Assembly: GCF_033568475.1 (NCBI RefSeq)
Contig: NC_133123.1
Span: 4,650,001 to 4,714,000, forward strand
Length of the DNA stretch: 64,000 nucleotides
Direction: 5' to 3'
Origin: Henckelia pumila
Taxonomy: Eukaryota > Streptophyta > Magnoliopsida > Lamiales > Gesneriaceae
The stretch's first letter is position 1, and each line of letters begins with the position of its first letter. The notes below the pieces were generated by a model. That model worked only from the letters and a program-made list of their open reading frames with translations. It was not told the DNA's origin and made no database searches. A program made the translations under genes and the position numbers. Positions 1 to 64,000 of this stretch are shown piece by piece.

Positions 1-1090
1 CTTTTATTACTGGAAAAGTGGATCTCCAAAACTAACAAGTCTGCAACTTATTGAAAAGAATCAAATCTTGTCGTGTAAAAACATACAGCATCAAATGAAC
101 TCTGCCAGTAGTTGGAGATATTTGGTTCACACTCTGTTGGCTCCTTGAAAACCCATTTATGACACTTATCAGAAGCTACTTTCCCCATCAACCTGCAACC
201 CAATTTTCCCCTGATCATATTATGCTCCGTAAAGAAAAAAAACACACATAAAATATCAAAAAATAATAATTTTTTTTTTTGTAAAAATGTGCACTTTGTG
301 CCTAATCAGAACTCCACTCATTTGGGTTCAAAATTTAAGAGTGTGAGGCTGAAAAGAATCCCATCCTAACTCTAAAACAAATGCACCTACCAAGTACCCA
401 CCCTTCTCCATAATTATATAATTGAATGGACATTTTGCTGAAGGATTTCCTGACAGGATCCTCCACATCCATTTCATCCAAACAGTCTGCAATTCTGCCT
501 CTGCAGAAGCCATCTTCCCACATCAACATCCTGCACAAAGAAACAAAAAAGAAATATCAAAACAGACAAGAAAATGAACTTGAAGACCCCTCAAATACAC
601 ACCACAAGTTATTCGAATATCAGCAAGAAAGAAAATCCCCACACAAAATCTCTTTTCTATCCAAGCTCCCCTGTTTCATTTGAGTTCGAGTGATGAAATT
701 AAATCAAGCAATTAAGCTCATTAATCATGGAAACCCATGAGCATGTACTCACAAGCTACCGCTATCGTCTCCCACTTTGCAACCATTGCCACCTCTGACT
801 CTCCTGCAAGAAACCCACTTGAGATTCAGCATAAAAAATCAAGAAATTGGGGGATTACTTCAAAATTTTCATCAATAAACAAGAAAAACAAACAGTTTAC
901 GTAACAAAAAAAATAAAATGAAGGTTCTAACAACAGAGAGTGAGACAAGAAACAAATACGGGCGAGGGCGAATAGTCCAGAAAACAGAGTACGTCCAGTC
1001 TGAGTTGAGGCAGACGCTTCTGAGGGCCTCGTGAAGGGCCATCATCCCCACCGCGTCTTTGCTCCTGTCTGTTGCTCCCGAGCCCACCAT
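1..1090 (-). CDS. RSS3: RSS3-like bHLH-MYC_N regulator, 5' part (gene runs off the left edge)
   Basis: Four minus-strand exons can be spliced: 1090-960, 803-753, 530-402 and 192-87. Together they give 139 codons in one frame, followed by a donor (GTATGT) after 87, so the rest lies outside the window. The protein starts MVGSGATDRSKDAVGMMALH and contains SDWTYSVFWTIRPRP, MLMWEDGFCRGR, KMSIQLYNYGEGLMGK and ANYWQSSFDA-like (here SNYWQSSFDA) blocks. These are the opening of the bHLH-MYC_N-type domain of rice RICE SALT SENSITIVE 3. In rice, RSS3 is a nuclear protein that links JAZ repressors to class-C bHLH factors and tunes jasmonate-responsive genes and root cell growth under salt. It resembles the N terminus of MYC/EGL3-type factors but lacks a clear DNA-binding region. 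The start matches the family start. The leader upstream is purine-rich on the coding strand. The end given is the window edge. Confidence 0.9.
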
Positions 1091-1490
1091 TCTTGCTTTT
1101 CTAACTTTTTTCCCCCTTCTTCCAAGTTTTCAAGATTTACAACCAAGAAACTACAAGCACAAAATCCTCCGGTTTTATCTCTCTTTGCACTCAGTTCAAC
1201 GAGCGAATGCTGGTCAATTATCAGCCGAAAAGGGGGGAAGAAATAGCAGTGAATTGACAATCTATCGATTCATATCCTCCCCTCGGTCTCTCTGTCTCTC
1301 TCCCTTTGTTCCTACTCCCTGCTTTTCTCTGTTCTCTCCACCTTTTACTGCATTATCGCTAAGTAACCAAATGATGTTACGAAAAAGAGTCAGTACAATT
1401 ATATGTGTCACGCAATGCGAGTGCGTGTGTGCGTACGACTGCGAATTGTATGGGGATTTCGAGGTTCTTGTCTACGCTTTCTCTGAATAA
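1091..1490 (-). promoter_or_regulatory. probable 5' leader and proximal promoter of the RSS3-like gene
   Basis: The stretch directly upstream of the start codon is rich in CT on the plus strand, hence GA on the coding strand, especially at about 1275-1345. That is typical of plant leaders. A 143-codon frame runs across it on the plus strand, but it has no family resemblance and looks like chance. No TATA box can be fixed. Confidence 0.35.
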
Positions 1491-1760
1491 TTTACATTAA
1501 AAAATAAACATAATTAAGAAGTAGCATCTTACTCGAGAGCTAATTAATTCAGAAACATTTGAAATAAATAAAAGATTTGCAGAGTGGAATAATTTAACTC
1601 ACGCATTCGTATACTTTGCTTACACTTTGGTGTTTGGATGAAAGGTGTGTGTAAACTTTCCAACTTGCCAGAGCAGTGGGGACAAGGCTCTTATCCCCTC
1701 CTTCCCATTCACATCCAAAGTAAATTAAGTAATCTAATCTAGTAGTAGTTCCAACAGCAT

Positions 1761-1814
1761 ATAAATACGAGCACGTCTTATGTATTTATAAATACGAGCA
1801 CGTCTTATGTATTT
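1761..1814. repeat. perfect 27-bp tandem duplication
   Basis: The unit ATAAATACGAGCACGTCTTA plus 7 more bases occurs twice head to tail without a mismatch, so it is a recent duplication. Confidence 0.9.
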
Positions 1815-2129
1815 ATATTCATGTGATATATCGATTCGATCTTTATTTATAATAAAGAATAACTTTTTTTTTTATGGATCAGTTGAATAAAATATTCATC
1901 TAACAAAATTGATCGATAGCATTGATAAAAGTTTTGTGGATAGATATGGTCATTTGAAATTATGGGTTTTTTAGGAGAAATGTTTGTGTCAATATCCAAT
2001 GACCAATATCATAAAATATGATATTCATTCGATTTATTAGTTTTTCTTTTTTGAACCCTGGTATTTTTTTAAAAAAAAAAGTTAATTGGATATTATTGAA
2101 TTAGCTTTAACCAAGTATTTTTTTTATAG

Positions 2130-2310
2130 GATAATGTTAAAGGTACAACAAATATTGTGTACAACGATATGTACAACAATTATATCGTGAGATTAGCTAT
2201 TTTATCGCGAAATTTTGTATTCAATTTATCGTGAGATTTTGATATATTTAATTTTTGCATTGTGTTGTAAAATTTGTTGTACAAAATTCGTTGTACATGT
2301 AGCATTGCTC
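2130..2310 (+). mobile_element. MITE, 'GTACAAC' family, copy 1
   Basis: The ends form an imperfect inverted repeat: ATAATGTTAAAGGTACAAC on the left and, reading in from the right, GCAATGCTACATGTACAAC. The interior carries repeats of TATCGTGAGATTT. A second copy lies in the opposite orientation at 34730-34942. No coding capacity is seen. The superfamily cannot be fixed because no clear target duplication is visible. Confidence 0.75.
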
Positions 2311-2394
2311 TTTTGTATAAGGAAAAAAATTTAACTTGTGCGCTATGTGAGATACACCAAGAAAATGAAATGTTTGAGACAAGCTAAAAGACAC

Positions 2395-2565
2395 CAGATC
2401 TTAACAGGTAATACTATCTCTATTGGGGACAGGACCGACAGTAGAAAAAGGATAAGACTGACCTCGAAAGGGATATGAAACAACACCAGCAGTAAGGCAC
2501 ACCCCTCCCTAGAATCACGGGCTTAACAACCCGACTCTTCTGCGCTACCACAAGTATAAAAAAAT
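2395..2565 (-). repeat. possible tRNA-like (SINE-type) tract
   Basis: Read on the minus strand, TGGTAGCGCAGAAGAGTCGG resembles an RNA polymerase III A box. About 30 bases on, GCCCGTGATTC weakly resembles a B box. The stretch is more GC-rich than its surroundings. Ends and target duplications are not clear, so this is tentative. Confidence 0.3.
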
Positions 2566-3067
2566 AAAGTTGTGTCTTGGCTAGTAGCTAGAGCTTTTGG
2601 CCTAATGATAAGCGCTTGATCCTAACATTTATGTTGTTTATTTTTCTAGCTTCGTAATTAATTGCGCTTAATCTGCGATTTTTCACACATTTTAACACAG
2701 TGATCATACAATAAACTCGTGGACGGAAATCTCCAAATACATGCCTATAATCAAATAACATTGGATCAAGCCCTAGATGTTAGTTACTAGTTTTTTCTTC
2801 TCTTGTCTTTGATGATTTTATTATGCTAATATCGTATAACTTTTTGAGGAAGTCTTGACCTAACCTCCCTTTTGTTGTAGTTTTTTATTGCTTGTTTACA
2901 TTAATAATATTATACATGCAGATGTTTGCCAAACTCTCTGTCACAACAACGGTTCTCATTTAAAAAAAAAAAAAAAACAATGCACTATACACACATATCC
3001 TTTTAATGGAAAGTTACAAAGTTTGATCGTGTGTATTTATCTCTTTGCGCTCATGCCCTTTTACATA

Positions 3068-3131
3068 GTTAACTTTCAGTTTGAATTGTGTAACTCATTT
3101 ATACAATTAACTTTCAGTTTGAATCGTGTAA
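3068..3131. repeat. short direct repeat, two 26-bp units
   Basis: TTAACTTTCAGTTTGAATTG is repeated 38 bases later with one change (3068-3093 and 3106-3131). Confidence 0.8.
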
Positions 3132-3590
3132 TTTTTATTAGTGTTTTTTTTTCTTAATGTAGTGTTGATGTAGCATTCCACGTATCAATTTAACAATATG
3201 TAAAAGAAAAATCATAATAAAAAAATTACAATCAATCATAAATATTCAAGAGTGAAAGAATCTTCTTCTTGATGTGACATTAAAAAAAAAAAAAAAAAGC
3301 AAAAACTTCATATCCCAATTATTATTATTATTATAATAAAAATTATAATAAAATGTCACAGTCAAACAAAACTCGTTTGATTGAGCAGTTGATAGAGTAT
3401 TATGTAAAAAAGTCATTTAAAAAAAAAATCTATCGTCAAACAACATTAAAACAAATTAAATAAAACCCAACAAACAACACACTCACACACATGACACATC
3501 AATATGTTATATGTTAATGAACAAATGCACGCATAGTAGTTAGTTACTACTAGTAGTCTTTAAATTAGAGTAAAACAAGATTAAGGGAGT

Positions 3591-3604
3591 CACGTGAGCA
3601 CGTG
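3591..3604. promoter_or_regulatory. two adjacent G-box cores (CACGTG)
   Basis: CACGTG occurs at 3591-3596 and 3599-3604. Paired G-boxes are binding sites of bZIP and bHLH factors in plant promoters. The nearest gene start, RSS3-like, is 2.5 kb away, so a role is unproven. Confidence 0.3.
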
Positions 3605-4470
3605 ATGTGACAGTGAGTCGGTGCATCGTTTCTCGTAAACAAAATGCAAGCGCACGATTTGCGGGGCAGTGTATCCACTTTTTCTTTTCTTCACCCTCAC
3701 CCTATTTTCCTCCACGCGCCAATGTGAATACATATATTGATATACGTATAAGTATAAAATCGATCGCGACTTCGTAAAAGATGTTCGAGTTGGTAGAGCA
3801 ATTAAATATTTAGTCGCATTTCTATTGGAATCGAATATTTTTCTTTGCGCTTTACGTTCATTTATCTGCCGGTGAAGACAACTTATCAGTTCGGGAAATC
3901 AGAAATGGGATCAGATACATACGGTTTGAGATGATTCAAGAAACTCAGATTAACGTCTTATAATATTCTTATATAAAATCTGAAATCTTTTTATAATATT
4001 TGTGACAGAAGAGTGAGGGCACTGGGCAGTTGCCCCTTCAGTCTCAGCTAATGGTCTTTGGCCCCCTTGTTGACTACTTATAAGTTGTTAGACTGTACTG
4101 CTAATATATATATATAATATCAAGTTATCAACTTATTATTGTGCATGATGCTGTGTGCTCCTAACAAATATAAAAATAGCCAGACAAAATATCCATTCTA
4201 ATCAACCTTTTGCAGGTGCCCGCTTATAGAATATAACTGGGATTAATTTTGAATTTTTACTGGTCAAATAAGAAAAAACTCGAATATCACTTCGACTCGA
4301 GCTGATCGAATATACCCGAGTATAAATTAATCAAAAATAAATTTTTTCCGATATTTTTGTGCTCGATAAACCAATCTCCATCGTGTAATTTTCTAAACTT
4401 TAGATTATTTTGGATTCAACTCTTAAAATGCATTTAATTACACAACCACGTTACAGTGATATATTTGCAT

Positions 4471-4605
4471 ATGAGATAATTTCCAATTTGGTCCCTCATT
4501 TTTTTACGAGGTACCGATTTCGTTTTTTATTTTTCAATTGACCTAATTTGGTCCTCAAATTTATGAACGCTTTCCGAAATCGATCATTCCGTCTAATTAG
4601 TTGTT
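4471..4605. repeat. one end of a Mutator-like MITE, interrupted at the SINE
   Basis: GAGATAATTTCCAATTTGGTCC resembles the 'GRGAAAAYTATAWTTTTGGTC' ends of the elements at 18433 and 45970. Only one end is visible. The sequence stops being recognisable at the SINE insertion. Confidence 0.35.
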
Positions 4606-4862
4606 AAAATGGACTGGGAAACTTGCCCTTGAGGGGATGTCCAAGTAGGTGGAGTAGGTGAACTCTTGACCAGAGGTCAGGAGTGCGATTCCTCCTACCA
4701 ACACCTTCTTGGACTAGCCTCTCACATAGAGCTTGCCTAGTGTGGTTTACCTGGTTAACGTAGTTTGCAGGCTATTGCGTTAGTCCGAGGGTTTACCCAA
4801 TGCGCACCGAAGCTAGCGGCTGCGTGTTCCCACGTCACAAAAAAAATGAACTGGGAAACTTG
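4606..4862 (+). mobile_element. tRNA-derived SINE, copy 1, full length with target duplications
   Basis: The body runs from 4626 to about 4842. It is flanked by 20-bp direct repeats at 4606-4625 and 4843-4862 (AAAATGGACTGGGAAACTTG and AAAATGAACTGGGAAACTTG, one mismatch), the target-site duplication left by LINE-assisted insertion. The 5' part has an A-box-like GTGGAGTAGGTGA and a B-box-like GAGTGCGATTCCTCC. The 3' part ends GGTTTACCCAATGCGCACCG and then GCGGCTGCGTGTTCCCACGT before a short A tail. This tail resembles that of Au-type SINEs of angiosperms. The class is sure; the family name is from memory. Other copies are at 49149, 54612 and 55780. Confidence 0.88.
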
Positions 4863-5986
4863 TTTAGACGGTGAAAGTGAAATATTGTATGAGTTTCTTT
4901 TATTTTTGACTCGCATATCATGTAAATGTCATGAATTTTATGTTGCGTTTAGATGTAAATATTTTGAATTTATATGTTTCGAATTATAGTTTTATTATCA
5001 ATAATAATGAATAAATGTTTCAAATCTTAAACACGTATCTTACATATTTACATGTTAGATATATAAAATAGAATAATCAAATGAGCTCATTATTGGGTGA
5101 CTAGAAGTCTATAAGTCAATCTTAATTAACATCAGTACTCTCGTTCACATGTTGCGTGCTTGTAAAGTCTGTTATATTTTTTAAGAAAAACAAAAAAAAA
5201 TAAAAACAAACCGTAAAATGTTTTACAAATTACAAAAATATAGTGTTTTCATAAAATAAATCGTCAGTAAAACGTAACAACACATCAAATTTACATATCA
5301 ATGGCATTTTCATAAATAAAACATATCAAATGTCACAAAGTTAATGATATTTTGATAAATAAGAAAACACTTAATGTCGATAATGTCGTGTAAAATGATT
5401 AATTTGTCTAATAATTTTGATTTTATTATGAATTAAGTTACGATATTATCGTAATTTTATCTCAAATTTCTTCATTTAATTAAATAGTTTTTGCTATAAT
5501 AATATAGTAAGATAAAACACGAGTTCAACCTAAAATAAAAAAATTTGATGTTTATTATTTTAAATCTAAAAATAACAAAAATATATTTGAAATTTTGAGA
5601 TTTAAAATTATTTGATCCAAAGAGATTTAAGACATTTCTGTCTATTGTCGCGTTTTTTATATAAAGTTTTGTCACCCGAGACACCCGTGTTGCTTTTGTT
5701 CGACTATTTGGATAAGACAAATGATCCGAATCGTCTTGAGCCCGAAGTGTGTTGTGAGAAACCCAGTCCAAAACAAGGGGATGGCCCAAATAATAATAGT
5801 TTTTTTATCAACAAAAAATAGAGAAACAACATAATAAATTTTTTGAAATAATAATAGAATATTTTTTCGGACAGAACAAAGGAATCTAAAATTTACGATT
5901 TAATTTTGGAATTTTAAGATATGTACCATAAAGCGATGCGATAAAAAAAGCTTATAAAAAGTTTAATAAGAATATGAAAAAAAATC

Positions 5987-6138
5987 TTATGAGACGGTTT
6001 CAATGGTTATTTTTTTGAGATAAGTATCTTATATAGGTTATCCATTACAAAGTATTATAATTTTTGTAAAAAATATTACTTATTATTATAAATATGGGTA
6101 GGATTGATCCGTCTCGCTGATGAAACCGTTAGAAAGAT
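5987..6138 (+). repeat. degenerate copy of the 'GAGACGGT' interspersed repeat
   Basis: It begins GAGACGGTTTCAATGG and ends TGATCCGTCTCGCTGATGAA, with an interior of ATTACTTATTATTATAAATA type. The ends can pair as an inverted repeat. I recall this repeat as abundant in several asterid genomes. Weaker relatives are at about 32962-33074 and 50855-50970. Confidence 0.55.
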
Positions 6139-7213
6139 AAGTAATTATTAAGGGTGCAAAACACGTTTTGATAAAGGGATGTAGTGTAACTTCGCTAGCT
6201 ACAAAATCGTGACTAGAGTCTAGAAGCACTCCAATCGCACTTCCCATACTTTTTTTTTTGTTTATATATATATATTTTCAACTGTCCAACTAATGATGCT
6301 CAACTTATCTCTGAACACTAAAACTCGATACCGTGCTTTAGTGATGCGAAAAATAAAAATAAAAAAACTAAAACCCAGTACCAGGTTTTAGAAATGGGGG
6401 ACGAGTTGTGCAGGAATTGTTGGGCAGCTGAAAACTTCTTTTTATATATATATATATATTTCAACGAATGATGAAAAAAATTAAGAGAAAAATAGTAATC
6501 AATAGTTTTATTTTGAAAAGTAAAATATGTAATTTTTAAAGACATGCAAATTATAAGAATACCTTTTAATCTACATTTGTAATTCAATCTTGTCTGTTTT
6601 TTTCCTAAAAAAAATCCATATAGTCGACAATTACCATACATAATTATGCAATGATGTCCCTTGGCATGATGCATGCGCAAACATTCATTTTTTTCGTTTG
6701 ATAGTTTTTGCGTAAAAAATATATATTATTTTATTATAATATGTTACTTATATATTAGATACAAATTTAGTAAGACAATTTGAACATTGAGATGTGATAG
6801 ATCATAGATAGAATATAAGTTGAGAAACATGGAGAAATATTGAGATTGATAATAAAGTTGAAGAATAAATATAAAAGGTAAAGTTACGAACACATGTTGA
6901 TCTCACATTACTGACATACGAAAGTTAATTAGCACGAGGTGTTAAAAAACATAATACAAAAAATCAATCCATCATGTTAAAATCGAGATTTTTGCATTCT
7001 TCTCCAAATAATTAGCGACTCACGTATGACAATTCACGTGCACATATTTTTAACATAATTAATTAAGATTTTTAATAAACCACATAGTCAATTTTAAAAT
7101 TAATAAAATAATTTTTATAATCATTTTTATTGAATGAAAGAAGACATAAGTTAATTTTGTTCATTCATTGAAATTAAACACTATTGAGTTAATACATTAT
7201 TAAACAATAAGTA

Positions 7214-7475
7214 TCTATACTATTATATAAAAGTTGATGACTTTGAATAATTGTTTTTTGCTGTGTCATGACACACCAAAAATATCTTCCAATTTTACCC
7301 TTTTATCAACATCTTTCTCTTTTACCTTTTTTAATATAGCAGTATATTAAATTTATATTATCTTTCAATAACTAATTTTCAACTACTAAATAATATATTA
7401 TTTCATAAATAAAAAATCATATATTATATCATACACAAAACTGCATGTACATATATCGCTAGTAGATAATATAGA
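7214..7475 (+). mobile_element. possible Helitron 5' end (partner end not found)
   Basis: An A is followed by TCTATACTATTATATAAAAG, the form of many plant Helitron 5' ends. No matching hairpin and CTAG end is seen on this strand. The neighbouring Helitron at 7476-7701 is on the other strand and may have inserted beside or into this one. The right limit given is only the start of that neighbour. Confidence 0.4.
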
Positions 7476-7701
7476 CTAGCATCTCGGAACACGCGTTGCG
7501 TGCTCGTACAATCATAATTTTATTTTTAAATTTATTTTTGTTTAATAAATATTTGTAATTAAATTATAAAATAAAAATATTTGTAAAAAAAAGGGTAAAT
7601 AAAAATTTGAAAAAAAAATAATTAAGGGTATTATTGACATATTAAAAAAAGTCTCACTAATTAGTTACTATTCACCTCTTTCCCTTAATTAATAGTATAG
7701 A
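7476..7701 (-). mobile_element. small non-autonomous Helitron, 226 bp
   Basis: On the minus strand the element begins TCTATACTATTAATTAAGGG. It ends with a hairpin (CACGC-AAC-GCGTG), ten bases and CTAG. The base before the 5' end is A and the base after CTAG is T, the A|T insertion site of Helitrons. No coding region is present, so it must have been moved in trans. Confidence 0.72.
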
Positions 7702-8270
7702 TTAATTAATAAATATAGATAGTATAGATAGATACAAAAAATAATGACAAAACACTATTGAAATTATACCAACAATCATATATCTTGTCACATAATAATT
7801 TTTTTTATTATATTTTAATTTCTTATAAACCCGATCATATTACTCAAATCAAACAATATAAAAGTTTTTTTTTTTCAAAAAATAAACAATAATATATATA
7901 TATATATATATCTATGAAAAATATTATGATAAATACCCGGTTTCCTAAATCACGATCTTTTGAAAAGTTATGTTCTTTTAATCATTAAGAAATCATTATT
8001 TTATTCTTTTTAATTTATTTCTGCCCATAATATTAATTTAACTGATTTATTTACTAACGTGTATAAATTAATAATACCATTTTTAAAATAAAATTTTTAT
8101 ATTATAAAAATATAATTTTAAGAAATTTTTCTTATCAAAAAAGTAAAAAAAGATCCCGGCTTTGTTTCGAAATCACGGTCCCTTGGAAAATTTTGTTAAA
8201 TTTTTTTAATAATTATATAATATTATTTAATCAGAAAGACCTCGATGCTTTTTTTTCTCTGCGGAAACCG

Positions 8271-8867
8271 CAGGGGAAGAAGATCGTTCACATACATTTG
8301 TATATATTTTCAAAGATCTGTAATTGATTTCAATCGATTGATTGGTAGTACTCTGCCGAAAGCTGTGAATCTTGGCTTAAATCGGCATTATTAAGGTCTA
8401 GTTCCTCTTATTCTTGTATTGAAATGACCAATTTTATACACCAAGTTAAAGTCGTTGTTCGCTTATTTTTTTGGCGATCTCTCTGTTTTTTTGGAATACA
8501 AGAATTGTATTTGTAAGAGAATTTTGATGAAATATGTTGGGCCGTCACTTTAGCATCCCCACTTCACCTAACTAGTGTTATATATAAGAGAGTCCCATTG
8601 CATTACAAGGTTACATTCTGAATTTTAGAATTTTTTGTAAATTGGATCTCAAGAGTTGGTTTGGACTTGCTGATTCTAGTTGATCAATGGCTTTTTTTCC
8701 CCAGATTTTACGAGCTTATAAGAATTAGAAGAGTCAAATTCAGTTGGCCCACATTGTGATTTTTGCTAAACCATCAGGTTTGGGGTTGCCAGGGTTATTT
8801 GGTTGGAAGCTTGGTTGTTTCCTTCGAGTATCTGAAGGCGAAGGGAATTTGTTGAGACGTATGCATA
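8271..8867 (+). promoter_or_regulatory. probable 5' leader region of the MAP4K-alpha gene
   Basis: Base composition becomes less AT-rich from about 8240. Several short upstream frames occur: 8527-8553 (8 codons plus stop), 8687-8728, and 8861-8875 (ATG CAT AAT GGC TGA), which overlaps the main start at 8868. Whether all lie in the mature leader is unknown, since a leader intron is possible. Confidence 0.4.
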
Positions 8868-11800
8868 ATGGCTGATGCAGCTGCTCTTATAGAGGCATCA
8901 GGATCCAGATTTTGTGATTTGGAGCTCATTGGAAGAGGTTCTTTCGGGGATGTGTACAAAGGGTAAGATTTTGAATTAATTTTTTTTCATTCTGTTCCTT
9001 TCAAGTTTAATTGCAATGGTTGACACATTCAGCTGGTGTTATCACAACATAATGCATTTATGAGGGTTCTTCGCCTAATTCGAATGCAAAATTCCATTAA
9101 ACGCGTAAATATTTATGAGGTCTATCAATGTGTTAAGATCGTACGAGCTTGGAACATTTAATAACTTGTAACTTTTGCGAGGACCGGAAGAGAGATAGAT
9201 CGGATCATTTAACTGTAGTTGCCAAAATCGCAAGGCACATTAAAGTGCTCAAGTGTCCTAGGGCTTTAAGCGCAAAGTGTAAGCTCCACGGAAGTAAAGT
9301 GCAATAAATAAATATTAAAAAAACTAAAAATAAATTAATACTTTTTAAAAATTATGAAACATAAGATATCAAATATTGAAATCATCATCTTTCAAATATC
9401 AAATATTAAGATGCAAGGGTAAAGGGCTGACGTGTCGCAATGGGCAGAGACGATTGGGGGGAAAAACGACACGATGTTGAGGTTTTTTTGTGTTGTTACG
9501 GTAAACATAAGAGAGATCGCACTTTAAAAGGCAAAATTTCACCTCTATCAGATATATATATATTTTTTTGGAAAAAAAATATGTTTTCCTCCCAAGCACG
9601 CTTTAATGCGAAGCACAATGAAGCTCAAGCAATGCACTTCTTGCGCTTTTGACAACTATGCATTTAACCGCTATTGACTTTAACGAGGACTGGAGGGGAG
9701 TGAAACTTTTGCTCTCTCTCTACTTGCTTGTCAACATGTGTTTCACACATACACGAACACAAGTCCGATGCTACCGATGATTTGATTAAAGTTACGGTGT
9801 CTGGTTGCTTGAACAAGGATAGATTAGAAGTTAAATGAACATTTTGGGAGTTCCAATAATTTCTTTTGACATTGTCGTTATCAGTCAAAACAAGATAACT
9901 AAGTCAAAGAGCGATTGACAGATCTTCTGCTAATGTGCCAATTGTAAAGCGTCCTTTTTTAAAACTGGATATTTATGTTTCAATAATGCTGACTCTTAGG
10001 TTCCAAAAATTATTGGAGTGCAAAATTCATGTGTAACATATCAGGTTATCTGCAAGAAGTTTTTGATGCATTGATTTTATCTTTTTTTGGGATAATAATG
10101 TGATTCTCTCAAGTGCTCTGGTGGCGACAATATTTTGAAATTCTGTAATTAGATTGTCGAATTGGTTATTGTAGTTCACCAACATGTTAGAAACTGAAAG
10201 TGTATCAAGAGAGTAACATGCTATTATTGCCCATGTACTTGGCGTGGTAGTTTTTTGGAAATTTTCTTCATGATGATTTATTTGACGAAAAAATGGTCTG
10301 TAGTTGATTAAACAGAATAAACAGAATAGCATGCTAATTAGTCAAAGCAATTCAGTACGAGGTGTATTTAGTCGAGTGGCTTAATGATCTTTAAGAGTAT
10401 TGTTGTTTTATTGTCTATTGACATACTCGGGTTCAAGCAAGTCATGCTTGGTCTTCAGAGTTCTAATTATTGTCCAACCTATGTACTTTACCATTTGCAT
10501 AGTTGCGTGCACTTCACATTCCAACCCGCAACGTGAATCAATTTTAGTTGAATGTATTGCAATTTTTTCTGAAGACAAAGTCTCTATATTTCTTTATAGA
10601 TTTTCTCTTCTTGTGGTTGTTCTAATGCTAATGGCGGATTATCTGATGTTGACCATTTGAGAATTGCGTGTTTGGAAACTCATGAATAGTATCAAAATGG
10701 TGGGATATTTGGCCAAGTACGAGAAGCTAAGAAGCACATGAGTGATCTGCTGGTTGTTTGTAGAGGTCCATTTACAAGATCCAAGTCTATGAGATTTAAA
10801 GAGTAGCCTAATGGAATGATTTAATAGTTGGAGGACCAAGCAAACAACATAGGCCAATTTAAGGAGTAAGTGTTGAAGTGAACCAACTAAATTTATGTTC
10901 ATGACAAGAAAACTTAATTATAAGCTCGATTCATTTGGAACCCAGCATAATGTTTCTACATTTTGAATAGCTTGAAATTGACTGGAAAATGATTTTCATT
11001 GATCTCAAATTCATCCAACTGGTGAGCAAAACAGGCATTGGATTTCCCTTAATTATTTTGTTCATGGATCATTGTGAGGATCACAACAAATACATATCTT
11101 ATATTAGCGATAGTTTTGACCATAGAATTAGGTAACATGTGTTAAGATGTTGTCAGGAGGCAAGCAGGTTACGGCTCTTGTGCATTTGTCTCATTGCCTC
11201 CTACTGACTTATACTGATGCGAAGGGAAACATGACACAACATATCAATATATCATGTGGGGAGGAGGAAAAACATTAGCTATGAGTTGTGATGAAATCTA
11301 AATTTTAGCCACATTTAGTGTAACCTCTAATTAGAAATCTTGCAAATGTATGATCTACCAATAAAATGAAAAAGTACGTCGTTCTATAAAAGTTTGGAAC
11401 AAGAGAATTTAGGGTGAGCCTTTCTCATTTTTCTGACCTGAAGTGAAATTTTTTGTACGCTTTGAGAAAAGGGGAAATGATAAAAATGGCAAGAATCAAA
11501 GCAAAGAACCTACTCTGTGATGTTCATTCTTTGAATTTTCTTTAAACATGTACCCAGGTCATTGTGATTTGGGCATTCATTTTGATGTAGCAAAGTGAGA
11601 TGACGCTGAGTTAATGGAATTTAAAAAATTTTGCCTTTGCTTCTATCTGTGATAGTAGCTTGGTTTTGTTCTTGAGTTGTTGGATTGTATATTGATTGCT
11701 TTAGTTTTTATTATATAAGAGTAGAAGCTAAGTGGGATATTTAACACATCGTCTTGTTTGGAATCAAACAAAGTGAAGGATAGCAGCAATTATGGAGGCT

Positions 11801-14800
11801 AACTGATTTTTCATATTGTGGTGGTCTTGATTATTTTCTCATTGCAATTCTGTGGTTTCAAAGTGTGCTTTATAAATGAATCTTTTCTTGGTTATTCCTT
11901 TTCAGGTTTGACAAGGAACTGAACAAAGAGGTTGCCCTAAAGGTCATTGATTTAGAAGAATCGTGAGTACATATTGGACTTACATTTGCTAGTATAAGAT
12001 GTTTGATGTGACTTTTGTTTTTGTTTTTTTGTGTTTTTACTTTGATATGATTTGAGAGAATGAAATTTGCTTATTTGAGAATTTATATTTTTAAGATTTC
12101 ATTAGCAGGAGATGATCTGACTGTCACTTGTTGCATTGCATCCACCTGTTTGTTCATCTTTCCTTCTCTGCCATCATGAAAGAAATTGTCTGCACTTTCA
12201 TGTGCCATGTAGGGGGAATACTAGGGTGAAGTGAAATTTGTAACTATAAATTATATATCTTAAGAGAAAAGAAACTATATCATAGATAAGATTACCATCT
12301 CCTCTATTTATGGGCATTTGCTAGTTCTCAAAAGGATTAGGCACGCTTTTTAAGAAATGTGAATCTGCGAAGCATAACTTAGAATCAGGATTGTACTGGA
12401 TCCCCTGAACCCAGATGCAAATGGCACTAATGCTATTGTGTGAGTTGCGTATGTTATACTAGCTGTTGGGATCATTACGTGTATTGTTACATTGGAGATT
12501 GTATAATCTCTAAGTTTTTGCTTCTTGAGATGATCCTAAGAGTTGGGCTGCAAAGACCTTTGTTGAGCAGTTGGGATGATAGTAGGTATAAAATACCGGA
12601 TGCTTCATGAAGGTTATTTCGGGTACGGAAATAAACATTTATTATTTTGAGAAACTTTTCTGAAAAGCTACATCACTGGTTTTGTGTAACTGCTGTCAAC
12701 TTTATGTACAACAGTAACTTATCCCTTGAGTCTGTTTATAGTGGTGTGCTTTGAACTCTAGCCTGAGACAAGGTTTAAGTTTCATATACCATGTAGCAGC
12801 AAAACATGTCAATTCACCCACACTTTAAGAATTCAACACATTGATGATTGGATACTTCTATTAAATGCCTTATTAATTCCTCTCTTAAGTCTTTCATTCA
12901 TGTTCTCCGCGATGATTTTTTCCTGGAGTATCATCTATTTTCTTCTTCTCGTCCAGGGAAGACGAAATAGAAGACATCCAAAAGGTACCTTCAACATCTC
13001 TGCAAGGGATTTGTGAATTGAAATTTAACACTGAGTGAGTTGCTTTTTTATTTCTTTTTCTTTGTTGACAGGAAATTGCTGTTCTTTCAGAATGTCGGTC
13101 TCCTTATATTACTGAGTATTATGGGTCTTTCCTGAATCACACTAAGCTGTGGATTATAATGGAATACATGGCTGGTGGTTCTGTTGCTGATCTGGTGAGT
13201 CGCTAACATGTTCTTTTATATTTTCCATTAGTTTGTCTTCTGAAAGGTTTTCACTCCAGTTTAGATATGCAGTACCGATTTAATGTTGGCAGGATGGCAA
13301 TGTTAGATGCCAAGTTGACTTACTGTAGTTAACCCCGAACCTTTTTTCTACGTTTCTATTTTTCATCGAGGGATGGTCATATTTTTTCGATGCCCTCTTC
13401 TGAGAGAGGCGTCCAATTGTATTGAACCTAAAAGCTGTATACTCTATGAGCTGTGATAAGCAGCAGTCTCTGATGCAGTGGTCAATTGGGTACTTACTAC
13501 TTGCATACAAGGCCAGCCACTTTATATGCTTATGCCATGCTTTTACTTTGTGTAGACCCTCTTAAGGTGTGGGTATTTTTATTTCCCTGAATAACCATAA
13601 AAACGGAATGTAAATTGCCTCAAAACGGCACATGATGTGTTCTAAACTTTAACTTGCGTCATGAAAAAGGAATGTCACACTAGTCACTGTTCGCAGGTTA
13701 CTAATACCATAATATTCCTCTGCAGATTCAGCCTAACCAGCCACTTGATGAAGTTTCGATTGCTTGGATTTTACGTGATTTGCTTCATGCAATTGAATAT
13801 CTCCACAATGAGGGGAAAATTCATCGAGATATTAAAGGTAGATTGGTAGGAGCAATCACTTTGTGCGGCCACGTTGGATCATTACAGTCTTTTGAACATA
13901 TTAATTTTTAAAAGTCATTATTTGGACTGAATTTTTGCAGGTTTTCAGTGAATGGGTCATAAATTGGCCAAGTTGAAATGAGTTATATATCATCTTGTTG
14001 GATTGGGTCTAATTCATTTCATCCCTATGTCTCGGTGATTTAATAATTTTTTTGTAATGGCCAACCACCTTTTCTGGCTAGAGTCACGACCTTTTTCCAC
14101 CCCGGTTCTAACTCAAGATTCTTGGGACATATTACCCATTATTTGTGGAGGAAATACTTCTTGTTCCAGTTTGCAACTCCTAATCATATGTTCGATGTAT
14201 TTATAATTTATACACCTGCAACCGTTTATTGTTTCCTAACCTATAAATACGACATTTATGATGCCTACAGTATACCATTCTATTGCTTCCAATCTATCTT
14301 CAATTTTTGTATCAGTGTCTTTCCTTCTCATCATTCTATTTGAATTTTATTAAGTCCTTTCCCATCGTATGTGAATTTTTCTAATGATAAGTTTTATAAA
14401 ACATTTTGACAGCGGCAAACATTTTGTTGACAGAGAATGGTGATGTCAAGGTATTATCCATGGTTATTAAAATTTTTAAATATTGGCTAATGTAGATGCA
14501 CAAAGTTGATTTGTCTATTTATATGAAAAGGTTGCAGATTTTGGTGTTTCTGCTCAATTGACAAGGACAATTTCAAGGAGAAAGGTGTCGGTTTCTTAAT
14601 TTTAGTTTTTCTTCTTCTTGCCTTTTATTTTGTTACATATGACCCTTTTTACCCTATATATGTTCCCAGGTTGTTCTTCTTGGCTCTATGTATGTATATT
14701 GATTTCTTTGAAAGTGAGCCTAATTGTCATGATTTCGAATAGTAGAATCTGACACAAGATGTCAAATTCAATTTTTTATCATTCAATTATACACGTTCTT

Positions 14801-16551
14801 GATAGAAATTAAAATGGAAAAATTAAGAGTAAGAAGATTACATGCCTTCGGTTTCCCATAAAAGGTTCTCAAAACAATTTATGCCAACCTTAGCTCGTAA
14901 ACTATTAAATTGTTAATTTGTTTCTTGATTGACCTATCCACGAAGTATGACACCAAAAATTATAGTGTTACTGTTTTTCAATATTAAAATTGAGAAAAGG
15001 ATAAAATGATGACTATGTTGACGTGAACTCCTTCGCATTTAATGTGCCACACGATTTGTATGCTTTGACTTGTACTGGCATTGACAGCATCGAATGACCT
15101 CTCACCACATTCACATCTCTACCTACATGCCATGATGTTTTTCTCATTTCCACATAATCATGAACATGTAGTCTATAGTCCTACATTCCTTTTTTACTCG
15201 AGGTCTGAGGACTGGTGGCTCCTCTATCGGATGTAACTAATAACATTGCAGACTTTTGTAGGAACACCATTTTGGATGGCTCCAGAGGTAATTCAGAACT
15301 CTGAAGGATACAACGAGAAGGTATACCCATGCCAACCATAACTTTTCCCTAACCCTGTTTATGTGAGTTTTATAACTTCAATTATAATTTTTTTGACACA
15401 ATTGGCGCTATACTTCTTTCCTTTTTATTATAATGTGGGAAACTTTGGCTTCAAGCAGGCAGATATTTGGTCTTTAGGGATAACGGCAATCGAGATGGCA
15501 AAAGGAGAACCTCCACTTGCAGATCTCCATCCTATGAGAGTTCTTTTTATCATTCCTAGAGAAAACCCTCCACAGCTAGACGAACACTTTTCTCGTCCAC
15601 TTAAAGAATTTGTTGCCCTCTGTCTGAAGAAGAATCCGGCAGAGGTAGCTTCTTTAGCCCAGTCTTTCCCTCCCAGAGATCTGTCTGTGTGCTTGTGAGT
15701 GTGGTGGGAGAACTTTAAATTTTAGGAGATGACTGTTGTAAAATCATGGAATCGATTTTATGTCTTCAAAACAGATTATTTCTGTATCCTTGAACAATAT
15801 AAGATTTTTTAGAATGTCTGAAGGAACTTACTTTGCTCGCTTTATACATTTGGGGAATCTCCTATTCATTTTAATAATCGTAGTGGTCATGGGTGTTTAA
15901 GTTTTCCTGTCATGGGTGGTTTTTTCTCTTGAAGAGTCGAATCTGGTAATTGCAATAATTGACCTGGGATTATCCTGGCATCTCCATGAAATGCTGCTGC
16001 CTGTTAATGAATGAATTTCTTTACCATCTGAATGTCACGCTTCATGTAATCCTACCACTTGTCTGTGGATTCTTTCTTGAAATAGATATAGATATTTTGT
16101 CGTGGAAGTTGTTGACAGTTAATTTTTTCATTTATCTCTATCAAATATTTGATAACAAGCTGGTCAGTCTCTAGGAATTTGTGCCTTATTCGCTAGTCTT
16201 GATCGTCAATGGATCTGCATATCAATCTTTGAACACTTGTTACTTGTGGATGCTTGATGGTTTCTTTGCCTAAGGGTATTAGGGGGAAAATAACAGAAAC
16301 AGATGCTAGTATTCTTTTTCGTGATTGTTTCTTGTATCAGATTGGATTTGACATATATGACCTTTTAGTATGAACTTTAAATCTCTCTTCATCTGTATGG
16401 TTCATCAAGCCTATTGTTTGATACCCTTCTTTGTCTGTTTATTTGTTCTCCGTATCCTTGATCAATCTAACACCCTGCATGCTGCTGACTAAATTTGAAA
16501 CTATCTGGTTGAGAACTGTTTCATTTGCCTTTGATGCTATTTGATGTTTAT

Positions 16552-16625
<74 letters not shown>

Positions 16626-19600
16626 GAGGACAAGTGCCAAGGAACTACTGAAACACCGATTTATCAGAAATGCCAGGAGGAGCCCGAAGCTTTTGGATAG
16701 AATCAGGTATATTGATCCATTGTGAGTTTGTTACTGGACACGGATATTGTTTAATAAAGTGTAAGGTGTCTGCTTGCTTTTCTTTCCCTGCATATAATAC
16801 TGAATTACATTTTTCAATTAGTTAAATCATAAATGGTGGATTTAAATTTGGTGGAACGTGTTATTACAATTGGTGCTATTTGATAACACCAGAAAACTAG
16901 AGACGTGCCAAGATCCTTGCATTAACTTCCAAATTTCGCACTGTTATTTCAGTGATTTATGAACTCTAAATTCTTTATTATGTAGAGACCGTCCTAGGTT
17001 TCAAATAGACGGAGAAACTCCAAAAAATGGTCCAACTGTGTCAGAGGAGGTTTCTGGAACTGTGAAGGTGGCTAGAGATTCTGGGTTTGAAGACACAATT
17101 CGTTCCAGGTCAGTTGAAAATGTTAATATCATTTATGTAACTCTTTGTTGTGCTGACTGGTGTTAAATAACAGTAGTCAGGCATGGGGGGTGAGAAATAC
17201 TGGATGGGATTTTAGTATTGGTGGATCGACGAGCACTGGAACTATTCGGAGTGCAGTAAAACCACCTCAGGTGAGAGATAGGAAAACTGATTCCCCATTA
17301 ACTCAATCCTCCTCTAGAAAAATCTCAGACAATAGCAACCAGCGGGCTACTCCTTCTGGAAGTATTCTTCATTCATCAGCGGAGGTCTCTGTGGAGAAAG
17401 ATGCTAATAATCTTGGGAAACAAGAAAACTATCTTGAAGAAGTATGGCATTTCTATCCCTTTCTGTAGGTCATGTGCTTTTTTAGGTTATTTATTCCTTA
17501 TTGTTAAACTTGGTCTAAAGCTCAAGAGCTGGATATTTGAATTTACTAAAGCTCAATCTAAATGTTCACGGCATTGACAAAGTAAATAATAAACTTTAGG
17601 TCTGCTCTAGGATAAGTATTCTATCCCATCTGAGGGACATCTGATAGCGAACTCTTGCAATCATCAGAACATCGCCCTGATACTCATTGCTGGGGTTGAC
17701 CTATGCTTTTTATATTGAGTTTTAGGATGAGCTTTAAGATTAATCAATCAAGTTTTCTAACGCAACTTTTCACCTGTGACATATCATTAGGATGGAGACT
17801 ATGCATTGATGGGCATGTTGTCATTGGTTGCTGGAACCTTTAGTCTCCTCGTTTCACGATTTCACCAAATAATTATGATCAATGCTATCCAAGACTTGTT
17901 ATGTTTACCAGGATCCCATTAGTCTCCAACTTTTTGTTTTCTCCTTGCAGGATGATGCAAGCGGCACAGGAACTATCATTGTACGATCTCCTAGGGGAAA
18001 TCAGATGTCTTATATGTTCAGCAACCAAAGTTCCTTGGTTTGATTATGGATTATTTGACATACAAAAGTACTTATTTTCTGTTGCTTCACTCATCTAAAT
18101 CGAGGCTTCTCTGTTTTTTCTTTTAATTTCCAGTCTAGCAGCACTTATGCCTCTACAGAAGACACTTCCATCAGCGGCACTGTCGTTTATCGTGGTCAAC
18201 ATGATGATTCGGATTCTCCTCGAACTCCAAAATCTAGACTTGGGCTTCAAGAGAGAACTTTTAGTGCGGCTCTTGAAGATAGTGAGACAAACCTTTCCGA
18301 GGTTAACATACTTCAATTAACTTCGAACCATTTTATGTCATTAACCACGCTGGAGTGTAGGTTCTGTGGATATTCTTACTCAAAGGTTATATTCCCGGCA
18401 GACTAATGGAGATTCATATTCACATACTATGAAGGAAAATCACAATTTTGGTCATTTATATTTGTGTCTTTTTATCTTTAGTCCTCCATATTTTCAAATT
18501 TCATTTTTAGACTTTTAGTCCACTATCAATATTTTTCTTTTCATTTCAATTTTAGTATTTTTTCCAATTTGGTGTCAATGCAACTCTAGCATGACGTTAA
18601 TGTGCTCCCGTGAAGAAAGAACAAAATTGTAAAAAATTTGAAAGTATAATATTAAACCTGATACTTGTCAACACAGAGGATGAAATTTGCGAAGAAGCAA
18701 ACATATAGGATCGAAACTGCAGTTTTCTCCATCCTATAAATTATATCAGTACTAAGTGATGTAGTAGCATGGAAGTAAAAAATGGCTTTCAGTGTGTTGA
18801 TGGAATCAGTGTTTTCTAGCGTAACCCTAAACTACTATTTCATTCAGGCCAAGGCCGCAATGCAAGGAGGAAGAAAAGGCAACTTTAGAGATAGATCTGC
18901 ATTGAGCAAGGCCAACCGAGATGTGCAAGAGAGCAGAAGAACATCACAACCAACAACAAGCTCTGATTCATCACGGTAAGTATTATTCCCGATCAAATGC
19001 AACTTCTTGAAGATGAAGGTTGCCTGGAAACTTTCCTCTTGGATAAGTGCATTTTTCCTCTACAATTTTCCAAGTTCTATTTATAGTAATGAAATCTGAA
19101 ATTCTCCTGTCCAGACATTCTCGCGATTATTTTGATGCACAAAAAGCATTTACAAGATCACGCCCTTCAAGCGATGACGAAGACAATTCCAGGAGTTCTG
19201 CAGCAGCTTTGCCTGGCCCATTATCAGTCCTTTTAATACCTGCACTTAAAGATGTAAGCAACAAAATTATTAGTAGTGGTTGTTTCTTGACATTCTTCCC
19301 CAACTGAATGTTATTTTCCCGAAATGATTTTTGTTTCACTGTTATCTTACCTCATTACATGCAAGTTTCGAGTTAAATGCACTATGTTGAACTGAAAATT
19401 TAGCTTATGAAAGGATTTGGTCATATAATGTTTACTATAGAAGCTGATGATGGAGAAAAAGTATTTCAAGATAGTGCTAAGCTCCTGTCAGCTGAGATGT
19501 TTCAAGTTCTGGTTTAGGCATGAACTTGGGATTGTCAAATATTAGAATATCCTGGCATGCATACATGAACATGGTGATGATTTGTGAAACGAGACTTTCT

Positions 19601-21774
19601 CAAATAATACAGTGAATAGCTATTTCGAGGGGTTTGCATTTTTATTTTAGCTTCGTTTGGAAACTGAATTCAGAAAATTTTCATAAGCAGCTCATGCACA
19701 TGCTAGCAAATTAAAAGCCTGATAGATAATAAGACTTCTGGGATAGGCTTTATTTACCCTTGCAACAAGATTGGCTTAGCAGGCTCGAAAGATTTCAATC
19801 TATGAATATTTGCGTGATTAAATTAGTATTTTAATGGTAAACTCGATTGGAAATTTTATAAAGCATTACTTAGGGTGGTGCAGAGGAGATACTGTAGGAT
19901 AGGGCAATGGACGATGCAGTGATAGAATTCAAACAAAAGCTGCTCAAAAGGGTTCAAAGTTGTTTTTAAGCATTGATTTTGTGTTTTCGTAAATTCTTTT
20001 CCAACATAATAATATCTTATGGAGTTAGATATATATGCTGCAAACGAGTCACTTTTCCAGCACAATTCCATTTTGTGTGTGTATCTGCATCCTATGCTGA
20101 TCTGATGAATTTAACTTCATATTCACCTAATTTAAAAATTGTATTTTGAGTGAGCGTTGTATTAAGACTCTGTCACTCCATATCTCCTGATTTTGTTGGC
20201 CAGGTAAACTGCAAATCATTTACTTTCAACTTAGTTAAGATGTAGTGACTTGTTGAATTATATATCATGGATTCCACTTTTAGTCAGGAAGCCAGGGTCC
20301 TTTTTTCGTGATTCTTAAATTCATGGCCGTTGCTTTATCTTTAACTTTCTTATCCCAGAGAAGTGTTGATTCTTGGCGGTCAGTCCTCAAAATCACGTTT
20401 GTTGTCCTTGTATCCAAGAGAAGTGTTGATTCTTTGCTGTCAGAACTCATAGTCACTTTTCTTGTTCCATCAAATCCGACAAATTTTTTACCATTTTACA
20501 GGAAACACTTCTCTTTGCGAAACAATTGATTAGGTTCCTCCATAACTCTCTTTGTTCCATTTATGTACAATGTAGGTGATCACTGATGATTCAGGAGGAT
20601 CAGTCTTCCAGAAAGTATCGAACTCTTTGATGGACATGGAGCGTGTTAAACCTGGGTCTTCCGAACTACTTGTCACCAAGTTACTTCAGCGACTGTCTAG
20701 GTTTATTTATATTTTAACTTCTAATTGCCGTTTCGGAACAAGTTAGACTTGTGAGATAACATTCATCATAGTATTCATTCTGAATTGAAATTAATTTTCT
20801 AGTTCAAAGGAGAATTCTCTGAAAGACCTGCAAGAGCTATCAGCTCGGATATTTGGGAAGGATAATGCTGAATTACCGGCTACGAGTACAGAAGGCGATG
20901 GCAAGAAAAAGCAGCAGAGCAAGGAGCTTCCCTCAAATGCCAACATGAGCCCTCTTGCGAGGTTTTTGCTCTCGAGGTTTGTCATTTTTTAACTTGCATT
21001 TAAATGTTACAAGCGAAATTCTTGTGTATTGCAGATTCAATTATGAATTTAAAAAGTTATATTTATTACACCATAAAACCAATGTGATAAAGATTAATTG
21101 TTTTCCTTGAAAGGGTATCCTGAATACGGTTTAAGTACTGATAAAATTAGAATTAAATGTATTTCTCTTTGTTACCATCAATATGTAACCTTTTAAATAA
21201 CCTTTTATATTATCTCCTAACCTCTAATAATTAATTTTTAAACGTTGTTCTTTGTTTTATTCTTGGTGGCTGCATTGTTAAAATAAGCCTGTTATTTCTG
21301 AACAAAATTGTGTATCACGTGAACCAGAATGCTAGCATCTAAAGTGTTTAAAAAATATAACTGCTGCAACAACGTGAATTTTGTTTAGTGTAACACTTTC
21401 AATCAACTTGGGTATTGAACCTCTGGAGAGATTTTTTCAGCTTTTGGTTATGACATGAAAGGTTTGTACATTATTGGTCTGTGTACGTTATTGCTGCGTC
21501 GAGAAACTAGTTATTAGAAAACTAGCCAGCCGTCTGTGTTGGAAATTCTGTTCTGCATTTGGAAAGGACGCCTTTTTTCAATGAAGAATGCCCCTTTGTT
21601 TACAAGAAACTAATGTATCCTAACTCTTATATATGTATATTTCACGACATAATGCTATGGCCCATTTTATTCCTGAAATTCGATTATTTTGTATCTCCCA
21701 TATTCTAATGTATACATATTAACCTCTGTACATGCAGATGGCAAGGCAATGCTTCTCGAGATCTAAATACTTGA
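8868..21774 (+). CDS. MAP4Kalpha: STE20/germinal-centre-type protein kinase, MAP4K-alpha family
   Basis: Nineteen coding exons splice to 696 residues: 8868-8962, 11906-11962, 12957-12984, 13072-13194, 13726-13837, 14413-14450, 14531-14584, 15252-15320, 15459-15644, 16627-16706, 16986-17108, 17174-17441, 17951-18037, 18134-18301, 18848-18975, 19115-19253, 20576-20700, 20803-20976, 21738-21774. The kinase domain fills about residues 15-270: glycine loop [11 protein letters not shown] (22-32), lysine 44, HRD at 134-136, DFG at 154-156 and the GCK signature GTPFWMAPE at 173-181. A Ser-rich tail follows, with GTVVYRG and [10 protein letters not shown] blocks and a C terminus [13 protein letters not shown]. 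All are shared with Brassica MAP4K-alpha1 and Arabidopsis At1g53165/At3g15220. It phosphorylates Ser/Thr in the cytoplasm, probably upstream of MAPK or Hippo-like cascades. The donor of exon 13 (TTG|GTTTGA) was chosen to keep frame. Intron 1 is 2.9 kb. The acceptor of exon 10 follows a long CT repeat. Confidence 0.95.
9224..9650. repeat. inverted-repeat element in kinase intron 1
   Basis: The left end AAAATCGCAAGGCACATTAA resembles the reverse complement of the right end, AAAAGCGCAAGAAGTGCATT. The inside is AT-rich with no credible protein. It looks like a non-autonomous transposon, but no target duplication is clear. Confidence 0.45.
16554..16622 (+). repeat. (CT)n microsatellite, 69 bp, abutting a splice acceptor
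   Basis: About 34 uninterrupted CT units end four bases before exon 10 of the kinase gene (ACAG, then 16627). The repeat therefore supplies the whole polypyrimidine tract of intron 9. Confidence 0.97.
18433..18730. mobile_element. Mutator-like MITE in kinase intron 14
   Basis: The left end GGAAAATCACAATTTTGGTC and the inverted right end GGAGAAAACTGCAGTTTCGATC are related to each other and to the element at 45970-46282. The interior is T-rich on the left half and A-rich on the right half, as in long-inverted-repeat elements. The target duplication is decayed. Confidence 0.5.
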
Positions 21775-22610
21775 AAAACGAGGTCAGGGTCATATTTTTT
21801 GGTGGATTCCTGTCTTGTTTTTTAGAGTTACATGTACATATCATTCAAGGAAAGCTATTAGGAACGAACGCCTTGGTAATTTTTGTTGGCTATTTTGTTT
21901 TGCGATTTTCATCTTCTTTTCTTGCAAGACATCGATCATAATTAGTTTAAAATTTGCTATTTATTGTAAGAGTGGAAGAAGGAGCACATTGTATGCATCA
22001 AGATGTTTGTGATAGGAATTTGAATGTTGTTGATTAATTAAAATTTCTCGAGCTCGGGAGTTTTATTACTGATGCGACAATTTGTCAATCTTTTCCGTGC
22101 TATGATTGGAGATTTGAACCCTATGATCTGTATTCTGTATCATTATAATTTATAACCATTTCTCCCGGCTGCATTTTATCTGTAGATTTGATCGAAGGAA
22201 AAAAGAAAAAAACATAGAAAATGGAGAAAGAGCTTCTCAAGATTTTCTCTTTTCTAAAACGAAATTTCTTTTACGATGTTTTGAAAAGTGAGATGATGCG
22301 AGATTAAGCTTTTAAATCAGAATATATATTTTTGAAAATTGTTGTTCGAATATAAACTAAAGGAGAACATTTTGTTAATATGATTCAAAAATCAACCTTA
22401 GTCCCTCCATAAATCACTATTTATTTTACCATCCTGAAATAAATAGATGCTTATAATAGTTCACAATTTACAAAATTCATTTAAAATGTATATTATAATA
22501 CAACAGTTCCCATGTTTTTTATTTTTGAAAAAATATATATAAAATTAAAAATTGAATTTGGGGGAGCAAAAATATATTCAGCACCTGCGAACGAGATTGA
22601 AAAGCATAAG
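21775..22610. other. spacer between the kinase and PrmA genes
   Basis: It holds the kinase 3' UTR and then the PrmA promoter and leader. An in-frame upstream ATG at 22512 would add 33 residues rich in Phe, Ile and Lys to PrmA; I judge it non-coding. Nothing else is seen. Confidence 0.6.
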
Positions 22611-24786
22611 ATGTCAGTTGCGCTGTCTTCTCTTCGAGGTCATTTCTTCAAGCACCTTACATCCCGCCGGCCCATAACCGCCTTCTCCTCCTTCCGCCGC
22701 CGCACCTCAAGCCTCGCTCCGCCCGACCGCCTCTCATCCATCTGGTCAGCTAAACCGCTGCTCCAGAAGCAACGACGGGGCCGCAATTTCACCGCCATTA
22801 GTTATTCTACTCTTTCGTCGGCTGGTAGCAGCATTACTGGCGACGATTCACTCACTTCTCCTTACCTTTCAGTCCGAATTTTCTGCCCCAGTCACGCCGC
22901 TGTAAGCCTGCTTCATGTACCTCTCGCATTTGCCATGGTTTTCTGTAGTCTGCATTACTTTTGATACGTGGAGGTTATTTTTTATCGCTAGGACGCACTA
23001 TCGGAATGTCTTATGTGTTTCGGAGCTGGTTCGACTACCATTGATTTTCGAGATGACCACGACTCGGATAAAGAGGTAGCAAATAGCCATATACTCCTGA
23101 TTGAGGACTTTACTTGTTCTGTCCTGATGGATATATCACAAATTAGAGCTTGTTTCATTGCAGCACAATCTCATTGTTCAATTATACTGTTACTGTGGAG
23201 GAGAAGTTTAAACATGCCGGCGGTTAACTGACATAGGACTTCCCACTTTCAATCTACAGATATGGATCTCTAGTATATTTAATGTGAGCCAGGATGTGAA
23301 AAGCTGCATTTCGTTGGCTGCAGACTCTGTTGGATTGAAAGAAATACCAAATTACGTAGTTGAGATGCACGATCATACTGACTGGATCAAGCAAACCCAG
23401 GTTTATGGGCGGCCCATTCGTTGGTTTTTCTTTTACTCCGTCTTGAATCGTGTATCAAAATCTTCGGGTTCTGTTTCTTGTCATTTAGCGTTCTTAGAAA
23501 TTTTCATGATTTAATGATGCGTAAATTCAGTCTAAAGCTATCACCTGAGAGAGGATTTTTAAAATAATTATTGATCGGAAGCATGGGTTGGGATGAATAT
23601 AAATATAATCATGATAGATTGAAGCAGTGTATTTCATTTGTCTAGATTTTACTTGATCTTTTTTTTTTAATTGCACCAAGTCACTTCTAAAGAATATTTG
23701 GAATTCACCGAGTATTCTTGCTTTGTGAATTATATAGGTGCATGAATGTTTTTAAATCAACATTAGCTGATAATGTTTTTCATCTACCGTTATTAATTCC
23801 AGGAATCTTTTCATCCGGTTGAAATTACAGAGGGAATCTGGATTGTGCCTGAGTGGAGAAGTCCTCCAGTAATATTCCATTATGAGCTCAAGTTGTGCAT
23901 AGCTTTTTGTTTCCGTTATTTAATTAGTAACTATATGAAATTTCAATATTCTGATGTTCATCACCGCCTTGCAGAATCCCCGGGCAATAAACGTAATTTT
24001 GAATCCAGGTTTGGCATTTGGAACTGGGGAGCATCCCACAACAAAATTGTGCCTGCTGCTGCTGCATCGTTCGATAAAAGGAGCAGAATCTTTTCTTGAC
24101 TATGGTACAGGTTCGGGTATTCTTGCAATTGCTGCACTGAAGGTACTTTCATTTGAACACAAAAGCATTATAAAATTTTGACGAAGTCTGCTGCTTCGAT
24201 GCTATCAAATGTTTCATCTACTCCTTTTCCAACTTCATGTTGTTGTTTGGTGTAGTTCGGTGCGGATCTATCAGTTGGGTTTGACATCGAAGCGCAAGCA
24301 ATTACATCTGCAAAGCATAATGCTGCTCTGAACGACATAGGGCCAGATAAATTGCGGCTGAGTCTTGTTCCAAGCCAAAATAATCCTCACTTTGAGAATG
24401 AATTTCAGAATGAAAATTCAACTGAGCATGATTCAATTATTTTTGCCAAAGAGAAGTATGATGTGGTTATTGCAAATATACTACTCTATCCTCTTCTGGA
24501 TTTGGCAGATCGAATTGTCTCATACGCAATGCCGGGAGCTATTGTGGGCGTCTCTGGTATCATATCCGAACAGGTATATTTATGAAACTGATCGATCACT
24601 TTCTTATGTGGTGAAATCCTTCGGATTGTCAATCGTAGGATAAGAGTTGTTTTTAACATTTTATCTTCAATTCTTGCACAGGTTCCATGTGTAATTGAAC
24701 GTTATTCCCAGTTCCTGGATAACATCACGGTATCAACAATGGAAGACTGGGCTTGCATAAGTGGTTCAAAGAAAAGCACTAGTTAG
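22611..24786 (+). CDS. PRMA: PrmA-type ribosomal protein L11 methyltransferase-like protein, organelle-targeted
   Basis: Seven exons (22611-22901, 22992-23075, 23260-23400, 23803-23868, 23975-24142, 24256-24573, 24682-24786) give 390 residues. Residues 1-80 are rich in Arg, Ser and Ala with almost no acid, like a mitochondrial or plastid presequence. The PrmA core follows: [18 protein letters not shown], then [16 protein letters not shown] (202-217), the S-adenosylmethionine motif I DYGTGSG (236-242) and [13 protein letters not shown]. Bacterial PrmA trimethylates amino groups of ribosomal protein L11; the plant protein is presumed to act on organelle L11. The start at 22611 was preferred over the in-frame ATG at 22512 because it gives a normal presequence. 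The stop is only 268 bp from the stop of the converging yippee gene. The Arabidopsis counterpart is At5g53920 (from memory). Confidence 0.94.
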
Positions 24787-25054
24787 GTTTTATGTTATCA
24801 TTTCCTTGCTGTGAACACGAGCACCGTGCTTAGTGTTCTGCTGCCATTTTTCTAGTGTCATAAATATTGCATTAGGTAATTATGCTGACGATATTGCACA
24901 ACAGGCAGACATTCAGCTGGCTTCAAGAGAAACTCTCATGGTCTCAATATTCCTGGGAGGCCAACATCTCATGTAGATTGCTCTAAAAACAGGTAATTTT
25001 GATGGTGTACAAGTACGTAAACATTTACATAGTTTTAAATAGCAGAAGATAAAT

Positions 25055-26351
25055 CTATGCATCTTTGGTCTCACTCGTAGCGGAATGAGCATTAGCATTC
25101 AATTCCGAGTCTACTCCATCTGTAATACTCACTCTGGTTCCAAAAGAAATTTTTTTTGACAATGTCAAACCAGGAGATTTCAGGTGTTAATTCATTTGAG
25201 AGAAAGCAAATGTGGTAGTGTGTACAAATTATACAGATAGAAAGTAACCTTTCAAGAACAAATTTTCCTTCTTTATATTTCTGGGTCTCATGATCTACGG
25301 CTTCCTGGAAAGGTTTAGAAGAAATTTGAATTAATCCAAACATTAAGAGGTGCAGATAAAAGAAAATAGCGTTGGAGATTACGTATTTCCACCCAAGAAT
25401 TTGTCCGCAACAACAACATGATATATCTGCCACTGTATGCATTCCGGAAATCATCATCCTCTTCTCATGATCTCCGACATTTATGTTCATTCTTGGAGCA
25501 GAATTTGCAAAGTTATAAGGATACTTGAATTTGCACAAGTAGTTATCTAACACAAGTTCAATGTGGAGTTTTTTTTTTTTTTTTTTCATAAGAATGAGAT
25601 TTTTGCCTTCGGCTGTATACCACTAGCCTATGAAAGTAGTAATAGTTGGAGATGAAGTTGATCGTTCGGATTCTTGGCTTGTTACCGCACAATTAAAAGC
25701 ATATCAATACAGCCAGTGCGTCAAGCTCCTATGTGCAATGAGTTTTTGAGCTAAAGATAAGAAAGTGAGTTTCTTGATGAATGTTAATTCATGTAGTTTC
25801 CAAATTTACCCAATCAATTAATTTGAGTACACGTAATAATGATTATGATATATTTTTCAAACACGCTGAAGAACATGAATATTAGTTTGGAATCTATTCT
25901 TAAATCAAATAACAAATCTCTCCACCAAATTAAATCCATCTTTCACACTGCAGCCTCGACTTACACACACCAAGCACAAGTATTATCTCCAGTTCAAATA
26001 AGTTCCTATGATTCAAGAATTTCTAATTAAATGGTTCTTGATTATAAAACGGAATGGTTTTCAATCTATATCGTGCAGAAAAGTTGAATTCGTCGGATGT
26101 TTGATGTTTCATCCCCTGGCCGCAGAAACTTACACGGTATGGAAAAGGTATGCCTGTCCCCGGCTCGTATGAAACGCCTGCGACGATATTGTGTGCTGTT
26201 AAAATCAAAATATAGATGAGAATTTATCCAAACACATATAAAATTGGACCCGAGAGACGATATCAGTAGCCAAAGCCAAATGGGTCTTGCAAGATTTGCA
26301 TTTGTAAGCTTCTCCTTCCAGCTCAATTATATTTATCTCCCTCTTATTCAT
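25055..26351 (-). CDS. yippee-like zinc-binding protein
   Basis: Five minus-strand exons (26351-26250, 26177-26134, 25491-25383, 25304-25249, 25133-25055) splice to 129 residues. The yippee domain is complete: YKCKSCKTHLAL with C18 and C21, GQAYLFHTV, EKRMMISGMHTVADI, CCCCGQILGWKY with C74 and C77, and ETQKYKEGKFVLER. The two CxxC pairs bind one zinc. The acidic, Ser/Thr-rich tail (ITDGVDSELNANAHSATSET) is typical of one plant clade, including At5g53940. Yippee proteins are small nuclear or cytosolic proteins; in animals YPEL5 belongs to the GID/CTLH ubiquitin ligase, while plant roles are poorly known. The N terminus (MNKREINIIELEG) departs from the usual MGRLFVVxLEG, so the start is the least certain point. 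A poly-T run at 25569-25586 lies in intron 2. Confidence 0.93.
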
Positions 26352-26399
26352 GTCACCCGATCCCGATGGACTTCTTCTAGCTGCTTTATTTGGGGAGTG

Positions 26400-26924
26400 A
26401 CTCCACCATGATTAGCACTACTTTATTCTTGATTTGGTGCAATAATGTTTTCACAGGAAACAGACAAAGTAACCTTTCTTTTTCCCGATCGACGACAAAA
26501 TAAAAGCTTCGATCAATACAATGTCTCTGCGTGTGCGACCCCACGATGAATGAGTTGAGGAGATATGGACAAAAGTTTTCGAGAAATTTTTTTTAAAAAA
26601 AAACATCGAAAATAATGACAATATTTCTTTTTCAAGTGGACAAAAAACATATATGAGATAGTCAGGGAACTTGCATGACTACGTATCTATATTCAAATTT
26701 TATTTACTGATTTTCATAGGTTGTATTTAAATGGAAATGTTTTAGCTTAGAGAAAATGATTTGAGTCAAATATTTCAAATGACTCCATTTCATAAGATTT
26801 GAAATCCATTGTATTAGATTAGTCGATAATAAGCATGTAAAAATGTACATTCGTTATTATGATTCTGAAACACTTAGTTTCAAATTCATCGATTCAAAGT
26901 AACCAAAATAATTTGGATCCGTAA

Positions 26925-26969
<45 letters not shown>

Positions 26970-29102
26970 ATATACTTGCTAGGTGACCTAATAATGGAAT
27001 GTGTTACTTGGGTCGAGTGGATGGTCCTAGGCTCGAGTACTACACTACAATTTTGGGCAATCAATGTTATCCGGGGTCCAAACTAGTTCAAAAAGTTGGC
27101 TATTTTTCAAAGAAAGGTGTCGAGTGGTTTCTATTTTGTAGGCCGCGGACTCGCATGAAGCCTTCTAAATTGTCAATCATTTCTTGGTACTTTGAACAGT
27201 TGATTGTGGCAAACAAACAGCCCCCACCAACTCCCAAAAACTTTATGTACAAGGAAAAAAAAAGAAGAAAAATCTAGGTAATGTTATTTTTACATATATA
27301 TTTGCGTTGTATGTTTCCTTTTTTTCAAAAAAAAATATTGTATTAAATGTTAATCATCTATTTAGTTTTATGGGGTTGAATATTGTGAAATTACATATTT
27401 CTAGCGATGATAGTATACGAACGTAATCCAAATTTAGGATCATATATACAGTTAAGCCTCGGGAACACATGCAACTTCCCGTTCCTATCATTTCACATTA
27501 ATTAATTACTTTATTTTAAGTGTTTTTCAGACTCTATTTACAATTTTCTAACATTCAATTGCCTAAAAGCTTAAAACATTTAAAATAAACTCTTGCACAC
27601 AACACACACTACTTAAATGTTTTGTCCTAGCTCACAACATGTAACAATGTGCTGAAAAATGATGAATTTAATTAATAAGAGAATTTCACTTTCACTTTAT
27701 ATATATATGAAAAGGTAAAACAAGTGAAAATTAGTGATATTTAATCATGAACCTTTACAAATTCTGAATCTGGGGATATACATATATATATGCAAAGATT
27801 TGATATCATTGTCACAATGAAATTCCAAAAAACTTGCACTAATATGGCAGTTGGCGTGCCGCAGTTAAATCCGTGCATTCGATAGTCTCCCCATTTACTC
27901 CCCAACCCTTCCGTACACCTACCTCCTTTTTTTTAACTCATCTATCAACACTTTATTTTTTTCCCATTTTATCAAATATCTCGAGTTCAACTTTACCATT
28001 ATAGATTTTATGGCCACATTATCCTTTTTGTCAAAAAAATATATATGTACATGCAAGTGTACGCGATACATCAACGACGACCATTAAATTTGCAGCGACC
28101 GATGTAACGACATGTGATATTAGACAAAAAAAACTATCATATCGACGGTAGAACGTTGTTAAGCACATCTCTTCACCTCCGCCGCATACGATAAACAGAA
28201 ACTAGTCATGTACTAAACCAATTAAACAAATCGCACGTATTATAAAATATTGAGGAACAGAATATTACAATTAAATTCGAATGGCCAAAGGGGGGGAAAG
28301 AAAAAACAGTAGGTACTTTTGTCTCTTCGCCTTAAAGTAATTGGTTCCCATTATCACAATTTTCCGACATGCCAAGTAGTAAGGACCAGATCGGATGGTG
28401 ATGTTATGAAATAGTACCGTGTACTATTCTCAACATAATAATTACACCCATAAATATTCGTTAGATATCAAACATGTGACCAAAGAGTTTTGAAACCAGA
28501 TTTTTTAAAACACTAAAATCAAATTTAAATTAAACTAAAATTACGTTTTATCAGTAATATTTTGATTAGAAAAGAAAATGAAGTAATGAAATTGCTATTA
28601 ATATAAAAATCTTGGCTCAAATCTATACATTTATGTTACATATATATACAAACTAAACGTGTGAACTTCGAATTTAAAAATTAAATAACATAAGTTTTAT
28701 TAAAGCTCGAAAACAATAAATTAATTAAAAAATAACAATAATTTAATTGAAAACATGCGACATGTAAGATAATTATTATTGAACTTTCAGGCATCCTTAA
28801 AACATCAAAATTTTATCTCTATTACGCCTCACTGTGATAAACAGCTGCAAGATAAATAACGAATTGCGTGTCAAAAACTCGAAAATCAAATACATATTAA
28901 AGTGTTTTAACAAAAACAATTAAAAACAGACATATAATAATTAATAATAATATATCCAGTACAACAATAAGATAGATAAAACCTAGAGAAATTGAGAGTT
29001 CGCTACATAAATGAACTACAAGATTACATAATCACGCATGCAAACATTAATACTAATAATTCAGATAAAGCTTCAACACTTAATTTGGATTATGCTAATT
29101 AG
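26400..29102. other. spacer between the yippee and NAC genes
   Basis: It includes the divergent upstream side of the yippee gene and the 3' side of the NAC gene. A (TA)n tract lies at 26925-26964. A 92-codon frame at 26999-27277 has no recognisable domain and normal spacer composition. The rest is AT-rich sequence without clear repeats or coding signal. Confidence 0.6.
26925..26964. repeat. (TA)n microsatellite
   Basis: About 20 uninterrupted TA units. Confidence 0.95.
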
Positions 29103-30757
29103 TTAAAAACTCCACATGCAATCGAGCTCTGTGGCGCCAATCTTCTGATTCTGCGGCGGAGCAAATTGGGAAAGAGACACATATCCAGAAGTCGGATCAA
29201 CGCCGCCGCCGCCGCCAAGCATGGACGGTGCAGCAATGCCGGAGAACAAGTGAGGCAGCTGAAGGTTTTCTTGAAGGGCCCTCAGGCTCGGAAATGCGGA
29301 AGCTCCGAGGCCGTGCCTCGGAGGAAAATGGGGAGTAGAAGACGAAGAACACAGATCATGCATGAGTGATGAGTTAAGCGGCGGAGGCGGCGGGAACTCG
29401 AAGAGGGAATTGTGGTTGAAACTCGGCGGTGCGGTGGTGGAGAAACAGGGCACGTGCTCCTTCGATTTGCCGTCGGCGCCATTGTAGGAGCAGCTGTCGT
29501 GGTCGGTAGAGGTCGCCGACAGTTCGAGCAGCGGCGGCAGCGAAACGGAAGACGGGGAGCTGACTTCTGGATTCACTTGAATGGCGGGCCTCTTCTTTCC
29601 TCCGCCTCCGCCGCCGCCGCCTCCGGCGGCGCCACTCTTCTGAAAAACCCTCGAAATCACCCACTCATCCTACAAGCGAAAAATTCCAATCTTGATAGCT
29701 TTCAAAGTCAAGTACAATCATATCACACATCAAAGGTCACTTCCCACAAATGATCGGTTCAATCGAAGTCATTAACTTTGATATGATGATTCAAAAGTTT
29801 ATTTTTTTAAAAAAAAACTCCAAATTCATCAAATTTCCAACAATCCCATCAGCGTCAAGACAGCTAAGCCATTCATACGAATCTCACATATCAACACACC
29901 AATGCAAAAACAAATGAAAAAGGCTGAATGTGAATATATCGTTCCATCGTATTCATCATGTGAAATGTAACCTGTCATCATGTACTTGACAGACAAGTAA
30001 GACTCTCCGATTCAATAACCCAAATCCGAAAGCTAAGAAAGATTTAATCTTGAACAACTTAACACATAATCATCTCTAATGAGTGGATTACTGCATCACG
30101 CATTCCAAAATCATCATCATTAACCAATGATTAATTAATTAACAAGAAAAAGAAAGACGAATGGAAGCGTACTTTGGAGTTTCTAGATAGATAATGATAC
30201 GCAAGCTTCCCTTCGAGACGATATTCATGCATGACCCAGTTGCTTTTCTCCCCTTTAGGAGCCCTGCCCAAGTAGAAAACTAGGGTTTTCTTCATGCCCA
30301 CGAGCGAGCAAGTCTTGGAACTGTAGATTTCCCGGTCTTTTCCAGTGGCTTTCCAGTATCCGGCTTCTGTAGCCCGGTTGGTCCTCAACCCGGTCGGGTA
30401 CTTGCGGTCACGTAGGCTGAAAAAGTACCATTCTTTCTCTCCCAACTTCGCTCTCCCTACACACGCAGACATCAAATTGTAAAGAAACCATGCAAAATTT
30501 AGTTCAATATTTTTGCACAACGTAATTATTTACAAGGGAAGAAGAAGAAGAAGAAGAAGAATGTACGTACCGGGGAGATGCCACGGCTCGCACTTGTTGA
30601 GATCAACTTCAGCAATGGCTCTGCTGGTGAAATTGCAGTCGAGCACCTTCTTCAACAAGTAGTACGTTATCAGCTCTTCATCAAGCGGGTGAAATCTGAA
30701 CCCCGGAGGCAAATGCGATTCATGGTGGCTTTCATGGAAGGCCCGGAAATCATCCAT
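29103..30757 (-). CDS. CUC2: NAC transcription factor, NAM/CUC2 (CUPULIFORMIS) type
   Basis: Three exons (30757-30571, 30456-30173, 29669-29103) give 345 residues. The NAC domain spans about residues 15-170: [73 protein letters not shown] and [12 protein letters not shown], then [13 protein letters not shown] across the exon 2/3 joint. Two residues are odd: Leu for Thr in HPLDEEL, and Leu for Lys/Arg in [10 protein letters not shown] Gly tract follows, then the NAM/CUC2 tail motifs [33 protein letters not shown] and the end [14 protein letters not shown]2 proteins are nuclear DNA-binding factors that set organ boundaries and form the shoot meristem. EHVPCFST is encoded by a miR164 target site. 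The intron positions are those of the family. The Arabidopsis match by order and sequence is CUC2 (At5g53950). Confidence 0.95.
29438..29458 (-). promoter_or_regulatory. miR164 target site in the NAC coding region
   Basis: The coding strand reads AGCACGTGCCCTGTTTCTCC followed by A, complementary to miR164 (UGGAGAAGCAGGGCACGUGC followed by A) apart from one G:U pair and the 3' terminal base. It encodes EHVPCFS, the conserved site through which miR164 cuts CUC1, CUC2 and NAM transcripts. Confidence 0.95.
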
Positions 30758-31240
30758 TTCAGACAATCTAATCCCCCAATCCAAGAAACCCACAAAATAA
30801 AAAACGGATATAGAATTCAAAGAAGTGAAAAGATCCCACTTTTACAAGACACTCATACACATCCTAGGCATGGGGATGCAAATACTCTGAGCCATGAGGC
30901 ACTGTTATGCGCGCTTTTGTAGTTGAGGGAACAGAGGATTTTTAAGCTTGGGGAAAAGAGATGGAAGGAGTGTAACAAGGGGGGCGTAGTAGTGAATTCA
31001 TGGGGATTTGATGAAATCGAGTTGCAGGAATAAAGGCAAAATAATAAGGTATGATATGATATGGCTGGAAAAAAAATAAAAAATCTGCACTTCTGGGCTG
31101 TCCTCTTCTGAAACCCCCCTCTGCACTCTCTGCACCCCTTATCACATCCATACCATACACCTAGCTAGCTAGGGGGTGTAGACTGTATGTATCATGTATG
31201 TATTTTATGTATAGGGTGTGTGTATATATACACACAAGAA
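30758..31240 (-). promoter_or_regulatory. NAC gene leader and core promoter region
   Basis: The leader contains a GA-rich stretch. A palindromic GTGTATATATACAC at about 31217-31230 could serve as a TATA box, about 460 bp upstream of the start codon. The transcription start cannot be fixed from sequence. Confidence 0.3.
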
Positions 31241-31985
31241 GACAGTTTACAGTATGCGTGCGTGTGCAGGTATTTCCTATGTCAGTGAAGAAAAAGAAAG
31301 GGATGAAACAGAAAGTAGTTTAAAAAGTAAGGGTTGGGGGGAGAAAATGAGAGAGATTGAATTCACCATTGTCGATAAAGCTGATTCATATATCTCTTGT
31401 GTCAGCGCAGTACAACACCCACCTCCCCACCCCCACACCATTAATTAATTTTTTTAATTAATAATTATGGGACAATTTATTTATTTATTTATTTATTTAA
31501 TTTCCACCATTTTTCACCTTCTTCTTCTGTGATTTTCACTCGTCATCACATCACATGTTATGCACCCTCCCAATTCTTGATTTGTCCTAGCATGTATATT
31601 CTAGCTATACTCGGTTTTCTAAAATTCATTTATTCGAGCTTAATTTGATTAATCTCAAAAACCAACTCAAGAAAATAAGTTGTTTGAACTGATGGGAGAC
31701 AATCAACAGCATCGTACAAAGCATGTAGTGAAAAAAAAATATAGACAATATGTTGAATTATATTTCTATTCGTGTACTTATTTCGAAAACCATGCATAAA
31801 TGATGATTGATGATAAACTCGAGGTTTCGTTTGGAATTAATAATGCTTTTAAGATTTTCGTTTTTTTTATTTTAAAAAATGGAAATTTTAGAATGACATG
31901 AAGAGAATATTAAGATAATTCACAAATTTTGATTTGTTGTTTAATTAATTGGATTAATTATTAATGCTCAAAAAACAAATTTGAA

Positions 31986-32041
<56 letters not shown>
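31986..32041. repeat. (ATT)n microsatellite
   Basis: About 18 ATT units with a single interruption. Confidence 0.95.
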
Positions 32042-33083
32042 TATATGTGGCAGTATAGTCATATCATTGTTGACTTTTCACTCCGTCACCCTAACATCAC
32101 ATCTCCTTCCTACTCTATCCTACTCATTTTTTTCCTCCATTCCACAAAATATTGCATCCTAATATCCTATGATCGCAAATATTACATCCTTTTTTTATTT
32201 TATTTGGAATATATGATATTTTGTTTGTATCACTCCAATAAAAATTAAGGCATATATATATGTCCCGAAATAATGCATTACATCGAAAATTCGATCTTAT
32301 TTTGAAACACTTAATCATGATTTGAACCTTCTTAATTATTAACAAGTAAAGCTAAATTAATCGCATACATGGCTAAACTGGTTTGAAGTCTGTCTTATCT
32401 CATAGCTTATCTCGTGCATATTGAAAGGTAAAAGATTTGAACAATCTCATTAGTTGGTTAGGATAGTTTAATTTATTGCGTTTGCTCATAATTTATATCC
32501 TGCATATTGAAAGATAACCGTAAAAAAAATGACAAATTTTGATAATATTTGCAGTTGGTTACTATGAGTGGCATTACTATTTTCACTGAACAGAGCTAAC
32601 ATTTCACTGCGATTCAGTGGCAGTGTAAAATGTGCATTTTACACTGGAATAGTAAATAAAAAGCTGGAAAATATGGCTGTTAACAATTGCTTTCCGCAAT
32701 TAATATTATTACAGTTACATCTGATACTTAATTATGTATATACTCCTTGATTTCCATGACGAATTCGAGTGAATTACAATTAAATGCAAAACCAACTTTC
32801 CCATCTATCGAAAATCATAAATGTCAACTTAATTTTGGCGCATTAATTAATTCTTTCAGCCAACCTTTTTTAAAAATAAAAATATAGGAAATAATGCTGA
32901 TCATTGCATATTACAATTACACAAATGAATCTAATTAATTTTGTGATATAAATATTTTATTTTAGTCACTTATTAACATATATTAATTTTTATGCAACAA
33001 ATACGTATTATTTTTAATTATAAATATGGGTTATGTTCACACGTCTCACGGATAAAGATCCGTGAAAATTTCATTACACTCTT

Positions 33084-33469
33084 ACCGTTTGGTTACTTTA
33101 TTAGTAATCTCGGTATTACCGTATTAGTTATCTTGTTCAATCTCGCGTTCTTCTCGTCATATTATTTATCTTTTTATTAATTATTTATTTTACATCAATC
33201 AAATCATTAATTATTTATCTAACATCGATTCAATCCTTGAATTTAAATTACTATATTATCCCTTATAAATAATATTATTCATATTTTATTTATTGTTAAA
33301 AAAATAAAATGGTAATTTATCATTTTTATATAAAATTTAATCAATCAAATCAAACAAACTATAATCCATCAATCAAATCAAATATTATATTAATTATTAT
33401 TTTATATTTTTTTATTACATTACATTACTTATCCATATATTATTTATCCTATTACCCGAAACAAACGGT
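33084..33469. repeat. MITE-like element, 'ACCGTTTG' ends
   Basis: The left end ACCGTTTGGTTACTTTATTA and inverted right end ACCGTTTGTTTCGGGTAATA share the terminal eight bases and then diverge. The inside is very AT-rich. A 3-bp target duplication of TTA type is possible but imperfect. Confidence 0.4.
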
Positions 33470-33958
33470 TTAATATATGCGTATCTAAAAGCGAATTTTT
33501 ATATATTTCTTTACAATTTAAACATTTGAACATATCTGTCAAAAAAACATTTGAACCTAGCATTATTTATTTCTATTTGATTTTTTAATCATATGTTAGA
33601 ACTTGGGACAAAATAGATGTTGAAAATTTCATAACACCCTTTGATTAAGATGCATTCTTATTCATGACAATGTCAGTAGAGTATCTCATCATCTCCTCAA
33701 TACATTCTTAAATTATATAATTTGTCTTATCCAAATTTATTGTATTAATTAAAATTAAACATTGTACAGCAACTGACGTTTTGATATATGAAATTGAAAC
33801 TTTATTTTATTCGAAAAAAAAAATTTCTTTTTAACAACTCAGCTTCAGAACTTATATTTTTATTTGCAACTTATTTTTCCCTTAAAATTTTAATTTAAAA
33901 ATTTGACACATTCCAAAAAAAAAAAAAATGCGACACTCCGTTATATATATAAATATAT

Positions 33959-34086
33959 AACTATATTATAGATCATCTAATAATATATTAAAACCTCAAA
34001 TGAAATTCACCTGAAGTCCACTGATTCACAAAATATTAATACATTCGGTGGACCATAGAACTTATCAGATGATCCATAATATAGTT
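33959..34086. repeat. foldback element, 128 bp
   Basis: AACTATATTATAGATCATCT at the left pairs with TTATCAGATGATCCATAATA at the right as a 25-bp inverted repeat with two or so mismatches. An inner hairpin (GTCCACTGA / CGGTGGAC) is also present. Confidence 0.65.
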
Positions 34087-34729
34087 TTGTCATATGTATC
34101 TGTAAAATATAATATTTTCTAGGAGTTGTTTTGAAGACGAAAAATAAAATCAGAGAGGAAGGAAATAAAAAAAATTTGGAAGATTAATAATGTTAGTAAT
34201 ATTGGAGTATGGCATGCATGTATCTCATCACCAATCCCATCCAAAGAAGTCAGATTGATTGATGCTTTTACATTTTGACGCGTCATTCTCCCCCTCCCAT
34301 TTTCAGATACCAACCCCCCAAGCTTTTACATCAAATCAAATCATTCCTCCCCAAATATTATTATTTTTTATTTTATAAATAAATACATTATGATATAATA
34401 TCTTAAATGGAAGTTGAAAAGGCCCCCCCTTTCCCAAATTTCTTCAGGGTTTGAAAACGAGACTGCCTTTAATACTTTTAACAAAATAGGCCAAAAATCT
34501 CCACCAAACTGTCTCCTATTTTTGGCTTCTTTGTAGTATTATTTTCATTTTTAAAAAAATTAAAAAAAAAAGACACAGAATCTCCCTGTACTGTTTTTAA
34601 TTTTGGCATTATTTGTAACCTGCTTTAGCTAATTGTAGCCTCCACAGTCCCAAGCAGACAGTGAAATCTTATATTAAAATTGTATGCAATAAGAGTTTTT
34701 TCTACGTATAATTTTATTTTATAAAAAAG

Positions 34730-34942
34730 ATGAGTAATGCTATATATACAATTAAATTTGTACAACAATTTTTACATCACAAAAAATTCAATACAAAATT
34801 TTAATTTATCAAATCTCACAATACATTGAATGCAAAATCTCACGATATCATATCAAAATCTCACGCGATAATAACAAAATATCACGACATAATTGTTGTA
34901 AATATCGTTGTACGATATATTGGTTGTACCTTTAGCATTATC
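34730..34942 (-). mobile_element. MITE, 'GTACAAC' family, copy 2
   Basis: The reverse complement reads GATAATGCTAAAGGTACAAC at one end and GTATATATAGCATTACTCAT at the other, with inner TATCGTGAGATTTTG repeats. It aligns along its length with the copy at 2130-2310. Confidence 0.78.
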
Positions 34943-36740
34943 AAAAAAAAATTTGCTAATAAACTTTTGATTCTTTGATTTACTAAATATGGATTCACAA
35001 ATCGACCTTCCCCACCTATTATTCCTCTGTCATTGTCAAGTAAGCAAACAATGAAGAATTTGATTTGCAGGGTACTTGAAAATTACAATTTAGGATCAAT
35101 TTGTCTAGAATCGAAAAATCGGAAACTCACTTCCCTAAATTGAAAATCAAAATGATTTTTACTTTGGCTTCGGACTTCGGTCGTGTTTAGATGGACAGAT
35201 TTCAAATCCCCTTTTTTCGAATTCTACGACTTAGTTTGGCCGACAAAATTCAAGTAAATTTCAATTATTCAATTTGATCAAAAATTACGACATATTTTCA
35301 AAATATTGTCACACAAATCACAATACATGTAATTTGAAATTCATATTAGACGATTTTCGTTTGGCATGCAATGCAAGTGTGTGTGTGTGTGTTAGAAAAA
35401 GAGGAAAGGAACAAAAGATGATTTTATTGCACGTGACGACAAGCTGAAGTAAGCCGCCGCCCTCCACCTTCGGCGCATCGTAGTACGAGCCATTGGCCCC
35501 AGGTGTGAAAACTAATACCATTTCTTTAGCGTGAGCATTTGGTTAACCCACCTGGTGCGCAGTGTGCACACTGCACACAGTTTCCAGTAACTCATCGTGT
35601 ATGGTCCATGTGTACCAGCCTACAGTTGCCGGATGGACAGGACCACCTCTGAATTTAATGGGCTCCAAATTGGGCCTATTTTATACAATTGGGCTCAAAA
35701 ACCCATCCAATACACCCACACACAACCTATGTGATTAAAGGGGTACGTAGTTCAGAGAACCAAAAAAGTAGGCTTGTAAAGTCTACAATTGTTCCAAATG
35801 GGCTTTTGTCCCATTTTGTGAGCATATTATTGTCGCAGAATCGGAACTTCCAAAAATGAAAATCTGACTTGTATTTCTTTCGAATAAAATATACTAAATT
35901 TACATTAAGATATCATTTACTCATACTTCTTAATAAATTGGGCTAAGTTTACCGATGAGATATTATTTATTTATATTTATTGATGTAGCCAAATAAAATC
36001 GTTGAACCACGTAAATTCATGATATATCGGATCTCGGTACGTCAACGTCGCTCTTACAAATCTTGAGAAAGAAATGGTGGATCGTCACTTCCACATGAAG
36101 AGAACGTAAAAAGTGTCGAAGAAAACCCGACGAAAACCATCCCACGCTCAAATCCACTCTATCCAAAATTAGGGAGAATAAGAAAAGCTGGCAAGATGTC
36201 GAAATGAGAGCTTACCTTCAAATGAGGGAAGATGACCTCATTAACGTTTATAGATTCCTTGATGGACTTGAAGGGTATGGACTAATTATTGGGCGTATGA
36301 CTTGTAATTGGGCTTGATAGGACTTTTATTGGGACTAAACTTAATTTTGGGTTATTACCCAAATTTATTATCCAAAAAATTAAGTTGTAAAAATATTGGC
36401 GCATATATTATGTGTTTCAAGGTGGATTTGTTCAAAATAAATTCGTTAGCTACATTTTTAGGTGTACTTTCTTAATAAATTGATTCATATTTATTTTTAA
36501 GATATTATTGTTCTTATTTATTTTCATAAATTAATATATACAATTATAATGTTATATTTTATATGGATTCGAAATTACTTTCCCTTTTTTTGTTTATATG
36601 ATCTGCGAATGAAAATTTTACATGCAAATTATATTTTTTTTACAAATTAATAGTCCAAATTGAAATGAGCAACCGCCAACCGACGTGTGAAGCAAATCTC
36701 CCACTCTTGGAAACATCCAACAACGTTGCCATACAAAAAC

Positions 36741-37500
36741 TAGTAACGCTTTATGTGAGTTGGTAAGATCTGAGGTGATGTGAGAAGAAATTTCTCAGTG
36801 TTGTGAGTTCGATTTTCGTGTGAAGCATATTTTCTGCTGAAATATTGTGGGATGTGCTATGAGGGTTTGCCATGTTGCTCTCTCCCTCAGGTCTCTGTCA
36901 GGGGCGTACTCAGAAATTTTTTTCAGGGGGGCGCAATTAAGAGCGGAGCCACGTGTTGCTCCATCGGGTGCTAGCTTAGGTGACCACTTTGTTTTCTCTA
37001 TTTTGTATACATTAAATTTAGTTTATTTTGTCAATATATGTGTTAACAATTTTAAAAATAAAAAGATACAAGCTAAACACATTAAAAAAATTGAGATATA
37101 AAAAAAATGCAATACATGTAAAAATAAAAATCTAACTATGTTAAACGATACAATTCATAAAAAAATCGCGAATGCATAATTTATATCATTAAATGACAAA
37201 CAAAAAATTTAAAATAATGTCATCAATACGTAATAATTTATTATATTATTTGATAAGTTCCTAAATAATTTTATTTTTCAATATATAACACAAATATGAA
37301 TTAAAATTGATATGTATTATATTATATTTTATTAAATAAATAATACAAATATATAATAAAAAAAATTATGAAAAATTGAGGAGGGGGGGGACCTCGACCC
37401 TATATGGGTCCGCCCTTGGTCTCTGTCACTATTCACTCGTGCACATCTATCGATTTAATTTGCATGAGTCAATAAGCCTTTGATTCATATGGAATGGAGT
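36741..37500 (+). mobile_element. SINE-like unit, split by a hAT element
   Basis: ATGTGAGTTGGTAAGATCTG fits an RNA polymerase III A box. About 50 bases on, GTGAGTTCGATTTTC fits a B box, so the head is tRNA-like. The unit differs from the other SINE family in this window. Its body is broken at 36898 by the hAT element and seems to resume at 37419. The right end is a guess. Confidence 0.45.
36899..37418. mobile_element. non-autonomous hAT element, 520 bp
   Basis: The ends are inverted: CAGGGGCGTACTCA on the left and, read inward from the right, CAAGGGCGGACCCA, a form common in plant hAT elements. A perfect 8-bp target duplication GTCTCTGT lies at 36891-36898 and 37419-37426. No transposase remnant is seen. 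Confidence 0.85.
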
Positions 37501-38523
37501 CAACCTGTTTTTAAATACAAATACTAGTAACAAATCAACCACACAAATTAATGCCAAAGTTTACACGCAACTTGTTTTTTAATCAACTTTAATTTTTTTT
37601 TAGAAAGAAAGCAAAAAACAAAATTTATCCAAATGATGACACTTATTCTTACTCCATCCGCATAATTTCGCGATATTCAACACAACACACGTCTATTATT
37701 TGTAAGTGGATAAGAATTATTATTATCATTATTATTATTATTATTATTTATCGTACTTTTCCGTTACGAAATTGTAAACCACCAAGTCGCAATTTACTGG
37801 GGCTCGACTCGGGAGCTGTTGCTTATACTGTACACAGTATCATATTCCTATAAAGAAGAGCTTTTACAAATCATTTTTTAGTTTTTCATTAATAAAATAT
37901 TTTTAAGAAGTTATCTCAAATATTACCTTAATTTGTACAAGAATTTCTATGTCCTTTTCGGAAATATATTTCGCAGACAACATACATTTTGTAATAAACG
38001 ATCTTTTAACTTACGACAACGGAGGTATTTACAATCCTTAACCTCTATAATATATAACAGAAGCATTTACATTGATCTAATTTATTATTAACATAATTAT
38101 GGACTTAAATATTCATAAAGTACATCGTAGATGTGTGCAACCTTTACGTATTAATAATAATTAGTCCACCGTACATATTGTGTGTGTAATGTTATATATA
38201 AATATTATGTTTGGTGTGTATATAATATAATTTTTTTTTTCAAGTATTTGATTTGATTTTTTTTTTTTGCAATTTGATAATTTTTTGGGTTTTTTTTAAA
38301 AAAATAAAAATAAATATTAGCATATCAAGCTAGTGCATCATTGTGCGGATATGCATGGATTTGGGGATCAACACGATCGATGATTAATCGATAGACATAA
38401 AATGTGAATAAAACTTATGAATTTATAAACCAATCTAAAGCAATATTAGTTGATAGCAAATATGAGTAATTGCTCTGAGCACCTAAAACTTTGAGGTGTT
38501 ACAAATATAATCCAAATACGGAA

Positions 38524-39027
38524 TCTTCTATTATTTTATTAATTGTTTTTTGTGTCTTTGTTATTTTTTTTTTTCCAATGTTTTTTCTTTTGTACCTCAC
38601 ATTCTCTCTCCAAATCTATCTTTTATCCGGTTGTGTCAATGTTGCCCACAGGATAGTGCTTTGCGGGTAACGTGACGACTCATGATTGGTTAAAATCAGT
38701 GGATCCCACGCGAGACCCACTAATTTTGACCAATCATGGAGTTACACGTCACCCGCAGGATAGTGCCCTGCGGACGGTATGTACTAAACCCTCTTATCCA
38801 CTTCTTCTCAAAATTTTCTCTCATCCCTTTTTTTATCTTTTCGTCTCTCATCAATTTATTTTGAAACTGAATTTCATTCACAACTTTTAAATTTTATAGA
38901 TTTGAAATATATATATATATATAACACAAAAAATGATAAACCAAGTACTTTAATTTTTTTTAAAAATACAATATATTATATTTATATATTATGATTCACA
39001 CATGCAACGCGTGTACTCCATGGCTAA
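38524..39027 (+). mobile_element. candidate non-autonomous Helitron
   Basis: The right end has a hairpin-like ACATGCAACGCGTGT, then nine bases and CTAA followed by T, close to the Helitron 3' rule and similar to the end at 7476. A 5' end TCTTCTATTATTTTATTAAT preceded by A lies at 38524. The 5' assignment is weak. Confidence 0.38.
38648..38775. repeat. large imperfect palindrome with repeated flanks
   Basis: Arms 38665-38708 and 38714-38755 are near reverse complements (CATGATTGGTTAAAATCAGT against ACTAATTTTGACCAATCATG). Outside them CAGGATAGTGCTTTGCGG recurs as a direct repeat, CAGGATAGTGCCCTGCGG. It resembles a foldback transposon. Confidence 0.65.
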
Positions 39028-39065
39028 TATGAATAAAATATACGTTAACGTGATTTTAAATAACA

Positions 39066-39385
39066 TGGGTTTGTTTGGACAAGTTCTTTAAAAATATTTT
39101 AATTTTTTTTAAAATAAAAATGCTTAAATATGTGTTTGGACAAAATTTTTGAAAAATATTTTTTAAAGATATTTTTAAAAATATTATCCAAATATACTTT
39201 TTAAAGAATAATTGAAATTTGCTTTTTTCATATTTCCAGAATCAAAGTAAATATTACAAATCTCAAAACATAAGTGTAAAAACGTTTTTACATAATTATT
39301 ATCTAAACACATATTTATTGTTAAATAATTTGTAAAAATATTTTATAAAGTAATTTGATAATTACTTGTTCAAATGAAGTCACCT
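39066..39385. repeat. AT-rich MITE-like element upstream of the aminotransferase gene
   Basis: The left GGGTTTGTTTGGACAAGTTC and inverted right GGTGACTTCATTTGAACAAG ends are weakly alike. Similar AT-rich units with 'GTTTG' ends occur near 42830-43040 and 53330-53660. Confidence 0.3.
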
Positions 39386-39733
39386 TATCCACCAATTAAA
39401 GTATATTTTTAGCATAGAGAGGAAATATTTTAAGCGCGTGGATGTGTCTCTGCCACAACGAGAGTCGTGAAATACAGTCTTTCTCGTATTCCTAGTAGCC
39501 TATTAGGATTCTTCTGAATTCCATTCAATTCAAAGATCCGTTTAACAGCACCCAAACCCGGATTCGTTGATTCCGGATAATAGCGTCCCATGCAAAATCT
39601 GCAAAACACCAAAAAAGTTCCCAACACTTACAATCTCGTGGCTTTAGATTCACAAACCTCAAAAACACACACACACAAAGAACAGGAAAGACCCAGAAAA
39701 TCTGTTACTCGAATAATTAACCGACATTGATAT

Positions 39734-42315
39734 ATGGATGCTCAAAATTGGGGCGTGGGCCAAGAAATCGAAGTGCCACATAATGTTACAATCAAAGGGA
39801 TTCTTGATTTGTTGATGGGCAGCATAGATTCCAACAACGACGGTAAAAAGGTGATTTCTTTGGGCATTGGGGACCCGACTGCCTACTCTTGTTTTTACAC
39901 AACTTCATCTGCACAAGAAGCCGTTGTGGAATCGCTGCGTTCTGCTAAATTCAATGGATACGCTCCCACTTCGGGCCTTCCTCAAACCAGAAGGTAATTT
40001 TTTGTATAATTGATAGCGTAGGCGAAGAAATTACTCTTGCATGCAATGTTTGTGTTCGGGATTCGCATTGATTTGGGTGGTATCTGCTTCTTTTTAGGCG
40101 TTTCTTGAGGAATTTCCTTCGAGATATATGTGTTACAGTTTTGTTTTTGTTTTTGTTTTTTTGGGGCAGATCGAGTGCCACGTTTTCGATTAGATTTTCA
40201 ATTGTAGATTTGATTTCTTGATCGTTTGTAATTCTGATTTTAGTTTTTATTCAAACAGTTAATTTCATATTGGGCTCCTATCATATTGTTGCAATGTGGG
40301 AGTTTTATATTTACAAGTCCATTCATTTTTGCTGTCAACTTGAAGATGACATAAATTATGATGGGTCCACTGTTAGATATATAATATAAGGAAGAACATG
40401 TTGAAATGTTGTGTTGTTGAGATTTGAGACTAAGAACTTTCACCAAACTTCTTGAGTAATAAGATTTTGGTGCTCCTGTTCAAAAAATAAAAAAAAAATA
40501 AACAAACAAAGGGGATGGTTATATGTTGTCGAGCTAGTGCCTGTTTGATTTGGTTTATGTTATAGTTTTCTTACGGGGCGATCTTTTTCAATAGCTCATA
40601 TGGATTCAGTAGGCGTATTTACCAATTCTGACCTATGTTATTCTTATTCCCTAACAGAGCACTCGCAGAATATTTGTCCCGCGATCTTCCATACAAGTTA
40701 TCGCTTGATGATGTTTATGTCACGTCAGGTTGTACACAAGCGATTGAAATAGCTCTGTCAATCTTAACTCGCCCCGGTGCTAATATATTGCTTCCAAGAC
40801 CATGCTTTCCGATTTATGAACTTTGTGCTGTGTTTAGAAATATTGAAATTCGGCATTTCGATCTTCTCCCTGAGAAGGGCTGGGAAGTTGATCTTAAGGC
40901 AGTTGAAGATTTGGCCGATCATAATACCGTTGCAATGGTAATCATAAATCCTGGGAATCCATGTGGAAATGTATATACTTATCAACAACTTAAGAAGGTA
41001 TGTACATAATTTTTAATCAATTGATCGTCTGTTTTTTTCAATGCTTTACTACATAATTATATGGTCCCTTATTGATGATATCACATGAATTGAAATTAGA
41101 TTGCCGAAGTTGCAAAGAGGCTAAGAATAGCCGTAATTGCTGATGAAGTTTACGGGCATCTTGCTTTTGGGGCTAATCCTTTTGTGCCCATGGGAGTTTT
41201 TGGATCTATTGCACCAGTTCTTACTCTTGGATCACTTTCAAAGAGATGGTTAGTACCTGGTTGGCGTCTCGGTTGGTTGGTTACAAATGATCCAGATGGC
41301 ATTTTAAAGAGCCCTAAGGTTTGTTTTCCCCAGTATAGTTCATGCATGCTTATATTCTAAATGCAACATTTGCATCGCAAACACCAAATTTCGAGTGTTG
41401 GTTCGTCGACCATAGCTTAAACATGCCATTTTTCTTCATCTTTTCAGTTTGTTGAACGGCTCAAGAAGTACTGCGACATTTGTGGAGGTCCTGCTACTTT
41501 CATGCAGGTCATAGCATCACTGTATTGATGATGTTCTGTTTTTCGAACAAGAACTTGATTAATATATGTGCGTGTGTATGCATATATAATAAACACACAC
41601 ATATACATATTATGTCGAGATGTTTTATTAGTTTCCTTAAAGCTCATCACCACTTCCTTTTTCAATGTTTCAGGCAGCAGTGCCAACAATTATTAAGGAA
41701 ACTCAAGAGCTTTTCTTCAAGAAAACTATAAATATGCTGAAGCAAACTTCGGATATTTGTTACAACAAGATTAAAGAGATCAGTTGCCTTAGTTGTCCTC
41801 ATAAACCAGAAGGATCAATGGCTTTTATGGTGAGCATTCAACATCTTGAGGATTTTATCAGCGAAATCGAATTTTTGGCATGCGACAAATTCTTTTCTTA
41901 GTTACTTTGTGTAATGTATGTTCTATCATGTAGGTGAAACTGAATATTTCACTTCTAAAAGATATTAGTGATGAACTCGACTTCTGTTTTAAGCTGGCCA
42001 AAGAGGAATCTGTCATAGTTCTTCCAGGTAATTTTATAACTGGTAATTTGGCTCCACGTCCCGAATTTTTTCGACATCCTGAACAGCTCGATGATTGTTC
42101 AGGAAGAACATATTTTTAAAAGCATCACACTTTAATATTTGACTACACAACTCTTGACTTTTGAGAATACCGTGTTGTGTGTTTCAGGGTTAGCTGTGGG
42201 TCTCAAAAATTGGGTCCGAATCACGTTCGCAGTCGAGCCATCTGCGCTGGAAGAAGCATTGGAGAGGGTCAAGTGTTTCTGTGAACGTCATTCCTCTCTA
42301 CAAAATGGATACTGA
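39734..42315 (+). CDS. TAT7: tyrosine aminotransferase (class I, PLP-dependent), TAT7 type
   Basis: Seven exons (39734-39993, 40658-40997, 41100-41318, 41448-41507, 41674-41829, 41934-42027, 42188-42315) give 418 residues, the usual length for plant TATs. Motifs: [11 protein letters not shown] near the N terminus, [25 protein letters not shown] with Asn187, [11 protein letters not shown] with Asp215 and Tyr218 for the cofactor, [15 protein letters not shown] with the Schiff-base Lys248, and VRITFAVEP with the C-terminal Arg that binds the substrate carboxylate. The family transfers the amino group of tyrosine to a 2-oxo acid, giving 4-hydroxyphenylpyruvate for tocopherol, plastoquinone and, in some Lamiales, rosmarinic acid. 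No transit peptide is present, so it is probably cytosolic. Gene order points to At5g53970 (TAT7). Related C-S lyase and nicotianamine aminotransferase roles are less likely but not excluded. Confidence 0.93.
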
Positions 42316-43565
42316 TGATGGAAACATCCTTACATTATTGTTTTTGTAATTAGTTTATTTTAATATAACTTGTGACATAACAGATCATAATTATAAATGC
42401 CATTATCCAATGAAATAGAAATTTGTTTTTATCAAATATCTAATTACAACTCTCTGTGCCGAGAAAAAAAATTATATCTTGTCTTTTTATTGTACATATG
42501 TTATTGTACAATCAGATTACTTATATTAACTTTAATAACATAAATAATAATAAAAAAAGAAAAAAAGCCGGAGAGGATACGAGATGTTAGAAGACAAACA
42601 AATGACAAATCACTAACCAACAAAAGTTATGCAAAAAGAGAAATGCACTAGCTCCGAGTAGGTGAGCGTTTGTGCTTGATTTTTTTTACAACATTTCTTT
42701 CGAACAAATTTGTCACACAAAGTTTGTTAAGAATGTGGTTATTTGACTAAAATGGTTTACATTTTGCTGAGTTAGACTAACTTGGTTTATAAACCATTGA
42801 GTTAACGACAAGGTTTATCCAAAGCAATACACCCCGTTTGATTTCAAAAGCCAAATCAGAAAAGCATATTTTTTTTTTAAAAAAAAGTGTTTTTTTTATT
42901 AACAAAGTGTTTGGGTGACCATTTAAATGTTTAAAAAAAAATTCACTTAAAATTATAGCTTTTTCAAAAGCTAAAAATCGTAACTTAAAAAAGTACTTTT
43001 TTTTAAAACCAAATAAAAACTGAACAAACTTGCATTTGGAAATAACAATCGTTGTTCAGAGTTCAAGTTCCACAATGGCCGCAGCAATAAACAAGTGAGA
43101 AGAAAAAGGTCTCAATTAGGTAATTGAGCGTATATAATAGTCAAATCAGTTTTTTTTTCCCAAGGAAAGATCCAACTTTTGATTCAAGAAAATACAAATA
43201 AATACAGTCATAAAAGAAAAGAACAAAAACTGAAATAGAATCGTATATTTATAATCAAGATCAGAAATATTCAGTTTCACCGGCTTTTGGCTTTCTCTAT
43301 GGACTTACATACACCCACCTAATCCTGGAAAATGGAATTTCGCGCATCATTGGATCATCATTCTTGGCTTTGAGTGACGACCCGTTTCTGCTTTTTTGTG
43401 TCCTTTTCAGTATATTATAATAATTAAAACAAATTATCAAAGGCGCCGGCTTGTATCACGATTCGTTTTTTTCTTACTTGAAAAGTGCACCACTTTGGTC
43501 CTTTCTTAGTGAATCGCCATACCCATATCTCTTTTTGCGGAATTCTTAGCTTTTTTTTTTGTGCT
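42316..43565. other. spacer between the two aminotransferase genes
   Basis: It holds the 3' UTR of the TAT gene, an AT-rich 'CCGTTTGATTTC' MITE-like tract at about 42830-43040, and the leader of the next gene. No coding sequence is seen. Confidence 0.55.
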
Positions 43566-45145
43566 ATGGCATCTCCCATTTCTGTTTCGGATGAGAAATC
43601 TGGTACATTCTTTTTATTTCTTGGATTGGATTTTCTTGAGTGTTATGTGATTATTTTCTCTTCTTCTTCTCTGAGATGCAGCTATTGAGAATGGCGGAGA
43701 TTTCAAAGTTCATGTGTTTTCATCGGCAGAAGAGGTTAGTGAGGCGCCTTTGCAGCTTCAAACTGAATTCTTTGAGTTGCATATTTAATTTGTCTTTGTA
43801 TTGGTTTACGTTTCACATCAAATGTTTCGCACATCACAAAAGTGGGATCACTAGGATTTACCTGTTCTTGAATTACTGGTTTATTGATGTTTCATGTTAC
43901 TATGTTAGTGTTGAATCTATTCCATATCCCCTATGCATTTTCTCTGATTTTGGGGTATATATTGAAAACTTCTAGCTTGATTTCATTTTGTTGGTTTTGT
44001 TATCATAATTAGTTGCTTGCAAAGAGGCAAGAGGAATTGCTGGAAAAGCCAAAGCAATATCCAGCTATGTATTCTAGCATATTTGGTGGAATTATTCTTG
44101 ATCCTGCGATGATGGTTATCCCCATGGATGATCACTTGGTTCATCGAGGGCACGGTGTCTTTGACACCGCCATTATACTTGATGGGTATGGAACATGGCC
44201 AATTACTCTGCTTTCGAATTCTGAATTTTGTATCAAAGATTTATGATCGATGTTTTCGAATGCTGAACTTGAATGGTAAATCATTGCTACTCGCAGACAC
44301 CTCTATGAACTAGACGTCCACCTAGCCCGTTTTCTTAGATCAGCAGCAAAAGCGAAAGTTGTCTCGCCCTTCCCTCAATCTACTCTTAAAAACATTCTTA
44401 TTAAGCTCACAGCAGCATCGAATTGCCGAAAAGGAACTCTGAGATACTGGTTAAGTGCCGGGCCTGGGGACTTTCTGCTCTCTCCTGCCGGATGCCCGAA
44501 ATCTGCATTCTATGCAATCGTCATTGATCATAACTTTTCTCAATGTAAAGAAGGAGTCAAAGTAATTACATCTACGATCCCCATGAAATCTCCCCTTTTT
44601 GCTACAATGAAAAATGTGAACTACCTCCCAAATGTTCTTTCGCAAATGGAAGCTGAGGAGAAGGGGGCATCTGCCTCTATATGGGTAGATGAGGAGGGAT
44701 ATATCGCCGAAGGTCCTAATGTGAATGTGGCATTCATTACTCATGAAAAAGAACTAATCTTGCCGTTCTTTGACAAGATTTTAAGTGGATGCACCGCGTT
44801 AAGGCTTCTTGAACTAGCACCTAAGTTAGTCGAACAAGGGCGCTTGAAGGATATCAGAACCGGAAACTTGACTGTGGCAGAGGCCAAAGGGGCTGCTGAG
44901 ATGATGTACGTCGGAAGCACGCTTCCAATCTTGCCAATCATCTCGTGGGACGATGAGCCTATTGGAGATGGTAACTCACTTACTCTAAACTTTTTAGCCT
45001 CGGTTGTTAAACTTGGCATTGAAATTTGATTTATGTGCTTGAAACAGGTAATGTGGGAGAACTTACTATGGCCCTCTCGGATTTGCTTTGGGAAGATATG
45101 GTTTCTGGTCCGGAAACGCAAAGGTTCCCGGTCCCTTATGTGTAA
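43566..45145 (+). CDS. class IV aminotransferase (D-amino acid aminotransferase/aminodeoxychorismate lyase-like)
   Basis: Five exons (43566-43602, 43682-43734, 44013-44185, 44297-44970, 45048-45145) give 344 residues. The fold-type IV core is clear: MYSSIFGGIILDPAMMVIPM, DHLVHRGHGVFDTA, LRYWLSAGPGDFLLSP, TMKNVNYLPNVL with the probable Schiff-base Lys193, EEGYIAEGPNVNVAF, LSGCTALRLLEL and MMYVGSTLPILPI. It is closest, from memory, to At3g05190/At5g27410. The class includes branched-chain and D-amino acid aminotransferases and aminodeoxychorismate lyase; substrate cannot be read from sequence. The N terminus is short and acidic, with no transit peptide. Unlike its neighbours it does not belong to the Arabidopsis At5g539xx order, so it may have been inserted here or lost there. 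The protein ends TQRFPVPYV. Confidence 0.93.
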
Positions 45146-45969
45146 GGATTCGAGTTTTCTTTGGGGATTGAAAGATGGTAGTGCTTGTTTCTGAATGTAT
45201 GTTCCATTGTGCAAACCAGATTCAGTAATGTACTGATGTTCAATGGAAATGAGAGTAAATAAGCAGTTTGCAATATGTTTTTGTGATCATGGGAAGACAA
45301 AAATTATTCATCTTTCGAAAACGAAAAAAGAACAATTTTTCAAAAAAACCGGCAAATATAACATACAATGGTTTAACATTTTCATAACGAAGACGGGTCT
45401 AATATTTTTAATTGAAAAAACATTGATTCCAAAATACACTTCACAAAAATATTTTCAAGTATCCTTTAAATTTTATCTTTCAAAATACCTCAATGTTTTT
45501 ATTGAAACTTGTCGTTAACAATGCTTTTGAGCCATTATTTAATTTAATTCGTATCCAACGACATATATCAAATTTGAGTGAATACAAACATATTTGAATA
45601 TATTTCAGCTTGAAATTTGGCACAAGCCTAAATGTAGATCAATTTGAGAACGTATCAATGCATTTATTTTTCTAGATAATTGGAGTCTCACTTCATAAAA
45701 TTGGTGCTTATATAAAATCTTCGACAGATTTCATATGTTGTCAACCCAATCCACAAACTTACAAACGATCCATTCCAATTAGAATCCATCTTAGCTAAGT
45801 GATCCGGTTAGAGTTATGGATCACTAAGGACGTGTTTGTAACATAAAAAAATAAATAACTATAGATTTTTTAAATACATTAGTTAAGAAAAAAAATTATA
45901 ATAATTTATTTTTAATTGTTGCAAACAGTATCTGATTCAATTAGTTGGGAAAGTACGTAATTGTCTATA

Positions 45970-46282
45970 GGAAAAACTATAATTTTATTCTTATATGTTT
46001 GTCACTTTGCGATTTCGATCATCTATGTTTTAATTATCAGTTTTAGTCATATATGTTCCTATTTTTGACAATTTTAGTCATTTTTTTTTTCGAAAATGCT
46101 TACGTTTACTATACATGTCAGCTCCACAGCAGCACTACATTGGTGTCATATCAGCGCCACATCGAAAAAATGACTAAACTTGCCAAAAAAACAAAGATAA
46201 CAGAGTAAAACTAAAATCTGAAAATATAAATGACCGAAATCGCAAAGTGACAAACATACTTGACCAAAAAAATAATTTTCTC
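45970..46282. mobile_element. Mutator-like MITE with long inverted repeats
   Basis: The arms are long: TATGTTTGTCACTTTGCGAT on the left recurs inverted on the right (ATCGCAAAGTGACAAACATA). A 9-bp near-perfect target duplication, TTGTCTATA at 45961-45969 and TTGTCCATA at 46283-46291, fits the Mutator superfamily. No coding sequence is present. Confidence 0.78.
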
Positions 46283-47509
46283 TTGTCCATATGATTTCCA
46301 ATAAATGAAATGCTAATGCTTTTATATATCTTGTTTATGCTTAATAATAATTATTGCATATTCAATAAGAAACAACTCGGTAAGTTCCTTTTGTTTTTCC
46401 AACTTCAATAATGCTAAATTATGTAATTATTTGGTGCTAGTTGGCACTCAGGTGCATGAACTAATTATTACTAAATGTTACGCAACAGTGGGGAATACTT
46501 GGCTCTCCCCAACTGCATGCAATGTTGACATTAATTGAAATTAAATGCAGCATCGAAGGTTCTATACATACATACGTACACACACATGTGTGTGTGTGTG
46601 TGATTTGAGGTCAATTAAGGTAGACAATATACATGTTCTTCAGAATTGTCGATTTCACGAAGCTTCCCAACGGTGGTTACCGATTCACAAGTTGTCGACG
46701 GCCGCGAAAGATCTCGACTTATCAATCTTAAGAATTATAAAAATTGTGGTACCAAAAAAAAAGTGCAAAAACATTTTTGGCACTGTACATGGTTAGCAAC
46801 AATGGACTAACATTATATTATGGATTACGGGGCAAGCATTTGCATTTATGAGACGGATGTTATTGATTTTTTTAATATAGCCAATACAGTGGAGTTTTTT
46901 TTTTTTTTTTTTAATTTGATTTTGTATTAATATATGGGGTCGGATTTTATTTTGTGAAAATGCATTTGATCTTTGGTATTTAAAGAAAACAACAAAATGT
47001 TCTTGCCTCGATCGCACAGCCGAGAAGTTTCCAATGTACTTATACTGAGATGGTGACATTTTTGTTTTGGGGGGGACACACACAATAAGCCGTCAAAAGA
47101 CCAACAAATTGAAATTCAAATGCATACTGTTAGTCTCCAGTCTTGAAAATATGCCACTCCTTTTCACTTTACGCTATTGAAAATAATATTTAAAAAATGT
47201 AGATTTTTATGAACTTTAAAAAATGCAGATTGGTGTATCCCATTCCCATTCACGAGGAAATGGGATTTACACGAATTTTATTTTGTTAACTAGAAACAAT
47301 AAACTGTTGAAGAATTTCTAAAATATTATAAAGGATTTTGATGAACTTTAAGGCATGTTTTAAATGCTGTCTTTTAAGAGAAGTTTTTACGATCTTTCTC
47401 ATGATAAAATGGAGGTAATAAGCTGATTCAAGACATACCATTGAATCTGATAATGCACATATTTATAGAAATGAAGAGACGGTGTCGAAAAATTGCGATT
47501 ATTATTTCT

Positions 47510-47640
47510 TAGTGAGACCCGTTCACGAACCAAAGCATTCACTCGTGAACAGTCATGAGGTTTCTGAAGAACTTTCGGGGGCGTTGCCCCCCGAGTCATC
47601 AGGTCGATCCCCGTAATTTTCGCTGCGGAGATCATTATTC
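47510..47640. repeat. GC-rich patch with GGGGGCGTTGCCCCC hairpin
   Basis: In an otherwise AT-rich spacer this stretch is GC-rich and centres on a perfect palindrome, GGGGGCGTTGCCCCCC, at about 47577-47592. On the minus strand it lies in a 78-codon frame without known domain. It is probably a repeat fragment; the class is unknown. Confidence 0.4.
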
Positions 47641-49136
47641 ATCATCGATAACAAAATTTTTGAAAATATTAAATGAATTCGAAAAATTATTCTAACAATA
47701 CTAAGGCTTTTGTCCACACGAGTTTTGATCAAATATTAGTTTCTGTATGTTACCTTTTGATTTTTTGCTATTTTGTCTCGACTGATGAGTGGCGTGGAAT
47801 CGAATATGTCAACAATTTCCGATGTCGTTACGTTTTCACTTCAATAAAATAGGACTGACAGTGCCAAAAAAAAAAAAACAAATTAAATGCATCCAAATTA
47901 AATTTAAACCTCAAAATAGAAAAAAGTTAATGAAGGGAAAAAATATTTTAAAAAAATAGAGCTAGATATGATTTGAGATTTGTTCCGCGGCTCCCCGGGC
48001 AAGCCGTGGATTGTTTTGATGTAAGGATGGATTAAATAATTAATAATTGTGGTGCTTATCTAATGTTGTAGGAGATGAGAAATAAAATATACTTGGCATA
48101 TGGATAAAATGATGAAGCATAAAAAAAAAAATAGCTTATCTTGAGTTAGCATAAAACGAGGACATTATTTAATGGCTTAATATGATCCAAAGGAGGAATC
48201 GAAACATAACCAGATTCATGCTCCAAATGTAGAGCTTATTGTACCATGTTATTTTAAGGTCATTATTGGAGTTAATCCATAAACAGATAAAGTTTTTAAA
48301 TCAGAAAACTACTTTCCCCACCAAATAAGACTATTTCTAGACTTCACTTTGTAGGACCAAACCCACGTGAACACACTTGTTCATGCATGACAAGTCACCC
48401 TCTACACTCTAATTCATTTTATATAAATTTCACTAAATAAGAGGGACATTTTTTATTAAAAAAAAAAAAAGCCCAAATAAAAGAAAAACTCGTAAATGAC
48501 ACCTATCTTGATATATATCTATATACATATAGATATATATATATTTTTAAAAAAATGAAATTATCAAGCCAAATCATGACACTTACAAATAAAATTTTGG
48601 CAATATGTACATATATCTCCAAGCTATTGTGGTTTCACACTTGTTCAAAAGTAAATTATGAAGTGTAACGCTTGAAAATTCTCACATCAAAACTCCGATA
48701 CATGATTTCAAACCATAGCGTTTTGACGAGCGTTTTTCAATAATATTGTTAAAAGTATGTCCAATATCATATACATGCCACATGAAATTTTTTGATATAA
48801 TAGCAACATGTCAAAATCATAAGTCATAACTAACTAATTTTCACTTACTCATATTATTGAAATAGTTATTTCAAATACTCAAACTAGGAAAACGTTTATA
48901 TATATAGTACTGTTTAGTTTACCGGCTATTATATTTATACCCAGTTCACCCAATTGAACGCTCAAAGTGTAGTTATTATTTGGGTTAAAAAAAATGTAGA
49001 CAACATCTTAAATTCAAGGTTTGGCCGATGCTGCATCGATAAATTTTATATAAAATGTTCGCACAAACATCTCATTTAAAAATATAAAATTATTAATGAA
49101 TATATATTTGCGCGAAGATCTTGTACGAAAATACAT

Positions 49137-49380
49137 GTATCTAATTATTCTTTTTGTGACGTGGGAACCCGCAGCTGCTATCTTCGGTGCGTACTGGGTA
49201 AACCCCGAACTAACGCAATAGCCTGCAAACTACGTTAGCCAGGTAAACCACACTAGGCAAGCCTTGTGTGACAATCTAGTCCAAGAAGATGTTGATAGGG
49301 AAAATCAAACTCCTGACATTTAGCCAAAAGTTCACCTACTCCACAAACTTAAACATCCTTAGGGGCTTGTATCTCATAAT
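49137..49380 (-). mobile_element. tRNA-derived SINE, copy 2
   Basis: Body 49149-49368 is the reverse complement of the SINE at 4626, with the same tail block (GGTAAACCCC / GCGCACCGAAG-like) and poly-A end. The flanks GTATCTAATTAT (49137-49148) and GTATCTCATAAT (49369-49380) look like a decayed 12-bp target duplication. It lies 240 bp upstream of the HD-Zip start, so within that promoter. Confidence 0.82.
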
Positions 49381-49455
49381 AACACTCCTTGCATCCATAT
49401 CACCCAAAAAATTTGATTGTCAACCGGTGGCCCCCATTTGGGCCCAGCTGATCTC

Positions 49456-49463
49456 TATAAATA
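49456..49463 (+). promoter_or_regulatory. TATA box of the HD-Zip gene
   Basis: TATAAATA lies 162 bp upstream of the start codon. Transcription would begin near 49490, giving a leader of about 130 bases. Confidence 0.6.
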
Positions 49464-49617
49464 AAACACAAACAGAATTCCACTAACCACCATCATTGCT
49501 TTCAAAAGACCCAAAAAAAAATATATATATACACCGTCATTTCATATCATTAAGCAAATCTTGTCAAAGAAAATATTGAACAAATTCAATTAATACAGAA
49601 AAGGATTTTGGAACAAG

Positions 49618-50208
49618 ATGAGTCTCTCAACGAGTAACCCCAAAAACAGCTCATTGATCAAACATGCGAAGAAGAGGCTGAACCAACAGCAAGTGCAGCT
49701 CCTCGAGTCCAGCTTCGACGCAAGCAAGAAGCTCGACCCGGAGCGCAAGTTCCAGTTGGCGCGGGAACTCGGCGTGCCCCCGAGACAGATCGCCATTTGG
49801 TACCAGAACAAAAGGGCCCGCTGGAAGAGCCAGAGCCTGGAGCTCGACTACAGCTCGCTCGAGTTCCGGCTCCAAGCCGCGTTAGCCGAGAATAAACAAC
49901 TGGAGAAACAAGTGTCCAATCTCCGTGGAGAGCTGAAACGGGCTCAACAAATGCTGTCGGCTTCCTGCACGCCTCAACTACTCAATCAAGCTTGGAATAT
50001 TAATCCTCCGGTTTCTTCTCTGCAGTCCAGTTGCTGCGACGAAGGCGGCGGAAGCTCGAGCCTGAATGACGATGTTGTCTGGTCGGGGAACTGGGCCGCC
50101 GCCGATCCAGCTAATCTGCAGTACGAAGAAGAACTTTATGCATGTTTGATGATGAGTAGTGGCAAGGACTCAAATGAATGGGATCATGAAAACGATTTCT
50201 GGGTATAG
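49618..50208 (+). CDS. HB52: HD-Zip class I transcription factor, ATHB-52 type
   Basis: This is one uninterrupted exon of 196 residues. The homeodomain (about 16-72) contains KKRLNQQQVQLLESSF, LDPERKFQLARELG and IAIWYQNKRARWK; a leucine zipper (about 75-115: LEFRLQAALAENKQLEKQV) follows directly, the mark of HD-Zip proteins. The absence of START and MEKHLA regions makes it class I. The tail has a Cys/Ser-rich part and ends ELYACLMM...FWV, as ATHB-52 ends ELYACF...SWV. Class I proteins dimerise and bind CAATNATTG; ATHB-52 acts in light, ethylene and auxin control of roots. Residue 62 is Tyr in the usual WFQN motif, a change I recall from some relatives. Codons are GC-rich compared with the spacer. 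Gene order fits At5g53980. Confidence 0.94.
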   Translation: MSLSTSNPKNSSLIKHAKKRLNQQQVQLLESSFDASKKLDPERKFQLARELGVPPRQIAIWYQNKRARWKSQSLELDYSSLEFRLQAALAENKQLEKQVSNLRGELKRAQQMLSASCTPQLLNQAWNINPPVSSLQSSCCDEGGGSSSLNDDVVWSGNWAAADPANLQYEEELYACLMMSSGKDSNEWDHENDFWV

Positions 50209-52320
50209 AATTAATTAAGGAAACTCGATTATATATGCATTTTTAATTAATTTCTGGAAATTGTTGATTTTTTAGTATTAGTGTTTTTTTTTTTTTTGTT
50301 GAAATTCGTTATAAATCATTAGCGTTAGCGATTTCAGTCCAATAATATGGGATCGATGCTTATAATTAACAGTGTTTAAAAACTTGTACGTATACGTTAT
50401 ACCCATCATTCGTTATAAATGATTTTCTCTTTAGTGTTATTATTTCGATTTCCAAGAGGAATTCTTTTTTCGTAAATGTGTGTGTATTATAAGTAGGAGT
50501 GAGTTTTCGATATGTTGTACCAAAAATATTGACATAAAAAAAATTCATATCAGTAACCATATCAAAATTTTGATATGAAAAAAATTCATACTGATATGAG
50601 TGATACTGTGATACCGTATAAATACTGAAAAAAAAAATTCGATATATCGAAAAAATGTTTGTATATCGAAAAATTTTCGGTATAATATCTCGATAATTTG
50701 GTATTTTGGTACGGTATGTCAGTCATAATTATTGACAACGGTTAATGATTTTTTTGCTTGTAAGTGAATTTGAATCTGTTAATCTTGATCTGTCGATGAG
50801 AAGAGATTTAGTTTTGAAATCCTTATCCATAATACATAACTAGTTATTGGTTTTTATAAAATAGGTAGGTCCGTAAAATGGATAAATATGATTCTTATAT
50901 AGAGCGAAAAATAATATTTTCTATATTAAAAATAATATTTTTTCGTGGATCAAGAGTTTTTGTGTTGTAAATTATATTAGTTTAATTTGATATATGATAC
51001 ATAACTTATAATTAATAATTAAATTCTCAAATTGATTACTTTTATTAAATACATTTCCTTATGTGCCATGAAAATATATATTTATGATGTAAATTCACGA
51101 AGAAATGTTATTTTCATGTTACCTTGAATTAATTTGTGAGAATATTCTTCATGTATGTATTATATTCATTGTGTTGAAAATAATAATAATAAAAACTAAT
51201 AATTGATGAGGAATTTAATTTATTGAAAACCCTATTAAAGAATGTATAACCTGTGAATGGATTACGATTATATTTAACAAAAAACCTTGTTCCTGTAAAT
51301 GTAAATTTGTGTTTTTGTTGGCTATATATTATTAAAATATATATGATTGATCATCATCTGCCTATATTAATAATAACATGTGTCAAAATTGAATTTTTTA
51401 TTTGAAATATGTATCAATTAAATAATTAGAAATAGTACTCTCATCCACCAATTTGATTATTTATCAGTAGTTATGATACTAAAATATTTTTTACTCATGA
51501 CAATTCTATTTTTAAAACAAATAAAAACAAAATTTCACAGTAGGATATATCATACGTGTGCAACCATTAAATTACAGCAGTGTTAATACTTAGCAATATC
51601 AAATGCGATACAGTAGACATATTAATTAGTAGGTAGCATATCGTCATCGAATTAGATGTCTACATTTTATTTAATTAGATATCTACGTTTTATTTATCTT
51701 TCTCTATATGAAAACATTGTCGTTAAAAAAATTATATAATCGCACGTTTAAATTAGTCGATACCCACCACTACATAACGTTCGAACGAAAGATTGATTTC
51801 ATATAATTAAATTTATCAGTTTTTTTTAGATTCCATTAATAAATCAAAATTTTTGTGAAAAATAACTTGTATTTGACAAAAGCTTTTAAGTGATTGAAGA
51901 TAGCGCCAACATGCACGTATGAGGAATCTGCCATGAAATTTCATGTGCTAGACATTATGAGACCACATCTATTGAAATTTTCAAAAATTGTCGCGACTTA
52001 TAAAATTACAAATATCTATTTACTGATAATATGTCTTCATAAATAAACAACTATACCACCACATCAGAGTTAAAAATTAGTCTAAGATTAAATAGAAGAA
52101 AGATTCATATAGTTTTTCTTTAATATAATAATTATCTTTGTTATAAAAGCGATTGAACCGTGATATTAGTTGTTCGACGGTTTAAAAAATTAGAGTTGCA
52201 TGATTACTCATAACTGTTGGTAAAACGACAAATTTACGGTCTTATAATTAAAAAAAATCAAAATCAATATCGCGAGTTTGATTGATGGGGATTGCAAGAT
52301 ATGTAGTAAATGAGATAGGG

Positions 52321-52659
52321 ATTGTTGGTAGAGGTGTCAAAATGGGCTAGGTCCGTTGGATTGATCCGCTCCGTCATACAAAATAGTTGGGTTGAGTTGA
52401 AAATTTCTCAACCGGACTAAAAAGTGGGCCGGTTCGCCCTGCCTAATGGTAGGTTGCGGGTTGGTCCGCCAAAACTCGTCAAATTACACATAGGTATGTC
52501 GGGTTGGCTCGTTCCGTCACCTAAAATAGGTGGGTTGGGTTTGTGTTTTCTCAACCCGCCTAAAAGATGCAAAGACCGGCCCGACCCGCCTAATGATGGG
52601 TTGTGACGGATTGTGGTTGGCCCGTCTTGCTAGTTCGTTTGGACACCTCTAATTGTTTT
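52321..52659. mobile_element. hAT-like MITE with 'TAGAGGTGTC' ends
   Basis: Body 52329-52651 has 10-bp perfect inverted ends TAGAGGTGTC / GACACCTCTA and imperfect 8-bp flanks ATTGTTGG (52321-52328) and ATTGTTTT (52652-52659). The interior is made of degenerate GGGTTGGCCCGTC-like repeats and is clearly GC-richer than its surroundings. It resembles the widespread plant 'AGGGGTGTCAA' MITEs. Confidence 0.72.
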
Positions 52660-54611
52660 TAACAATTGCGTCTGTTAGGAAATCGATCGAACTTTGATGC
52701 TTTGACTATTATATGAATTAAAATTAAAGATTAAAATTATATTGTTATCATCATTTATAGCTTTTGATAAAGTGACAAATGCTCAACTTTTGAAAAAACA
52801 AATTGCTATAACTTTTAAGAAAATTACAAACGCTCAATTCTGATGTAAGCATGAAATAAGATATATATATATATATATATGTATATGTATCCCTTCTTGA
52901 TCCCCAACTTGCTAGAATCAAGTCGTACCCAAATATTGATGTATTGTATCTGTCGTTGTTGTTTACTTTCTTTAACGCTTCTTGTCAAGTTTTGGTATGC
53001 CAAGTTGGAAAATATTTCTGGCGCCGCCTATCAATTCCCTATATATGTATATATTGTTTGCTATTATTGTATATCAAATCTCGATAAAGTATAAGACAAG
53101 ATCATTAAAATCGTCTTCTATTCATTGCTTAAGCGTGGGACAACTTTATGTTATGGTGTCGTTTTCATTTCAATGTCACGCAATTAATTTATGACATATA
53201 ATTCATACTCTATTAAAAACCTTTCATTAATCAAATCACAATTAAAAATTCTTACCCTTTCCATAAATCCGGGCCAAGATGAAAAGTGATTCTTCGTTTT
53301 TTCACTTTCTTTAAAAATCAAATTTATTTTTTGGTATTTCCTAAAGCCAGTTAGAATACAGATGTATTTTATTTTAAAAAGTGTTTTTTAAGTTGGATTT
53401 TAAAATAATTTTATAAGTAAAAGTTGTAATAATTTTGTGTTTGGATAAATAGATTGAAAGCATTTTTTTTAAGTTGAGTTATAAAAAAAAATTGAAAATT
53501 TATAAATATGAGATTTTGAAAAACATGTAAAAATTATTTTGGCTTGGTTAATTGCTTTTAAAAGTACTACAAATATATTCAAACACATTTGAAATAATTA
53601 AAAAACTTTTAAAAAAACACATTTTTTTTCCTTTTTGACTTCTTAATTCAAACGCACTGATCTTAATCCTAATTTTGTTTATTTTCAGTTTAATTATTTC
53701 AAATCATGAAGTTGATTTCATGTTAATTTTTATTTTTCAAATTCAAATCGAGAAGCCAGTTTCATGTTGATTTTAATTCTTCTGAAGTGATTACGATGTT
53801 TTGGTAAATGAATGAAAACCTTTTGAGACACTCTTACCACCAGTATTTTTATCAAGCACAAAATACCACTAAAATCAGATACAAGATTAAAAAATATTAG
53901 TCTCAGTTAATGTTTGGTATTTTTTTTAAAAAAAAAAAAAACAGTGTTACAAACATTATATGCTTCTGATTTTTTCAAACTTCTTTATCATGTATAAATT
54001 TAATCATTACTTGAAAGTATAATATATTACAAACAAAAAACTAAAAGCTAATTGTAGAACTACCGAGGTGCTGACTTTTTTTGTATTTTATTTTTATCTT
54101 TGCATTTTATTTTTCATTTTATAGGGGCTGACTTTTTTTCTATATATCGACTTTGATGACTTTTACCCTTGCACAATAATATATCGCTACCTATTATCAA
54201 TTTTCAAACAAAGAAATTAATTTCCTAGATCAACACCTGCCAAATGTATAACACTCAAATTTAGCAACCATAAATTCATAAGTACGACCATTTAATAAAT
54301 TGATGTGCTTCAAACATGCATGTTTTCCTTTTGTTATTAATCTCTGTATGCTTATAAATAAATAAATAATTCTAAATTTGCAGTATTTTTGTCATTCTGT
54401 ATTGTATTGTCAACTATGTTAAATGCTACGTGCAAAGCGTGGTAGTTCATTTTCCACGATTCATTAATTATCGGACCAATAAACATAAACATTTTTTTTA
54501 ATTTAAAAATGGGATATCGATTTTTTACTGTAAAATCGATTTATTTATCATTATATTCAATATATTGGCCGGGTGAATTGTTACTAATAAATTTTTTTTT
54601 TTTTTTTTTTT

Positions 54612-54688
54612 GTAGGTTATTGCGTTAGTCCAGGGGTTTACCCAGTGTACACCAAAGGTAGCGACTGCAGGTTTTCACGTCACAAAAA
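54612..54688 (+). mobile_element. SINE fragment, copy 3 (3' end only)
   Basis: TAGGTTATTGCGTTAGTCCA, then GGGGTTTACCCAGTGTACAC and GCGACTGCAGGTTTTCACGT match the tail of the SINE at 4626. It is 5'-truncated and preceded by a run of about 20 T. Confidence 0.8.
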
Positions 54689-55553
54689 AAATAATTTTTT
54701 TAAAAAAATCATATACTATTTTATCTATCAAAATTTTAACAAAATTGAATATTTTTCAAAATTTCAGATTTTTATCATCAATTAAATGAATAAGTTTTGA
54801 TTGAAAATTTTGATTATTTTTTAATGCATGTTAAAATTATTATATTAAAGTTTTGATTAAATAATATAATAATAATAATATCAATTTATGGACAGTTAAT
54901 ATACTCCAAAGTCACTCATTTATGTTATATTTTTTTTCGTCCATTCCAAATATGTAGTCCATTTTTCATATTTAATTTTATATCTTATATATTTACCCAT
55001 ATTAAATTTATATCATTAACTACTTGTATAATTATTTTATTCTATTAAATTTTCATTAAATAAGGATAAAATGAAAAATTGATTCATAAAATTTACTTTA
55101 TCAATTTTTTAATTTGTGTGAAAACACACATTTGCCTATTAATGAGAAAGAGGGGTACAAAAAAAAATTAACGATGACAACCGTCATTAAAAGGTTGGAG
55201 AACATACTAAATATGAAATTTTAATGTTTTATTTAACATTTTAAAAAACCGTGGGAATTAAATATATAAAAATAATATATAATAACTCAAAACCATAATC
55301 GAGATTAAAAGAAGACGTTATAATCAATTCAAATACTTAAATATTGTGGTTTAAATATAATTTCAAGGGCATCAGATTCAAAACTAAATTTTATAAAAAG
55401 GAAATGGAAAAGACTTAACATTTAATCACATGTTTATTTGCTATTTGTTTCGAATATTTAATACGGTATGCTTAAACATTTGTCTTGATAATTCTTTATT
55501 TTTATAAAATTGTCATTTTGACGATAATTTGTTTTCTTCACAAGACAACTTTA

Positions 55554-55600
<47 letters not shown>

Positions 55601-55604
55601 TGTA

Positions 55605-55741
55605 ACATTTATATTATTTTATATATTAATTATTTGTTGACATTTTTGCATTAACTTTATCGCCCAAAAGCAGACATTTATATTATTTTATATATTAATT
55701 ATTTGTCGACATTTTTGCATTAACTTTATCGCCCAAAAGCA
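55605..55741. repeat. 69-bp tandem duplication
   Basis: Units 55605-55673 and 55674-55741 are identical except for one T/C change (TTGTTGAC, TTGTCGAC) near their middle, so the duplication is recent. Confidence 0.93.
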
Positions 55742-55779
55742 CCACCTGTCACATAGATATTGTCCAATGTGATTTCTGA

Positions 55780-55856
55780 CTAACTATTACGTTAGTTCGT
55801 AGAGATTTATCCAATACAAAAAGATAACGACTGTGGATTCTCACATTATAAAAAAA
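55780..55856 (+). mobile_element. SINE fragment, copy 4, decayed
   Basis: ACTATTACGTTAGTTCGTAG and AACGACTGTGGATTCTCACA still align with the tail of copy 1, and an A tail follows. Many changes suggest it is older than the other three. Confidence 0.6.
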
Positions 55857-56335
55857 AACCATTAATCTCGTAGGGGTGCCCTCAATTTAAAAAGCAACCG
55901 TATTCGGGTAGTCTACATCTTTTAGATACCAAATCAAAGTATATATTCAAAATCTTAAGAAATATATATACTAATTAAGTTCATTTAGAGAAACGCCGCC
56001 ACAAATCAAGATATTTGTGTGAAAGGCGGACTGAGTGTCATGTGAGAAAATAAAAACCGAATTAATTAATAATATCCCCATATCGCTTATTCGCTTTTGT
56101 TGTAAATCCAAGTCCAACAACTCACTAGAAGCCGTTATTATTTATTTATTTTACATGTGAGCTCATTTGTTGCCCATGAGAGAATATATATTTGGCTCAT
56201 TATGGATAATTTATTTACAAATATAGTATTTTTTGACGTAAATTTACAATTATAGTATCACCATCTCGTTGTAACATACTATTTTATGCTTTACAATTTA
56301 CATCATTGGTTTACTGAGAAAAACGTGACATAAGA

Positions 56336-57205
56336 ATTTAATCTCACTGTATATATACATATACAATCAACTTACTGATAAAACGTGACACGATAATTCA
56401 TCCCGTATTTAAAAAAAAAAATGTAATTTACGACGTTCAATAAACACTTATTATATTCGATCGTTTTCTGTCGTATATGTATTTGTGATTCAATATACTA
56501 CAAAGTTTTATGTATTATATATATATGTGTGTGTATATGTGTTACGTCTTACACGCATACAAATCTCGTGTAATGAGATTAATGTTTTTAATGCATTAAA
56601 AATTCTCATAATTAAATTGTTTTGATGATTACAAAACTCGGTTAAATTATTATTAACAGTTTCAAGTGAGAAATTTGCAGATTATAATACTTTTGAGTAT
56701 AGACAATATTGGAAGCAAGAACCGATAATCAAAAATTGGGAATAAAAATTCAATGGTTCGAATCTGCCCAGGTTCGGACGATCCGAAGCCCACTTCGGAC
56801 TGTTCGAAGATTTTTACAAAATTAAATAAAGATCGGAGGACAGGCTCGGAGGCTTCGAAGACTACTTCGAACGATCCGAAGACAGTTCGAACGACCCGAA
56901 GATTTTTCATGATTTTAAAATTGCTCGGAGGCACCCTCAGAGGCCACGAAATGCACACTTCGGACGACCCGAAGACATGTTCGGACCATTGAATTCTCAT
57001 TGTATGTATACATGTACAATCGACTTACTGGTAAAACGTGATACGAGAATTCATCCCGTATTTTTTTTAAAAAAAATTTAATTCACAACGTTCAATAAAC
57101 ACTTATTATATTCGATCGTTTTCTGTCGTATATGTATTTGTGATTCAATATACTATAATGTTTTATGTATTATATATATATGTGTGTGTGTGTATATATG
57201 TGTAC
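56336..57205. repeat. direct-repeat pair (about 210 bp) around a palindrome-rich segment
   Basis: The stretch 56336-56545 recurs at 56991-57205, including a perfectly shared run starting CGTTCAATAAACACTTATTA and extending to CAATATACTA. Between them, 56755-56995 carries about six copies of a near-palindrome, TTCGGACGATCCGAAG, in a GC-richer context. No coding domain or primer site is recognised, so I do not assign it to an element class. Confidence 0.75.
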
Positions 57206-57721
57206 TATCAGGGGACAGATCTAGGATTTCGGTCTTGGGGGGCCGCCTACAAGCTAAACACAAGATTTAAAAAAAAAACAAATTAAAGTATTATATTCAA
57301 CTAATTAAACATCAATTATATGTTTCGAACAAATTAATATTTGTACATTAAAGGTATTCGACGTTCATTAGAATTTTTAAAGTTTTTTATGATAATATCA
57401 ATACAAATATTTTTAGCAATTAATTTCAATACATATCATCAATGCATCCAAGAAAAAATCGTCATCTATTTTGCTCTGAAACCTAGTTTTGTTAATATCC
57501 ATGGCTGAAAATGATTTTTTTCTATAATAGTTGTATAGCTTGTTGAAAGTGTAACCACAAACACGATCACTCTAAAAACAAGCTCTTGTATCTCTATGAT
57601 GTCTCATTCTCTTTTATTTATTTAAAATATGTTATTTTATTATTTTAAAAATATATATATGTCTATCTTCAAATATATATATATATATATATAAATTATT
57701 TTATTTTATACTCAATTCATC

Positions 57722-57763
<42 letters not shown>

Positions 57764-58533
57764 TTTTTTCATGCATATTAATAATTTTTTTTAGAAATGT
57801 CAATTGGTAAATAATTTTTCAATGTTATATATCCTTATTTAATGAATACTTATATAGTGTAAAAAAATTATTGAAAGTAATATATATATTTAATGAAAAT
57901 CTCAATTAAATATGAACATATTAATTAAAAAAAGTGGAAAAAATATTATTAATTGTCGTAAAAATCTATAGATTTTAGGGGGAAAAAAAAAGAAAAAGTG
58001 ATTATATATGAAACAACAAGAAAGTGTGAAATTTTAGATGATAAATTTTAAAGATATCAAAAATAATTAAATAGACAAATATTTTAAATATTCGAAGTTG
58101 TTTCTTCAATTAATATGATATCTTCTTCCATTTTATTTGTTATTATAATGTCATTTTATTTTTATAATTTTATAGAATAAATTTTAAAATTTTCAGGAAA
58201 TAAATAACTTATCATTAATTTTAAAAAATAATAATTTAGTTAAAGAAGAAAGGGGGAAATAATAAGAACAAATTATGTATGTGTGATAGAGGAGGAAAAA
58301 AGAAAACAAATAGAGAAGGAGAGGGGAAAAATTAAAATTCAAAACAAGTAGGAGTAGAACCTTGTTAGAAAAGGCACATAAAGGAGCTTTCGCCACTAGC
58401 CTGCAGAAACTTTTGTTATTTTAAAGGGGCCGTTATTATATATACTATGACCTAAAAATATTAAACATATAGTACTAAAAAAAATTAAATTTTTTGGGGG
58501 CGGTCCTATGGTGAATCCGCCCATGTATACTAT
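57201..58533 (-). mobile_element. hAT element relic with transposase C-terminal remnant, 1.3 kb
   Basis: Body 57209-58525 is bounded by CAGGGGACAGATCTAGG and, inverted, CATGGGCGGATTCACC. The flanks TGTACTAT (57201-57208) and TATACTAT (58526-58533) match at seven of eight bases. On the minus strand at about 57520-57415 the sequence encodes SAMDINKTRFQSKIDDDFF and then DALMICIE, and further on NFKNSNERRIPL. This is the hAT C-terminal dimerisation region (compare ERSFSAMKIVKTRLRN and LVVYIE). The rest of the transposase is gone or unrecognisable, so this is an internally deleted descendant of an autonomous element. A (TA)n run at 57727-57762 lies inside. Confidence 0.8.
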
Positions 58534-59199
58534 ATTATTAAATTTGAGAGGATTAGAGTAACTAATTTTAGTGTCTTAGTATGTTCTTAGATAACCAAAA
58601 TTACTTTTTTTTATTTAATAAATAATCATATTTTTTTAATAAATATGTATCTTATTATATAAAACTATCATATACTAATAATCTTTATATTTTTTTCTTT
58701 GTCTAAATAAAAAATTATTATTCAAAATTTGTTTTAGAGTTTTAAATTTTAATACAATCTATAAATTTTAAATGAAAAAAATAAAATAAATATGTATATA
58801 TGTATGTATCTCGTGCATAGAGCTATTTTACCATATTTCGAATTGAATGGTTTTAATAAATTCAATATAGTCAATTAGTCGTTCATCTTCCTACTTTACC
58901 ATATATATTCCGAATTCAATGGTTTTAATAAACTCCCTACAGTAGTTCGTCTTGGTCCCGATCTAGAACTGTTCTCAACAGTTTGTGTAGCCATAAATCC
59001 TATTGTATTCATTGAGATCTGTTGACTTTGTATACCAGTCCGTTGTAAATAAACGATCTTATAATAAGTAAATATCTGTCCGCGAAAACTTAATTTTTTT
59101 GAATTGGTAAACTTGGATAAAAGGTAAATAAATAAATAAGAAGATTTATTCGAACGTTATAAAAAAACAATTTTTTATAAAATTAAAGGTGTTAGTGTA

Positions 59200-59907
59200 T
59201 ACAGTAAAATCTCTCTAAATTAATATCTGATAAATTAATAAACTCTCTAATGTAATTTTTTTTCCAGTCCCAACTTGGACCAATTTATTAAATAAATGAT
59301 CTCAATAAATTAATAAGATAATGATTTTCGAAAAACTCTTATATAAATATTTGATCCCGTCAATATCATAAATTAATAATTTTATAAAATTACAAAATAT
59401 AACTAGTACAAGTTAGTAAAATATGATTCTACTGTTGTTTGTACCTTTCTTGAATTCAGATCTGATTGAATTTCATCTCTAAATTTTCTCATTGCATCCA
59501 AAAGTTCAGATGCTATATTTTCGAATTGTAACGAAAAATTGGGAAGATTTGTTTTCTCTATGAATATTATATTTTATGTAACTAGTTCCAATAATGTATT
59601 ATTCTAAATTTTATCATCAATGAGAATTTTAATTACGTTAGCTACAATTTATTCTAATTTCTAAGTGTTACATTACATTTGTGAACAAATCCATTTTCAC
59701 CCGGATAACATGGAAATATATTTTTAAAAGTAAATATAAGGAAACTCTTAGTGCCACATCAGTTTAATTACTATATATTAGTTAGATCGAACATGTACTA
59801 TTTAAAATAATAAGTTATTAATTTATCCATTAAATAATAACTCTATAAATTAATAAAATTTTATGATGCCAACATTATATTTATTGGTTTATTGAGGTTT
59901 TACTGTA
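59200..59907 (-). mobile_element. Emigrant/Lemi1-like (pogo, Tc1-mariner) relic with transposase remnant
   Basis: Body 59202-59905 has ends CAGTAAAATCTCTCTAAATT and, inverted, CAGTAAAACCTCAATAAACC, close to the Arabidopsis Emigrant end CAGTAAAACCTCTATAAATT. TA dinucleotides flank both sides (59200-59201, 59906-59907), the pogo/mariner target duplication. On the minus strand, about 59520-59410 encodes ELLDAMRKFRDEIQSDLNSR followed by KVQTTVESYF and a stop. This resembles the C terminus of pogo/Tigger-like transposases (KQCTLESFF type). The rest of the gene is missing. Confidence 0.78.
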
Positions 59908-59937
59908 CGTGTTTATAACGAAGACAAATTAAATAAT

Positions 59938-60198
59938 TTAAAATTGAGCTAATTGTTTTTTTTTAAATAAAAAATTTAAAACAAAAATGGAGGTAAATTC
60001 GATGTGACTTGGGCCAATACAAGAGCCCATCAGCCTGGAGAATCCAAGATGGATATTTATCCATATCCAACATTTATATTCATTATCCACAAAAAGAGTC
60101 CAACTTTTTTTGTTTTTGTTTTTTGTTTTAAAAACCAACCAGCATCAAATTTTCCCAGATTCACCATTGTGAATTTGTGACCCATAGTTTTCGCCGCC
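59938..60198 (+). promoter_or_regulatory. short upstream region of the ERI1-like gene
   Basis: Only about 290 bp separate the Emigrant-like relic from the start codon. No TATA box is evident. The transposon therefore sits at the edge of this promoter. Confidence 0.4.
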
Positions 60199-63100
60199 AT
60201 GGCGACGTGGAAAGCACCACCTTCGCTCCGCCGGACACTGTTTGCTCCCCCGTCCTTCCCCTTGCCACCGCTCTTGCTCGAACAAAATCAATCCAATCGC
60301 AAAAATATTCACTGCAGTTCTTCTGCCACGGAAGAATCGACCACATTCACCCCCATCCAGTCCGAAATCCACAAGTCGGGCAGAAACTCGAGCTGGAAGC
60401 CAATGTGTCTGTACAACTCCCAAGGCGTTTGCACTAAGGTAACGAGTGATCACTTGAGTAGTTCTTTATTTACGCATTCTAAATTTGAAACTAGCCGATT
60501 CGTAAACGCGACGTGATTTTGAAGATTCTGAAGCGGTTAATCTTTTATTTCTTTGTAATGGGCTTAGATGGATGATCCTTTACATGTACAAAGGTTCAAC
60601 CATAGTTTCTCAGTAGGAAGTGTTTCGGGCTTGAAGAAATTCCGGGCTCAGGAGTTTGATTATTTCTTAGTGCTGGATTTAGAGGGAAAAGTTGAGATTT
60701 TGGAGTTTCCCGTTTTGTTATTTGATGTGAAAAATATGGATGTGTTGGATGTGTTTCACAGGTGAGGGCTTTTCTCATGTACTAATAAAATATATTGCTT
60801 ATCTTTTGTTGGTTTGTGCTTGTTCTTGAGATTACGCTGTGCTTGTTGAAATTTACTCGTAAAACTTCATAGAACCATGTCATTTTAGTTTTCCATATAC
60901 GCATACATCTTTAGCTTCGGGGGATCATGTTTTTGTAAAACTGGTTGTTGAACTTCGAGGAACCGCTTTGGCATGTAAATGTTGGTTGTGGATTGAAACT
61001 AATGCAGAATATGTCACTGAGTCCCTTGTTCAGTATTTTGTAGAGAAAACTGAGGAATACGCTCATTTACATTGTTTGAAGTTAGAACCATATCTAAAGG
61101 CAACCATATTCGTAAACTGAGTTGAAATTACCAAGAGGAGTTCTATTATTACAGAAAATCATGAACTCCGTTGTTTTTTAATTTTACCGATGCACTTCGA
61201 GTCCGATATGTTTTTCGCGTGTTATCGTGAAAAAGATCATGTTTTATTAGAATGTTCAAATTTCAAGGGTTATAGGGGTTTATATTACATGTGAGCAAAA
61301 ATAATGTTCTTGGTAGAATTAAAACCTTACAGAAATGGGAGCTGGAAGCCCTTGAGTTAGGCTATTTCTGTTTTCGTATGTTTTTTGTCTTCTTAAGGAA
61401 TGAACTTTATTGTGTTTAAATAGATAATAAAGTCACCCGAATACAATAGCAATGATCGGCATATTTTTGCAATTACTTTCTTGATTAGCAAATATTTCTC
61501 ATGTAAAAAATATTGAATAATCTGCCGAGAAGCCAGATCTGTTGCAACATGTAACTTCCAATTACTGATAATAGCTTTTCTTCTTATCCACGCAGGTTTG
61601 TAAGGCCTACAAAAATGAGCGAGCAAAGAATAAATGAGTATATAGAAGGGAAATATGGACCCTTTGGGGTTGATCGGTATGGTCTTAGATCTGTTTTGAC
61701 TATCTCAATGCTTAAATTATGCTTATTCTGTGTCCGGGTTTTCCATCTTAAGTCTCACTGCTGTGACTTAAAATCATATGACCATCTTGCTCGAGGCAAT
61801 ACTTTGAGATTTTTTGGCTTCCCCCTGCAAGAAGCTTTTTGTTTTGGTGAACCAAACCAACACATATCATGCATGGTTTGGAAGATTTTCAAAACCATGG
61901 GGCGAAAGTAGGTTCAATTCTTTACTCCATGACGCACCATTTTCCGTTAATGGAACTCTAGGCAAGATCATAAATTTGCACCTGACTCAACATGTGTGTT
62001 AAGAGTTACTGAACGTTCCACCATCGCTTTGCTGAATACGTAATATAAGTTATAACCTCCTCACATTATGTACCCATTAGCCACTACTGTGTTTTTAAAG
62101 TTTCTTTGTACTTCTAGCCATTGTGGAAATAAATTTTGAAAAGAACTTGTATGGGGTATATAAGTATATAGCAAAGGAGTTTAGTTGGATGTATCGAAAA
62201 TCCATGCACATCAAGTTTTCTTAGTTCAGCGGGCATTGCCTTGAGAAATTTGATCAAAAGTTTTTCACGCACTTTAATTGTGGGAATATATGGCATCATG
62301 CTTACGTAAGATAGCTCTATACCAACTTACCAACCACCCAATTCTGGGAAGTTAATCCCTAAAAATGTTCTTGATTCTCTGATAGTAATTTCTACGCAAT
62401 GATACACGTTTTCACTTGGTGTCAAGGGGTTTGCCTTTTCTTAACAATTTGAAGACTCTGTTTCTTGATCCAGTTTATGACACCCCTGCAGCTTGTCTAG
62501 GACAGAATTTCTAGTCTAGTTTGACGAAAATTCTGCAAAACGATAGCGAATCAGTGGAGTCCCTGTCTTAGACAAACCAATCTTTTGAACTATACTGACG
62601 CTGACTTGAGATTATTAGTATCATTTAATGGATTGCTTATTATTGCTTTTCGATTCAGAATTTTCTCTCAGTGTTATCCTTCTTTCTTCAATGTTCTTAA
62701 CTGGAAATCCATTATCAACATTGAATCCTCTAGGTTTATTTGTTAAATATTCATAATTTATGGTTGATTTTGGATTTCACATGGCCTTTGCGCGGTTGTT
62801 TTTCCCTAAATCTTTCTCTAAAGATTCTCTGCATAATTTTCTCGAAGTAGTTCTCCTATCAGCTTTATTTTCTATCGATATGGTGTTGTATTTTGTTATT
62901 TTTGGTAATGGGATAACATCACTGATGTATTATTAATTATTCTCAGCGTTTGGCACGACACAGCTATTAAGTTTGTGGAGGTTATTGAGCAGTTTGAGGC
63001 ATGGCTGGATAAGCATAAATTGTGTGGGAATGAACGAGGTGGTCCTCTAAATAAAGGAGCATTTGTAATTTGGTAAGATGCTTACTTAAATGTCTGAGTG

Positions 63101-63924
63101 TGGGTAATCTTAATATTTGAAACGAGATGCACACTATAAACCATTTCATCACCCTGTATAAATCAATTTATCTAAGATAATATATGGTCAATGGAAGCGA
63201 CATGGTGGTGTTTGTTTCTGTGATTCCATCAACAAACGTGAATGCAAATTTTTTGAAGATATTTTTTTACTCATTGTTAAATTCACAATGTTACATCTAT
63301 TTTATAGTAAAATTTTTTGAAGGCGATTGTATGTCTCAGTTGGGGCTTATGTGTCTTTTCCAGAAAAGAAACACTATATTTTTGTTTTAGTCATCCATCT
63401 GACATGCCATTACTCTTTATGCGCTAGTGGTAATTGGGACTTGAAAACCTCAATCCCCCATCAGTGTGCTGTATCAAACATGACACTCCCACCATATTTT
63501 TTGGAATGGATCAATTTGAAGGACGTCTACCTAAACTTCTACAACAAAAGGGTGAGTACATAAAGTTTTGTCTCCAACTTTGTACTTCAAATTTCAATTC
63601 TTATTTATACATGCTACACATTGCCGAATTCTGCGCCTAATTGTTATGTCTCCTGTTGTTTTGCCACATTCCTTAGGAAAACAGATAATTTCAACAATTA
63701 ATTTGTTTCTTGCATGGATATAGGCACCAGGGATGCTCTCAATGTTGAGGGGACTCCAGATTCCTCCATTAGGAAGTCACCATGTTGGAATCGATGATGC
63801 AAGAAATATAGCACGAGTGTTGCAACACATGCTTACTGATGGTGCTTTTTTGAAAATAACAGCTAGAAGATCCTCAGATGCTCCTGGTAACGTTAAATTC
63901 CTCTTCCAAAATCGTATAAGGTAG
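60199..63924 (+). CDS. ERIL1: ERI1-like 3'-5' exoribonuclease (DEDDh), plastid-targeted
   Basis: Six exons (60199-60438, 60568-60761, 61596-61676, 62947-63072, 63428-63551, 63724-63924) give 321 residues. Exon 1 encodes a Ser/Pro/Arg-rich, acid-poor leader like a chloroplast transit peptide. The exonuclease domain (about 110-300) shows all DEDDh residues: YFLVLDLEGKVEILEFP (Asp117, Glu119), CGNWDLKT (Asp218) and LGSHHVGIDDARNIARV (His275, Asp280). The C terminus is KFLFQNRIR, as in At3g15140. Plant ERI1-like 1 trims 3' ends of chloroplast rRNA and affects plastid ribosome assembly; the animal relative ERI1 trims 5.8S rRNA, histone mRNA and siRNA. The start matches the family. Intron 3 is 1.27 kb and looks free of mobile elements. 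Confidence 0.94.
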
Positions 63925-64000
63925 CTGTTGTTTTTTTGAGCTACAGATAGGTAAGGGATTGTGTTTCGGCGCGCGAGATATGGTGATTTTCAAACTTGAA

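Follow-up and report, generated by a model that had tools for sequence, protein, structure and literature searches.

A 64-kb stretch of the Henckelia pumila genome, hereafter the window (positions 4650001-4714000 of the 233.5-Mb contig C4, in an assembly of 884.7 Mb and 133 contigs), appears to be part of an ancestral eudicot segment that is whole in this plant and was multiplied by genome doublings into about four Arabidopsis blocks with complementary losses. We put the probability of this reading at roughly 0.88. The ancestral chromosome segment would have been kept in one piece in Henckelia, and successive whole-genome duplications in the Arabidopsis line would have yielded approximately four blocks (At3g15, At1g52-53, At5g53-54 and At4g27), in each of which different genes would have been lost; we infer both the multiplication by genome duplication and the complementary gene loss. 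Because each block lost different genes, the ancestral gene list would be split, and only an overlay of all the blocks would show it complete. The single NAM gene of the Henckelia segment would correspond to both CUC1, remaining in the At3g15 block, and CUC2, remaining in the At5g53 block. That duplicated genomes shed genes in a complementary fashion is generally familiar, and the phenomenon described here is ordinary conserved synteny, clear but expected.

The interval from 8868 to 63924 of the window contains eight genes, in the order kinase, PrmA-like, yippee, NAC, tyrosine aminotransferase (TAT), class IV aminotransferase, HD-Zip and ERI1-like. The gene models are predictions from the genomic sequence alone, with exons joined at splice sites using rough weights; this procedure was adopted because a Pfam search of positions 8801-23800, read in two of the three plus-strand frames with X in place of stops, returned one kinase exon only. 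An earlier note on this DNA had named seven genes, all of which were found in the claimed order by splice models, Pfam and PDB searches and by-eye reading. Its limits also fit, position 8868 being the kinase ATG and 63924 the final base of the ERI1-like stop codon. However, the series was incomplete, as the class IV aminotransferase between TAT and HD-Zip had been overlooked. Rfam and tRNA scans of the 64-kb window gave no matches.

The first gene of the interval (8868-20962, plus strand) encodes a GCKIII/MST3-type MAP4K, whose N-terminal 12 exons were modelled at 8868-17411; the 3' end is approximate, with a coding stretch at 20798-20962 attached by eye. The STE20 domain is closest to MST3/STK24-26: the top PDB match of the kinase was STK24/MST3 (E = 2.5e-115), and, among the 60 listed of 2793 matching PDB sequences, the best 13 were STK24, STK25 and MST4. 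It is followed by a PrmA-like gene, for a ribosomal protein L11 methyltransferase (22611-24786, plus strand; splice model with an approximate last junction; Pfam PrmA, E = 2.5e-15), and by a gene for a yippee-type zinc-binding protein on the minus strand (25247-26351, ends approximate). The latter was read by eye as an exon series, and its match to Pfam Yippee-Mis18 (E = 0.0044) is weak alone and under the cut-off of that family.

Downstream of the NAC gene, the TAT gene (39734-42315, plus strand) was modelled with 6 exons from 39749, the start codon at 39734 being placed by eye; it matched Pfam Aminotran_1_2 (E = 1.1e-52), and its top PDB match was a tyrosine aminotransferase (E = 1.1e-82). 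The class IV aminotransferase gene (43566-45029, plus strand, start by eye) matched Pfam Aminotran_4 (E = 1e-36), and its PDB matches were class IV aminotransferases. Presumably, it is D-amino acid/aminodeoxychorismate lyase-like, and we know of no counterpart in either the CUC1 or the CUC2 block. The HB52-type HD-Zip gene is a one-exon open reading frame (49618-50208, plus strand; Pfam Homeodomain, E = 2.5e-15); a putative leucine zipper was read by eye after the homeodomain, and the likeness to HB52 is our assumption. The last gene, for an ERI1-like 3'-5' exonuclease (60199-63924, plus strand; Pfam RNase_T, E = 1.2e-6), has a 6-exon model in which exons 3 and 5 were overlong and were trimmed by eye before the protein searches. 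Its PDB matches at E <= 0.001, 8 in all, were either nucleases of the ERI1 type or their relative cell death nuclease 4. Upstream of the interval lies another block gene, presumably WNK-related and read by eye from open reading frames; its 5' part occupies positions 1-1090 on the minus strand, and it extends upstream to approximately C4:4648940. One of its exons matched Pfam bHLH-MYC_N (E = 4.5e-5, below the cut-off of that family), and another exon and the presumed C-terminal exon matched no Pfam family.

The NAM-type NAC gene (29103-30757, minus strand) was modelled with three exons (30757-30571, 30456-30173 and 29669-29103) encoding 345 amino acids. It carries a complete NAC domain (Pfam NAM, E = 3.7e-48, the match covering all 122 positions of the family), and its top PDB match was NAC92. 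A pattern search located a miR164 target site, with 0 mismatches, at 29438-29458 on the minus strand, in exon 3, the last exon, where it encodes EHVPCFS. No second match to the pattern was found even at up to 3 mismatches, and none of 100 shuffled sequences contained any. Set against what we take to be the miR164 letters, the site departs from the full complement at 2 of 21 positions. Judging from the miR164 site and from by-eye reading, the gene probably belongs to the NAM/CUC1/CUC2 group and not to CUC3.

The surroundings of the window were read over 250 kb (4390001-4420000, 4480001-4650000 and 4714001-4764000, leaving a 60-kb gap at 4420001-4480000). Coding-like stretches were picked by a codon score, for which 1600 window codons served as training set and which small exons escape; when chosen stretches were submitted to four Pfam scans, 30 of the 40 proteins matched a family at E <= 0.01 and 10 matched none. 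Pfam identified two NAC genes (at 4402 and 4418 kb), PPR (4489 kb), RING (4491 kb), thioredoxin (4502 kb), CTP_transf_3 (4505 kb; presumably KDSB), COX17 (4548 kb), Branch enzyme (4585 kb), a dynamin N-terminal domain (4599 kb), VQ (4609 kb), a plastocyanin-like domain (4613 kb), MatE (4625 kb), 3HCDH (4643-4645 kb), an AAA ATPase (4720 kb) and UGT (4738 kb). In addition, an SPA-type gene was recognised by eye together with one WD40 match (E = 1e-8) and further WD40 and kinase matches below threshold, and the PPI-type (no Pfam match), CDK-like and WNK-related flank genes were identified solely by eye.

To compare gene orders, 23 recognised genes over approximately 340 kb (C4:4.40-4.74 Mb) were paired with Arabidopsis loci. 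With the by-eye pairing and partly presumed loci, genes of the CUC1 and CUC2 blocks were intermixed along a single segment and kept a consistent order. The order was nearly perfectly reversed with respect to At3g15 (n = 14, tau -0.978, exact p = 3.2e-10), with a single neighbour swap involving COX17 and SPA, and was identical to that of At1g52-53 (n = 10, tau 1, p = 5.5e-7) and At5g53-54 (n = 9, tau 1, p = 5.5e-6). The 4 genes with At4g27 counterparts (the PPI1 locus presumed, three printed) were not entirely consistent in order. With the flanks included, the order test is strong; within the window it is modest (6 chromosome 5 genes, p = 0.0028; 4 chromosome 3 genes, p = 0.083). The counterparts were picked by eye by an observer who knew the hypothesis, and the p-values are therefore optimistic for large families; about half of the locus numbers are presumed, the others being printed. 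Genes lacking a block counterpart (the class IV aminotransferase, PPR, RING, MATE and an MT-A70-like gene, the last read by eye and having no Pfam match) were dropped from the test, and at least 8 coding-like stretches with no assigned identity, as well as retrotransposon-like or repeat-like stretches, also stood outside it. Against the undivided-segment reading, ERF4/ERF8 (At3g15210/At1g53170), neighbours of MAP4K by Arabidopsis numbering, were not seen by eye beside the MAP4K gene here.

The presumed part of the pairing consists of the identification of At5g53950 as CUC2; the counterparts At5g53920 for PrmA-like and At3g15240 and At5g53900 for the WNK-related gene; At4g28410 as the presumed alpha partner of TAT; the loci assumed for TRX m4, KDSB, COX17, core-2/I, PPI and DRP5A; and At1g53050, At3g15290 and At3g15120, likewise presumed. 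The remaining loci are printed in the passages available of several papers: AtMAP4K1 At1g53165 and AtMAP4K2 At3g15220, the MAP4K counterparts (PMC4511077); AtVQ19 At3g15300 and AtVQ33 At5g53830 (PMC10329969); ERF4 At3g15210 and ERF8 At1g53170, given as closest paralogs (PMC6161326); ENODL1 At5g53870 and ENODL2 At4g27520 (PMC6726743); SPA3 At3g15354 and SPA4 At1g53090 (PMC4091655); CUC1 At3g15170, together with the NAC loci At5g53950, At3g15500, At3g15510, At1g52880 and At1g52890, which carry no further name there (PMC3485569); the yippee genes At5g53940 and At4g27740 and the glycosyltransferases At5g54010 and At4g27560 (PMC1479338); ATHB-52 At5g53980 (PMC3281058); ERI At3g15140 (PMC4510415); and At5g53970, the Arabidopsis counterpart of aminotransferase-related family members (PMC9811149), which we paired with the TAT gene.

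Other eudicots present comparable pictures. We take two Arabidopsis intervals, 5,025,184-5,196,591 on chromosome 3 and 21,822,323-21,914,866 on chromosome 5, to contain CUC1 and CUC2, respectively. In tobacco, one chromosome 10 gene lies in blocks syntenic with both intervals (PMC10329969, Table 3). Thus, like the Henckelia segment, a single tobacco segment faces both the AtVQ19 and the AtVQ33 blocks, although the available part of that report deals with VQ genes only and leaves NAM/CUC unmentioned (PMC10329969). In peach, the same two ESTs of contig ctg2264 match At5g54010 and At5g53940 as well as At4g27560 and At4g27740; as in Henckelia, a yippee gene and a glycosyltransferase gene that share a contig match two Arabidopsis blocks, but the peach ESTs are BAC-anchored and unordered, and NAM is absent from the portion of the text at hand (PMC1479338). 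Together with the order test, the double matches of the tobacco segment to chromosomes 3 and 5 and of the peach contig to At5g53-54 and At4g27 argue for about four blocks, not two. The earlier note had the segment divided between chromosome 3 and chromosome 5 blocks: the division stands, and both block assignments gain from the same order continuing past the window, whereas the number of blocks does not hold, as the order test and peach add At1g52-53 and At4g27. Its view that genome doubling produced both CUC1 and CUC2 from one NAM-type locus is supported and, given the flank order and the tobacco double match, is the best reading.

Both the relationship of these genes and the twofold synteny have already been printed, in pieces, in the literature as far as accessible. 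CUC1 and CUC2 are termed orthologs of the single Petunia NAM; as here, one miR164-controlled NAM gene stands for both, but the accessible text states a gene relationship, not a gene order (PMC4710747). A grape sequence has been paired with CUC2, with CUC1 named as the Arabidopsis paralog (PMC4646352), and the orthologs of CUC1, CUC2 and CUC3 have been traced to angiosperm duplications in a paper whose available sections give no date for CUC1 versus CUC2 (PMC9880897). No argument for the CUC1/CUC2 case from gene order was found in the open-licence literature, examined in part, which is weak evidence of absence, and a search for open-licence papers naming two or more of six loci from the blocks found none. 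The Henckelia segment shows the NAM/CUC neighbourhood in a single unbroken order, against which gene losses can be traced block by block in Arabidopsis. It makes position, beyond sequence likeness, an argument for CUC1 and CUC2 being duplicates from a genome doubling, and it provides a framework for asking when CUC1 gained its own roles.

As to timing, we lean towards the beta doubling of Brassicales as the event that separated CUC1 and CUC2, with both alpha NAM copies, in the At1g53 and At4g27 blocks, lost later. Among the 23 genes, At3g15 and At1g52-53 have 7 in common, At3g15 and At5g53-54 have 3 (VQ, WNK-related and NAM), and At1g52-53 and At5g53-54 have 0, the loci being partly presumed. 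Such counts of 7 versus 3 are expected if chromosomes 3 and 1 form the younger (alpha) pair and chromosomes 3 and 5 the older (beta) pair, and thus suggest beta. If the split is of beta age, two NAM genes are expected in all lines sharing beta, and one NAM gene in the same gene order in papaya and all other eudicots lacking a duplication of their own. Alternatively, the single ancestral segment could have given rise to CUC1 and CUC2 at the last (alpha) doubling, which would make At3g15 and At5g53 a direct alpha pair. Both blocks indeed carry a NAM copy, a VQ gene, with printed loci, and a WNK-related gene, with presumed loci. However, we consider an alpha split improbable, given that At3g15 shares 7 of the 23 genes with At1g52-53 and only 3 with At5g53-54. 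Furthermore, the loci of the chromosome 3-chromosome 1 pairs MAP4K, SPA and ERF4/8 are printed (PMC4511077, PMC4091655, PMC6161326), closest-paralog status being given in the passages available for ERF4/ERF8 only, and the chromosome 5 and chromosome 4 yippee and glycosyltransferase genes are matched by the same peach ESTs in the accessible text (PMC1479338).

A different origin, in which a copy of CUC2 moved into the At3g15 block and became CUC1 while the remaining shared order is ordinary old synteny, is very unlikely. Single-gene transposition is common in Brassicales, but the locus number of CUC1 falls between those of the MAP4K and ERI1-like counterparts, just as NAM does in the undivided segment, and the tobacco segment is reported, in the part of the paper at hand, to be collinear with both blocks (PMC10329969).

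The copy number of the segment genes was assessed by searching one-exon queries against the Henckelia genome itself, 8 of which were answered. NAM exon 3 and the PrmA, ERI1-like and PPI exons gave a single match each, and the MAP4K exon gave five others at 30-54% identity over 32-67 residues; thus, 5 of the 8 queries had no close second copy. It is scarcely credible that large gene families merely let any segment match some Arabidopsis run: NAC, VQ, UGT, kinase and TAT genes do belong to large families, the Henckelia genome giving at least 181 NAM-domain matches counted exon by exon, yet the order is also carried by genes that the exon queries showed to be low-copy (PrmA, ERI1-like, PPI and MAP4K), its p-values reach 3.2e-10, and the tobacco and peach double matches printed in the sections available agree with it (PMC10329969, PMC1479338). 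Among the NAM-domain matches listed, most are on the large contigs C1 to C4.

The other three queries found paralogs. TAT has relatives at C1:169.548 Mb (78% identity) and at two places on C4 near 6.53 Mb (68 and 61%), as well as a remote one (29%). SPA has one at C1:172.218 Mb (67% over nearly the whole query) and more distant ones, together with pieces on C3 at 102.23-102.26 Mb, of 66-90% identity and some with stops. The HB52 query had 37 other homeodomain matches, the nearest at C4:0.803 Mb (57% over residues 9-116). A second block was considered at C4:0.80-0.82 Mb, where an HB52-like gene lies beside a NAC gene, and was rejected on the part of it that was read, the NAC being by eye a divergent SOG1-like gene and not NAM. 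The TAT, SPA and HB52 paralogs elsewhere in the genome, and the SPA pieces on C3 with identities of up to 88-90%, were counted against the undivided-segment reading. The C1 paralogs of TAT and SPA both lie within the same part of that contig, at 169.5 and 172.2 Mb, and an older duplicate region there is possible.

The own-genome search placed the top-scoring paralog of the exon of TAT, the tyrosine aminotransferase gene, at 169.548 Mb on the large contig C1, and that of the exon of the SPA-type gene in the left flank of the window at 172.218 Mb on the same contig, a gap of 2.7 Mb. In the same search, the query with exon 3 of NAM, the NAC gene corresponding to CUC1 and CUC2, yielded no match in this C1 region. 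This region, which carries TAT and SPA paralogs and no NAM exon 3 match, may be an older copy of the segment. Separate pieces at C3:102.23-102.26 Mb, with at most 88-90% identity to the SPA-type exon and stops in some, look like a younger broken copy of the SPA-type gene.

Among the matches listed in the NAM-domain search of the genome, 7 NAC matches fell within 350 kb at C2:143.38-143.73 Mb, and 4 others with the same or nearly the same score were located at C2:11.92 Mb, C2:176.91 Mb and on contigs C68 and C113. With NAM-domain scores that are equal or nearly so (83.6 bits for 10 of the 11, 82 for the other), these matches look like a recent amplification. The NAM protein itself has Leu within FYLGRAPKG (window 30173-30456, minus strand), a position generally held by Arg or Lys in NAM/CUC proteins.

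Inside the block, between TAT and the HD-Zip gene, lies a class IV aminotransferase gene (window 43566-45029), which we take to be D-amino acid/aminodeoxychorismate lyase-like and the counterpart of At5g57850, a locus elsewhere on Arabidopsis chromosome 5, outside the block.

On C4, ~15 kb separates an HB52-like gene (L036, C4:802598-803152) from a NAC gene (L035, C4:817157-818978) that appears SOG1-like by eye; HB54 (At1g27045) and SOG1 (At1g25580) are both on Arabidopsis chromosome 1. The homeodomain recognition helix usually reads WFQN, with Phe; Tyr replaces this Phe in both HB52-like genes, L036 (C4:802733-803053) and that at window 49618-50208, where the helix reads IWYQNKRAR in each. 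A short dispersed repeat occurs in the window as 3 related copies (4635-4847, 49143-49358 and 54609-54696), 83-84% alike and in both orientations.
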